The position numbers were made by a program, and so were the translations under genes. This document shows, piece after piece, positions 1 through 64,000 of a stretch of 64,000 nucleotides of DNA. Below the pieces are notes generated by a model. It was not told where the DNA came from and ran no database searches. It saw only the letters and a program-made list of their open reading frames with translations. Where the stretch lies: NCBI GenBank assembly GCA_015227615.1, contig JAALGZ010000012.1, positions 1,272,810-1,336,809 of the forward strand. Direction: 5' to 3'. This stretch comes from Labyrinthula sp. Ha (taxonomy: Eukaryota > Sar > Bigyra > Labyrinthulida > Labyrinthulaceae). The number at the start of each line of letters is the position of its first letter. The stretch's first letter is position 1.

Positions 1-2139
1 GCAAATTATTCACCAGTAGAAATGAATAAACGAAAATCTTTTGTTTACTTCTCTATATATATTTCACCAAAGACCCTAATCTTATACCCACGTTGTATAT
101 TTATTTAAACAATCATAATCCTTTAATCGCATATAATAAACTAAACCTGTTTGAATTAAGTAACTCACTAGCTCTAAGTATTGTGGTAGACTCTTTCCTA
201 CAACCCTAGTGTGTACATAGTTTCTAAATGGAAATCTATACTTGAGAGCTTCTTAATCTATATATTACCATTTCGATGGCGACCACGTTAGAAAGTCTAA
301 ATTCACCAATATTGCTCGGTCATTATAAATATTATACAATTAAATCAACCCAAGAATAGTTCCAACATAGCTTTGAATTGAGGTACACCGAATATTGAAG
401 TACTGTTACTACAGAAAAACCCAAATAAGTAGTCCTTCATTAAAATCCTAATATATATATATATTCTCCTTTTTTCTTATGGTTACTTGCAACTTGTCAT
501 TCTCTGTTCTATATTTTCTTAACCCTATCAGAGATACATTTTCCTTGATGCAGTATTGTCCGTGACTCTGCTTACGAACTTTCACGGTTGCTCATTAAAA
601 ATGATTCAACTCCAGTCATAGAACAAGAGTTCTCCATGAGTCATTATCGATCTTTTAGTATTTTAAGCAGTTTGTGCATATTAAATGTAATGTTTAAACA
701 TGACAAGTGGGTAATTAGTAGAAATACAGAATAGGTCCCCATTCAAAAATTGTTCAAAATTTTGATTATTTTTCGGATGATCGACCGAGTTTCAGTAAGT
801 TTCAATGTCATATTGAGTGAAAAACTGGAACTAATTGAAGATTTTTAAGTGAGGAGTGAGTTTCAGGTTGAGGAAATGACTGAGGATTTCTGATAATTTC
901 TCTTCGGAGTTTTGGGCTATGGGGCAAGCAATAGATTAGAAAAACGACAGGGGCTTCTGAGAGTTTTTAAAAGCTTTGAGGATTATCAAGACTTTCAGGA
1001 TTATGGTTGAGTGGGTTTTAGCCTCAAAACACACAGTTCATCAATGAATAAGTTTACCAACCTGTGACTCTGCCGTGTATCTAGAAATAGAGTTAAGGAA
1101 ATTTTGTTAATTAATTAATAAAACATGTTGTGAGAATGGGCTTAACCAAGGTTTCTTAATTGGCATAAGGCATCTAGTCAATTAACCTCGTTTTTAAGTT
1201 TAGGTTACAATATTTGCTGATACCAATTAAGTTTCTTAATTCTTTGTTTCAAAGTTTTTTAATATGTTTCAATTAAAAAGATTCACGATTTTGTTGATGT
1301 AAGAATCAGACCATAGTAATGATCAAAACTTTGTCAAAATATGAAATGTGATCATATTAGCATTTTCACTCACGTAGACTGTATTCTTTCTTTAGTTTAT
1401 TTTATTACCTTATAAGAACCGAAACCAAATTTTCCTTTGAAAATGCGATTGCCTAGGAATAGACAAAATGAAGCTGAAACAATCATTAACGAACATCAAA
1501 GACTTCTTATCCTGAGGAAATATATATAAAACATCAGCGAACTGCAATACCATTTACTCATATACCTCATGGTGAAATGGAGGATTATTGTCAGCGAATT
1601 ATTAGACCATATCTTAAAAATAATATTTACATACAAACAGATTCGCTTGAAGGAGCCAAACTCGTCATTAGATCCTTAAAAATAATAGAACAGCAGGTAA
1701 TGATTAATTATATATAATGTGATATTGAAAATCTTTAAATTGGTTCAGAAAGTCGTCACCCAAAACTATCCAAAGTATTTTTAGAATAGGGAAAATACCC
1801 AATTCAACCAAAGCAAAATTTTGGTTTTGATATGATAAACTATATCCACAAAGAGAGAGGATCAACGAGTGATCCAGAATTATATCGCAGGATTGTCTAA
1901 CTCGATGCTATCTTTAGATTTCTTACAAAAATTATCAGCAAAAGCCTCAAGCTAGCCATCCATATTGTTCAACAGATTAGATTAGATTAAGAAAAAGTAG
2001 GTCAGCTATTTATAAAATCTTAATAGTCCCATAAGATAATAACTGCAGTCTAATTAGAGGATATAATACTAAAAACTCTGCGAATTGACTCTATAAATGT
2101 CTTGATGGCTTTGACCATTACTTCATTCAGCTTTCACTG
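1..2139. other. Gene-free AT-rich tract
   Basis: I see no supported gene here. All six frames are broken by frequent stops and nothing resembles a known family. From about 1440 onward the tract may already belong to the decayed retroelement recognised just downstream, but I could not align any motif there with confidence. Confidence 0.5.
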
Positions 2140-2760
2140 TATGACCATCCTATTCTTAATAGGATAAGACCAAAAAAAGGACTGTTACAATTTGGAAACG
2201 ACCAAAGCAGCTGGAATATAAACTTTTTAAATCTGTTAAGCTTTCGCACAGGTTCTGCAAGGGGCACTTTCTTCAACTATGTTTACCCTCTGCCACAATT
2301 CCATCATAAACCACAATGAAAACAACACAACCTTCAACTTATAAACCAACTGCAAGAAGTTTAAGTTTAGTGTCGTTGCTGATGATATGTTGTCAAATGT
2401 ACAGAAAATGATCACATAGGCAGTTTCCTTTCTCAATTACAAGAGATAAAAATAACGCCGGACTGCAAATAATTGTCAGCAAGACAAAGATGTTTCTCAT
2501 CGATTAGGAATTTATGGTCACCAACAAGACAGCTATCCAACAAATAAATAATATTATGGAACAAACCTTATATGAAAGCTGCAGCACAATCCTTTGGCAG
2601 TGAACGGGTGCTCAAATGCCGCCAAAAATTTATGTTTTTTGACAGACCACCGAATATTAGTCGACGTGGACATTTAACTCTCAAACTTACAAAAAAATAT
2701 TCCATATGAAGTTGCAGTCTCATTCAAAATATTTTTAATTTAACTTAAAAAATCCAGATT
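2140..2760 (+). pseudogene. Decayed LINE-type reverse transcriptase
   Basis: Three ordered reverse-transcriptase signatures survive on the plus strand. At 2243-2275 the frame reads AFAQVLQGALSS, matching the V.QG..LS(P) block. At 2372-2386 it reads VVADD, a variant of the catalytic YADD box, in the same frame. At 2460-2495, after a frame change, it reads GLQIIVSKTKMF, matching the conserved GL.I...KTK block that follows the catalytic site in non-LTR elements. In-frame TAA and TAG codons lie between the blocks, so this is a dead copy. Several stops could derive from CAA or CAG codons by C-to-T change. It may belong to the same family as the endonuclease relic near 42 kb, but the two pieces do not overlap, so this cannot be shown here. 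Confidence 0.7.
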
Positions 2761-4376
2761 GTAATAAGCTATATTTATGTTGGAACCTAGTTCAACATAT
2801 ATGGTATAGATGCACTGTTCCTTTAACATAAAGTTGATGCATGTCAACAAAAATTAAGGAAATATAGAGATTTCCTTTCATTAGCACCAAAATATAAACC
2901 GTTGACGTTGGACCTCGTAGTAGGTATAGTTCCTATGTTATTCTACAACTTTAAAACTTAAAATTTAGACAACATTTTTGTATCTAGGCTGAAGCTATTT
3001 TTGAAAAGTACCAAACAAGTAGTTCACAATATCTAAATCAACAAGTTCAGGGTGTAGCAAAATGGCTTTATCCTACTGGAACTTGTCAAATAGTAACAGT
3101 AAAATTGCAATGCGACAGCAGAGAATATCCTAGACGAATAAGTAATGACGGCTATAGCACATGTTCAATGAAATCCGAACACTGTCAATAAACCCAAACC
3201 TATAAAATATGAAGGCGCGCTGGACATTCTTAAGTTCAGTAAATACCCAACCCCTCCGGAGGAAAACCCCCTTCAATCATCTCTATAACAGGAAACAAAG
3301 TCATATTTCCGCTCCATTCAAAACATGAATAATATAAAACCCATTCTCTTCTCTCTCAGCATGCCGATGACTTCTAGAAGGGTTTACTTCTTGTCAAAGA
3401 TTTGTCCATCATTATGCAATATAACGCTTGGGTGACAGAGCAAGCAAAAAAATTAACCCTCTTCAAATTATGTTGAAACTTCTAGTCATAAGTGATAAAC
3501 TTCATAGTGTGCATCAGTGGCTGGCAGCATGCATATAAATACCCATCTGTGGGAATCCTGCAACCAACATCCCCCGAAGTCAACATCGATTTTTAAACCA
3601 ACAGGAAATCAATGCCACATTGTTGCTCTGATAGCTCTGTGTCACTTCTTGAAATATACTTAGAAGAAATATTGAATCTGTAGACCCACTCTTATCCTTT
3701 ATACATCCATGCACTATATGTTACCATGCTTTCACAAGCCAAACAAGAAAAACCCATCTCCAGAATTCCAACTTCCAGTGTGAGGTGCGACCACAAAACT
3801 TCATAAGCGACTGAGCTACAGCCCTATATCAAAATAAGTAATATTCCGTAGAAACCCTCATATTCTTTCACGTGATCAACGTATGCGCTTATTTTGTTCT
3901 AATCTTGCGCAATGTCGGATCTAGAGGTTTTGTTTCAAACAGTGTCAGAAAATACTCTTTCTTTGGAAATTTTAAATCATTTTATTAGAATTTCATCAAA
4001 CTAAGCTAGCAATACATCCATATTCCTAAGTTCTGTCAATAGATCAACCATATTTTCGGGTAATTACAAGTGTAATTCAAGTAGGCGGAATGATAGTTTA
4101 CGGGATCCTGACAACTCATGAAGACAGATGATAATAACATTAAATAATATCACAGTATAATAGTAAAGATAGAGCAACATGCTAGTACCTAGGCGAGGAT
4201 TTAACTTAGGACTCATTCCCAGTTAACTCATTAGTTTATCATTATCGTCCCAAATTCTCACACTGTCAACATTATATTATCCAGCTCACAATGTTGCATT
4301 ACCGTAACGAAAACTATTAAAATTTGAAAATATCTGTTTTCCTATCTTTCAATTTACTTCTTAAACTCTTTTCGAA
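2761..4376. other. Gene-free tract upstream of the first SDR
   Basis: No open frame of interest is visible. The first part may be the 3' tail of the reverse-transcriptase relic. A degenerate tRNA-like sequence on the minus strand is listed separately. The last few hundred bases should contain the promoter of the SDR gene at 4377, but I see no recognisable element. Confidence 0.45.
3753..3824 (-). repeat. Degenerate tRNA-like sequence (possible SINE head)
   Basis: Read on the minus strand from 3824, the sequence begins GGGCTGTAGCTCAGTCG. This is a near-perfect tRNA 5' end with a pol III A box. About 45 nt later comes GTTGGAATTCTGG, a decayed B box (compare GGTTCGAATCC). The spacing matches a tRNA. 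The acceptor and anticodon stems do not close convincingly, so it is not called as a functional tRNA. A tRNA pseudogene or the head of a tRNA-derived SINE reading toward lower coordinates are both possible. Confidence 0.4.
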
Positions 4377-5291
4377 ATGAAACAATCACCATCATTGCGT
4401 TTGCAAAAAATTGCTTCTGAGCTTATAGCAACACCAACGGCAAAAGTGTTCAAAGACCCGAACTCTTCAAAATTCGCGCTTGATGCAGCTTCCCTTTTCT
4501 CACTACAGGGTAAAGTTGCTTTGGTCACAGGTGGAACAAAAGGAATCGGTAGAATGATTGCTGAAGGCTTCATGGCAAACGGTGCAAAAGTATATATATG
4601 CTCAAGGAAATCTGATCTTTGCGAGTCTGTTTCAAAGGAAATAAACCAAAAGTACTCTAGAACAGCCTGCTTCCCACTTCCTGGAGATTTAAGTACGATT
4701 GAAGGTGTCAAAGAAGTTGCTGAAGCTCTCAAGACAAAGGAAAATAAGCTTGACATACTTATTAACAACGCTGGGGCAACATGGGGAAGTGATTTTCTCT
4801 CGTTTCCTGATGCCGCGTGGCAAAAGGTAATGGATCTTAATGTTCGCGCAGTGTTCAATTTAACCCAGCAGCTTGTACCTTTACTTAAAGCCGCACAAGT
4901 TCGTGGAGATCCGTCAAGAGTGGTGATTATTTCTTCAGTAGCAGGTTTAGAACCTGCACAAACTGCTGGAAAAAATGCGGCCTTCAGTTACGGAGTTTCT
5001 AAAGCAGGCGCTATTCACTTAACAAAGCTTCTCGCAAAGACATTTGCAGAAAGAGATTATAACATTACGGTAAATTGTGTTTGTCCCGGTCTTTTTCCGT
5101 CAAATATGACTCAACATATGTTGAAAGTAGATGGAGGAGAAACTATGAGTGAGCTGAATCCAATGAAAAGAGTAGGAAGAACTGCAGACATGGCAGCGAC
5201 TCTGTTGTATTTTTGCGGGATCGGTGGTGGCTTTACGAATGGAGCAATTTTGGCCATGGATGGAGGTGCTAGATATGTTTTTAATGGGTAA
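4377..5291 (+). CDS. Short-chain dehydrogenase/reductase, 3-oxoacyl reductase-like
   Basis: An intronless frame of 304 residues. It is a classical SDR: the nucleotide-binding TGGTKGIG is at residues 51-58 and the NNAG motif at 130-133. The catalytic set is Ser187 (ISS), Tyr205 and Lys209 (YGVSK). The C-terminal AMDGG block is typical of 3-oxoacyl-ACP/CoA reductase-type SDRs, and overall it resembles the RhlG/fungal short-chain reductase group. It probably reduces a keto group with NAD(P)H; the substrate is unknown. The N-terminal 44 residues before the Rossmann fold are longer than usual and could be a targeting extension, but no clear signal is visible. The ATG at 4377 is the first in frame. 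The stop lies 1 nt from the stop of the convergent SFGH gene. Confidence 0.9.
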   Translation: MKQSPSLRLQKIASELIATPTAKVFKDPNSSKFALDAASLFSLQGKVALVTGGTKGIGRMIAEGFMANGAKVYICSRKSDLCESVSKEINQKYSRTACFPLPGDLSTIEGVKEVAEALKTKENKLDILINNAGATWGSDFLSFPDAAWQKVMDLNVRAVFNLTQQLVPLLKAAQVRGDPSRVVIISSVAGLEPAQTAGKNAAFSYGVSKAGAIHLTKLLAKTFAERDYNITVNCVCPGLFPSNMTQHMLKVDGGETMSELNPMKRVGRTADMAATLLYFCGIGGGFTNGAILAMDGGARYVFNG

Positions 5292-5292
5292 G

Positions 5293-6185
5293 TTACGCAG
5301 CATTCAACTGTTTGGAATGAAATTTAATATGATCTTCCACAAAACTTTGGATGAAGAAATAGCTGTGATCATACCCTTCCTGGAAACGAAGATTCAGATC
5401 GACTAGATCTGATTGCTCACAAGCAGCTTGCAAATTCTCTGGAAGGAGTTGCTTTTTTATGTAAAACTCATCATCTGTTCCTTGATCAACCAGAATCTCT
5501 ATCTTCTTGCCAGCATAGTTAGAAATCAACTTCGTCGCATCATAATCTTCACCTTCCTTTGGATCATTAAAATACTGGTTAAACGCATACTTACCCCAAG
5601 GACTTTCTGATGGATTACTTATTGGTGCAAAAGCACTAACAGAGATAAATCTATCTGGACACTTAAGGGCACAAATTAGCGCTCCATGACCTCCCATACT
5701 ATGACCAAAAACACTCAACCTAGAAATAAATTAGACTACGCAAGAAACTTTGTGATATTTATTCTGTCTTTAACAAGAGGATCTGTAGCAAGAAGATTTG
5801 GAATCTCCTCCGTAACGTAGGAGAACATGTTGTAGTAAGGCTTGTACAGTTCTTTTGTAGCGTTGATGTAGAATCCAGCACCTTGACCGAAATCGTATCT
5901 CTCCTCATCTGGAACAGAAACCTCTGTTGTAGATCTCGGAGAAGTATCTGGAAGGATAAGAGCTATCCCTTCTTCTGCGGCATATTTGAAAGCACCAGCT
6001 TTTGTTACAAAGTTTTGATCTGTGCAAGTGAGTCCAGAGAGAAACATCAGTGCAGCAGGGAGTGCGTCAGCAGAAACTGGTGGAAAAAATATTGAAAACT
6101 TCATTGGTGTAGATGTTGATGAAGATTTGTGGGAAAATTGTTCGACGATGCCACCGAACACCTTCTTTGAACTTAGTTGTTTCAT
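5293..6185 (-). CDS. S-formylglutathione hydrolase (esterase D)
   Basis: Exons are complement(5749..6185) and complement(5293..5719). The 29-nt intron 5720-5748 (GT...CTAG) restores the frame exactly. The product has 287 residues, close to the family length of about 280. It hydrolyses S-formylglutathione to formate and glutathione, the second step of glutathione-dependent formaldehyde detoxification in the cytosol. The nucleophile elbow GHSMGG has Ser153. The acidic residue lies in DQGTDD near residue 228, and the catalytic His264 is in YDHSY. Other family blocks are SGLTCTD (residues 50-56), DTSPR (80-84) and SAFAPI. The intron falls just before the nucleophile elbow. The gene converges on the SDR gene with a single base between stop codons, so the two 3' UTRs must overlap. 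Confidence 0.95.
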
Positions 6186-6439
6186 TTTCCAGCTGCTGTT
6201 GGATTTTTTTCAGTATTTCCTTCTTTTCCAAGTTCTTGATATAGCATTACTATGGATAACTAAAAAGAATATATATTTGAGAGATGGATAATGCACTCTG
6301 GAGTTTCCCAGTCTGACATCTCATTGGCTCAATTTTAAATTTCCGAAAAAAATAAATACAAAATAAAAAATAAGAACTAGTACAAAAGATAAATGTTCAA
6401 GGATCAGGGAAGATCGATTCAAACACAGAGGAAAAGGGA

Positions 6440-6880
6440 GAAAAAAATGAAAGCCTTTATCAATTTAGTCAAGGTATATTTTTACATCTTCTCTTCACTT
6501 TAGATTACCAAAAGCAACATTTTATCAAAGTTTTAACTTGGGCTCAAAGGGTGATGAGCGAAATTTAAAAAATTCCTTTGTGTTTATGGTGAGAGCTATT
6601 TATGGAGCTGGAAGACATGCGAAACAGTCAAAATACATGTTATTCTATCAAAACAATGCTCAAGTTTATAAAAAGAACGTTGATTTCAAGACATGAAGCA
6701 TGGATCTAGCAAACAAAAACCAGAACTAACGAGTTCTCTTTGTGTTTATGATGAAAGCGGTTTATAGAGCTGAAACATGTTTATTTATACTGAAACATGT
6801 AAAACAACTGTCCAAATTTAAAGAAAGAACGCTTTTTCAAGATTTCAAGCTTGGATCAAGCAAATATGAATTAAAGAAAA
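6440..6880 (+). repeat. Diverged tandem repeat, about 160-bp unit
   Basis: Two recognisable units start near 6573 and 6734. Each opens with a CTTTGTGTTTATG phrase, runs through GAGCTG and CATGTTATT/CATGTTTATT, and ends in TTTCAAG...TGGATC.AGCAAA. A third, more decayed copy of the unit's end (ATCAAAGTTTTAACTTGGGCTCAA) lies near 6520-6550. The units differ at many positions, so the duplication is old. Unit 2 runs into the start of the MGS-like frame. Confidence 0.6.
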
Positions 6881-7005
6881 GCATCCTTGGTTTCTTATCA
6901 AATAAAGACCCCAGGCAAGATCTCATCCAAACTGCAGATCTATTGGTAAGTCTGGGGTTTTCTGCATGGAGTGCAACAGGTACGGAGCTGTTTAATTATT
7001 TTTAG
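6748..7005 (+). pseudogene. Possible relic of a methylglyoxal-synthase-like domain
   Basis: The first ATG in this frame is at 6748, giving about 85 residues. The C-terminal 40 residues have the pattern of the MGS-like regulatory domain of carbamoyl-phosphate synthase large subunits. ILGFLSNKDPRQDLI resembles the GvllSv.dkDK strand and helix, and LVSLGFSAWSATGTELF resembles the LaeLGF.i.ATgGT block. The N-terminal half lies in the tandem repeat and matches nothing. No other CPSase sequence is visible nearby and the frame ends at 7005, so if the resemblance is real this is an orphan fragment. It may also be coincidence. Confidence 0.3.
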
Positions 7006-8733
7006 ATTTGAGTTCAAGAAAAATCCAAAATAACAAATAAGAAAATTAATAAAAAATTCAACTTAAGTGAGTGGGGTTCAGATATCAATAGGTATTTTTT
7101 TTAGTTTCCGTAAATAGTTTGCAGGACAAGACAAGTATAGAAACAAAGTTAAGTTCATAACTCAGAAGGTAAACACTTTTTCAAAGTACTTTTAGTGAGC
7201 AGAGGGTGGGGTTTAGATTATTGTGTAAAGTTGTTACTCGCTGATTCTATTTTCAACATCTTAAGTGGGAGATTTTGGGTGGTCAAACTTTCAATTTACT
7301 TTCAATATCTTAAGTGGGAGGGGGGGTAGCTTATCAAAAAAACACAAAAAAACATGGAGTTCAAGGTTTTGGGAAAGTACGTTAAGAGATCTTCAACAAA
7401 AGGAATCAGACTTAAGCGAGGTACACAAGTTTCGAATATTGCTTTATGTACACTGCTTCCAAAATTAAACAAAAATTCCCAGATAATTACTTCCAGCAAG
7501 AACGAAGGAATCATAGAACATGCAGAGCATACTACAATGCATCACATGGAATTGTTTCGCCTCTGGGGCGATGGTTTTGGATCCTTCGCTCATTATTGCT
7601 CTAGCACTTCCCAACCTAAGTGCTTTGAGGTCGTTGAAAAACATCTTGGCCCACTTGGTCTTCATAAATATACAGTAAAAATGTGCTCATAATACAATCA
7701 GTACCTGTGGAAAGTATAACAAGCATCGTGTAATACAAAATATCGTGTGCCATATCTGTTTGAGCACAGTCAGAATAGAAACAGGCAAAGTGCTTCTGTA
7801 TATGTTCTTGAAGAGTTATCCTATTTAATTGTGCTTGATAATTTGTAGTCTTGTTAAATTTGATCTTATAATTTCGACCTTTAACGATAGATCTTTCATT
7901 ACATTGCATTAAAACTTTCAAATTTGTATCTCTTGTGTGTTTTAATACATACCCTTCATCTCTCTTCTAACCATATGATTGTCAAACAAAATGGCAGGGA
8001 AATTCCTTGAAAGAGTCGATTCTGTGCTGCTGTTATTTTTCTGTGCCTTCTTAAGTGTGTGAATGAAGTTTATTAGATGATCAGTGGGTTCTAGAACGTA
8101 TTTTTTTCTTTATTTACATCAGTTTTCGACACATGTTCAAAGTGTCTTATGTTAGTTCTAAGGACAGTGTAGACCATTCTTGCCAATTCAAACTTAATGT
8201 TTCCCTCAAAAGGAATAATTTTGTTAGTTGCGCATTTTATTCTGCATCTATTGAGTTCTCTACTATCTGAAAGAAATCCTTTCTGTGCATCAACCTTCGA
8301 AACGTAGTCAGGGCTTTTCTTAGACACCTTAAATAGTCCTGCAACATACTTTTTGTTTCCCCCACCATTTAATCAACTGAAATAGTTCTCTACAGGTTAC
8401 AACAGAGATAAAAACTGTTTTTTTTTTCTAAAGAGCTCTTTTTTTGTGTTTTTGTGTTGTTTGTTTTGATTCTTGTGTGTTTATGTTCGAAATTGTGATT
8501 TGGTACTTTTGTGTTTCTTGATTGCCCAAAATATGATTAAACCAATCAAATCATTTGGAATGAAACACTCCCGAATAAAAAAACGACCCCAATATATTTT
8601 CAGATCTTCTCATAAGGGACAACAACCTTAACTACAACTATATGACAAGTTGGACATTATAATTCACCTTCAGAGATTTTTATTGATAAAATTAAAGTTT
8701 TTGAGTTTAGAATTTATAAGGAGAACAAAAACT

Positions 8734-9387
8734 ATGAGCTATTTTCACAAGAACCCACCTGCGGATGAACTAAGGAATTTTGTACTTGACCGGCTGAAAG
8801 CTGAGTTTGATCATTTCACCCTACATGATGTCAAGACGATAATTATACCTGATGAACGACCAATAAAATCATTTCCTAAACAGGGAAGTTGTACAGAAGC
8901 GTTTAATGAGTACACTGATTGGCTGGCCGGAACAGACCCTTTGACATGTGTTTTAGACTTTCTAGGTAAAGTTCTCCTTTCCATAGTAGTCTCTATAACG
9001 CTTGTAGTAATAAGTCCCGTGAACCTTCTTGCTATTTTTGATGAGTTTATATGGGGAACAAAAATGCAAATTCGCATCGGTTTCGTTAGAACAAGCTACG
9101 TCGTTGTAAACGAAGGTGTATTCATCTACCAAACAGAGTTGAAGCGGTTTAAATGTATTGATTTTTTAGCCTGCTTATCAAAAGATTTATATGTTCACCA
9201 AGCTGAAGCGATTCGTTATTGTCAATGGGTAAATAATGAGGTGCACAGAGCTGATGAACAAGAGTTTCCAGAAAGATATGGGTTTACTAACTTTTTGATA
9301 GGTACAAATAGCTTCTTGCTGAAGGATGAGCACTTTCAAGTTTTACAAGAAAGTAGAGAGGCGTGGGTACATTCTCTGGATGTATGA
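8734..9387 (+). CDS. Uncharacterised protein with a hydrophobic hairpin
   Basis: The frame gives 217 residues from the first ATG, at 8734; the open frame extends upstream without another ATG. I do not recognise the family. Residues about 76-103 are strongly hydrophobic (LLSIVVSITLVVISP) and probably form one membrane segment or a re-entrant hairpin. The flanking regions are soluble-looking, with an N-terminal charged helix and a C-terminal stretch rich in Glu and aromatic residues. Base composition and codon use look coding, unlike the surrounding intergenic DNA. It converges on ECH1, whose stop is about 130 bp away. No signal peptide is visible. Confidence 0.65.
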   Translation: MSYFHKNPPADELRNFVLDRLKAEFDHFTLHDVKTIIIPDERPIKSFPKQGSCTEAFNEYTDWLAGTDPLTCVLDFLGKVLLSIVVSITLVVISPVNLLAIFDEFIWGTKMQIRIGFVRTSYVVVNEGVFIYQTELKRFKCIDFLACLSKDLYVHQAEAIRYCQWVNNEVHRADEQEFPERYGFTNFLIGTNSFLLKDEHFQVLQESREAWVHSLDV

Positions 9388-9521
9388 AACTCCATGGTTT
9401 TAAAGTTGGCGTCCAGTTCCTAATAAGCTTGCTGGTAGCTAAGGTGTTGATTTATTTGCAGAACTTCATAGGGAGAAAGTTCTTTTAAATAGCAACTGGG
9501 AAATAATTTCCCACTGCAAAG

Positions 9522-10482
9522 TTATAATTTAGAAAATTTAGGCTGTGCCTTCTTTTGCAAAGAAGCCAAAGCAGCTTTTTTTATATCGTTCGTCTGCAAC
9601 ATTCCTCCACTCCAAGCAACCTGATACTTCAAACTATTCTCCACAGTATTCTCTCTGGAGTAGTTCAAGTTTACTTTTGTACCTACTATAGCAATGGGAG
9701 ACTTGGAAGCTATGTTGAAAGCAATCTTCTTTGCTGCTTCTAACATTTCATTCTTCGTGCTGAATTTTTGCGATACAAATCCACTACGCAAAGCTTCGTC
9801 TGCTGGGAACTTTCTGGCAGTGTAACAAAGTTCTCTGGCCAACGAACTAGATCCTAAACAGTGATGAAGCCTTTGCAAAGTTCCTAAATCGGCACAAAGT
9901 CCAATGTCAACTTCCTTGATACAAAACCAAGCTTCATCTGAACAGAAACCTAAAATAAAACTATATTAAAAGTTCACGAATATCTGCTGCGCAGGCTAGA
10001 TCCACAGCACCACCTACAGCAGCACTATGGATACAGGCTATAACGGGTTGAGGGCATCTGAAACTCAAAAAACAAAAATATTGTACTTTTCCATTGCCGT
10101 CAAACTCTCTTGTATTGTGGCCAAACCAACTTGGCTACTGTACACCTGTCTTGCTGGGTCCAGTGCCTCTTTCTTTGGTTCATCAGATAGTAAAGAAGCT
10201 CCCTTTAAATCTAATCCAACAGAGAAGTATTTCCCATTTCCAGATACGATGATAACTCGTACGGTTGTGTCGCGAGCAAAGGTCTGAAAACATTCCCTGT
10301 ACTCTCTGAAGAACGCATCATTCATAGCATTACCCTAGAGCTTAATTCTGAAACTGTTTTACTTGCTTCTCTCTATTTAATTGAACATGAGCAACAGAGT
10401 TCTCTTCTCCCAAAACTGTATTGTAAGCATAGAATTAACAGATACATTCTACTTTCAAGGTATCAAACTTGTATTCAAACAT
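9522..10482 (-). CDS. ECH1: Peroxisomal delta3,5-delta2,4-dienoyl-CoA isomerase (ECH1-like)
   Basis: Five exons: complement of 10446-10482, 10363-10415, 10087-10334, 9978-10057 and 9522-9949. The introns are 30, 28, 29 and 28 nt, all GT-AG. The spliced frame has 281 residues and follows ECH1 from end to end. It is a crotonase-fold enzyme that isomerises 3,5-dienoyl-CoA to 2,4-dienoyl-CoA during beta-oxidation of unsaturated fatty acids. The active-site acids are conserved: Asp132 in GGAVDL, Glu152 in IKEVD and Asp160 in CADLGT. The C-terminal tripeptide is SKL, a canonical PTS1, so peroxisomal import is expected. All four introns lie in the first half of the gene. The 37-nt first exon was found by frame restoration (MFEYKFDTLKVEF). 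POLE3 lies 110 bp upstream on the same strand. Confidence 0.93.
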
Positions 10483-10592
10483 TTTTTACTTCTGTAATTT
10501 TGATTTGTCTAAAACGGACACTTTCGTATGGATAGGAAATAATGAAACGAAACAAAAACGAGGAGCTTAGGCTTCAAAACAGAGTTATGGTA

Positions 10593-10982
10593 TTATTCTA
10601 GTTTGGGTTTCTTCTTTTCTGTCTCATCAGGTTGCGAATTTTGATCGTTCTCAGCTACATCTTTCTCGGCCGATTTTTCTCTTGCCTTATCGCTCATACC
10701 CTTCTTCCGCTTCTTAACCATGCTCTTTAGATGGGGTACAAAGTCTCCGAACCCTATTTCCTCTAGACCAGAAAATACATCCTGAATAACAATTGTCTGT
10801 CGTTTATTTTCTTTTCGAAAGTCGTTCGCAACAGATGTAAGATAGAGTATAAAGATTCCACCACACTTGCTGAGAGAAGTCTTGCAGTCCTTTGCTAGTT
10901 GAACCTTTGCCGTCACCGCATTTTTCACGATTCTTCCAACGCTAGCATGTGGGAGATCAAATTCACATTCCCTATTCGTCAT
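10593..10982 (-). CDS. DNA polymerase epsilon histone-fold subunit (POLE3/Dpb4-like)
   Basis: 129 residues, intronless. An H2B/NF-YB-type histone fold spans residues 8-95: DLPHASVGRIVKNA for the first helix, FILYLTSVANDF for the central helix and the IQDVFSGLEEIGF helix. It is followed by a highly charged Lys/Glu tail. The EEIGFGDFVPHLK block fits POLE3/Dpb4 (EEM.F..FV..LK) better than NF-YB. The protein pairs with a Dpb3/POLE4-like partner in the Pol epsilon holoenzyme, and in many organisms also in a CHRAC-type chromatin remodeller. The start is the first ATG. NF-YB is the main alternative. Confidence 0.85.
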   Translation of the reverse strand: MTNRECEFDLPHASVGRIVKNAVTAKVQLAKDCKTSLSKCGGIFILYLTSVANDFRKENKRQTIVIQDVFSGLEEIGFGDFVPHLKSMVKKRKKGMSDKAREKSAEKDVAENDQNSQPDETEKKKPKLE

Positions 10983-13900
10983 TTCTATTTCTCAAATTGA
11001 TGAAGACGATATGCAACCGTTTTCCAATCTCTTTGAGTTGTCCAGATTCTGGGTAATGCACCGTTGCAATTCTATGATATTTAATTCTGTCTTAGTGAAA
11101 GCTGTTATCAAACTAATAGGAAATGAGCACTCTGCTTTGAATTATAGTTAAGCTACTTGCGAATTAGTCCCTCAAACTATAAAATTTTCTTAAAAATTTG
11201 ATATCTATGCTTAATAACTGGTATTATAAACCTAAAGCTGTACTGAATTTCGCACATCAAAAGAGAAACTGCACCAGCTGCAATTCATGTACCTAGGGGT
11301 TATGTGCAGAATGGTATCTAATAGAGATGTATAACATAAGGGTGTTTAAGGTAGAATGAATTATTTTTATAGTTATTTGGCATGCATCTACATAATCCAG
11401 AGCTTCAATTCTTGCATTAACTGAAAGCAATGAACTTGGAGTTTCTTATACACAGACACCCAATGTTGCGCGTTGCCTACTTAAGCTAAGGTAAGAACGA
11501 CCAACAGAAAAACTATTCGTCAGAAATAATAATATATAGATATAGCTAGCTAAAGTTCTTATAAATGTTGTTTTCTCATATTTGGACAAATCAGCAAAGG
11601 GAATAATACATTTTAGAGCACAAGGTTGCATTGAATTGTACAGCCGACGAGTTAAGAATTCTCCTGGAAAAGGACATAAAAGCTCAAGTAACATAGCAAA
11701 TTCAGCTGATAAAATTAAAATTGTCAAAGAGCTTGAAGGTAAATATGCAAAAGAGAAGCTGTAATGAATCGTAGCTATGAGCGCTAGGTGGAAATTTCTC
11801 CAGGAGCCTTTGGGGAAAATATTCTAAGATGTTATTGAAATCTGTCGCACATCAACTGTTGCATTATTAAGACTTAAGAATCAAACCAATACAATTGGAG
11901 CTGTAACCTATTAAGACAAGATATTTCTGCCTATCTTCGGTTAGTATGTCTTTCATAGTTTTTCTACAAGAAGGGCATAAAAACTGCAACAAACCCATGT
12001 CATATGCAAGGAATTAAGAAACTTAACATGGATGTATTGGTGCGAGAAAATTAAAATAAATATATCAACTAGAAGCTTACTTCATTAACAAAAGGTAACT
12101 TGGAGTCCAGATCTCTATGGCAAGTTTAAAATTTAAAAGTTTGCTGTTATTCATTAGTATTTACCATTAACTTCAAGTTGTTGCCATTTAGCATTGTAGC
12201 CCATGTTGATATGTTTCAATTGCAAGAACTATATCTTCGATTCTCCATAAGAATCTAAATTCTGCATTTTTCTTCCATAGTCTAGGGTATCCTCATGATT
12301 TCGTGAGATATACAAAACCAGCTATGTGACTATCATGAGAACTGTGAGTGCGTTTGCAGAACTTAAAGATTTATTAGAGGTTTTCTAGATTTTCAAAGTG
12401 TTAGTCGATAGCTTTACTCAGTAAGTCATTTTATTGTACAGGGATATGTCCCAGAATCGTTATATTGTTAATGTCGATCGTTAAGCCAAAACAAGGATCA
12501 ATGGAAAAACTTTTTACAATAAAGGATCAACCGGAGTCAATTTCTTGGAGCTTGAACCAAGATTGAATTTATAAGACTTAATTTTAGGCACATATGGTTC
12601 GAACGAGCACAACTCTTACTACATTACTTAGCGTGTCCAAAGTGAAATCATACCCAAAGCACAAAATCTCAAATTTAATTTTAGATTGCCTTAGACTCGT
12701 CGTAGAAATATAAGAATAAAGAAGGTCAATCCTTAAAAATTGATCATTTTTTGCGGATTTAGTTAGTTTTGCACTAAGCGCTGGCAAATTGTCGCAACTT
12801 TTTAGTGATTTCATCTTTTATTCCTTGATAAGGAAATTATTTCAACCTGCGAGCAGACTTTAGAGATATGTTTCTTTTACTGTTGAAAACATTTGAATAA
12901 TCTCTCAAAAAGTGCTGCTGTGTGTAATACAAATTATTTTCAAATGTAACTCTTTATGAATTAGTCTAAATGATACTCTTTTTTTATCCATGTTTACTTT
13001 AGTATACGTACAATAATTAAACTATGTTAAGCATGTACCTGATTCAAGAATGGGTTAAAATGCTCTGTTAAATGAAGCAGCTTGTGTGAATCACGTAATT
13101 TACTGTGATAACTGAGGTACTGGTAGTGTAATAGATACAAAACAAAATAAATGCAGAAACTATTCTGAATACAATAGAAGTGGAATATGTTCTGCATATG
13201 TTTTAAATATGAGAATGTATTTAGGAACCAAGTTTTGCTTATTAAATGTGAATTCTTTTCTTATCTATGTTTTCACTTATTCCTTTTTTTGGCGACTATT
13301 CAAGGTTGTGTTTGCTTTCTATTTATCTCACTATCCTATTCTATATTTCTAACTTCCTGTTCGTATGTTCTTTCTGGTACGTTACAGTCTATTTAGCTGT
13401 TCCAAGTGTTCTAACGATATATATTCAGTACAGCATGAGATGCTAGTGCGAAAAGTATAATTAACTTATTTTTCGGCGCCAACTGATCATCGTTAGCTGG
13501 AACGGGTCACACCAGTGTATATTCAATCGATTGTAGTTTTTCGAATTAGTCTCAATTGATAGAGTAAAATTGATGAATAATATTTTGAGAAACTAATAAC
13601 AAACTCAATCTAACAACATAGTCTAAGATAAGAGACCAACAACAGAGAAAAACCAACTCCAAGCTAAGGAATAGAAACAAGAAGGACTCATTAAGAGTTA
13701 TTTCACTAATTATAGCAGCAATCTAGGTATTTTACACCTTTTATAAAGTGTTAAGTCACATTATTTTAGTTTTCTTTTGTTCCTCTTTTCAGTGTTTGAT
13801 TTTGGATAGACATCGTAAGTGGCAGATTGATCTCCCTATAGATTCTTAACGCTCTTGTCAGTAACTTTGCCTCAGTTTCTAGTATCTGACTTTTCAACAG

Positions 13901-14496
13901 TTCATTTCGAACAGATAAACACCTGGCCTTAATCAAATGGTAACTGCAGCAGATTATGCAAGGTTGAAGCTTATTTCTCGATCAAAATTACAGTAGTTCA
14001 ACTCTAGCTCATTTTTCCACGTACGTAATAGAAAATGAGAATGAAGTCGTCTTAATGTAAAGACGTTGCACCAGGAGAGTACACGAACGAAAATAGTTTG
14101 GCTCGAGACGTTTACCTTCCTTCTTAGTAAAATGAACAATGAAGGAAACGTCAGCCCACCACTTAGAGATATTCAAGAGTAATGTATGAGATCGATAGGG
14201 GGTGAGTAAGTTGCGGCATGCTTCGAATCTTGTCCAATGTGATTAGGTTGCACAGAAAAATTAACGAGCATGTTTTGTTCTTTTAGGATAACTTCAATCG
14301 TTTACCCTTCGTATTTGTTCATAATATAAGTATTGAGAAGAACTTTAAAATTACGTTAATTATGCTGGTCCTTGATCTTAAGTGTTTACGAAACTAGAAC
14401 TAAAACAATTCTACGTGCGTTAAAAAAGCAATAAAATCAAATGAACACTGAATTCAGTTGTATTTCGGGAACAGAGGCAATTAAAGGTGAAAACGC
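10983..14496. other. Gene-free tract of 3.5 kb
   Basis: No gene is supported. The longest frames are 60-90 codons and none resembles a family. A minus-strand frame at 12584-12814 ends in VVRVVLVRTICA, which faintly resembles the LINE endonuclease relic at 42.3 kb (GRVLVVRTIC), but this is too short to claim. An interspersed repeat half is listed at 13303. I saw no tRNA or other RNA gene. Confidence 0.45.
13303..13435 (+). repeat. Interspersed repeat, copy 1
   Basis: This stretch shares ordered similarity with 30195-30312. Both start GTTGTGTTTG, pass through a CTTCCTGT phrase at a comparable distance and end with CAAGTGTTCTAAC followed by an ATATAT-rich tail and CAGTAC/CAAGTAC. No terminal inverted repeats or target duplications are evident, so the element type is unknown. 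Confidence 0.4.
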
Positions 14497-15247
14497 TCAG
14501 CCTTCACTGTCCATTGCGTGTTCTTCTTCATCCTCTTGTTTCACATCTAGGCCAACTCCAGCTGCTGAAAATTAAAGTGTATATAAGAAAGGTACCTTCT
14601 TGTGATTTTTCAACCAGTTTCGAAAACTCTCTCAATGGAAGTAAAAGATCCGATCTTAGTTTTTCAAGTTCAAAAGCCGCTGCATTTTTTAGACTAAATA
14701 ACAAATAGAACACAATTAGTACGTCAAGAACTTAATCAAGTTGGTTGCTGACTGTTCAGAAGCAATTTTTCCCAAAGAGTTTCTTATTTTGTTATCTCTT
14801 ATATCTGAAATATCAAAAATAGCACTTTTGATTTCGAAAGCATCCTGAATGTCACTTCCAGCATAATTCAATAATAAGTGGGCAATTTCCTTATAGTAGA
14901 ACGGTATAGGCTGCAATTCAGAAATGCCACTATTTTTTTCCTACCATATAAAGGTAGAAATAAAAGTTACCCTTTCTTTCATAATTTTCAAATTTTCCAA
15001 CGAAAACCATTCAGGAGCTTTGATACTACACTTGTTTTTCTTCTTTAGATATATCGCCAGCCAAAGTGGTACCTCCACTGGAACTTGAACTCTGAAGGGA
15101 CCAAACTCTCCTTGAATGAACCTGATTTTATCACTGTTGAACTGAGGTCTAAATAATAAAAGTATACTTTTTTTCTTACATGATTTGAATTATTTCATTT
15201 TCACAATAGAATACATTGTTTGAATTTGACCGTTTGTTTTGTTTCAT
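14497..15247 (-). CDS. GINS2: GINS complex subunit Psf2
   Basis: Five exons: complement of 15180-15247, 14971-15148, 14732-14940, 14596-14693 and 14497-14564. The introns are 31, 30, 38 and 31 nt. The spliced product has 206 residues (human Psf2 has 185). Psf2 is part of the Sld5-Psf1-Psf2-Psf3 ring that joins Mcm2-7 and Cdc45 to form the replicative CMG helicase. Family blocks appear in order: IIPQF near the N terminus, GEFGPFRVQVPVEVPLWLA, then KCSIKAPEW. PIPFYYKEIAHLLL and the ISDIRDNKIR helix follow. The C terminus is acidic (QEDEEEHAMDSEG), which is common in this subunit. The 38-nt intron is the longest in the window and contains TACTAAT, a good branch-point match. The ATG at 15247 is in frame and lies 47 bp from the divergent thioesterase start. 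Confidence 0.92.
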
Positions 15248-15294
15248 TCTTAACCGTTTTTGTTCCCAAAATCTATCCGTTTGGAAGCGACGGA
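15248..15294. promoter_or_regulatory. Inferred bidirectional promoter / 5' leader
   Basis: The start codons of Psf2 (minus, 15247) and the thioesterase (plus, 15295) are separated by only 47 bp. Both 5' UTRs and at least part of both promoters must therefore overlap each other or the neighbouring coding region. No TATA or initiator element is obvious. Confidence 0.4.
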
Positions 15295-16092
15295 ATGACA
15301 GAAAAAAAATTTGAATATAAGTTTTTTCTTCACTGGATTCAGACGGATTCCGATGCCAACTATTACCATGCTTTGTTTACAATAGCTGCAACAGCTCGTG
15401 AACTTTTGTTTAGAGAAAAAAGCTCTTTGTTTTTTGTTCCTTACGCACCAGATTACATCTTGGTAGAGCAGAAAGCAAAACTGTTTCAAAAGCGACAACA
15501 TGTAGATCCAGAATATGGAGTCGGTCAAGTAGTATGTGTTACGGAAGCAACGAAGCTTGGAAATTCATCTATGGAAACTGTTTGTCACATTCATTTAGAA
15601 AGAACTGGAGAACTCTTCGCCCAGGTTTCTGCTATTTTTGTGTTCCGCACGAGAAGCATGGAGAAAATGTCGCATCCTTTTAGGGATGGTCAGGCCATAC
15701 GAGACCAAATTACATCCTCCACACAACCCAGTATGCTCTCTTTACCTTCCATTGATGTTAGAAATCTTCAGGTAGTTAAAGTGGTTGAGGTAGAACCAAG
15801 AACACGTGACTACGATTCTTTCGGTCATGTACACAATGCAAACTACCCTTATTTTCTTATTGAGTGTTTACAAAATGCATTTGATCTTTCTTTATACAAC
15901 ATTGATTATATGGAAATACTTTATCTTCAAGAGGTTCTTGCAGAAAAATACACAGGTATAATCTCAAGACTGGCCAAATCAACATCGAACGAGCTTGTTT
16001 ATCACGTTAGTTTTAAATCAGACATAGGGGCAGAAGTAACTGAGGCTATAATCTTACTCAAAAACAAGAATAATGATAAAAGTTTTTTATAG
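15295..16092 (+). CDS. Double-hotdog acyl-CoA/ACP thioesterase-like protein
   Basis: 265 residues from the ATG at 15295. A longer frame opens at an ATG at 15220, but that would overlap the Psf2 first exon and adds 25 hydrophobic residues with no family match. Two hotdog-like halves are visible. The N-terminal half (residues about 8-115) begins EYKFFLHWIQTDSDANYYHA. The second half has DSFGHVHNANYPYFLIE near residues 178-194. That is the D..GH.NNa.Y..w.E signature of 4HBT/YbgC-like thioesterases. Tandem hotdogs are also seen in FatA/FatB-type acyl-ACP thioesterases. It probably hydrolyses a fatty acyl thioester; chain-length preference and location are unknown. The stop is 73 bp from the convergent Rit1 stop. 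Confidence 0.75.
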   Translation: MTEKKFEYKFFLHWIQTDSDANYYHALFTIAATARELLFREKSSLFFVPYAPDYILVEQKAKLFQKRQHVDPEYGVGQVVCVTEATKLGNSSMETVCHIHLERTGELFAQVSAIFVFRTRSMEKMSHPFRDGQAIRDQITSSTQPSMLSLPSIDVRNLQVVKVVEVEPRTRDYDSFGHVHNANYPYFLIECLQNAFDLSLYNIDYMEILYLQEVLAEKYTGIISRLAKSTSNELVYHVSFKSDIGAEVTEAIILLKNKNNDKSFL

Positions 16093-16165
16093 AAGTAAAC
16101 CGTCCTTGGAAAATTAGTAGCTTGGTCGTATGCTTATATTTCCACTCTAGGTTGGGCAGATACTA

Positions 16166-17740
16166 CTACCGTCTATGCAGAAAGTGTTCATGAAGTAGCT
16201 GATTGATAAATAAAATAAAGAAAGGTACTTTATACATCCATCGTGGAACTGTTAACTCCTGTTTAAACGTGTTACGAACCTTTGCAAAGTAAACTTTAAT
16301 TGTATCCTTGCCTAGAAGCGAAGCCTCAGGCTTCTGAAGGTGATCTTTGATAAGCAAAATTGTAAAAAAGATAATTGCCCAACTTTGAAAGATTTGATAA
16401 ACATCCATATCAAGTTCATCTGTATCTTTCAGCATAAAACGAACAGTTGGACTTATATTTTTCTTGCTCTTAGTGAGAAAGGTGTGAATAACTGAATCTA
16501 ACCCTGTTTGAACCCAGAACTTTCTACTTCCTTTCAAAAATGATTTTGAAGATAGTTCTATGTCACCATCTTTGTCTGAGAACTGCATGGTAGTATTGAG
16601 AAAGGTAAACTGTATATCAATACTCTGATCAATTCTGGCTGATATGTTTTCTACAAAGTTCTCCATTTGAGCTTCATCAGTATGACACAAGTTTATAATG
16701 TTTTCTCTATAGTAAATATACTTTTCAAAAGATAGTCCCTTTGCCCAGTTTTCTTCATCATCCCCTGCTCCGGGATAATATCTCCAACTTCTAAACTGCC
16801 TATTATGTTTCCTTGGCACGTTTGCAACGGAGGCGCTGTAGCATAGTATGCCAAAAACAGGGCTATAATCTTCCTCAATAAAATTGGTTTCTTCAAGAAC
16901 AAAATTTCTGGATGTAACAGGATCATGAAATGAGTCTACATAATTATCCTTGGCATACGGTTCTGCAGCTACAAAGAGTGGAAAAAGTGGATGCTCAAGC
17001 GACTTGATTTGAGAAAGCGCAATAGCATCTGAAGCCTCCAGATGTTTGCGCAAAATTACTGCATTTTCTTTTATAAAATCTCGTATAGAAGGTTCATGAA
17101 AACGAACCCAGGAAGGAAACTGGGGAAATGCAAGCTTTTTCCAGGCACCGGAGTTTTTCTTAGTAGAACTGAGGTTGATGGAGGCACTATTTATTACAGC
17201 ACTAAATTTAATGTTCAAAAAAACTTGTACCACCAAATGGGTATTGTTTTAGAAAATGAATCGGGATAAACTTTACCAAATCGAGTTCTAAGAGTATAGT
17301 GTAAGACAAGGAGTACGCATCCACAACGCAAGCGGCGCGCTTAACAAAATCGGGTAGAAGGGAAAATTCTTCCGTTTTTCTATCGGGTTGAGACATGAGT
17401 CTATTAAGAAGATTTAGGTTGAGTCTATTGAGTGAAAAGACAAGATTATCTAGAACATAAACACAACATATGACATACTTTGGTGACCGTCGGTTGATTT
17501 AAAATAGGTGGTTTCACACCCAGTATTCCTCGAAAACCATTTTCCGTTCCTCAAGTTCATCAAAACTGGTATATTTGGAATCCATGCAGTTCGAAACTTT
17601 TCTAAATTACTCTGATCCAAGTCTAAGGATAAGAACCTTTCCCTTAGAGAACACTTTCTGCCGCTCAGTTTGTTGTCCATACATCTGGTAATGCAACATT
17701 GATTTAGTACGAACTCAGTTTTTTGGCCACTTGGCCTCAT
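16166..17740 (-). CDS. RIT1: Initiator tRNA phosphoribosyl transferase (Rit1)
   Basis: Five exons: complement of 17479-17740, 17317-17449, 17231-17287, 16229-17201 and 16166-16198. The introns are 29, 29, 29 and 30 nt. The spliced product has 485 residues (yeast Rit1 has 513). Rit1 adds 2'-O-ribosyl phosphate to A64 of initiator tRNA-Met, which keeps it out of elongation. Restored signatures are YFKSTDGHQNNLVFSLNRLN (residues about 79-98), then VVDATRFGKVYPDSFSKT and TIPIWC (146-151). PGAGDDEENWAKG begins near residue 294. The C-terminal DUSP-like part is more diverged. The last intron is 30 nt with no stop, so retaining it would only insert ten residues; I favour splicing because the result, PRWMYKLLHEHF, fits the family's C terminus. 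This family occurs in fungi, plants and some protists. Confidence 0.9.
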
Positions 17741-20223
17741 GGATTCTCATCGAGAAATTCAGAAGACAAAAAGGGAGTGAGTTTTTTTCGACTCCGGAGA
17801 CAGGTACTCATAAATTTCATTGGCCAAATTTTTAATTGCCCAATTTTTTTTTTGAAAAAAACAAACCAAAAAAATTGAAATCAAAAACCAACGAAAAGAA
17901 TGAAGAAAGAAAACGAGTTTGGATAAAAAGGTTGCAGTTGAATTAAAAAAAGAAAACTAGTTTGGATAGAAAAGTTTCAGCTGAATTAAAAAAAACAAGT
18001 TTAGATTGTTTAGTCGCAGCTGAATTAAGAAAACAAAGCGAGTTTGGATAAAAAGCTGCCCTTAGACCAAAGCATGAAGCCGCTTAAGTTATAAATTTTA
18101 ATGTTAACAAAAATCTAAATCTTCATAATTTCATTATTCAAAATGAACTGTCTTAAATTTCTAATTTTGTCACATCATATATCTACTTATTAACATCTAG
18201 TCATATTTTGAAGCTTCTGTATTCAAGATATGGAAAAAGGTTTAAATCCACCCTCATCTTCATCGAGGTTCAACTGGGGAGGGAGGGAGAGCCGAATCTT
18301 GGGGCCAATTTTAAAGATGCTGGGAAAATGAAAGTTTCCCCACTGCGCTAGGGTCAGGCAACTTTACAATTTAATATTTTTTAACTTTTATTATTTTCTT
18401 AGTACCATCTAGTACACTTCACTTTATTCCTTGTCTCCTCTGTTTTTGGTCTATGGGAAATTATTATTCTGTGCATCGATTATTCAGACGAAGTATGATG
18501 AAGGTAACATTTTCTGAAACCGATCTGACCAATGACATCGTGAGGAGTATCTGACTCCGAAGTCAAAGAAAACGGAGCCCGTATTTTAATGTTGTTTAAA
18601 ATTTAGGTGGTTTTGCCTCCCTTGGGTAAAAAATACAATATATATAGACTCTGTGACTTCTATTTACATAATGCTACTTAGAGGAAAGCAAAGAAAACCT
18701 CTAAGACGTTTCCCATATCTAACTATTGCCCATGGATATAAAATAGCTTAATTCAGATAAACTTTGTGATTTCAAGGCCTTGTTTAGATGTTTCCATATA
18801 GGCAGTATTGTCCCTGGCTTCTGCACAGGAAAAACAAATGGCCCGTAAATTGCCTCTTAATTGTCAGCTGTTTTCTAAACAGTGAAACATAGCTTAAGAA
18901 ATTTAACTGAGATTCATAGCTCTTTCAGTTTTATGGCTACAGCAGTAATCGAGCAAATAAGCTAATTATTTCCTTTGCATTTATTGAATTTGCGTAGTTT
19001 TACTTATATACCTGCACTAGGTTTGAACTTACCTTGCTACCTCTTAGTGTTACTGGTTAATATGCTCAGATTTTAAGTAGATTGGTGCTTTCTTAAAGAA
19101 GACTCTGAGCTCTGATTTTGGTTTTTCTTCTTGAAATTTATTGTTCTTGAACTATGTAATTATTACTTAAGTAGTTTCAAAATATAAGTCTATGTAATCC
19201 AATTACTCAACTGGTAGCTTAGGTTCTGGATATTTGGCATCACACATCTACGGGGAGCTTAACTTCCCACTCTTACATCCACCAAGAGTGATAACATTAC
19301 TATAGAGATATATTTAGTGGTCTTTAGACTTTAAATAAGAGCTGGGAAACGGTTATTGTTGAATTCTAAACTTTTTATATGCTAATGCCATTTAAAATTC
19401 TTCATTAAACAGGAAAGTCATATACGCTAATAGACAATATGGCGCAAAGGAGGAGGGAGGTAAGTTGGCTTAGAATTTTGCTATAAATTCCTAACAATGA
19501 ATCTAATTAGTTCCTCACACACCATGCTCTGGAACTTCCTCGCCTCCAACAACCTTTTTTCTACCTTCTGCACACTAGCAATGCTCTTGTTTGTGTTTGA
19601 GAGATTTATTTTGCCTTCAATGTTTGATTTTGAAACCATTAACATGCTTAGTGTCAACATTATTGAGTTTATAGCTACAAACATTAACAACTTTAACAAA
19701 GTTCCCTATGGTTTGGAAACCTGGCGTTCTATTTAATAAATATGTCGGATACTATAGTATGACAATGTCTCTGAATAGATTCCGTTGTTTCTGTGATTAT
19801 CCTTATTCTCCCATAGCTAACCTAACCAGCCCTTAAAGTAAATACTCAAAAATATGTGTGCATGAGGTGTTCCGTCTGACTACTCTAATCATAGAATAAT
19901 TAGAACTAAACCAGCTCTTATTTTTTAGCCCAGTTAAACGTATATTGCTCACACAGTGGAGGAGGAGCCACCTTAAGTATAAAACATAATAAACACTTAT
20001 GGTTTAGGTGCAAAACGCTAGAAAAAGAACTAAATGGATTATCTTATAGTTATTCACCTAGAGCACACTTTGTGCACCATGTTTGTAATTAAAATGGAGA
20101 ATTTTGTATTTTTGGATCGACTATATTTCTGCAGTGTGTATTTTAGTCATTAATAATTCTCAATAAGCCAAAACTATTGGATAAGAATAAGAAATAACTT
20201 CTGATAGTATATAAAACAATATA
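17741..20223. other. Gene-free tract with a minisatellite
   Basis: No gene is supported. The first 330 bp hold poly-purine sequence and a minisatellite. Plus and minus frames at 19481-19736 are both open for about 75 codons over the same DNA, so at most one could be real, and neither resembles a family. About 17800-17850 (upstream of Rit1) contains CATTGGCC and TTGCCCAAT. Confidence 0.45.
17915..18060 (+). repeat. Minisatellite, 3.5 units of about 44 bp
   Basis: The phrase AGTTTGGATAAAAAG...GCAG(C/T)TGAATTAA(A/G)AAAA recurs at 17915, 17959, about 18000 and 18040. The last unit is truncated. Units differ by several substitutions and 1-5 nt indels. Confidence 0.75.
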
Positions 20224-21114
20224 ATGACTCCAGTTACAAAGAAACAGAAAAGAAGAAGTTCTCTGCTATCTGCTTTAAAAGGTTTGCGAAGACTTGGAAA
20301 ACAGTTGAGTCCTTTATCCACAACTACTTCCACGGACAGAAACAGAAACAAACGATTTTCTTTTACTGAAAAATTGGGTCTTTCTACAAAGAATTTAAAA
20401 GAGGAAGTTAATGAAGGAAAAACTACTTCAAGTCAAATTGGAAAGAGAAAAAAGAGATCTTCTTCTATTTCTTCAGCTATCCGAAGTATCTTTCATAAAA
20501 CACCAGTCGATGAAGAGCTTTCAACACTAAGCAACAGTTCAAACAATTCTTTGACAAGAAGATTGGTAAGTAGAAAGAGACCAAGAATCCCTAGTCTAGA
20601 AGATGCAACTAAACTGTTTGAGAAAGTATCTTCTAAGTTCAAGAAACCTGAAGCTGAGTTAGAACTATCAGTAAAAGCTTTTGTGAAGGAATCTGAAGCA
20701 GTTATTGTTTCTCAACCACCAGATGGGATGTGTTTATTTCACTCTTTATCTTATGGATTATCTAAGCAACTCAAAATAAAAAAACTTAATGCTAAAAAAC
20801 TTCGATCAATACTACTCGACTGGATATCTAAAAACCAGAATACTTTTTACAACGGAATGACAATCTTGGAATGGATTCAAGCAGAAAAAGGTTTTGAATA
20901 CTCTATAGAAGAATACTGTGATGAAATTCGAAGTGGGAATTGGGGAGGTCAAATAGAGCTTATAGCAGCTTCACAACTATATCAAGTACAAGTTAACGTG
21001 TATACAGAAGAAAACAAAGGATATTGCTTATTCACCACATGTCCAGGAGAAAGAGCCAAAGTAAACTTGTTATATGTAAATGGACAACATTATGATGTAC
21101 TCAAACTTAGATAA
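20224..21114 (+). CDS. OTU-family deubiquitinase with a basic N-terminal extension
   Basis: 296 residues, intronless. The C-terminal 145 residues form an OTU cysteine protease domain. DGMCLFHSLS carries Asp167 and catalytic Cys170, and WGGQIELIAASQLYQVQVNVY is the typical second block. Catalytic His289 is in NGQHYDVL, so the catalytic set is complete. The N-terminal 150 residues are Lys/Arg/Ser-rich, low in complexity and probably disordered. They contain several KKRK-like clusters that could act as nuclear localisation signals. The protein likely removes ubiquitin or a ubiquitin-like protein; linkage preference cannot be read. It converges on EMC3, whose stop is about 200 bp away. Confidence 0.88.
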   Translation: MTPVTKKQKRRSSLLSALKGLRRLGKQLSPLSTTTSTDRNRNKRFSFTEKLGLSTKNLKEEVNEGKTTSSQIGKRKKRSSSISSAIRSIFHKTPVDEELSTLSNSSNNSLTRRLVSRKRPRIPSLEDATKLFEKVSSKFKKPEAELELSVKAFVKESEAVIVSQPPDGMCLFHSLSYGLSKQLKIKKLNAKKLRSILLDWISKNQNTFYNGMTILEWIQAEKGFEYSIEEYCDEIRSGNWGGQIELIAASQLYQVQVNVYTEENKGYCLFTTCPGERAKVNLLYVNGQHYDVLKLR

Positions 21115-21310
21115 CTGCTTGGCATAGCTTAGTCAAATAAATAGGATATCCCTGTTTAACAAGTTCAATGAAAATATCTGAAGACTACTTACTCAAACGA
21201 GTGGCATTAGTTTCCGAAAAATTATATGGCAAGATTCGTCGCAAATCAAGAACTGTAAACCAATAATTAAACTCAGGGAAGGAAGAGAATCATCCAAATA
21301 TAAACCGTGA

Positions 21311-22075
21311 TTAGTTCTTTTTAAAAGGTTTTCCAAGTAGTAAGTGTTCAAACTCATCGAAAAGTGGTTTTGGTTCAGCGTGCTTCAACAACCTTCTTTC
21401 CTTCTTATACTCCTTACTAGCATCAAACTGCATCTCTTCTTGCTGTGCGGTTTTCGATTTCCCCATTTGCTGCTGCATAACTTCAGTATCATCAAAAACA
21501 TTTTGACTTCCAAGAATGAGACTGAACAAACCTCTAGCTCCAAACATAACCAAAAAATACCAACTCAAAGAACTAACATAACTCACATCCAGCGAATCTA
21601 AGTTTATCCCTCTTTGGAGCATGTCTCTGAAGCCATCAGTTAAACTGAAAGGAACTTTAACCAAAACAAATCCACTGAAAAAATAAGATATCCAACCAAA
21701 CATGACCATGTTTGGAATCATCATAACCATGTTTTGTTTCAACATGTTTTGCATGCCAGCTGACTCCATAGGATTCCCACCACCTGCAACAGGACCAGCT
21801 GGTACTTTTTCTCTGAACTTGCCTGTCTTCTTTTTACAAAAATAATCTTTTCGCATGGAAAATGAAGTTGGTGTTAGCAATCCACCGAGTTTCCTCACTC
21901 GCTGCGACCTGGATAGAACTTGCTTGTACTTGGCGATGTCAGCGTTAGGAGGTGAATTGTCCTTCATAAGCTGAGTAACCATACTTCTACCTACGCCAAC
22001 CAAAAGCATGATGTAAACGATTGGCAGTAGCACCCAGTCACGTATTTGTGGATCAAGTAACAAATCTTCACTCAT
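21311..22075 (-). CDS. EMC3: ER membrane protein complex subunit 3
   Basis: 254 residues, intronless, at the usual EMC3 length. EMC3 is the Oxa1/YidC-related core of the ER membrane protein complex, which inserts tail-anchored and multi-pass proteins. Three membrane segments fall at about residues 14-31, 113-137 and 168-189. Family blocks are LLDPQIRDWVLLPI at the start, the Arg-rich cytosolic stretch (residues 50-90) and NPMESAGMQNMLKQN before the second segment. SWYFLVMFGARGLFSLILG forms the third. The C terminus is a charged coiled-coil tail. Downstream of the stop the same frame continues largely open to 21107 with three interrupting stops; I treat this as non-coding. Confidence 0.93.
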   Translation of the reverse strand: MSEDLLLDPQIRDWVLLPIVYIMLLVGVGRSMVTQLMKDNSPPNADIAKYKQVLSRSQRVRKLGGLLTPTSFSMRKDYFCKKKTGKFREKVPAGPVAGGGNPMESAGMQNMLKQNMVMMIPNMVMFGWISYFFSGFVLVKVPFSLTDGFRDMLQRGINLDSLDVSYVSSLSWYFLVMFGARGLFSLILGSQNVFDDTEVMQQQMGKSKTAQQEEMQFDASKEYKKERRLLKHAEPKPLFDEFEHLLLGKPFKKN

Positions 22076-22253
22076 CGGAAACCAAATCTCTTTGAAATGT
22101 CTTTTTAAGACAGAAGAAGAATGGTGCTTTACCGTAGTTAATTGTTAAAATTTCGCTCTATTATCTATTCAGTAGCTGTTTAGAAAAGACGTCAAAAGAC
22201 CGCGCAGTTCCACCCTAGGAACTTATTTCATTAATAAATACAGTTACTTGATC

Positions 22254-22277
22254 ATATATATATATATATATATATAT
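22254..22277. repeat. (AT)12 microsatellite
   Basis: An uninterrupted run of AT dinucleotides lies in the roughly 300-bp spacer between the divergent EMC3 and SDR genes. The rest of the spacer shows nothing recognisable. Confidence 0.9.
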
Positions 22278-22378
22278 GGATTACTTTTTTTGGGCTGTTG
22301 TCCTATCAGGACTAGTGACTAGCTGGTTATATTTGACAAGTTGTTAACTTTAATTAGGACGCACTTAACATTAGAAGT

Positions 22379-23245
22379 ATGGAAACAAAAGAGAAGAGAA
22401 TAAAGCTGGACAAACCTAAAGCTTTTGAATCTGGGATAAATATCAAGGGGAAAGTTTGTGTTATTACTGGAGCCTCTTCTGGAATTGGACTTGAATATTG
22501 TAGAGTTTTTGCTGAAGCAGGCGCTTCTGTAGTTTGCATGATCTCAAGAAATATAGAAAAGCTCCAAAATGTATCGGCAAAGCTTCAGGAGGACCTGGTT
22601 GGCGAGGTATTTTGGGTTTATCAAGCGGACTTGTCTATCCAAAGTGAGGTTGAGAAGGTAATCTCCACTATCCAAAGGGATCACAGTAGGATAGATTTGT
22701 TCGTCGCGAACGCTGGGATTTATAATAGGAGTCCAGGGCTAGAAGCTTGGAGCAAGGAAGACTTTGATGAAACTTTTTCCATTAATACCATGCATTTGTT
22801 GCACAGTATAAACTTAGTTTTACCAATTTTTCAGATGCAAAAGCAGGGGTGTTTTGTGGTGAGCTCATCTGCCTGCGGTCTATTTTCAATATTGGATGAT
22901 TTAAACTACAATATCTCAAAAGCGGCAGCTGTTTCAATAGCTGAGTATTTAGCAATAAAATATGGCTCTAAAGGCATTAATACAGTTTGTGTCTGCACTA
23001 AGACTGTGGACACGCCGCTGAATAGAGTAAATGGAGTGTTGCAATATAATAAGGAGCTTAGTCCTAGAATTCTCTTACCCAGACAGGTTGCCATGAAGGT
23101 GCGCGAGTGCATCCAGAATGGAAGCTTTATGGTGCTTCTTCCTGAAAAGGAGTTAAAGAATCCACTCATGGAACGAGCATTGGATTATGATGTTTGGTTA
23201 AAGTCTGCTATCAAGTTTCATGACAAATGTATGGGACAGAAGTAA
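22379..23245 (+). CDS. Short-chain dehydrogenase/reductase
   Basis: 288 residues, intronless. The SDR signatures are complete: TGASSGIG at residues 30-37, NAG at 111-113, catalytic Ser163 (SSSA), Tyr177 and Lys181 (YNISK). The C-terminal half is less typical: instead of the usual PG motif after the catalytic helix it reads CTKTVDTPLN, which resembles the oxidoreductase group acting on lipids or retinoid-like substrates. The substrate is not predictable. It is clearly a different subfamily from the SDR at 4377. Divergent from EMC3. Confidence 0.88.
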   Translation: METKEKRIKLDKPKAFESGINIKGKVCVITGASSGIGLEYCRVFAEAGASVVCMISRNIEKLQNVSAKLQEDLVGEVFWVYQADLSIQSEVEKVISTIQRDHSRIDLFVANAGIYNRSPGLEAWSKEDFDETFSINTMHLLHSINLVLPIFQMQKQGCFVVSSSACGLFSILDDLNYNISKAAAVSIAEYLAIKYGSKGINTVCVCTKTVDTPLNRVNGVLQYNKELSPRILLPRQVAMKVRECIQNGSFMVLLPEKELKNPLMERALDYDVWLKSAIKFHDKCMGQK

Positions 23246-25506
23246 GATATGTAGTTCTGTCTAATATATAAATATTTATTATGGGCAAAATTGGAAGGAT
23301 TCTTTGTTTAATTTGTACTGCATAAAAGAAAATGGGATACGAGCAGCTCAGAACAAGGTATTGTTTTGTAGAATTTCTTATTCTTTATCTTAAGGTTTAA
23401 AATGTATTATATATGGTGGCTTAAGAATTGAATCTAGGTATTAGACATAATACAATACAAGGCTGGTTAAAAATAGACACTGACTTTTGAACTAACTCTT
23501 TATTCATTTTCCTTCGGTATATCTTAACAGATCTTAAAGGTTTTCAAACGACTGAGAACTCATCTAAGAATGCAGTACTTGGCTAAAACTGACAAGATTC
23601 TCACTGTATGAGTTCGAATTTTGCAAACAATATAGTATTCCTTGCCGTATAACTTGCCATTGAGTTATTTGACCTAGTTTACACACAGGTTTTGCCGATA
23701 TCAACAGAGGATAGTTTGTTTTCGATACTGCTCTATAAACGTTTTGAATCATCATTTAGTTGAAGTTTGGTTGATTCTTTATATAAAGAATTCTATCACA
23801 TTACACCATGGTGATTTCATGGGCAGGTTAAGAAAGCCATTGTAAATAAGAGTTACCGAGGAAAATTTTCTCTCTGAGACTATTTTATTCTTACCTTTTA
23901 CCAGATTTGAGACTGTCAAATACTAAGAATGTAATCATTTTTATTTACCATTCCAACAGGCAAAAGAAGATTTTGCAAAAATTCTCCGTTTCAGGAAGTT
24001 TTGTCACATTCATTAGATACCTAAAAATCCCTTAGATGGCAGTTTTGAATTTCAGGCTACTTCTAATTACATAACATACAAAACTACACCAGGTGTTATT
24101 GGAGTAATTGGAAATCACTAACTAAGCTTCTAGATTTTAGTTACAAGCTTTTGATTGATCCTTAATTTATATATTTAAAGATGTGGACTCAACTCAAATA
24201 ATAAAGTGAAGGGACTCTTCGTCTGAAACTAACATACATTGACTTAATTATGAAAATTGTATAAACACCACTTTGTATAAACAAATAGATCCAAACTAGT
24301 TACGTCTTTGTGGTGTAATAATATGGAGTTCTAGGAATGCTAACTAAACGCCTATGATATGGCGAAATTTAGACAACCAACTGAAGTACACTTCTATATA
24401 TCTGAGGATACAGCAAGAGAGCGCTTAAGCAGGATCTAAGGTAAGTGGTGTCGCTACATTGAAAATTATTTTAGTTGCTCGATTATCAACAAAAATTTTC
24501 ATCTGGTACATTATAAGATGTCATCAATGCCATTGCAATGTGCATTAACCCACCAAAGAGTTTCTGCCCCTGAACTGTAGATGTAAAATGGTTTATTGCA
24601 GCTATAGAAAAATTATTGGGTTTCTTGATATTGATTAAGCTGGGTTACACTATATAAAACTGCTATAGCCAAAACACATATTAACCTTTACTCTAATATG
24701 TGTTTCATACAACCCTCTTAAGCTAAAGAACAATATTTTAGATTTTTTTCAAAAACACAAAGTATTTCAGTCTTTTAAAGGGATTTTACGAAATATTGTA
24801 CAGAGAAAAATTAGAATTAATTAAGATTCCGTCACCTGGTGCAAAGATGAAGCATAGCATTGTTCAACGATGATAGAAAATTATTGGGGCTATTGGTATT
24901 GATAATAAATGCATAATAGATGTGGGCTCAGCTATTTCGAGTGAAATAGTATCAGTTACTGTCCATTTAAGTAAGTAAAAGAAAAATATGTAATAGAATA
25001 TTAGTTCAAGAATTCTTGGGTCTAAGATACAACCTGTTTAATCCCGAAATGTTAATCTAAGTACATCAAGTTTCTCTACATTTTTGCCCAAGGCAAGAGT
25101 GCGAGAATAGTTTTCAAATATTTACATATTAATATCATGGTATAATATTTTATATGGTCGCTTATTTTCATAAATATTCTGTTTTATGCTACTATATATC
25201 CTTTTCTTTCCTTCAGTGTTCACTATTTTCGTCGATTACCTGTCCAAATCTACACTCCTTACATCATGCCACGTCATTACTTCCACCTCATTAAACTTCC
25301 CGTTTAAGCGCAAATAACGCAAATACGAGCAGAAAGATATCTAATATCATCATGTGATCCGAAATATCAGTAAAACCTTTACAAAAGGAATAAATATCAA
25401 TGTTGCGATATATACTGCTATCTCTTTTTCTTTTTAATCTAAATTTTCTACTAAAGGTACTCATGATATCAACATTCAAAGAATCGCACTTCAACCGTTA
25501 TGTTTC
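23246..25506. other. Gene-free tract of 2.3 kb
   Basis: No gene is supported. Two short phrases recur: ATAGAAAAATTATTGG...TTGATATTGAT near 24605-24640 and GATAGAAAATTATTGG...GGTATTGATAAT near 24870-24905. This suggests an old roughly 265-bp duplication or remains of a repeat. The open frame at 25291-25494 (minus) is the reverse of promoter-like DNA upstream of the next gene and is not called. Confidence 0.45.
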
Positions 25507-28500
25507 ATGAACTTAGAGAAAGTTAGGATAAAAGATGAGGCTAGAAGGATTGTTTCCGCTTCCACGAAATACTATGGCATATCATATCGTTTAAAAACCG
25601 AGGAGACCTCTCACGAGTGTCTATTGAAAGGAGTTCAGGGAACAAACACACGTCTTTTGGATTTAAAAGAAAAGGTCAAATACTTGCAGAAAGAAATGAA
25701 GGATTCTAAAAGATCAAACAGAATTATTCATAAAGGGGTATCTCAACAATATATTGCCAATGAAATAAAAAAAAAATCTCAAGTCAGTATATCTGAAGCA
25801 ACATTTGAGTGTCCAAAGTGTTGTCAGCAAAGACTTGGTAAATTTCAAGAAATCCATGATGCTACTTGCACAGGTGTCTCAAAAGATGACAGTTCTATTC
25901 CAGTGCGTAAAAGTATTCTTTGCTTTCAAAATTTTAGTTTATCTACAAAAAGAGCTCGAGGTAAGCTGCTCGTAGAATACAAAGTTCGTTCTGGTGAAGA
26001 GTTATCCGAAGAGTTTTTTGGCTCAATAGTTCCTTATCCAATACAAGATCTTCAGATGTTTTATCAAAACAAAAAATTGATTTTTCGCTTTCAGTTACCT
26101 GATATCATAGGTGTGAGATTCGGAAACTTGCTTAATTTCCTTATAGAACTCGAAATCTTCCTGTATATAGATAAACGCAGATCAAAACTAATTAAATCAA
26201 TTGGAACTAAACTCTTCACACTGACACCGGTTAGACTTAGTAAAATTGTAGTTTGTGAAGTTCAAGATTTTCAATTGAGCAAAAGCCGATATGGGTATAA
26301 AATTGCTGTGTCTATTACTGCGTTAAACCTTGTTGCTTTCAGTGTGCCTTTAACTAAGGAAATTAATCTGGATCCAAGCAATGAATACATTATAAAAGTT
26401 CCGCGGGAGCTCCAAGTTGGTCCGATTTCAAATGTTAGCATATCTCTCTCCTGGAAACAGCCTTTGAACTTACCAACTTTGACTAGTACGTTATCAGGAG
26501 AGATTCTCAACAAGGCGTTTTATAGTGCACCTTGGAAAGTTTGTTACTCTGTTCATTATACGAAAAGAATAATTATTGAAACAGACACTAAGGAAAGAAA
26601 AGAGTTGTTTAAGACTTTCAAACACTATTGTTATAAGGAAAGATTTGTGATTGAAAAATTGCTTCCAGACGAATCAGTTTCACATATATTTGTCAGAGCA
26701 GTTGTTTTGGTAGTCGATGATTTGAATAATGTAGAAAATCCTAAAGTACGGGAAATAGTGAGTGAAAAGTCAAATGTTATTTCTCTTGTTAGAACTAAGA
26801 AGGATATGAAGCGTTATTATGAGTTGAAGAACGAAATTAGATCTGTGAAACGGGCAAGTTTGGTATCTAGTCATTATAATACTGTCCAGTATACACCGAA
26901 GGTTCAACAAAGAATTGAGATTAAGCCACTGTTAAATTTTTTGCAAAGGGAATTTAGTAAAGTGAAAAGAGAGGTGAAGGTGGTAAATGCATTCGAGAGA
27001 CGAGAAAACCCAATAAAAAATTTTACTTACGAAATTCAAACACTAAATAAACACAGAAAGAGTTATCTAGCGAAAGTTCTCACTAGGAATAGTAATTTTG
27101 AAAAGTGTGGGTTCGATGTTGGAGTTCGAAGGAAACATTTTGACAAGAAAATAAGTTCCTTGGAGAAGGAACTAACTGACTGCCAGGTTTTCCTGGACAG
27201 AACCCGTGTACAACTGGAAACTGAATCATGCAAATGTTTTGAGTTTTCACATAAGGTATCCAGGTTTGTTGAAGAAATAGGGAAGATAAGTTCAGAGGAA
27301 CCAAATACGGTGGTGCAATGTGGATTGGCCAATTATAACCAGAGTGAGAGTAAATGGGGCTATTTATTTAAAGTGAATGATTGTAAACAATATCTTGAAA
27401 CTATGGTTCAGAATTATAACCATATTCTTGAGCAATCAGGAGACAAAAGTTTGAAGTTGTTAGAAAGGAAGTCAATGCTACAGAAAAAGCTCAAGTGTGT
27501 GGAAGAAAAATTAAGAGAAAGAAGAGCAAAGTTATTTCAATTTAACCTGACCTTTAAAAAGACTTCGACAAAAGATAAACTTGAAGTTATTAATAAAAGG
27601 ATGCTTTCCACATTTTTTGTTTTGTGGCAAAATAAGCTGGAAAGTTTTCAGAAAAACCGCTTTATCTTACGGAAGTTCTTGTTCAAAATAGTTTTGTTCA
27701 AAAAATATGGTGCTTTTAGAACATGGAGAGATGCGGTTGTTTACATGAATCAAGTTGCGAATCTTTCTCTAACCAATAAATTTTTCCATGACCAACAACT
27801 TTTGGTAAACTCTGTCAAGGATACGCTAGTATTAGGTGATTTCAAGGTTGCCAAATCCCTGACAAAAATCACCGGTAACCCAAATACTATTCTAGAGTAT
27901 TTTACCAAAGCAGGCGAAGATATGTACCGACTATTGCTTAATAATATATTATAGGAAAATCAGGGAATCTATTCAAGCTGCCCTCGTACTCTGCAAGCAT
28001 TTTTTGAAGAGAAAACGATTTGACTTTTTGTTTTACTTAAATAGGCTTAAGTTTTTATTCTGGAACAAATATCTTTGCAAGAGTAATTTATTAGAAGAAG
28101 AGTATCATGTTCTCAAGTTGAAGGCATTGCTCTTGGAGATGAAGTTTCTCCAGCATAGTAAGGAAGACTCAAGTTTAATTGAAGGCAAAATGAGAAAAGA
28201 AATGTTATGTTTGGAAAAATGTAATAAAATTTTATATAGAAGATACAGTATCAAACTTAAACAGACATCGGGGGAAAAGTCACAGAGGAAATTTTGGGTG
28301 AAAAAGTTTCCTAGTGAAGAATCAGAGCTAGAAAGAAAAAGAAGACTCGTATGTTTGTCGTTACATGGAATTTTACTTGGCGAGGAATACTCTTGTTTGG
28401 AGGAAACACTTAAAAAGGTTAGAATAACAAAATGTAGGTTAGAGAAAAAGATCGAAAACTTTAAGGAGATTGAGAAATGTCGAGTTAATGTGCTTAATTC

Positions 28501-30070
28501 TATTGGAAAACATTCAAAACAGGTTGCGACATCTGCAGTACACGGCGGTGGTGTTCATCAATTGTTCCATGGAGCTCATTTGGCTCCCATTTTTGAGCGT
28601 TTAGAAAAAGTAGAATTAACGCAAAAGCGACAGATCGAAAGTTCTTTGTCGGAAGTTACAATGAAAATTAACAACCATCAAGCACGTTCTGTGGAAATCG
28701 AGAATTTGGAGTCAATTAATAAATCAGAGGTTGTTACTCAGATTAAATCCAAACACAGAGCCTTAATTTTGTGCGTGAGAGTTCTCTACATATTTTCAAG
28801 TGCACATGTGATAACCATTTCGAATACTGCAATATATATTTTTCTGAAAGGTATTACCATCTACCCAGTATATGTAATCAACCTTCCTAAGATAAAACAG
28901 CAGGTGATAGAATTAAGAGACAGAAACTTAAGTAACTTTCCCATACTAGAAGACGAGAAAGTCAAGAAAAATATTACGCTGGAATCTATTGATCATTTCT
29001 TGAAACATGACAAAGGTTATCATGTACTTGAGGTATTTGAAAATTCCCATTTCATGCTTACTGTGCTTAAGAGTTATGTAATCTTAAAATACTTAGTATC
29101 CAGAACAAACAAAAAGCACTACACTGTCAAATTAACTGATATAAGAACCTATAAACAGTCTGCACAAAGTTGTTCCACCGCAGCGACATTAAAAAAAGAT
29201 TTGCTCTTTATTGCTAACTCATTTGGCACCATTGATGTTTGGAGCTGCGAAGAGCTCCTGATGGTCTTCACGGTCCCAAGTAGTCTTGAAAGTATTTTTT
29301 CAACACTACTTTATGTTTCTCGATGGAATCAACTTGTAGCTGGTAATGTCAATTCTAAAATATATTGGTTCGACATCAAAGTAGAGGCAGGATCCTGTTT
29401 GAAAAAGATGAGCAGATTTATGAATTGGACAACAGCAATAAGAAAGAAAAGTAAGATTAGCAGTGAACCAAAGAATAATCGACTCACGGTCGCAGAACAG
29501 GAAGCAAAGGAATTCACCAGTGTATACCAAAAAGAGCAAAGATTGCTTTATAAACGACAATTAATTTATCGCTGTCGAAACCAACAAATGAAGAAAATAG
29601 TTGGAGACCACGGTTTGAAAGGTAAACCAGGCTTGCAAACACTCTCATATCATGAATCAAGTATTGTTTCTTTGGCCGAACAGTTTGGACACATGGTATC
29701 ATGTGAGGTCAACGGCGTTGCTCTACTTTGGGGGTTCCAGGAAAACTGGGTCCCCATTCTCAAATTTCAAGTGCATTGGAGAGAGTGCCCTGCAAAGAGT
29801 GCATCTAGCAGCTTAGTCACGGCTGTCGCAATTAATTTGGTGTTCTTGGCAATAGGAACATATTTAGGCAGAATTCATGTGTTCATACTGAATTCAGGGG
29901 TGGTTTTAAAAAGCTTCTTGATTAATTTGGCACAAAAACCGGTAGTGGGTCTTTTCTTTTTTGCGAACACATTATTTGGAGTCAATGAAGATGCGGAATT
30001 TATGTTTTCAAAGTTAGATCTTGGGCAGGTAACAAATCTCTCGAAAAAGACAAAACAGCTGACAAGATGA
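25507..30070 (+). CDS. Large multidomain coiled-coil / WD40-like protein
   Basis: Two exons, 25507-27923 and 27955-30070, joined by a 31-nt intron (GTACCG...TATAG). The product has 1510 residues. The second frame has no ATG near its start, so it is a continuation, not a separate gene. I do not recognise the whole protein. In order it shows coiled coil (about 48-70) and a C2HC-type zinc finger (Cys102, Cys105, His117, Cys121). A beta-rich stretch with fibronectin-III character follows (about 300-440), then more coiled coil (about 470-690). Next is a region rich in spaced F..W motifs (about 700-745; FFVLWQNKLE, AFRTWRDAV), like Sfi1 or IQ helices. The C-terminal third has WD40-like blades: FIANSFGTIDVW, LVAGNVNSKIYWFDI and MVSCEVNGVALLWGF. 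A cytoskeletal or centrosomal scaffold is a guess from architecture only. Confidence 0.8.
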
Positions 30071-30194
30071 AATACTTTTTCGAACAACTTCCTTAAACTA
30101 GACAAGTTTTCTTAGGTGGCTTCGCACTGGTTGACATTCAAGAATACCGTGGATTAATATTTGTTCTTAAGAGTGTTCCTGTATTTTATAAAAG

Positions 30195-30312
30195 TTGTGT
30201 TTGTTTATATCTTATCGCATTATGTTATCTTTATAGCTTCCTGTACGTCATTTTTCAATCCATATCTATTGTGTTTCAAGTGTTCTAACTATATGCATAT
30301 ATCAAGTACATA
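30195..30312 (+). repeat. Interspersed repeat, copy 2
   Basis: Same orientation as the copy at 13303. Shared anchors are GTTGTGTTTG, CTTCCTGT and CAAGTGTTCTAAC, in order and at similar spacing. The copy starts about 125 bp downstream of the stop codon of the 1510-residue protein, so it may lie in that gene's 3' UTR. Confidence 0.4.
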
Positions 30313-32299
30313 ACGTTTATTATATGCTCCTTGTATTTATTCGCGAGAATACTAAAAGTTATGGTTCTTTAGTTTATTTATCAAGTCTCCCTAGTGTGAA
30401 AAAATTGTATAACAGAAATTTCAAACATATTACCATATACCTTTGGGGAAATGGCAAACTGCTAACATAGTTTCAATGCTAAGTACATCTGACATGAATA
30501 TGAAGACTTTTGAAACCTTGTTTACTTTGAATGAGGTGCGGGACAAAATTTCATCCATATTTTAGCTAAAAATCCTAGTATTTAAGAGAAAATTCTTAGG
30601 TTTCAGTATAAGATTAAATGATGTACACTGTTACGAAGGATATCGATAGTAACGAATACCTCATTATGATCAACTTTGCGTTATTGCTATATATTCATTT
30701 TGCTTAAGCCACGTCATTTCTGCCTACTACTACCTGATCGCTATGTAGCACCATTTTATTCACCTAGACCTCTAAACTAAGAGCAACTAAGATGCATTCA
30801 GAAAACTTAAAAGTGAATTCTCTTGGACATTTGTCGAGTAAAATTATCAAGTTGGGACCTAGCAAAGCACTCATAGATAATTCAATCTAAAATCAAAATA
30901 AGAACAAGAACTTAGCAAAGCATCTGGTTAATTGTGTTAAGACATGTTAGAAATAATTACATCTGGAAGAGGGGATGTCAATTTTACGTAAGGAGCAAAA
31001 CCTGTCAAATGGGTTGAAGATTTCTTCACAACTCAGACTAATAGTCAGAAAAGATTTACTGCAGTTTTGTTATTAATGACTCGTAGAAGTTACTTAGGTG
31101 AGACTAATCTGACGAGAAAGATACCAAGGCGGCTTTTTGTTCTTGACTTCTCGATAGAATCTGGAAACTGGGAACTATTCTTAGATATTTTATTTTTTCT
31201 CTGCCTCTCTTCAAGAAAACCAAAAAAATATGCTGTTTTGTGAGTGTACAAAATATCCAGAAACTTAGAACTATTCAGATCTGGGTACCTTGGTCTTGAT
31301 TTATCTGTCTGTTTTAGTTTCTCACTTTCGGCTCACATAAACAAATGTTTAGAGTAGGATTTGCAAAGAATGAGAAAAAACAGGGTACGTATATCTGAAA
31401 CAGTGCTAATTAAAACATATTTATTCATTGCCGATGAAGATCAAAGAAAGATAACAGGGGAAAACAAAACAGCTGAATTTCATAGTCTACCCTTATACCT
31501 TTTTTATTTTTCAAATGGTTATTTCACTTCTGCTCAATATTATCTTGACCACTAACTACACATTTAACACATACTATATTTAATAGCAACAGTCTACTTA
31601 TTCTGAACAATGGGACATTTAAATAGAAAGAGAGTTCATTAAAATGCAGTAATGCTATTCCTAATGTGTAGCGTTACTTCATTACATAAAATGTTCTGCA
31701 GCTCCTGTATATTGCCAATGAATGCAACACGTTATCAAGAAAATTACTATTTTTTTTCAGAACACTATTAAGCAGTGCAGGTGCCATAAACCACATTGGC
31801 TAGTTAATTCATCGGGATTTATCAAAGTTATTGTTTTTTTCAGATCGCATTACTCTTTTTCGTGGGAAGAACGTGCCACCTCAAGTAGCACACGTCAGTA
31901 ATTGGTTGTAGCAACTTTGGAGTCGAATTTTGGAAAAGACATAAATTATGTTGCATTGACAGTTTACATTAGCTATTTTATTTTATTTAGAAAATGCAAC
32001 ATTAATTTCGCGAAGTATGGTGATCTCTTGTTTCCAGCTTCTGGAGGAATGCTGGACATAGTTACACTCTTTTTACTGTCTTCATATGTGAATACTATAT
32101 GAGATCTCTTTAGAGTTATAACAACTTGACTTGCCTAAGTCTTGGTCCTTTATGACCAACTTTTTGAATTTTGAGAATATTCGATGCAAAATTCTTTGTC
32201 ATTCATTTTTTTGGTTGATAGGTCCCTTAGGTTCTAGTCTGATCTCTTAAAATGAACCCGGACATCTTATTAGATGTACAATTTTAAAGTGAAGACCGT

Positions 32300-32781
32300 T
32301 CTCGTATTATTATTGGGCATCAGATATGATATAATTTAATAATAATCATTTGATACTTGTTTTAAATCTGATTACCAATAAGAAATTTTTAGTTTCGCTT
32401 GGTATTAAATGGTTTTTAACCTATTTTGAGCAATAACTGAATATCATTACAAAGTCGAATCACACGACCTTGGGCCAAATGATCCAATATTTTAACTTCA
32501 TTGTTGTACCAGATGAAAACCTTCAAATAAAGGACCATGTAGATCAACTGTATTGTACTCATGGATAATCCACGGATCATATAGCCAATTCATATGGGTT
32601 TTCATACGGGGCAAGAAAAATATTTTTTGCCTATTAAGCGAAGGTATTATTGCCCTTGTAATATTAATCAAATAGTTATCAATAATTAATCAAAACGGTT
32701 GGGAATTACCAGAATCAATCAATATAAAAATACGGGCAGAAACTTTATTGAAAAAATATCAATGAATTGAATACGACCCTA
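32300..32781 (+). mobile_element. Degenerate hAT-like MITE, copy C
   Basis: The right 130 bp align clearly with the other two copies. They share TTGGGAATTACCAGAATC and ATCAATATAAAAAT, and end in ATCAATGAATTGAATACGACCCTA (compare AATCAAATCCCACCCTTA in copy A). The left part is recognisable only by TTATTGGGCAT and TCTGATTACCAATAAG. The left terminus and target duplication could not be found, so the start is approximate. This is the oldest of the three copies. Confidence 0.55.
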
Positions 32782-33872
32782 ATTGTCAGTTATTCATAGA
32801 TATTTTTTTTTGCGTATTTTTTACTGGATTTCTAAATATTTTGGTCCGACAAATATCTTAAAAAGAAAAGCCATATGGCATAGAACCGGTTGGCAGGGAG
32901 TCATAATCGTCCGCTGCTGTCCAGCCCATAAAGTCAATGGATTCAACCGTTACATTACTTTGGAAGCCACAAAACATTAAATCAGTAATATAGCTACTAC
33001 TGTACTCTAGATCCTTGAATTGAGTTCTTAAGCCGGTGTTTTATGTTCTCAGGTGACTAACTAGTTAGCACTAACTTTTATATTGAAACGTTTAAATCAG
33101 CTGACTGATGTATTTTTAAGCTCTTCTTGCTCAAATTTTAGTTTTCTTTTAGATTTTAGTTGTGATAGGGTTTATTTCCCTTGGATTAACTTTGAGTATG
33201 GTTTTTTGCTTCCATAGGAGCTAAGTGGTAATGGCGTTTTACCTGTTGCGGGCCCTAAATTGATTTCATGTAACTACGAACTCTTGAGGTGATAGATAAC
33301 GAGATTAGTTGTTAATCTGAATACCAAAATAAATACGAATGAACGTATTCTGTTTATATTATAATATTCTACACCCAATTAAGTGATTTAAACAAGATTC
33401 TCCTATTGTGCACCTGTTTAAACTCTATATTCTTGATGAGAAATTCTATCTTTGAAAAACTAACGATGGAGCTGGAACTGTCTATATGTATTGTTTTTTT
33501 AACCATGACTATCTATTCTATTCATCCTAACTCAACATTTTTTTCTTTGGTTTAGAAAATACTCACGGGTTAGATTCTGGCGGCTTCCTTGAACCTGACT
33601 TCCAAGTTCCAACAAAGCTATTGTGAAACATCAAGTATAATATGTGAACTTTAAAACCTACTAAAACAAAAATGGCTACAACTAGTATATTGCACATCTT
33701 TATGTAACAGATTATAAGCAATTTCACAAAGATTTTGCCTGTAGAGAAAACACAATTACTAACTCCACTTAATCATATATAAAATAATACTTGCCGTCTT
33801 TCTTTGTCAATTTCAAGTGAAATATTTTTAGTTCATTATTTTTGAGCCCAAAGAAGAAAAAGTAAAGTTGCT

Positions 33873-34778
33873 ATGGTAAAAGCAAACAAGGCAAAAGTTA
33901 AGAAATCGCCGTTTCACTGGGAAGACTATCAAAAAGAATGGTTTCAACTTCTGCTCTACAAGGATTTAAATGGGATACTTGCCTATCTATTTATATTCAC
34001 AATATCTATTCTATTCACAACAGAAGAAGATTTACTAATCCAAGAACCCGTGCCCCACACTCTCAGAACTTTCTTCACCTTACTCTTTACCGCTTTCAGT
34101 TATTTTAATTTATACATCGACATTTTCCAAATTATCCCCCCTACGAAGAAAGAACCAAAGTATGTATTTTTCAGTAAAAATATCGGTGGTCACTTTTCCT
34201 TTCTCACAGTAAACATACTGGTTTCTCAATGTTTCTACTGGACGCTGTGCTCCTTGACTGAAGTTAACAACAAATACATTTTTGGAAAACACTTCATCCT
34301 TGTTAAAATATACAATTTCTGTCTTTCTTTTGCAGTCTTCAGTACAACGACATCTCTTGTTATGGCTATTCTCTTTCTAAAACTAGTGTATTTCGAACCA
34401 CTATGGAGAAAAACCGTGCTTGAAAAACTTGTCAAACAAGGTTATACTACCTTCCCTCAGAAAACCCTTTTTGTACATTTATCTCCTTTAATTGCTACCT
34501 TTATTGATCTCTTATTATTAAAAGATCAAGACGCATTGAATCAAAGAACCTTGAACCAAATAGAAACTGTAAAGCTTGCATTTGGAGTAACTGTAGTGTA
34601 CTACCTGTTCACGAGGATGAACTATTTCTTTACGAATGATTTTCCTTATCCTGTACTTCATAAGGTTGTTGAGTCAAAGTTCAGAGAGCTTGCTTTTATT
34701 GCGGTTGTTGCTGCTTTTGTTATTTTCTGCTCTTTGTTAGTTCGAGGAAGCCTAGCTCTAGAACATATGATGTTTTAG
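33873..34778 (+). CDS. Multi-pass membrane protein, AIG1/FAR-17a-like
   Basis: 301 residues, intronless, with about six hydrophobic segments spread over residues 35-295. The order of motifs suggests the AIG1/FAR-17a (ADTRP) family of membrane threonine hydrolases that cleave fatty-acid esters of hydroxy fatty acids. GGHFSFLTVNILVSQ resembles GG..kFLT..n.vlQ; the FVHLSPLIATFIDLLL segment contains a His where the family has one. The YYLFTRMNYFFTNDFPYPVL segment resembles the family's W...v.g.W.YP.l. I could not place the catalytic Thr with certainty. The N terminus is Lys-rich. The stop codon TAG (34776-34778) overlaps the stop of the convergent Ipi1 gene. Confidence 0.6.
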   Translation: MVKANKAKVKKSPFHWEDYQKEWFQLLLYKDLNGILAYLFIFTISILFTTEEDLLIQEPVPHTLRTFFTLLFTAFSYFNLYIDIFQIIPPTKKEPKYVFFSKNIGGHFSFLTVNILVSQCFYWTLCSLTEVNNKYIFGKHFILVKIYNFCLSFAVFSTTTSLVMAILFLKLVYFEPLWRKTVLEKLVKQGYTTFPQKTLFVHLSPLIATFIDLLLLKDQDALNQRTLNQIETVKLAFGVTVVYYLFTRMNYFFTNDFPYPVLHKVVESKFRELAFIAVVAAFVIFCSLLVRGSLALEHMMF

Positions 34779-36772
34779 GTTGCAGCTCCTTCTTGTTTAA
34801 TGTATTCTTTATACATTAGCTCTAGTTTCTCAGGCAAATATAAAATTAAATTTTTGAACTTTTTGGGATCCAACTTTCGTCTTAACTCTTCTAGAAATTT
34901 AACTTTGTCTTCCAGTGGAAGCAGATCTAGATTGAGAGCACATACAAAAATTTCTTTAAAATAAGGAGAAGAATCTTTACGTCCCAATAGACTTGACAAT
35001 GTAAGGAAGACTTCTGCCGTGAAGATCCTTCTTGAATCTTCACTTGAACATAGTTTAGGGGTGTAAGCACAAGTAGTAAAAACTGACAATAGCAACTCGT
35101 CCAATTCAACAGAGTTGAGGTCTTCTTTAAAAAAAATGCAACGTAAAGTCTTCAGAAGTAATAGGCTTTCATTTTCTTGAAACTGGTTTAGCCGCAGTGT
35201 TATCTTCAGTAGAATAAACGCAACCTTGATACTGTCCTGAAGTTTCTCAGATCCTGAATTAACAGCTTGTTCAATCTTCTGACAGAGCATGTTTAAGAAA
35301 TTGGTTCTTGGTTCAGAAATATTACTTGATCCCGTTCTCAAAACGTGAGATAATAGAATATTATTTGAATCTTGACAAATTGTTTGCATTGGTAGCTTCG
35401 AGTAGAAATCTAACAGATTAGTAAAGAAGCCATCAAGAACTCTATCCTTTTCCAAGTTTCTTTGTACACTTAGTTTATTGAGCACTTGCAGCATATTTTC
35501 AACGCATGATTTCTTGAATACTCCCTTTCTGTTTGATCTATTTAAGAACTCAAACATATAAGCTAGGATATTCCTGGCAGTTTCTACACTTAAATCAGTT
35601 TCTGACATAATAGAAGCCATACTTAAGTTTGACTCTACCAATTGATCATCAATAAAACTCACTACTGATGATTTTAGAGGAAAAAAAGATATCAAATATG
35701 AAATACAACTAACAACAGTCTGATTGTCCTTCGAATTAAGAATTCCATTTTCGAGTATTGTTTTAGTCAAGCATATTGCTTTATGAATGCAGGGTAATGT
35801 CATGTTGCTTTCAGCTGAGTTTCCTTTCTTCTTTTTCTGTTTATTCTTCAACTGTTTTAAAACACCTCGTTTTTTCTCATTTGCTTTTTTTACACTTTGC
35901 CCACGCCCTGTTTGCAGATTAGGAAGTAGAACATCTATACAAGTGGAACACGATTTTAAGATTTGTCCTAGAATCTCTTCTTTGACCAGTTTTTCTTCGT
36001 CTTCGCCAGAAATCTCAGGTTCCTCAAGTTGAGAGAGAACGCGTAGAAGAGCTTTTTTTTTCTTTCTAGTAGATGTTCCCTCATATTTTTTTTTTATTTC
36101 TTTCATGAGCAGGTTTGTAGCCTGTGCAATATGGAACCATTTTGCATTTTTTTTTCCAGGAAGCTCTCGCAAAAGATTTGAGTACCCCTCAAGTATTTGA
36201 TTAAGAACATTGGAGTCAGAGATTATTTTTACCGGGAATAATGTGACAAGAAAATTGCAAATCTCTGCTCCATGCAGTTTCGTCGATAGGCTAGTTTGGC
36301 TTAAATTTGAAACAGCATGAAGAAGGATGATATTCATAAAATAAGATAAACTTTCATGATCTTTATCCTTTTGTGAGAATAAGCATTTTGTTAGCAGTAC
36401 AGCTTCTTCTCTTACTATTTTTTCCTCATCGTTTATTCTAACTCGAAGTCTGTCGACAATTCTTGACATCAAGTTAAAGGGTGGCGTAATACATTCTTCG
36501 AGGCACGATTTGATTTCTAACAGAGCCTGTTTTCGAACAATTTTATTATGATGTTCTGTCAAAGGCAAGTTCTTTAAAATTGTTGCGGCTGAGTTGAGAT
36601 TGTTTTCATGAATATCCTGTTCTGAAAGCTTTATTCGTTTTGCTGCTACTGTTGTATCTACTTTATTTTCATATCTAGAAGCACTAGCTTTTGAAAGTAC
36701 GCGGCCAACTTTTACCTTGCGCTTCTTAAAGTCAGCTTCTTTTTTTGAGGCTTTTTTTCTTGTCTTTACCAT
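34775..36772 (-). CDS. IPI1: Pre-rRNA processing protein Ipi1/TEX10
   Basis: 665 residues, intronless, from the first ATG at 36772. Ipi1 works with Ipi3 and Rix1 (TEX10-WDR18-PELP1 in animals) in the nucleolus to process ITS2 and mature the 60S subunit. The N terminus carries the family hallmark DFKKRKVKVGRVLSKA, followed by a helical-repeat (armadillo-like) body: LLEIKSCLEE and the DEEKIVREEAVLL repeat are typical. Residues about 230-330 contain Lys-rich low-complexity stretches (TRKKKKA, NKQKKKKGNSAE) that look like nuclear/nucleolar localisation sequence. Plus-strand frames over this gene are reverse-strand artefacts. Its stop codon shares two bases with the stop of the convergent membrane-protein gene. 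Confidence 0.85.
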   Translation of the reverse strand: MVKTRKKASKKEADFKKRKVKVGRVLSKASASRYENKVDTTVAAKRIKLSEQDIHENNLNSAATILKNLPLTEHHNKIVRKQALLEIKSCLEECITPPFNLMSRIVDRLRVRINDEEKIVREEAVLLTKCLFSQKDKDHESLSYFMNIILLHAVSNLSQTSLSTKLHGAEICNFLVTLFPVKIISDSNVLNQILEGYSNLLRELPGKKNAKWFHIAQATNLLMKEIKKKYEGTSTRKKKKALLRVLSQLEEPEISGEDEEKLVKEEILGQILKSCSTCIDVLLPNLQTGRGQSVKKANEKKRGVLKQLKNKQKKKKGNSAESNMTLPCIHKAICLTKTILENGILNSKDNQTVVSCISYLISFFPLKSSVVSFIDDQLVESNLSMASIMSETDLSVETARNILAYMFEFLNRSNRKGVFKKSCVENMLQVLNKLSVQRNLEKDRVLDGFFTNLLDFYSKLPMQTICQDSNNILLSHVLRTGSSNISEPRTNFLNMLCQKIEQAVNSGSEKLQDSIKVAFILLKITLRLNQFQENESLLLLKTLRCIFFKEDLNSVELDELLLSVFTTCAYTPKLCSSEDSRRIFTAEVFLTLSSLLGRKDSSPYFKEIFVCALNLDLLPLEDKVKFLEELRRKLDPKKFKNLILYLPEKLELMYKEYIKQEGAAT

Positions 36773-39700
36773 TGAACTCAAATTTCACTACAGTAATGTC
36801 CCATTGTAAGAAGACTGGAATTGATCATGTTAAATTATGTTGCTTTCTTGGTGTGTTAGCTTTTCCTTGAATCAGGAGTCAAAAACACCGCTTGATCTAA
36901 TAGGACTCTTCAATTGCCCAAAATATTAAACTTCACAGTCTAGACAAACTTACGGTGTGCAGAAATATGCTTTCTCATATCTTGGTTGTATTTTGAAGGG
37001 GCTGATAACAAAGTGAAGTTGGCTACAAGGTTGCAAGTAGACATTAAATAGTTAAAAAAACTCAAATTTTCTTCTTCTACATGTTTTATGTAAATAATCC
37101 AATTTTTTTGTTAACTAAGCTTAGTGATTGAGCTTTAGGTTACCGTACGTCTTTAAGAATGCCCCCCAGAACTCGTCCCGCTCCCAGTAGGCCCTGGATA
37201 AAGATGACGATTGGTTCGCATTTTTTTCCATGTCTTCAATATAGTCACATTAAACGAGTTACATGACATATGAATAAGAGGCTATAGAAAGACAAGCACA
37301 GTCTCATCTTGAGTCTAAACACTGAATTTGGGAAAATGCTGATTTTTATCAACAAGAACAAAATTTTAGACTAAATAGCTTTTAAATTATACACAATATA
37401 TTACTTAGTAATATTTAATTTCTACCCAGTTTTGTTCCTCTAAACAAACAGGCTGTATAATCTACAAGCCGACCTTCAATTTTTTTTGGTGCGAATACTT
37501 TGAATAACCTTTTTTTTCAATTGACAATGTTGAAGTATGTGAAGCTTGTTATTGAAAGGAAACCTGAAAACAAAATTGTAGATTCAATAACATTAACTAC
37601 TTTACTCATTTTTAAGTTTCCAAAATTATCTCCTCTTTAAACCCGTGAAATGCGTTTCCAAAATAGAGCATACTTTGAAGCTGTAAAATATCCAGCGTCA
37701 GAAATTTGGAATCTTCGACCAAGTTTAATAAATGCTCATAAATATGCCTTGGACTTTCCTCAATATGATATACTAACTCTATTTGTTTGTCCCAGATATC
37801 TCTTTTTATTGGTGTTATGTTTTTTTGAATTCAATAGTTTTCACTTTCGGAAATCGATTCTATCAACCAAGACTTTTGGTTCTTGCCTTCGATGTAGCGA
37901 AATAATTATCCTTTGACTACCAGTGCCCTAACATGAAAAAACAAACAAAAAAAGGGGCTACATCATATTTGATAGAAAACAAATCTTGAATCTATAGACG
38001 TTAGGTACAGCTCAAAACACATCTTAACTCAAAGACACTTTCCCGCCTCACATACAAGCTTTTCGATGCCGCTAAAGCTATAAGAATTGGCACATGTAGG
38101 AGGCACTTCCTAGTTTAAGAAGGTAGGGGTAACGCGACATTTGCTCTATAGTTTTCCATAAGGCACTAACTTCAAATTTATAACACATATAAACAACAAA
38201 CCATCTGATACTCAAGACTGTGTTATCGGTCTTTTTGGATGCTCACATACAATACGGTGAACATTTTAATATTGAATTCTCATGTTATTAAGGTAACTGA
38301 GATAGTTTCTAGTGTTGATCAGACAATTTTAGGCAAATTTTAAATAAATATATATATATATTCGGTGAAGGGATGTCGCTAAAAGTAACAGGTGATTTGG
38401 CATCCTTATAAGAGTACGAACCTAGGGATGAAACTGCAGCATATCAGGAAAGACATCATCACTACAAGATATTTTGTAGAAATATTGCATTGCTTGCCTA
38501 TGATGTCAACTCCTGTTTATTGAACAAAATCACCTCACGTTGAGCTAACGTTCTAGTATTATACATGTATTTTGAGAATCCACAATAAAAAAACAAGGAA
38601 GAATAAAAACAGATTCAATGGATATGTAGTATACATTTCAACTCATATCTTTCTACCTTATTAATATATTTATTCGAATATTTTTATCGGAAGAACCCCT
38701 GATGCTTGCACTAAGGGTATCGGGTTGTAATCGATGAACATCTCCCTTATTTATTCTGTTAGATAGACGAAGAAGAGTGCGATTCTATACAGCTGACCAT
38801 AATTTAAGATTGTTAGAGCACAAAATCATTCGGTTATAGCCTTCTTTTAGAAGATAACCTACCCTAGGCCTTACAATAGTTTTTTTAGGTGTTTCAAACA
38901 GAAATAATAAGTAATCAACTAGCAAAAAGTTTCAATAGCCCAATGTAGTGGTATACAGCTGCACAACTCAAAACTCATTATCTCCATTGATCAACAGACT
39001 CCTTTGAAAATATCAAGCTTTAGTAACTTAAGTTCCGCACGATGTAGGGGGGGGGGAATAAATTGGGAATAATATTGTATCGATCAAGTACGATACAAAA
39101 TAATGCAGAGAGGCATTAAAACTGAAGAAACCAAGTTTTTATTGACCATAGGGATGATGTTCATCCATTTAAGGTTTAACAGATTATTTTCGTTATAATT
39201 GTCATATGCTCTAGATAAATTAGAGGGGTGCAGAGAGTGATCTCTAATTCTTCATTCATTTAACATTTTGGTTCTGTTAAAGATCCTCCTGCGGACACCG
39301 GGTAAATCTCTTGTATTATAATTCCTGAACTTAAGAGTTGGTATGTATTGATTTAATGGAAACTTTAAAACTATATTGTTTAAAAAAACGTATTGATTAT
39401 ACTCAAAGTCAAAACTATCACTAGTAGCATATTGAGGGCAATAAAATGTTGCTGTATTCAATGGGGAAATAAGTTCACCTAGCCACAAATTAGCTCTTGC
39501 GTGTTTTCAGAAATAAACTATCTAAGCTACACAGCTTCGTAAGACACTAATATATATATGTTAAGTAACTTTGAAAACTGACAAATCTTAGCCATATCTA
39601 AAATATGAATAAATTTTAGATTAATGTCGCTGTATAAGAAATGCCATGAATACCACAATTCTTACTCAATATAAAATAACACATAGTAGAGAACAGTTTT

Positions 39701-40900
39701 TTTATAGATCCTAACACCAGAAATTTCCTAAATAAGACCATATACCTGGATTGTCTGTTGCCAAACTTATTTCTTGTTAACCACGCAGATATAGATGAGT
39801 TAATGAAAGTGTATTATAATTAATATTTTTTTCAAGTACCTATCCAAAGATTATAGTTCACCATCAAGTACTCCAGTCTCTAACTACTAATATGCTCTGA
39901 TGATGGATAGAAGAGCAAATAAAACTTAATTCAAATTATTTGTATAGCAATATACGAGAACATAGTTCATGAGCTTCCAACTAATTCATTTTTTCTTGTA
40001 TTTTGCATCCGTGCAAACATTAACTCACTGGATTCCATGGGTGGTGTCTTCAGGATATATAATTTTCCCTTACCCGGTTTTTGCATTTTGTCTTGTAACT
40101 ATAAAATTTATAGGTTCAGGTTTCGGTCAGTGTGGTTGGTGTTCACAATAGTCAGGGGTAGTTGTGGTCCCTCTACCGCGGCTCTAACAGAAAATTACTT
40201 ACGTTAGCTTACTCACTTGGATAGTGGATAAGTTTTCGATTGGTTTACATAAGCTTTGAAATATCCATGTGGTTGCTCTTATTTATATCTTTCTTTGATG
40301 GAGAGACCTGAAATATCTCAACAACATTGTTAAGGAATTATGTTTATATGTGACGTTTTTATAGAAAGAATAGGTATCACCCGCCAAACTAATATAATTT
40401 TAATGATCACCCCTTATGTTTTCTTATTTAAGCTTTTTTTAAATCGCCGTGAGATAGAACCTAAACCTAGGAAGAAAAGAGTTGGACTTAAGAGATTATC
40501 TTGAAAAAAAATCACGAACAATTTAGATTTCTCCGTTCACTTCTGGGGTTATTCCAGTCTGTACATTTGCATAATTCTCCAAGTACATGATGACGCTTAT
40601 TTATTCAGAAAGGAAGTCAAGATCCAGCACGGAAACTTTGAAGAATCGATGGATACATCTATTAAAGATGTTTTGAAAGTCAAGGAACTAATAGAGAAAT
40701 TCCTCTCAGCTTTGTCGGTGTATTGGTGAAAGGTTCAATTAGGGTTTTTATTTTTCCTACATATTGTAGTTCATTCACAGAATCTATAATGGTTACAACT
40801 TTCCGTTTTTTTTTGCTAGGAGCATTGGGTGCGAGTTACTTTTGTTTGTCAGGAGTTTGTAAAAACGGATTAAAATAGCTTTCGGTCTGTAGTTCCCAGG
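36773..40900. other. Gene-free tract of about 4 kb
   Basis: No gene is supported. A nine-base poly-G run lies near 39047 and an (AT)n run near 38347. A plus frame at 37650-37916 (88 codons, hydrophobic C-terminal half) and a minus frame at 39252-39488 match nothing. The last few hundred bases may be the decayed 3' part of the LINE listed next. Confidence 0.45.
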
Positions 40901-42430
40901 GCCCTGGTAATTTTCTTTCTAAGAGAACATAATTACCTTGATTGAGGTGAATTTAAGAGCCGCTTCTGGTTAATCCACTGAGCGATCAAAAAATTGTTCG
41001 TGCACTGGAGACAAAAGGTATTATTGTACAGTTTCTACATTTCTTATCACACCGTTTTTTGTCACATAGTGCCGAAGGATTTTCGACATTCTAGTACTTA
41101 ACCACTGCTTTATTTCCTCCAAAGATGGATAAGCTAAGACTAGGTTACTGCTCTAGTATTTCTACTATACTTATACTACCGCTTGGATATGTGTTCTCTT
41201 GTAGCTTTTCAATATGATTGGCAAGGATTTCTGCTCTTCTATAATCATCTATGTTCTCGTTTTCAAACTTAGTTATCCTTCTTCAGACTTTTGTTTCATT
41301 TCATCTAGGAATTCTGTTACTTTCATTGCATTCCTGGTATGATTTCTCTCAAGTTCCATGTTTATTTTGTCTATTTTCTGATAGAGCCAGTAACGGTACT
41401 CTTGTAGAGAGCAAGACTTGATCATTTTATTTAAGGTTTTGGATCAATGCTTCAAGATGAGTTCCAACATAAACATTTTGGTTCATAAAGTACTTTCGTT
41501 TAAATCGAAACATCTTTTTCTTGCGCTTTGGCTGAGTTTTGAGCTGTATTGCATTGGTGATAATTCTTTTGATGATTTTGCTTAAAGCTTTGAAGCTCGT
41601 GTATTCTTGTACTTCTGATGTATGCAAACGAAGATCATCAATAGACGAAATCCCTTTTCGCCTTGTCTTCTTTTTTCATGAATTTCTGCCTTACTTGTTT
41701 GTCTAAAACTTATTTTTTCACGATGACTTTGAAGAATTCCACATAGTTTCTATATCAGCTAAGTCAATTTTTGTACGGCTCAAAGTGTGGTGTATTTTTA
41801 CACGTAACGCTTTGTGGTCGTTTCTATCTTTATTGTGTATAGCTGCTTCAAGTTTTTTGAATCTCTTAAAATTCTTAATTCTCTTCAAACTTTTGTTATG
41901 AGTTAGCATGAAGTCAACCTCGTATATATTTTTATTGTGAAGTTTCAGCTAGAAGACTTGCCTGATAGTTTGAACTGCTTTTGCCAGTTTAAAAGAAGGT
42001 GTCGAATATGGTTCAAGAATGCTCTTTCAGAAAGTTTGCAAAATATTTTCCGTTGATGTTGCTGTGTTTTGAGAACTCATTTTATGTAGTTTTAGAGAGT
42101 TAATTTTTGTTCACACGGGCATTAAGGTCGCCTAATATCAATTGAAGTTCCGTTTTGTTTCTTTTGTGCAGAATTTCTTTCAAAGTTTCAAGGAATATAG
42201 TGAATTGCTTAACCGTTTTCCTGTGTGTAGTACATATATTTTTTAAATAGATATCCTTTCCCTTGCAAATAGTTCTAACTACAAGGACTCTTCCTAACTT
42301 GGTGACAATTCATCTTATTTTCTCTATTCTGGTTCAACTAGCTTGGTAAACAGTTAATTCTTTTCCCATTTCCCCCATTTTCTTCTTTAAAATATGAAGC
42401 AAATCAATTCAAACTTGAGTAACTTAGTTT
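40900..42430 (-). mobile_element. Decayed LINE with AP-endonuclease domain
   Basis: Read on the minus strand, about 50 open codons around 42290-42110 end in ELQLILGDLNARV. This is the GDFNA active-site block of the exonuclease/endonuclease/phosphatase domain of non-LTR elements, preceded by VKQFTIFLETLKEIL as expected. After a stop and frame changes, 41935-41760 reads YEVDFMLTHN, then DRNDHKALRVKIHHTL. These match the IDYIL and SDHr.v..~i blocks that close the domain. Near 41280-41160 comes DDYRRAEILANHIEKLQ, typical of the linker before the reverse transcriptase. Stops and frameshifts show it is dead. The reverse transcriptase itself is not recognisable here; the boundaries are approximate. 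Confidence 0.75.
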
Positions 42431-43165
42431 TTGAAGTCTATTTCCGTCTAAAATTTCACTTCGTGCATTGATATAACTCTCATCGACGAACTAGGACATA
42501 TTCCCTAAAGGGTGTATGTTTCCGTAGTGACACGAAGCCAAGACTTTCCTTGAATAGTCTTATCGCACTACTTGGTTGTTTCATTTTATCTGGTTGTGCA
42601 TTTTTATTTGTTTTGAACCTGTTTCGAATCGTTCCGTGCAGTCGAGGCTCGACGCTCCCGTATTAAAAAAAATCAATGTTCTTCATTTAGATTTTCAAAT
42701 TTCTAATAATTTCCTCTCTGTCTTATGTTCTATTATAAGCAAGCCTGAATCATTTACAATAGAAGTTGGTTGAGCCAAAAAAACGCAGTCCATCGTCAAC
42801 ACGTATACAAGATCAAAAAAAACTTCTGTACCAGGGATCGCAGTCGAGACGCATTTCCTGAAAAGACTTCCTATTCTTCTAATCACTTTCATTTCTCCTT
42901 CTAATTTCTCGACCAAGACCATTAACTCTTCCCGTAGATTTCCCTTTTCCCGGAAATTCCCATCAATGACTAATTTCTCGTTTCCCTACTGTGGTCTCTA
43001 TACAGTACGATTGACTGTAAGAGAAATACATATTATTCTAACGGGAACCTCTCAACTCTCTGTCCACGTCATTAAGGAAAAATATCCCCAAAAAGTGGAA
43101 TATTTCAGATTGGGTAATTCGACACAGCAAATAAGAGACAGCATATTCAACGCATTCAACAAAGT
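42431..43165. other. Upstream region of the ABCG gene
   Basis: Frames on the minus strand (42695-42922) and plus strand (42966-43199, overlapping the ABCG start) are open for about 75 codons. Neither resembles a family, and I do not call them. The stretch 42930-42965 is pyrimidine-rich with TTCCCG repeats and could be part of the ABCG promoter. Confidence 0.4.
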
Positions 43166-46100
43166 ATGCGTGCACTCCTTATTAGTTTCCTTTATCTGAC
43201 TCCAACCCTAATGAACTCACAAGAAACAGATCAAGATTGTGCATCACCACTTCATTTCAACGCGTTGCCTGGACGAACTTGCCTTGATGGATCAACCGCC
43301 GGCTTTTACTCTTCGCTAGATCCTGTTCTCTTTGACACAACCGATTTTTCTACTGTGTCGAACTACGTGATTTGGCTAGGAGATAGCGAATTATGTGAAA
43401 ATCAAGCAGCCTGCAACAGTTTCTGTGATACTTCATCTTGCTCGGCAGAAGCGCTGGAAGGAACCTCGAAGTCCTTTGCTGAATTGAGCGACTGCTTTCT
43501 CCGACAACTTACCTGCAGTTCTGATAACTGGCCTAAAGTTGATGACACTTTATGTGCAGAAACAATTTTGGACGCGAGTTTTCTCTCTACAGACTCTTCT
43601 TTTTTGTCCTTTTATTTGCCTCAATGTACCATGGACTGGTTCCTTGGACAAACATCTCCATTTACAGGAAGTGAAACCTTTGAACAATTTATTCTAACTC
43701 TCGCAAGTGAAATGGACTTAGATTCTACGAAAAGGATTATATTTGGTGGAAATAGAGGTGGAGGGATAGGTGCAGCGAATTTAGTTGCTAAAATTAGAGA
43801 GAATGCAGGTCTGGAAGAGGTTCAAATTGACCTAATTCTAGATTCTAGTTTTCTTTTTCCATTCAACGAGTTTTCAGCCTCTGAAGAGAATGATCCGATA
43901 ACTTATCCGCTGTTTGATTACCTGGTTGAGAACTCTGAAGAGTGGATAGAAAATTCTTATATTGACGCTTCATGCGTTGCTGCTCTGGGGAATAACCAGG
44001 AGTCTATAGTGAACTGTCTTTATTTGGGCTTTTTATTTTCTTTTTCTGAACATTTTGCCTCACTAGAAAATACAAACATCCTAATTCTCCAATCAGAGTA
44101 TGATATTGTTCAACTTCTTCAACTAGAACTACTTGAAGATGATAAACCTGATAACTTTGGTGATGCTGATTCCTACACTGTCAACTTGTTTTCTTTCATT
44201 GAATCATTTGGATCTGCAGCCCGGGCAAATTTGAACTCGACTTTTATGCGTCATCAGCAGCTGGGAGATTCAAATGTATTCATCCTCACATCGAGCTGCG
44301 GAGTCAATTCTCCATTAGTACCAATCTCCTTAGTTTCTTTTCCTTCCTTAGTGGAAGATCTTGTTTTGGATGGCTTCACCGTTGGTTCAGTGGAACTTGC
44401 TCGAGATGGATCTGCAATATCTTCCTTGAACTTTCATTCCGCAATCGAAGCCTTCGTTAAGGCAGATTATTTAAACCCTGCCCTGGAACCATTTTCCTTG
44501 AATGCATACTATGGATCATACGCATGTAAAGGTTTTTTGTGCGAAGACACGTGCAGCCAAATTATTGAAATCACTCCTTTCACAGTGTTATTCAACTTCG
44601 GCGAGGGTTCTAGAGCGCTTGTGGAGTTGATTGGAATAGCAATGGTAGGATCAAGTTGGCTCATGTTTGTTTTTACTTACTTTCGGGCACGAAGCTTTAA
44701 ACTCTTGCACATTAGCCGGAAGTTTACTCCTAAAAAGAACCAGGATCTTGTTTATATGCTGGGAAACAGAACACATGCAATATCTCTATGCCTGAAGCAT
44801 TATCATTATTATGCACCTCCTAGAGGCGACTCAAGCCCTGTGGAAATCTTAAAAGGGGTAAACATAGCAGTTCTTCCAGGGAAGCTTCATGCTGTTATGG
44901 GCTCTTCAGGGTCAGGAAAAAGTTCTTTGTTGGATGTGCTATCAAACCTGCGGACTACGGGCTCATATACTGGAGAGCACCTCATTAATGGGGTTCCTTC
45001 TTACCTACGAAGAAGCAGGTTTTTAAATCAGTACTTGAGAAACAATATGTCCTATGTTAAGCAGCAGGATGTGTTATTCGATAATCTGACAGTAAGAGAG
45101 AGTCTTACCCATTCTGCTTGGTTAACGTTGCCGCAATCTCTCAGTGCAAATGACAAGAGACAAAGGGTTCATGTAGTTTCTGGTTTCTTAGGCTTAGAGA
45201 GCGTCATGGACACAAAGATAGGAAAGATTTCAGGTGGCCAAAAACGTAGGGTTTCGGTTGGTACCCAGCTTTTGTCACTTCCGTCTGTTCTATTTCTTGA
45301 TGAACCTACAACTGGTCTTGATGCAACGAATGCTTTAGTTCTCTGTGATCTGCTCTATAAACTGGCTCATGTGGGTAAGATGGCTATTTTAATGACAATT
45401 CACCAGCCGAGAAGGGAGATTTTTTCACTGATGGATAAGCTTTCCATTTTGGTGAATGGCAAAGTTGCTTTTTCTGGAACCCCAAATCAAGCAGCTAAAT
45501 TTTTCAGAGTTGATTTTAATGAGGTTAACATGGGTAACACTATTTTAGATAGATTAGAAGACTATACTGGTAGTAAACATGCCGATCAAGCGCTGAATCA
45601 AATATGTAAAACCTATGAGAAGAGCTTCCTAGGTCAAACAGAGTTTAATACAATTACGAAAGAAGAGAGTTATCTGACAAAGAATATGGCAAATGTTCTA
45701 GAGCAGAGGTTGAAGAAAAATGCCAAAATTAGTGGAATGTATAGCTGGAGCCGTCCGACTTCCACATTCCTGACTCTTAAAGTGCTTTTAAGTCGAACTC
45801 TACTATGGGGAGGATTTGATATTTTTCGAACGTGTTCCATAAGTTTAGTTGGTGGTCTACTTGTTGGGTCAGTCTATCTACAGTCTGCTGAAAGCTTTAC
45901 AAACATTACCTCTTTGAACTTCCTCTCTGTTGCCTCGATGGCGTTTCTTCAGGGAACTTTTCTGGGCGACAGATACCAGCTGGAGAAGGGAATGTGGTCC
46001 CATGAGACGACTGCTGGAACGCGTGTTAGCTGGAGAGCTTTCCTTTTGAACCAGTTTCTAAGAAATGCTGTGGCCTCTACTTTAGAAGCCCTTTTCTTCG

Positions 46101-46801
46101 CTGTTCCCGTATACATGTTAGTTCTAGAGCCTAACTTTGGTATGGAAAAGTTTTTTCAGTTCGTTTTTATCTTACTGCTTGTTTCCTGGGCAGTTGTTTC
46201 TCAAAACACGTTAGTGGAGATAGATCGTATCAGAGCAGGAGGAGTTTCTGGTCCGGACTTACGCCAAGCTGCTCTGATTAACATGACTCTCTTAAGTCTT
46301 GGTGTCTTGTTCAATGGGTTCATTATCCAGCTGCAAGATATTCCAATAGCCTTGTCTTGGGTACCTTTTGTAATGCTCTCTTTCTGGGGGTTTGTGGGTC
46401 TGCTAGGAACTCTGTTTAGAGATTTTTCTTTTCCCTGCGGGGTTGATGACGATCTAACAATCTTGCAATGTAGCAGAGAAACCGGAGATGTGTTCCTCAC
46501 AGACTTAGACTACGATAGCTTCGATGCCTTTCAGTGCATGACTGCCCTTCTTGCTATGATCGCAGTGTTTCATGTTTTGGGAGTTTTCGATTTTTACCAG
46601 AGGTTTATTAAGACTAAAAGTAACTTGAAGAAAGAAGATCCGAAACCGCGCCCTGGAAGAACTGACGGATATGTTGGAAATACAATGGACAAGTTAGTGA
46701 ATAGGTATTTAAAGCAAGCTGAAATGAAAGCACAGCAGGGAAAAAATAATGTAACCCGAAGAAAAAGTAATGCCTCGGAAGATAGTAGTGTCGTTGTCTA
46801 A
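43166..46801 (+). CDS. ABCG half-transporter fused to a pectinacetylesterase/Notum-like ectodomain
   Basis: 1211 residues, intronless. Residues 1-18 look like a signal peptide. Residues about 25-480 have pectinacetylesterase/Notum-type blocks: CLDGSTAGFY, IWLGDSELC, an FGGNRGGGIGA elbow (193-203) and DLILDSSF. The catalytic Ser of GCSAGG is Arg197 and the expected His (sCf.H) is Asn381; Asp313 remains. The ectodomain is therefore probably a non-enzymatic binding module. A membrane segment (about 484-507) leads to an ABCG-type nucleotide-binding domain: Walker A GSSGSGKSS (579-587), signature ISGGQ (688-692) and Walker B VLFLDE (708-713), then GLDA and a switch His in TIHQPRR. An ABC2-type membrane domain spans about 870-1160. 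The order ectodomain-TM-NBD-TMD resembles yeast Adp1 and plant ABCG24/28, which carry other ectodomains. Substrate unknown; plasma membrane likely. Confidence 0.88.
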   Translation: MRALLISFLYLTPTLMNSQETDQDCASPLHFNALPGRTCLDGSTAGFYSSLDPVLFDTTDFSTVSNYVIWLGDSELCENQAACNSFCDTSSCSAEALEGTSKSFAELSDCFLRQLTCSSDNWPKVDDTLCAETILDASFLSTDSSFLSFYLPQCTMDWFLGQTSPFTGSETFEQFILTLASEMDLDSTKRIIFGGNRGGGIGAANLVAKIRENAGLEEVQIDLILDSSFLFPFNEFSASEENDPITYPLFDYLVENSEEWIENSYIDASCVAALGNNQESIVNCLYLGFLFSFSEHFASLENTNILILQSEYDIVQLLQLELLEDDKPDNFGDADSYTVNLFSFIESFGSAARANLNSTFMRHQQLGDSNVFILTSSCGVNSPLVPISLVSFPSLVEDLVLDGFTVGSVELARDGSAISSLNFHSAIEAFVKADYLNPALEPFSLNAYYGSYACKGFLCEDTCSQIIEITPFTVLFNFGEGSRALVELIGIAMVGSSWLMFVFTYFRARSFKLLHISRKFTPKKNQDLVYMLGNRTHAISLCLKHYHYYAPPRGDSSPVEILKGVNIAVLPGKLHAVMGSSGSGKSSLLDVLSNLRTTGSYTGEHLINGVPSYLRRSRFLNQYLRNNMSYVKQQDVLFDNLTVRESLTHSAWLTLPQSLSANDKRQRVHVVSGFLGLESVMDTKIGKISGGQKRRVSVGTQLLSLPSVLFLDEPTTGLDATNALVLCDLLYKLAHVGKMAILMTIHQPRREIFSLMDKLSILVNGKVAFSGTPNQAAKFFRVDFNEVNMGNTILDRLEDYTGSKHADQALNQICKTYEKSFLGQTEFNTITKEESYLTKNMANVLEQRLKKNAKISGMYSWSRPTSTFLTLKVLLSRTLLWGGFDIFRTCSISLVGGLLVGSVYLQSAESFTNITSLNFLSVASMAFLQGTFLGDRYQLEKGMWSHETTAGTRVSWRAFLLNQFLRNAVASTLEALFFAVPVYMLVLEPNFGMEKFFQFVFILLLVSWAVVSQNTLVEIDRIRAGGVSGPDLRQAALINMTLLSLGVLFNGFIIQLQDIPIALSWVPFVMLSFWGFVGLLGTLFRDFSFPCGVDDDLTILQCSRETGDVFLTDLDYDSFDAFQCMTALLAMIAVFHVLGVFDFYQRFIKTKSNLKKEDPKPRPGRTDGYVGNTMDKLVNRYLKQAEMKAQQGKNNVTRRKSNASEDSSVVV

Positions 46802-46908
46802 ATAGAATAACAGTGAGATAGTCGACAGTTTGAAGAGCTATTTAGATTTATTTATTTTACGAGTTTTACAAATCAATAAGAACAAATATTAAGCAAATAG
46901 AACACAAG

Positions 46909-47937
46909 TTACCACACGTAACTTCTACGGCGTATTATTTTTTTCTGTTTTGACTCCCTATACACGTGTTTTTTGGTAAGTATCATATGTACATAATGTT
47001 CTTTAATTGGTGCATATGTGTAGAGTTGTATTATATTTCCTACTATAAAACTTACTCTTCTATCTTTCATTTCACTCAACTTGAAGAGCAACAAGCATAT
47101 TGACGGATCAGAAAGAAAGTTCATCCTGAACCTTGAAAAAGTTTTTGTAAACAATAGATCTTCAAATAATTCTAAAGTATAGTACATTTGTACTCTATCT
47201 GTTTCAAAACCTCTCTTTAAAAAGAAACATTTCAGAAGGTGCTCATTCTTCTGGAGTAGATTTAAAACTGCAGGTTCTTTGTTGCTTACGTACCCTTCCT
47301 TAGGAAGCAATAGGGCTCTCAGTGTTGTCACTGCATTAACTAGATGAGCAAGATCCGAGTGAGTAGATTCAGAAAATAATAGTTGAGAGAAATACTCTTC
47401 CGAGACCAAATTTACGTAGCTCTCTAAATGAAATGCAGATCGAATCACCGGTGTAATTTCAACAGAGTAAGGTTCTCTTCGCCAAAGGTTCATCAACGCT
47501 CGCATGATAAAAGAACTTCGAGATATTAAGAAAAGGTGAACCTTTTCCTGATACTTGTCGTGTGCATTACAAAGTTGAGTGTAGTTGAATAAATAGTTCC
47601 AAATGAGAGTTAAGTCCGCAAAGTACCACCTGCTGTGCTTACTAATGTTTCTAGGTGACAGTAGGCCAATAAGGTCCGGATTGGAGAGCTTAACTAAAAG
47701 CTTTCCAAGTTTTTGCAGAAGAACGATCTGGTTTCCTGACACACAGCTCAGTACCTGCGTCTTTAGGTTAGAAATTTCCTTTTCACAGCTACAGCTCTTA
47801 CTCTTTCCACATTCAACCCTAACGCAGCATTTGAAAAGATTTTCTATGGAGAGGGTGTTCTTGTTCCTCTTCTTCCAAGTCACTCTATCCGTAGGGAAAA
47901 CTATCTTCTTGTCCAGCATCAACATGTTTCTTATCAT
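46909..47937 (-). CDS. Uncharacterised helical-repeat protein (possibly Mo25-like)
   Basis: 342 residues, intronless, from the first ATG. The sequence is almost entirely amphipathic helix, consistent with an armadillo/HEAT-like fold. The block YTLELFEDLLFTKTFSRFRM, followed by FLSDPSICLLLFKL and RRVSFIVGNIIQLY (residues about 260-315), has the spacing of the Mo25 repeat (LL.E.LL....F..mt.yis.p.NL...m..L..k...I.feaf.vFk.Fv). Identity is low, so the assignment is tentative. A Cys-rich stretch (CCVRVECGKSKSCSCE, near 37-52) is not a Mo25 feature. The C terminus is very basic. It converges on the ABCG gene with 107 bp between stops. Confidence 0.6.
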   Translation of the reverse strand: MIRNMLMLDKKIVFPTDRVTWKKRNKNTLSIENLFKCCVRVECGKSKSCSCEKEISNLKTQVLSCVSGNQIVLLQKLGKLLVKLSNPDLIGLLSPRNISKHSRWYFADLTLIWNYLFNYTQLCNAHDKYQEKVHLFLISRSSFIMRALMNLWRREPYSVEITPVIRSAFHLESYVNLVSEEYFSQLLFSESTHSDLAHLVNAVTTLRALLLPKEGYVSNKEPAVLNLLQKNEHLLKCFFLKRGFETDRVQMYYTLELFEDLLFTKTFSRFRMNFLSDPSICLLLFKLSEMKDRRVSFIVGNIIQLYTYAPIKEHYVHMILTKKHVYRESKQKKIIRRRSYVW

Positions 47938-50900
47938 AATTTCGGTACTAGTAATAATCAGTGTTTCGTTTTAGTTTTGCTATTTTGTACATAGTATTTC
48001 TTTAATGTCTTTCTAGGGCATTCTCAGTTCATCGGGAAAATATCATATGTGAAAATGCGGCCATTTCATATATATTCATCGTATAGTCATTTCTCTGTCT
48101 ATTCTGACCAGGTTATGGATATTTCAATATAAAAGAGTTGTACAAAAGTATATGACAGGGAAAAACAAAAGTATTTTATTAAAGAAAGCACTTAGATATT
48201 TCATTTCTCCTTTGTCCTTACAGCAAGCGGAAACGATTTGTTGTCACAGAAAGCTTGGAAGCTTGAAAAATTGGATAAGAGTTTGTAGAAACTAAAGAAT
48301 ATAGTTAATGTGTTCTCTAGACACTTACACAAAGTTTTTCACAGTTACTCCTGTTACCATTATGTCTCCAGTATAGATTTGTATGTATTAACCCTATAAC
48401 GTGTCAGAAAGCGAGGAGATACAAAAGGAACTAAGTCAGAGTAGTTTTTTTTTACAATATCTAGATTATCATCTGATAAATTTAATAGAAAATTAACATG
48501 AGAGAAATAGAGACACACACACACATGAATCAATACTTGTCTTATAATTTAATGCTTAAACTCAATGGCACTTAGTTCCAGGTTTCAACTACTAGTACCT
48601 TTATTATAGCTTCTTGGCAATTTTCGATAGGTTCTATCAACAAATTGAAACATCAAGTGCTTTATTTGGAAACAGAGGTTAGTACTTGTTTTAGCTGCTG
48701 TCCATTTGATGAAGACTACTACATTTGATTTAATTAGATTCTTATCAAGGAAAAATAGAAATTAGGCAAACTGATTCGTATGTTGCTGTTTTAAGCTATT
48801 CGCGCTTTTTAGACTTTATATATATATTGCCATAGATAGGTTGAGTAGGTGAAACAACAGCTCTTAGCTTGTACACCTGTGCGTTGAGTCACACAGCTTA
48901 CTTACCCTTGATTTATGGGACAATTTTACTTAACTATGGTACTTCAAAAAAGGCTTCAATTGCCTTATGATACTTCAATTAACCACTTTAGTGAGTTGCT
49001 TTATTCTAAACCGAATTAGTATTTTGTGTAGAGAAGTAGCAGTGTAATATTTCATTGGAAGTAGTTCTCTTGCTGTATTGTTATTTGGTCATCAATTAAT
49101 TTCCCCAAATGATATATGGGAAGTCAACTAACATTTCTACTATCCAATGCACTACCTATTAATTATCATATATAATGGTTACCTCTCGTTCACTAGAAAC
49201 AACCAGAAAATTTTGTTTAAAGATTGAAGCTTCAGCTTATGGTGGTCAGCTTAGTTGCTGACAATTCTTTTTACTTCAAATTTATTAAAAATTGTTTTTC
49301 GCAGCTAGAAACCTCTTCGGATCCGTCAACAGCACACGAACTAAGTAGGGAACCAGATTGTTTACCTATAACAAACTACTTTACTCCTGAATACAAAACG
49401 CCGGCCAAGAATACTCATTTCTTCGTGAAAAAACAAAAAGAAAATAAATGTGAATGCAACAATTAACTTTTACTGTGGTTTGTTGTTGATTGGAAGTTAT
49501 AGCAAGATCGAACCCGCTTTTAGAATTAGGAAATTTTTGTGGGAAATATTGCTCATGGGAAGTTAAAAATTAAGTTTAATAATAGCATTGCTTCAATAAA
49601 GAAATTCAAGTTGCGCCAGCTACAATTTCCAGAGAAGTGGTGGATTTGTACGTACTCGCTATCAGTGTGAAGCTTGGGTTAGATGGTCTTACTGTTCACC
49701 ATGTCAATGGAGGAAGATTATTCAATAATTTCTACGGCTCATTCTAGATAAGATGCATCATCTACTACTGATAAAATAGTCCAGAAGTTCAAAGGCTGAA
49801 ACAAAACCACAATTTCCAAATCTAAAATAGCTGAAAATCGCTATTTTTAATAAAACTGAGAGCAAAGTAGCACTTTCCACCGAAAGACAAAACTGTGTAA
49901 ATAGAGTTCAACTTAAATTCATTAGTGCATGTTTTTTGCATAAAGAAAATAGGACACTAAGTCTAAGAACACCAAAATTTTACCAAAATAAATTTTTGGA
50001 TCTCTTTATCGTTTTTGCATGCAAGGTCATCAAATTTCTCAAAATTTTTCCCTAGTGACTCAAAAGGAAGGTTAGTGCTGGAACGTGACGTTTCCAAGTA
50101 ATCCGTTACTTGACTTTTCCCTAAAGAAATAGTTCCACTGTTCACGTTCATTATACTGAAGAACAAAAAAACTGCAATATGGTTATTAAAATTGTGTTAT
50201 CACTTTTCTTTTCACTCATATGTATCTTGTTTAGAATTGATCGAATATGTCGACTTAGTTGTGACTCCCCGCATTTGTTATTGGTGCTCTAATTTTTCTT
50301 GTTGGTATGATAATTAGTACGTGCATGACACTAATAGAGCGTCGCAAGTGGATTGAGGTATAACAATAAATATTTTCTATGAATCAATGTATTTTCCTTA
50401 AATCTATCAGTTTACCACTATTTGTTAATTTAAAGTTATTCCCTCACTTTACTTAGGATAAGCAACTCATGACTAGTATCAAGAACAGAACTGAATCACG
50501 TGTCAAAAAGTAGTAACTGAGCCCAGAGTTCAGAAAGTCTACTCAAACTTTATCTAGAGAGTATCATAGGCCTGTGTTAATATGTGAAAGAGTAATTCTC
50601 AAACTTTCTAGAGGTTTTAGCTATTCAGAGAATGAAAAGGGAATTGAAAAGCATTCGGTAAAGAATCGAGACTTTGCTCACAAAATTTGAGCAATCACCC
50701 CAAGTTCAATAAAAGGTACTCCAATAATTACAAAATATACGATCTTTTTTAGCTTTTAATAGGACTATTTCAGTCATGCTAATGATGATCACGCTTGAAT
50801 GTCGTTTTCGCGGATATAACTTTTTCTTCATCACCATTGCACAAATTAATTCTTGACTTACTCTTAATCATGAATTTTATTAAAACAGAGCTTCAAGCGG

Positions 50901-51499
50901 CGACTAAACTAGTTAACATTAAATTCCCTGAAGGAAAGACTAATAATAATTCTGGTATGTACAACTGATGCATTTTAAATAGTAAGCAAATCACTTTTGT
51001 TCTCTTAAATGTTAAAAACTCAAGATAAAGTTTTGGGCTTCATATGTCTTTCCTCGTAATGAAACGAAAACTGAAGCGTCGAAGCTATAATACATACGAT
51101 CAGATAACATACCTCTGAAGTCAAGTGTGTACTTAAACTACTGAGACGCAACAATACCAATGCAAGTCCAGCAGCAAGTGTGGAAAACTGGACGAGAGAG
51201 CTAACAAGAGCACAAAGAAATCAGGTCAATTTTACTTTGATCAAAGCACACACCTACGTAAAACACGTTCTAACAACTAAGCCTGCGCGCGGGGCAGTCG
51301 CTAGTTTACACCGACACCTCCTTTAACTTTAGTCTTGGAAAAGCTTACTCCCTACAACGAACTTACTCTCAACCTGTGCAAGATGACCAGACTCTTCCTT
51401 AGCTTACCCAACAATTGTCATTCAATTTTAAGACTAATGACGTCACTATATACATTATCAGCACCAGAAAAGCTGTGTATTGAATAAAAAACAACAATT
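47938..51499. other. Gene-free tract of 3.6 kb
   Basis: No gene is supported. A short (AC)n run lies near 48513-48525. A minus frame at 49963-50148 begins at an internal ATG and reads SLGKNFEKFDDLACKNDKE, with a coding-like look, but it is under 65 residues and I could not extend it by splicing. A plus frame at 49239-49466 is similar in length and unrecognised. Confidence 0.45.
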
Positions 51500-52432
51500 A
51501 TGGTTGAAAAAATACTCACAATTCAATCACATACAACATACAGCTTTGTAGGGAATAACTGCTGTGTTTTGGCTCTCCAGATTCTTGGATATCATCCACT
51601 AGCTATAAACAGCTTAAATTTTTCAAACCATACTGGGTATGACTTCTTTGGCGGGAGCCGAACTTCAGTTTCTGAATTTTTGGATATATTCAATGGATTA
51701 AAGAGAAATGATTTACTAAGATCAGTTAAAACTATGTTGCTTGGATATATTGGTACTACTGAACTACTTACGGCCGTAGGTGATGTTCTAGATGAATTAA
51801 GAAAACTTCATGGCCATGATCTCTTGGTACAATGCGATCCAGTTATGGGAGACAATGGAAAGTTTTATGTATCCAAAGAGATTGTTTCTCTATATATTTC
51901 AAGAATAATTCCTTTTTCAACTATCATTACTCCAAATCTTTTCGAGTTGCAACAAATAATGAAGACACAGGACCACGAATATGTTGATTTCAGCACCTGC
52001 GCAAACTTCCTGCACCAAAAATATGATAATTTGAGGGTCATAATACAAACTTCAACAACTTTTATTGCAAAAAATAAATTTTCCTCCTTATTTTGCAGCT
52101 TGATGCAGGGTTCTAAAATTGAAGTGTTCGAGATCCAATTTCCTATTGTAGACGGCTTATACACTGGAACAGGTGATTTATTTTCTAGTATTTTTCTCGC
52201 CAAGTATAAACAGAAAAAACTTCTTACACTTGAAAAATTGAAACAATCAGTCAAAGAAACACTTGCCACAGTTTTGTTCGTAGTTCAAGAAACGAAGAAA
52301 GAAGTTGATGCTGGAAATAACCCTGAAAAAGAGTTGTGTCTTATTGAATGCTTGAACTATATAAAAACTCCACCTGAAGATATATTGAACAGTTTAACAG
52401 CAGTAAATTTAAACTTACACACCAAGAAATGA
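51500..52432 (+). CDS. PDXK: Pyridoxal kinase
   Basis: 310 residues, intronless, at the family length. It phosphorylates pyridoxal, pyridoxine and pyridoxamine with ATP in the vitamin B6 salvage pathway. Ribokinase-fold signatures are clear: ILTIQSHT at the start with the substrate-binding Ser, GYIGT (82-86) and CDPVMGD (112-118). TPNLFEL (144-150) follows, and GTGD (223-226) carries the catalytic base Asp226. The C-terminal 25 residues are less conserved. The ATG at 51500 is the first in frame. The stop is 2 nt from the stop of the convergent RNF114-like gene. Confidence 0.93.
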   Translation: MVEKILTIQSHTTYSFVGNNCCVLALQILGYHPLAINSLNFSNHTGYDFFGGSRTSVSEFLDIFNGLKRNDLLRSVKTMLLGYIGTTELLTAVGDVLDELRKLHGHDLLVQCDPVMGDNGKFYVSKEIVSLYISRIIPFSTIITPNLFELQQIMKTQDHEYVDFSTCANFLHQKYDNLRVIIQTSTTFIAKNKFSSLFCSLMQGSKIEVFEIQFPIVDGLYTGTGDLFSSIFLAKYKQKKLLTLEKLKQSVKETLATVLFVVQETKKEVDAGNNPEKELCLIECLNYIKTPPEDILNSLTAVNLNLHTKK

Positions 52433-52434
52433 AG

Positions 52435-53185
52435 TTATTTGTCAGCAAGAGATGCAGCTAGTACTTGTTGAAGTATGAAGTCTTCATCTTGTTGCTCAAA
52501 CTCGTTGTAATCAACATACTCACCATATTCAAACTTATGTCGCATGTTTATATGTGAAACTACATCGCTGCTCCGATAATTTGGATCTCCCCAGGGCATC
52601 GACGCACAAACTGGACAAGTTGCACTAAGGGGTCCCTCCTTCTTGTGTTTCTTATTCAAGTGATCCAAGAGGGATTTAACATCTAAATTCTTTGCTTTAC
52701 ATTTTTTTACTGAAAACGGACAAGTAAAAGTGCTTCTGTTTTTTGAATCTTTCACTTCTGCTTCTTTCACAGCAAGCTGTTCACGTAATTTCTTAGTATG
52801 GGCAATAAACTTTTTACATTTTGTTTGATGAGACTCTAATAGGGAAGCATCCATGGTTTTCCCACATGGTTCGCATATGGATTTTGTACTCGAAATGAGT
52901 TCTACTAAATCAGCATTTAGTGTCGCAGCTTGGAAGGGTACGCGGCAAAGTGGACATTTCCTGTCTTTCTAGAAGATGATCTATATAAGGAAAATATACT
53001 TCTTCAACACTAGTTAAGTGGCTTATACATTCTTCACAAAAGTTATGGGTGCAATTATCAAGGGAAAGTGGACGAGTGAATACTTCCATGCATATTGGGC
53101 AATTTATGTCTTGTGCAGGATCTGCCATTTCGTTCTGTTCTTTTGTTAAGTTCCGATTTGGTTCACAGATGTACTGTTTGGACAT
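52435..53185 (-). CDS. RNF114/RNF166-family RING E3 ubiquitin ligase
   Basis: Two exons, complement(53000..53185) and complement(52435..52968), with a 31-nt intron at 52969-52999 inside the RING coding region. The spliced product has 239 residues. The RING finger has Cys29, Cys32, Cys45, His47, Cys50, Cys53, Cys67 and Cys70; the last two come from exon 2, so splicing is required for a complete RING. A C2HC finger follows (Cys94, Cys97, His109, Cys113), then Di19-type C2H2 fingers, with CPFSVKKC and CPVCASMPWGDPNYRSSD being diagnostic. A C-terminal ubiquitin-interacting helix (DEDFILQQVLAASL) completes the RNF114/125/138/166 architecture. A second in-frame ATG at residue 20 is a possible alternative start. 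The substrate is unknown. Confidence 0.93.
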
Positions 53186-56100
53186 TGATTTAATTTAGTT
53201 TTTGGGCAATAGAGACTAATTCTAATGATTCAATAGAAATTAATTGAATAATTGGTAGAGGAGTTCGCGAGAATGAAAGTTAAGGCTGAGTACTATAATC
53301 TTTTCAGGTTTTATCTCTGAATATACATAATTGCAGTGTTCCAATATACTTGTCTTGTTTATTATAGTCCTTTTTTGTTTCCTGGCTAAGAAGTGATAAA
53401 TACCTCCATCGTTGTTGGTGGTTACTTGGTAGTGCTTTGTTTCATTCTTAAATCCTACATGAGCTAAGAAGGTACTGCTATCTCAGTCGTTTAATGTTTT
53501 TCTCAAAAATTCTAAATATATTAGATCCAGAACCACAAGACAGATCCAAAGAACCTCTTTTTCTACCCCCCAGGAATGACGTACTATTCGACTAATTTCG
53601 CTTTGTTTAACCTGGTCTCTGCAACTCATACTAAAATAAATTTCCTTTTATATATTTTATTTTCATATCTAAGTTTTTCCTTCTTTGTACGTACCTTATG
53701 TTTAGAGTGCTTAATTCTAGACAATTGTTTCGCTCAGCATGTTTCGTCATGGTTGGCTTGTTCATTGGACCTTAAATCAACGTACTCCAGCAGCCCTTCT
53801 CCAGGTTGCAGCAAATTCCAAAGATGCAAAACTAAATACATGAACAATAATTTATTAATGGTTCTGGAACGTTTTGTGTTGCAGCAGCAATGCCATGGAG
53901 GATTTTCTCTTTTTGGAGGTTGCTATTTATGTACGTCCACATTATGGCATCTAAAAAAAGGGGCAGCGGGATACAATCTAGCTCTATGCTCTATGAGGGT
54001 AGTCAAGAGAAATGATTGATAGCATTTCATACATAAGACTCCCTGTGCACCAAGAATTCTGTTTTCCTGCTCTCTCTTGTTGAAATAAACAAGTGTTGGC
54101 GGCTCACAGTGATAATTAATGACTAATTAAGCTAGTTGATAATCCTCAACAATACCGTTATTCCTCTACCTGAGGGGATTTCCATGTGCAAAAGAGGTAC
54201 AAGCTATTCCTGAAAACTAAATTCAGCTACACGTGAGAGATGTAGGAGACTTTGTTACGTATATCATGGTTTCATCTCTCTTTATCGTTCTTGTGAACTC
54301 TCTAATCTCTGTCAAATTCTTTAGACTGGTAAAATGATACAAATACTTTGTTCTGATCGATGATTTTGGTTTTGTGACTAACGAAGCAGTTCACATACAC
54401 GTTGTGCTAATAGTTTTGATACTTGGTTCCAATATTTATGTAGGTAATACAAAAGCTTCATAACCTGCTTTTACTACTTTTCTCGCATAAACTGTATTTT
54501 GTTTGTCCCCTTAAAAACATTTAAGATATAAACCATAGTTTTACTTAACTTTCTACTATTCCTTAGGTTTATATTGAGCTCCTGTACTTAAACTTTATTT
54601 ACATCTGTGCCCAAAAAATACCTAGTATAAAAAGCTTTGCCTTTGCAACCAATATCTAAGTTCAGACAGTACTTATTTTTGCTTATTTAATTTTAGAACC
54701 GTTTAATATCGGCTCCTGAGTTTTTTCCGCAAATATGCTTTCTGTTGCGAAAGCTGCAACAATTTCCCAGAATCCCACACGATCTCAACTAGTCCGTTCT
54801 TGGTGGCTTTAACTTGTTCCTTAAACGTAGATGGCATATATCCACCTGATCACATACAAGCTTTTAAAAGCTTAGTATTAACAAATGACATATTATTTCA
54901 GCAATGCCTTATTTCCTGGATGGTTTGAGCTTATTTCTTTTTACACATGTTAACGTGAGGTTATAGCACATGCCCGATGGAAGGGCAAGAGGGTATTTAC
55001 AGTTTTAGGTACTTATAGCCCGAGATAGATCTCCATTCCATTTTACTTCAGATTTAACCCACAAATGGCCAGTATCACGTGTAAAATTCTTTGAGAATCC
55101 GTCCTGCTCTTTTCTACTCGAGACTCCCAACTAATCAGAATGAAGAATCTATAAGCAAGAATCCAATAAACACTTAGAAAATAGACATATCAGAGTTATC
55201 AAATACTGCACCTGGGACCTTATCCCAGAAAAAGCATATAAGTATTACATGAAAGTGTATGAGTAGTTGAAGATCTTTGGGGGCCAGAGTTAGGTCTTTT
55301 TTGTGTAATACTAGTACAAGTCTACCTAATGAAGCTGAAGGAAGATGACCTAGCACCTAGTATGCTGTGGACAAAACTGTCATTACCAAAAAAAGTCTGA
55401 AGCATTTATTAAGAAGCAATGGCCGAAACTAATAGGAAAAATTAGAGGGCTTGCTAAGAGTCTGAGCAAGAAATGTGTTTCTAAGAAATCCGAAGCCTAC
55501 CCCAAAGTTCAACTTTAAGCTACATCAGTGGTGGAAAAAGGAGAATGTGTTTGCTTTATGAAGAACACCACTCTGGTTGTTTTATTTTACGCTGGATTTA
55601 ATTTGTTCGAGGGAATGGTTTGCAGAAGAGAAATGTACGGTTTAAAACTTGAAAGGCATATGGAAAAACAGTCCATGATATATTAGGACCATTGAGTGAA
55701 ACTAAAACCGGTGGTGCAGTAGATTGTATTCTGTAGGGAGAACAAAGAACGTCCAGTTAGCGACGAACTACATCAGATTCTTGAAATCTGGAAGAAAAAA
55801 TGAATTCAAGTAATCTGTTATCAACTACATGCCTGAAGCACCAACTCCTCAAAGAAATCGAACACCTGGCCCAGAATGCTGGCAGTCATGCTTGTAAATA
55901 GGGGTAGGATTCAATAAAAATTATCAATAATTATTGGATAATCATTTTGGTTCTGATAATCAATAAAAGAATTGGCATTTTGATTTTCATCAAATGATTC
56001 TAATTATAAACTAATAATCAATTGGTTATCAAAGTAAAGATGCACTATGCGATCCTATTTCAAATTTAAAAGAATCTTACTTGTTTTCTGCACCGTATGA

Positions 56101-58029
56101 GAACCTTTAAAAACTGGCCACAAGACATAGGAATAATCCGGTAATAGGATGTGGTTTGGTCATGTGACAAATTTTTTGAAATTTTGCGTAAGGTACAAAA
56201 AAGAAAAAGTATTTCGTTGTCTACTTAGCCTAGGGCCTTGTGACACGGTCCTGAATTGGTAATCAATAAACAATGCGAATGGTTGGGGAATTATCAGAAT
56301 CTATCAATAGGAAGAATATAGGCAAATTTCATATTGATAAATTATCAATAAATCAAATCCCACCCTTACTTTTAAAACAGGAATGGTTAGACAAACAAAG
56401 TCAGTTTACACTTGACTCATGTAGACGAAACCTAGCACCACGGAATAGTGAAAGAAGTGATAGAATATCAGCAGTTAAGAGAACAAGAAGATAGAAAAGC
56501 TCAAAAGTGTCCGGTGTGTACATTGTGTCTATGATACATGAAGAAAGAAAAAATGTCCTATTGCTTGCTTATAAAACCACACCCTTAGCAATACATCAAA
56601 AGGAAGTAGCTGGAAGTGAGCCATGGAATCCAGCCTTTATTATTTAATTTGCATTTAGAAGGCTCAAACATTGACAAATTTGTTAATAATCCAGGTCGAA
56701 ATCATATAAATAAAAAATTGATTAGAGGTGAAGTTGAGGTATTGCCTTCAAAATTTGAAACTTAAGGCGAAAAGTAAAAGATTTGTAACCTTTAAGAAAT
56801 GTTTGGGATTCTAAATAAAATCTTGTTAAAAGATATTGAAAAATGATCATATATACATCCTTAGGACATGAAGCTATGTAGACCTCAGTGGCTGGTACAT
56901 TTATCAGACCCTGATTAGTGTACTTTCCTCGAATGCGCCTTGTACACACATATGTTTAACTTCGAAAACAATACGGATATTTTCAGGCACCTCAACTACA
57001 TATAACTATTCATGCTTTCATTATAGGATGTAATGACTTGCTGGGGAAGTCATTTTGAAGCAGGATTGCAACACGGCAATGAACAAGTTGTGATAATGCT
57101 ATATCTGTTTTTACGACTTCGTCAAGTAAATGTGAGCTAACGACACCTTTGGTGCAATAGTGACCATGTACTACGCTGTATGCAGTTTCTCTTGTTAAAA
57201 ATTGCGAAGTTTGGCATTGAAAACCCTTCCTTCCAATATTTTTTTTCTGGTACATCATATGAACTTTACGCTTTCGGGAAAACAGTTTCAATAGTATTTG
57301 CTATTTACTGCTGATATTTTCATTACTCTTGCCATAAAGTAAAAGAATTTTTAGCATATTCGTTAAATTTTCTGAGTAAAACCAAGAGCCTCCTATTGTT
57401 AATCCTTCTGAGAACTTGAACTAGTAAGATTCACTATCAAAATGTGTGCTTTCCTGAGTTAACTACATTGCATAGGACCAGGATTTAATTATATGTCAAG
57501 GTTTTCTTTGCTCTTCTAGGGAACTTCGGAACAAATATATTCCCACTTACGGCGTTGGAACGCTCTAGGCTTTAATGAAGTCATTGTGTTATAAGAATAA
57601 GCACCACAAAAATGGTTTGCATGGGATGTAGAAACCCACATCTTTTTTTAGTATCCTATGAACTGTTACGCAACTTCTGTTGTATTATTGGCTTCAGTTT
57701 CTTACTGGTTTCTTGAATACAAGTACCGTTGGAGCAGTAGTAGAAATACGTATTTGTTCTTGAGTGCTTGGTTTCCTTTTTTCTGACCACCCACGCTAAG
57801 TAACCTTACATGAACTACAACGTACTCTGAAAGACTAATACTGTGTCAAAACTCACCAGCAGTCATCATAACGTTTTCCTTCAGCATTTTGGGCTGGACA
57901 GGATTTTGATTTGTTTAACGTGTATTGATAGTAATGCAATAATGAGGTAAATGCCTTCATTTTGGGCGATTTGTGAGTAAATTAAATCAGACTGAAAACT
58001 TCATTGAAGATAAAAAGTCTACACAAAGA
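53186..58029. other. Gene-free tract of 4.8 kb containing a MITE
   Basis: Apart from the hAT-like element at 55899, nothing is supported. The plus frame at 53576-54019 (147 codons) is the longest uncalled one. It is Cys-, Leu- and Ser-rich with no family match and is probably chance. Minus frames at 56722-56949 and 57010-57291 also match nothing. The open frame directly upstream of Arp3 (57973-58029) has no ATG. Confidence 0.45.
55899..56368 (+). mobile_element. hAT-like MITE, copy A (470 bp)
   Basis: The left end is TAGGGGTAGGATTCAAT and the right end AATCAAATCCCACCCTTA, which form imperfect terminal inverted repeats. The flanks are CTTGTAAA (55891-55898) and CTTTTAAA (56369-56376), an 8-bp target duplication with one mismatch. 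An 8-bp duplication and a TAGGG terminus are hallmarks of the hAT superfamily. There is no transposase, so the element is non-autonomous. It is homologous over its full length to copy B in reverse orientation. The subterminal regions are full of short TTATCAAT/ATTGATAA motifs that could be transposase-binding sites. Confidence 0.82.
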
Positions 58030-59314
58030 ATGCAACGTCCAGCTGTGGTAATTGACAATGGAACAGGTTACACAAAGATGGGATACTCAGGAACCACCGA
58101 ACCAAGCTATGTGGTACCTACTTTAATCGCTACCCCTCAAGGAGACGGCCGTGTGAAGAAGAACGCAAATAGCATGCTCGGAGACCTAGACTACTACATA
58201 GGGCACAACGCACAAGATGTTTCCCGAAATTATGCAACAAACTACCCTATCAAGCATGGAATCATCGATAATTGGGATCATATGGAAAAAATTTGGCAAA
58301 GAAGTATTTTCAAGTATCTCAAGTGCGAGCCTGAAGAACATTACTTTCTACTTACTGAACCGCCTTTAAACACACCAGAAAACAGAGAATACACTGCTGA
58401 AGTTATGTTTGAAACCTTCAACGTTCCTGGATTATATATTGCTGTACAAGCCATTCTCGCTTTAGCAGCTTCATGGACTTCAAACAAGGTAAAACAAAGT
58501 GAGAGGTCATTAACAGGGACAGTAATTGATTCAGGTGATGGAGTGACTCATGTTATCCCAGTTGCAGAGGGATATGTAATAGGAACAAGTATTCGTCATA
58601 TTCCAATTGCTGGAAAAGACATCACAGCTTTTACTCAAGGAATGCTTCGTGAGAGAAAGGAGCCAATTCCATCCGATGACCAGTTTCTTGTTTCAAAGCA
58701 AATCAAAGAACAGTATTCTTATGTATGCAAAGATATTGTGGAAGAATATGGCAGATATGATAAGGATCCAGGAAAGTTTTTCAAGACTTTTAAAGGAGTC
58801 AATACAAAAACCAAGAAGCCGTGGACGTACTTTGTTAATACGAGTTTTATTCTTTAGGTGCGATATAGGATATGAAAGATTTCTGGGACCTGAAATATTC
58901 TTCTCTCCTGAGATATATAACTCTAATTATACTGAAAGTTTGCCTGATGTTGTGGACAAGGCAATTCTGGCTTGTCCAATTGATACGCGACGAGGATTGT
59001 ACAAGAATATTGTTCTCTCTGGAGGAAGTACAATGTTCAGAAATTTTGATAAGAGAGTTAAGAAGCACATTGACTCTAAGGTTCGTCATCGATTAGCTGA
59101 AAATCAAAGGAAGCATCGTGCTCTTGATCATGGTAAACCTAAACCTGTGGAAGTTAAGGTTATTTCGCACCCTATGCAGAGATATGCAGTTTGGTTTGGC
59201 GGAAGTATGTTAGCAAATACACCACAGTTCTTAAGCGTGTGTCATACTAAAGCGCAGTATGATGAAGAAGGTCCTAGAATAGCAAGACATAATCAAGCCT
59301 TTAAAGCCTTTTAG
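58030..59314 (+). CDS. ARP3: Actin-related protein 3
   Basis: Exons 58030-58826 and 58858-59314; the 31-nt intron 58827-58857 (GTACTT...TTTAG) restores [14 protein letters not shown] across the junction. The product has 417 residues (human 418). Arp3 and Arp2 form the nucleating pair of the seven-subunit Arp2/3 complex that builds branched actin networks. The nucleotide-binding loops [21 protein letters not shown] and SGGSTMF are intact, and the diagnostic stretch [18 protein letters not shown] is present. The ATG at 58030 matches the family N terminus; the frame is open upstream but has no ATG. The finding implies branched-actin functions such as endocytosis or amoeboid movement. Confidence 0.96.
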
Positions 59315-59367
59315 GTTGGTGATAGCCGTTTAAGTTTAAGTAGTGGATCAATATCTGTCCGTTTAAT

Positions 59368-59895
59368 TCAACCTGAAGCTTTCTTTTTCAGGAGGTAAAG
59401 TTTAGCGGCATTTTCATGAAAACGTTCACGTTCTATTAGATATTTTGCTAGAAAGCTTTTGATGTCAGGTTCAGCTGATGATAGGAAATCGGAAAATATG
59501 TCTTCGCTCGTCCTTTCGCTTTCTTCTGTTAGTCTTGTAAGCTCTTCGACCACTTTATTCTTTGTAAGAGAAACTGAGGAGCTACCAGAATTTGAGGTTG
59601 ATTTAAGTTGACTTAGTTTATTTGAAAACGTCTGGAAGGTTTCTGCAAGGGCTGAAAGGTTTTGGTTTTCTTTCTCGAGCGTCTTGTTCAAGCGGATGTT
59701 GTTCGATGCACTATCAGCATTGTTTTTTCTTAAATCGGTTAACAAAGTTTCTTGATTCCTAACATATTCAAGGCTAGAAACAAAGGAAGGTAAGTTTTGT
59801 TCTCTTGAAGACACTTCCTCCAAAGATAAAGCCTCAACCTCAGGGAAGCTTGATGGAATGTCGTTTCTCATTTCAGAATTCAAGTCGTTGCTCAT
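59368..59895 (-). CDS. Vps37-like (Mod(r) domain) ESCRT-I subunit
   Basis: 175 residues, intronless. The N-terminal 30 residues are acidic and probably disordered. Residues about 35-170 form a long helical, coiled-coil-prone region with the Mod(r) pattern: LEYVRNQETLLTDLRKNNAD early and KLSQLKS in the middle. The closing block IKSFLAKYLIERERFHENAAKL matches the F...Y...R...H...aKle consensus of Vps37 proteins. Vps37 joins Vps23/TSG101, Vps28 and MVB12 in the ESCRT-I heterotetramer at endosomes. Convergent with Arp3, with 53 bp between stops. A generic coiled-coil protein is the alternative. Confidence 0.75.
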   Translation of the reverse strand: MSNDLNSEMRNDIPSSFPEVEALSLEEVSSREQNLPSFVSSLEYVRNQETLLTDLRKNNADSASNNIRLNKTLEKENQNLSALAETFQTFSNKLSQLKSTSNSGSSSVSLTKNKVVEELTRLTEESERTSEDIFSDFLSSAEPDIKSFLAKYLIERERFHENAAKLYLLKKKASG

Positions 59896-62800
59896 TGTGG
59901 TAATCCAACATTGAGAAAAGAGTGATGAACCTTAAACAGAACGCCAAATAAATCTATATATTAGAATCATCAGACCGTACGCTAGTATGAAGTGGGATTA
60001 AAGATTGTGTTTTAACCCTTGTTTAAACTTGGATGAATAGGAACGGGGACTGAAAATAATGGTTGAATGGTAAAAGCTTGCTTCAGGGTAGAAAGTAGTA
60101 GCAGGATAGAAATTAATGTCGAGTTCGTTCAAGCGATGGCAAATATTTTATACTTTTTACGGTCCCCTAACCGAAGGGAATATTTAATTAAAAATATAAA
60201 ACTGTAATCTTTTTTTATAAAAATTTTTACGCGAAGTATCGGCAAAGCAGTTTTATATTATTAAAATATGCTAATGTAACAATGTTTTGATATTACACAG
60301 TCTTTAGAAAAGCAAACTATAATTTAATAAAAAGCTTAAGCAGAGAAAAAAATAATAAAAAGTGCATTTTGAAACTGCAGCTAATCCTTCTTTACATGTA
60401 TCCTGTAGATCTCTAAGAAGTTAATAATAATAACTCCAAACGACTCCCTTACATCGAGGCTCGTAAAATTCTAAGAGAGCTACAGAAAGCTTATTAATGA
60501 CTAATATTATTTAATATGTACCCCTTTTATATTCAGATTTGTACAATCTTACTTTTGTACAGAAAAGTTGGTTTGTAACATTAAAAATTACTTGCTCAAG
60601 CCTATGCACACGAAGTACATCTTCGAGTTTATTGAAACTGTTCTCGGAAACTAGGAATATTGCTGCGTGGAGATTTATAGGCTTCAGAATAATTAGGAGT
60701 CATAAACAATAAACTGATATCGGATTTTACTCTAGTTATCAATACGAACCGTGTAATTCCTATTCCTGTTAAATTATTATGATCTTATTTTTGATTGTCA
60801 ATTGTGAACCAAACTAGCTGCGAAATTGTCAGAGTTGGTTGATGAGAATTTATAGCGAATAAAATACCTCTGCTGTCTATATTACACTTATCTTAAGCTT
60901 GAGGAACACCGTCATTAACCGAGAGGACTAAAAGCTCTGCTTTAACAAAGATGGAATAGTTATCCTATGAATAGTCAAGGAAAGCATAACAAGAAATAGA
61001 AGTGAAGATAAAGTGCCAGTAGATTAAAAACTGAAAATCATTAGTATCTTCATAACCAAGAACTAGACGCCAATCAAGGAACTGAGATATATTTTATCTG
61101 TAGAAGCCCTGAACCAATTATAAGAAAGCAAGATGACTGAAGTAGTTCCAGAAGAAAAACAATTTTCACCTCTTGAAGATCCACCGCAGCGACTACTACA
61201 CAGAACCTTGAAGAGAAAACATTCTTAGTAGCAACCTAGGTAGAGCACAAGAAGTGAAACGGGCTGAGAACATGGACATCAGCCCCCATAATCTGTTACC
61301 CCTTCTCGGTCTTCGAACTCAATACTTACCTCCAAAGTTAAAAAGCCCAAGTACAAGAAGAATAGATGCAGCAGCTGCAGTTGAAAAAATCGTCCACTTA
61401 ACTTGAAGGGGCGGCTACCGCAACCTACTGGATTATATGCACCTGTTGGAAAAATAAACGAAATTGTAGAGGATTTGAAAAATACATAAACTTCGCAAAA
61501 ACTGGCAATAGATGGGAACAATATAATACTGAACCATCACAGACCAAACCAAAAGTATAATGACAAACTCAAGTGGCCCAGTCATTAAACCGAAATACGA
61601 ACTTTTTCAACCTAGCCTGAAGCACAAACCAAACCATCGAAAACTCTACCTTCATCCCTAACAGAACTGCTGCCAGCCAAATATCTAGAGTTTGGGCTCT
61701 GCAGGTACCCTGAATGGAGATAGCTTAGCTGAGGAAACATATAAAGCCAAAGAATCAATAAAATACTCAAAATAACCCCAACACATTCAAAATTAGGAAA
61801 GTAAATTAGGTAAAATCATAACCAATTACTCCTGCATTAAAACATAATACCAGAAGCTCTCTGGCACTTCTTAATCAGAGAAACCTATGACAAACCGCAT
61901 ACTACGTAAAATAACCGTGCTAAAAACCTCTGTTCTCATGTGTAGGGGTGGTATTTGATTTTTTGATAATCTGTCAATAAGGAATTTCCCACAGTTTTCA
62001 TATTGATTGATTCAGATAATTCGCAAACCATTTTGGTTGATTATTGATACTCACTTGATTATCATTGTAAGACCACGTCACGGCCTTGTGTCATGCGGTT
62101 AGAAAAATGGCTTTTCACTTAGCACTATATGAAAATCAGGAAAAATTAACAACATTACCCAACACATCCTATTACGGGACCATTTTCATATCATGTAACC
62201 AGTTTTTAAAGGTTTTAATGCGGTGGAAAACAATAAGTATGGAACTTTAGGCAACTGAAAACAGGATATCATAGCCCAGTCTTGTATTGATAATCAGTTG
62301 CTAATCAGATTAAAATTACAATGATTTGATGAAAATTAAAATCCCAATCCTTTTAATGATAATCAGAATCAAAATGGTTATCAAATAATTATTCATAATT
62401 CTCATCGAATCCCACCCTTACTCATGTGTAAGCAGCACTACTAATCTGCTGTAGAACTATTGCGCAACAGCACCCTCCCACACCCTGGATCAAGTCTTGA
62501 TCTGATCTCCCACAGTGCATGATTTATCTTTTGCTGAATTCTAGCTTTTCTTTATAATTGCGCTGCACCATTTTTTAAAAAGTGTTAGTGTTTTAACATC
62601 TAGTAGGCGTATAGTTCCATACAACTTGTTAACATCAATCGAGTACATGCTGAATAGTATCATGACACATAATACTAGCATTGAATAAGTAGCTACGAGA
62701 AGTTGCAGGTCACTCAATATAAGGTCAGACCAAATGAACCAATTAATTCTTGAAATCCAAAACAGTGGTCACTGTTTTAGAAACTAAAGTACTCAAACTA

Positions 62801-64000
62801 AAGATTCAGTGATTCTTGACATAGGACAAGTGAGTTCACCATTTAAGCCGCTTATTGTCGTGTGGTTGGCATTCTGCATACCTATGTACGCCCATGGCAG
62901 AAAAAATCTAGCATATCAAGGTTTCAAAGTTGGTGTTTAAGCTCTCCAAACTAAGTTTGTTTAATCAATAATCTGAAATTAAACAGTTACTATTCAATTT
63001 GGTTATTGAAGAAAATTTGTATACATAGTTCGTGCCATACATACAAAATATCTCAAAATTTAATTTTCTTAAAGTCAGTTAATAAAGGAATTTTTTAAAT
63101 AAATTTAACCCAGTTACCAATGTATTAACTGGTATCACATATGGATGCCGCCTAAGGTTATCATTAGAGTTCAATGATCTTTTCGGATATTTTGAAGGAG
63201 TTTGAGTGAGAGTAACAAATGAATATGTGTGTAAAAGAGGCAGTTAGAGTAGGAGCTCAGAACCTTGAAGAGTATTAATTGGGAATCAGGCATATGACCT
63301 AGTTTAGTATACTCCTTATGACTTAGCATTGCTGGAAAAACTTTAAGCCCAGAAACCGTATCTTTACCCAGCCCCTACTTGTAGGAACTTGGAGCCGTGT
63401 ACAGATATACCTAAGAAGCAATAGGCGATATAGAAAGACCGCAATGAAGTTATTCTATGGAAATACTTCCAAGTTCGCAACTTCTCATCAAGCAAAATTC
63501 TCAAACGATATCCCTAAGTATATTTGCAGATCAAAGAAATGGATTTTCAGTGTTAAGGCTGATTAGATAGGTTCCAGATAGTTTTATGGGAACAACGATG
63601 ATCTAACCTTACGTAACTAGTTAAACCGATCTACAGTAAGTTCCTGATAATAAAAATGCTGCCTTTTTCACTAAAAATCTTAATGGGTTTAAAAACTCTA
63701 TGATTTGAAATATTATGAGCTAAATTTACAAAGCTCTACAAGCTCAGTTCAATAGAGTTCACTCGGATGTGCTTCTCATCTTACGGCCTGTGAGAGAGCT
63801 TGCTGTCCAAGATATATACATTAAGTGAATTATTTTGCTTTATGCTTGTCTGCTGCAACTCCAAAAGTCCTCATTTTGGATTCTACATCAGCAAATACAG
63901 GAAACCTAAAACTCAAACTTCTAGTCGCCGCGTATATGATTCTTTCTGCCCCAGATGCACTACCAAATGAGTCAAGTGTAGCATCAAAGAAATAGGCCTG
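59896..64000. other. Gene-free tract of 4.1 kb to the window end
   Basis: Apart from the hAT-like element at 61943, no gene is supported. Around 61133-61560 the DNA is less AT-rich and purine-rich, with short open frames (one starts MTEVVPEEKQFSPLEDPP at 61132 and runs about 30 codons). This could be a decayed gene or retroelement gag/ORF1, but nothing matches. No gene is cut by the right window edge as far as I can see. Confidence 0.45.
61943..62420 (-). mobile_element. hAT-like MITE, copy B (478 bp)
   Basis: The ends are TAGGGGTGGTATTTGAT and the reverse complement of TAAGGGTGGGATTCGAT. The flanks are a perfect 8-bp target duplication, CTCATGTG, at 61935-61942 and 62421-62428. The internal sequence aligns along its length with copy A when reversed: shared phrases include AACCTTTAAAAACTGG, GTAATAGGATGTG and TTTTCATCAAAT. 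There is no coding capacity. The perfect duplication suggests that this is the youngest of the three copies. Confidence 0.88.

Follow-up and report, generated by a model that had tools for sequence, protein, structure and literature searches.

Uniform introns of 28–32 nt and a changed U6 ACAGAGA box in Labyrinthula sp. Ha

Introduction

Ultra-short introns as such are an already known kind, and those of the stramenopile Blastocystis are about 30 nt long. Short introns and short intergenic regions are described for Blastocystis, in a genome of about 18.8 Mb where many genes gain their stop codon by polyadenylation (PMC4159000). The introns of Labyrinthula sp. Ha are similarly very short; however, its assembly measures 50.8 Mb, and an encoded stop codon terminates all seven genes (7/7) followed in the window, the 64,000-nt stretch of DNA analysed here. 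Stentor coeruleus is described as combining the standard code, uniform tiny introns, a GUA start and all snRNAs (PMC9505925), and in these respects resembles the present case, but its introns are 15–16 nt, those reported here being about twice as long, and its U6 keeps ACAGAGA where AUAGAGA is found here. Mikrocytids are reported to have 16–17 nt introns of exceptionally narrow size range and a functional reduction uncoupled from genome size, with 17–19 spliceosomal proteins and U2, U4 and U6 (PMC10245619), whereas U1 could also be found here. The intron sets of Paramecium and Nyctotherus, described as exclusively ultra-short at about 25 nt (PMC5014332), are comparable as well, although these are ciliates, a different lineage with a different intron length. 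A rare natural change of the U6 ACAGA box is on record for Cyanidioschyzon merolae, where the central A, facing intron position +4, is U (PMC10581693) and U1 has been lost (PMC8283771); in the U6 reported here, U replaces the C opposite +5, and U1 is found.

Results

Introns of the window

Seven genes of the window carry introns (Table 1). The first-pass annotation had listed sixteen ultra-short introns in them; all 16 could be traced, the length list was matched, and short introns in the window are real. Each of the seven intron coordinates that it had named reads GT...AG on the coding strand, and six of them were exact. The exception was a 38-nt Psf2 intron at 14694–14731, which had to be corrected, as the EukProt protein P0001, otherwise equal to the spliced product, keeps the residues KFLT at this junction and spliced alignment agrees with the shorter form; the window introns thus range over 28–31 nt. 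Of the four Rit1 introns claimed, three were upheld by a profile of 119 homologs. The fourth, 16199–16228, is unproven: the reading frame remains open when the segment is kept, and the aligned part of the profile stops short of it. The standard code that had been assumed agreed with the ends of long open frames (TAA 19, TAG 18, TGA 14).

Table 1. Intron-containing genes of the window and their introns.
Feature	Coordinates	Strand	Length	Basis
SFGH (S-formylglutathione hydrolase) gene, 1 intron	5293..6185	-	287 aa	spliced protein vs 3fcx, residues 1-286, E 9.5e-90
SFGH intron	5720..5748	-	29 nt	GT-AG; spliced alignment to 3fcx
ECH1 (dienoyl-CoA isomerase) gene, 4 introns	9522..10482	-	281 aa	1dci E 7.9e-76; 8sk6 residues 6-274
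ECH1 intron 1	10416..10445	-	30 nt	frame restoration
ECH1 intron 2	10335..10362	-	28 nt	spliced alignment; no gap vs 1dci
ECH1 intron 3	10058..10086	-	29 nt	spliced alignment; no gap vs 1dci
ECH1 intron 4	9950..9977	-	28 nt	spliced alignment; no gap vs 1dci
Psf2 (GINS) gene, 4 introns	14497..15247	-	209 aa	EukProt MAKER model P0001 of equal length, given 29-nt intron 3
Psf2 intron 1	15149..15179	-	31 nt	P0001 comparison; spliced alignment
Psf2 intron 2	14941..14970	-	30 nt	P0001 comparison; spliced alignment
Psf2 intron 3	14694..14722	-	29 nt	KFLT kept by P0001 at junction; spliced alignment to P0001
Psf2 intron 4	14565..14595	-	31 nt	P0001 comparison; spliced alignment
Rit1 (initiator tRNA phosphoribosyl transferase) gene, 3 supported and 1 possible intron	16166..17680	-		spliced alignment, 119-homolog profile
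Rit1 intron	17450..17478	-	29 nt	GT-AG; spliced alignment, 119-homolog profile
Rit1 intron	17288..17316	-	29 nt	spliced alignment, 119-homolog profile
Rit1 intron	17202..17230	-	29 nt	spliced alignment, 119-homolog profile
Rit1 possible fourth intron	16199..16228	-	30 nt	ab initio only: SNAP model P0002, AED 1.00, evidence-free
1510-aa protein gene, 1 intron	25507..30070	+	1510 aa	815- and 688-aa frames joined
Intron of 1510-aa gene	27924..27954	+	31 nt	frame restoration
RING (RNF114-like) protein gene, 1 intron	52435..53185	-	239 aa	frame restored; RING cysteine pattern by eye
RNF114-like intron	52969..52999	-	31 nt	GT-AG; frame restoration
Arp3 gene, 1 intron	58030..59314	+	417 aa	100% identical to EukProt P0122; 1k8k E 2e-165
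Arp3 intron	58827..58857	+	31 nt	spliced alignment; no gap vs 1k8k

Spliced alignment without a preferred length recovered 12 of the 15 supported window introns (SFGH 1, ECH1 introns 2–4, Psf2 4, Arp3 1, Rit1 3), and the Arp3 intron was recovered twice, once using a profile built from 119 other Arp3 proteins and once using three of them. The three others (ECH1 intron 1, 1510-aa protein, RNF114-like) were placed by frame restoration. ECH1 intron 1, whose junction adjoins a 2-residue gap in the 8sk6 alignment, was missed by the spliced aligner, the profile of which begins close to this intron. The ECH1, Arp3 and SFGH junctions were nearly ungapped against the structures 1dci/8sk6, 1k8k and 3fcx. 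Retention of any supported intron truncates the protein (SFGH is cut off at residue 149 of 287), except for 14565–14595, where the C-terminus is altered only.

Transcript support was taken from MAKER scores carried in the protein names, an AED near 0 meaning that a gene model agrees with its aligned evidence. Such values were found for Psf2 (P0001; AED 0.03, 5 exons in the QI field) and Arp3 (P0122; AED 0.01, 2 exons). For the 1510-aa gene, neither half of which gave a Pfam match, an alternative acceptor gives a 40-nt intron, the form picked by a gene finder using coding scores only; over the seven window genes this finder put several introns elsewhere (e.g. 35, 36, 40 and 25 nt). In the window, no match was returned by Rfam at gathering scores or by ARAGORN with the bacterial code.

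Introns in other genes

Introns of the same narrow length extend past the window. All 45 introns collected from 21 genes on 11 of the 153 contigs were 28–32 nt long (28 nt, 10; 29 nt, 12; 30 nt, 10; 31 nt, 11; 32 nt, 2), in place of the mode far above 35 nt that would have told against the earlier claim. Length-blind spliced alignment provided 36 of them, frame restoration 3, and the remaining 6 (raw 46, 36, 61, 25, 124 and 111 nt) were re-chosen among nested GT/AG pairs, settled toward the common length; alignment backing was available for two of these six (36 to 30 nt and 61 to 31 nt) and was decisive for none of the other four. Nine kinesin genes in the sample had been selected for a split appearance or internal stops. 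Raw gaps of 42, 57 and 24 nt (L030, L033 and L034), of 12 and 39 nt (L043 and L044) and of 45 nt in Rit1 were rejected as introns, being multiples of three, and were taken as in-frame protein insertions; L036 was dropped from the sample since its fit was incoherent. Fourteen proteasome matches and Prp8 were open without introns, which indicates a patchy intron density.

The 45 introns revealed a donor consensus AG|GTA, a T-rich body and a TAG acceptor. A TNA motif at -9/-8 from the intron 3' end was present in 33 of 45 introns and absent in 12, and the TNNA peak of 20 was matched in 0 of 5000 shuffles, so positioned that the branch-point A probably lies 8–9 nt upstream of the intron 3' end. 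The 5' splice sites matched U1 at a mean of 6.1 of 11 positions, against 4.4 at window GTs, and at least 7 matches were seen in 36% of introns against 5% of window GTs.

Spliceosomal RNAs and the U6 change

Searches of the genome returned U1 (three matches), U2 (three), U4 (three) and U6 (one), and a Prp8 gene is also present. The U1 matches, which carry AUACUUACCUGG, scored slightly under the Rfam gathering level (66.2 vs 69.5); U2 carries GUAGUA. RED_N was without a match here and also without a match in any control genome. A scan of viral contigs for U6 gave 0. The only U6 gene found reads AUAGAGA in place of ACAGAGA (C42 to U), the changed base being the partner of intron +5G. The ACAGA box is described as invariant across 240 species, namely 230 Saccharomycotina and 10 outgroups (PMC10581693), and +5G as occurring in about four in five human introns (PMC8283771). 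The combination of the U6 change and scarce +5G looks new.

With somewhat less than even confidence, U6 and the 5' splice site can be proposed to have changed together: C42-to-U would have lost the C42:G+5 pair, the intron set its +5G preference, and, with introns settled at 28–32 nt, recognition would have come to rely on the exon AG and +3A together with a branch point at constant spacing. The strongest competing reading, a real though minority possibility, accepts the short introns and takes C42-to-U as an assembly error, a pseudogene, or a real change unrelated to the scarce +5G. The change concerns one base at one locus of a single assembly. Taken alone, the 45 introns showed no significant rise of +5A (15, p 0.10), while their +5G was if anything slightly above intron-body G (8/45, p 0.06); position +5 could simply be unconstrained. 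Against an error, however, the core of the gene is intact, and a telestem, a TATA-like run and a T-run terminator could be recognized by eye. Further, AYAGAGAARATTAGCATG had one match across the 50.8-Mb assembly, the U6 gene itself, and thus no canonical U6 copy was found; ACAGAGAARATTAGCATG was absent when searched for across the same assembly. Against an unrelated change, +5 was A in 10 and G in 1 of 14 additional gene-finder introns, and the pooled set had +5A in 25 of 59 introns compared to 23.4% of intron-body positions (p 0.001). If the joint change is true, it would represent a natural compensatory swap within a helix of the spliceosome active-site region. C42-to-U together with scarce +5G would offer a natural test of the role of the U6:5' splice-site helix in specificity.

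Length distribution and controls

A bias of the homology method toward short gaps, concealing a second and longer intron class, is unlikely. The sample consisted mostly of conserved domains, raw fits had contained gaps of 46–124 nt, and far exons could be hidden by the partial kinesin matches; however, longer introns were permitted, up to 400 nt for CCT and 300 nt for the kinesins and the window in spliced alignment, and over 18–400 nt, as a flat prior, in the profile scan. In the 14 non-window genes, 24 of 32 GT-AG gaps measured 28–32 nt, against 1–4 of 26–33 in six swapped-dinucleotide controls, and with any termini permitted up to a maximum of 70 nt, 24 of 45 gaps were still within this range. 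A scan of 264 kb, using an intron profile whose training set came exclusively from other contigs, revealed 16 introns of 28–32 nt, compared to 0, 1, 0, 1, 0 and 0 in six controls, while above 32 nt the 27 GT-AG introns were on par with the controls (18–28), with no excess of longer introns. The same gene finder, its coding model trained on the same 264 kb, re-found 1 of 15 window introns. A gene finder lacking site scores showed a weak excess at 25–34 nt (12 introns vs 3–6 in four controls), and a plain coding-potential scan of the 264 kb gave 22 GT-AG candidates against 13–27 in eight controls, with no length peak.

Discussion

Since genes for U1, U2, U4, U6 and Prp8 are present, the segments are best read as being removed by a U2-type spliceosome. 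They are very probably genuine U2-type spliceosomal introns, 28–32 nt long in the sampled genes, and would be removed by a U1/U2/U4/U6 spliceosome via intron definition. The spliceosomal nature claimed in the first-pass annotation is thereby supported, by the snRNA and Prp8 genes, the positioned branch-point-like motif and the near-zero-AED models that an independent annotation gives for two window genes. That the inserts are instead eliminated at the DNA level or bypassed in translation, as are ciliate IESs and mitochondrial byps, is very improbable: they are short, uniform, AT-rich and within coding frames, and protein data alone do not distinguish the removal route, but GT-AG outscored six swapped dinucleotide pairs by 475–650 score units in 14 genes (GT-AG being imposed by the aligner), the AG|GTA donor and a TNA motif whose distance to TAG is fixed are typical of the set, the snRNA and Prp8 genes are in the genome, and the annotation treats the segments as introns with AED near 0.

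Under spliceosomal removal, each intron would be defined by the AG|GTA donor, the T-rich body, mostly a TNA with the branch-point A at -9/-8, and the TAG acceptor. The U1/U2/U4/U6 spliceosome would recognise it as one compact unit, with about 20–23 nt from the 5' splice site to the branch point, and a lariat would be formed at -9/-8. With U6 AUAGAGA paired with a relaxed choice at +5, the exon AG, +3A and the spacing may bear a larger share of the information that marks the 5' splice site. Human B complexes are estimated to require ~52 nt from the 5' splice site to the branch site if their structure is to stay unchanged (PMC6692369), whereas ~20–23 nt seems enough here. Moreover, the presence of tiny introns within a 50.8-Mb genome makes whole-genome compaction unlikely as their sole cause.

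The host appears to group with Aurantiochytrium (labyrinthulomycetes) on an Arp3 tree, which placed 28 rows with Aurantiochytrium against 93 rows with bovine Arp3 (SH-aLRT 99) in a quick tree of a single protein with a long branch. This affinity, the U6 change and the scarce +5G lay beyond what the first-pass annotation had foreseen. Such introns can also be missed by gene callers: the public Rit1 model (P0002) is wrong, treating the intron segment 17288–17316 as coding.

Introns of the window genes

The host assembly of 50.84 Mb consisted of 153 contigs, and the window was the final 64 kb of a 1.337-Mb contig. The first-pass annotation had placed 16 GT-AG introns of 28–38 nt in seven window genes, and GT and AG could be observed on the coding strand at all seven positions inspected. 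ECH1 rebuilt with four introns (30, 28, 29, and 28 nt) matched dienoyl-CoA isomerase structures (E 7.9e-76), with the first junction adjoining a 2-residue gap in the alignment to 8sk6. Intron removal restored the FGHSMGG stretch in SFGH. Arp3 with one 31-nt intron was ungapped at the junction in structure alignment (E 2e-165), and the same single intron was recovered with a profile built from 119 further Arp3 sequences. Of four Rit1 introns claimed, three of 29 nt were recovered with a profile of 119 homologs and the fourth was left out of the count.

Spliced alignment of the window was conducted with no preferred length (maximum 300 nt), using the SFGH and ECH1 structure sequences, the EukProt Psf2 model P0001, and three Arp3 relatives as queries. 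The introns returned were those of SFGH and Arp3, ECH1 introns 2–4, and the complete set of four in Psf2, with none besides. ECH1 intron 1 and the introns of the 1510-aa protein and the RNF114-like RING gene were placed by frame restoration.

The EukProt protein search revealed that the host species or a near strain was represented. P0001 had an AED of 0.03, and the Arp3 model P0122 was 100% identical with an AED of 0.01. We take their QI fields to denote 5 and 2 exons with every splice site confirmed by transcripts; the P0001 name is incomplete at its end. The first Psf2 splice agreed with P0001 everywhere but at intron 3, claimed at 38 nt, which by this model must be 29 nt. As described for MAKER2 (PMC3280279), intron-exon coordinates that coincide exactly with the aligned evidence give an AED of 0; ESTs, mRNA-seq, and proteins can all serve as such evidence. 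The Rit1 model P0002 had an AED of 1.00, keeping one intron as coding and missing the first exons; the same fault may be present in other ab initio models.

Positions of features along the window
Feature	Position	Length	Remark
SFGH intron	5720–5748		
Rit1 region compared with P0002	16166–17680		
Rit1 stretch missing from P0002	16199–16228		Probably the fourth Rit1 intron claimed
Rit1 intron kept as coding in P0002	17288–17316	29 nt	
Open frame	43166–46801 (+)	1211 aa	

Introns beyond the window

Searches of the assembly gave 19 CCT chaperonin matches and 30 kinesin matches, the latter representing 22 genes by manual count, of which nine were fetched for looking split or holding stops. Leave-one-out spliced alignment yielded 17 accepted introns in five of eight CCT genes (a ninth, L036, was dropped) and 13 in the nine kinesins. 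Six of these were re-chosen from raw gaps (CCT: 46 to 28, 36 to 30, and 61 to 31 nt; kinesins: 25 to 28, 124 to 31, and 111 to 30 nt). Two of the six had alignment backing (36 to 30 and 61 to 31, from the CCT-beta and CCT-alpha alignments), and the change from 46 to 28 nt fitted no better than the raw gap.

In total, 45 introns were gathered, every one of 28–32 nt, including 15 from the window with the fourth Rit1 stretch excluded. Length-blind alignment contributed 36, frame restoration three, and re-choice six; they were distributed over 21 genes on 11 contigs (C24, which carries the window, C13, C66, C57, C99, C121, C88, C110, C76, C1, and C83).

Four kinesin paralogs (L043, L044, L045, and L050) each had a phase-1 intron of 28–30 nt at a common P-loop site, which suggests an old intron. 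Intron density looks very uneven from gene to gene: single CCT genes held up to six introns, whereas stops were absent from 14 proteasome matches and from the match to Prp8, the latter inside a 2434-aa open frame.

Controls on length and chance

With GT-AG termini, 24 of 32 gaps in 14 genes were 28–32 nt long (total score 6038), compared to 1–4 of 26–33 gaps with six swapped dinucleotide pairs (scores 5388–5563). Of the 45 gaps obtained when any termini were permitted at lengths of at most 70 nt, 24 fell in this range.

A gene finder, its site profile trained solely on CCT and kinesin introns of other contigs, ignored +4 to +6 and used a flat length prior of 18–400 nt. Across 264 kb, from which its coding model was also derived, it predicted 16 GT-AG introns of 28–32 nt compared to 0, 1, 0, 1, 0, and 0 in controls. 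No longer class was evident in the 264 kb, since GT-AG introns above 32 nt (27) and controls (18–28) were alike. The gene finder was insensitive, as it re-detected just one of the 15 window introns. Cruder scans of the 264 kb gave no length peak in one case and a weak peak in another. Two predicted introns in this C24 stretch (L002–L021 plus the window) were each present twice with identical sequence, pointing to recent gene duplication.

Intron anatomy

Among the 45 introns, the donor showed A at -2 (67%), G at -1 (51%), A at +3 (84%), and a mixed +4. At the acceptor side, T was prominent at -11 (82%), -10 (73%), and -3 (91%), with A at -9 (51%) and -8 (56%). The branch A is likely the 21st to 24th intron base, because a TNA placing A at -9 or -8 occurred in 33 of 45 introns. 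The TNNA peak was reached by none of 5000 shuffles of intron bodies.

The +5 base was A in 15, T in 14, C in 8, and G in 8; in this set +5A was not significant (p 0.10) and +5G slightly exceeded intron-body G (p 0.06). In 14 new gene-finder introns, whose +5 base played no part in selection, A occurred in 10 and G in one. Pooling all 59 gave +5A in 25 (p 0.001).

Spliceosomal RNAs and probable mode of recognition

The U1 5' end read AUACUUACCUGG, with a U1 score of 66.2, slightly below the Rfam threshold of 69.5. U2 carried GUAGUA, and U4 adjoined U1. The U4, U1, U3, and U2 genes (L023–L028) were clustered on contigs C96 and C135, as two inverted copies on C96 (about 199–223 kb) and a third on C135; U1 scores were identical across copies and U2 scores almost so.

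The sole U6 gene found read AUAUAGAGAAG compared to the Rfam consensus AUACAGAGAAG, and the canonical ACAGAGAARATTAGCATG was not found in the assembly. The gene was otherwise intact in its core and, by eye, in its telestem, TATA-like run, and terminator. A METTL16-like gene was present, and a search of the assembly for RED_N, run without a positive control, gave no match.

A major spliceosome probably recognizes the whole intron as a single unit. Exon AG and GTA would be read through U1 and, it is assumed, U5, U2 would read the branch A at a fixed distance, and the next TAG would serve as acceptor. With U at U6 position 42, +5A could pair and +5G could wobble, and +5 would therefore be free to drift. 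For human B complexes, where steric fit is at issue, a minimum of about 52 nt between the 5' splice site and branch site has been estimated (PMC6692369).

Placement and known systems

The host is probably a labyrinthulomycete, since the Arp3 tree placed it on the Aurantiochytrium side, within a supported group of eight including an MMETSP row and metagenome rows. MAST-4 is a relative. Its reported mean introns are 260 and 332 bp (PMC5269757). Ultra-short introns are described in ciliates, Blastocystis, mikrocytids, and others (PMC9505925, PMC4159000, PMC10245619, PMC5014332). In the part of the open-access literature on short introns and U6 that was surveyed, neither a mention of labyrinthulids in connection with short introns nor a U6 C-to-U change of this kind was found.

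Tree row P0208, labelled Batrachochytrium salamandrivorans BASA81, also fell on the Aurantiochytrium side and is perhaps a contaminant or a mislabelled stramenopile. In the window, an ABC transporter (ABC_tran and ABC2_membrane) and a pectinacetylesterase domain shared a single open frame, which is an unusual fusion.
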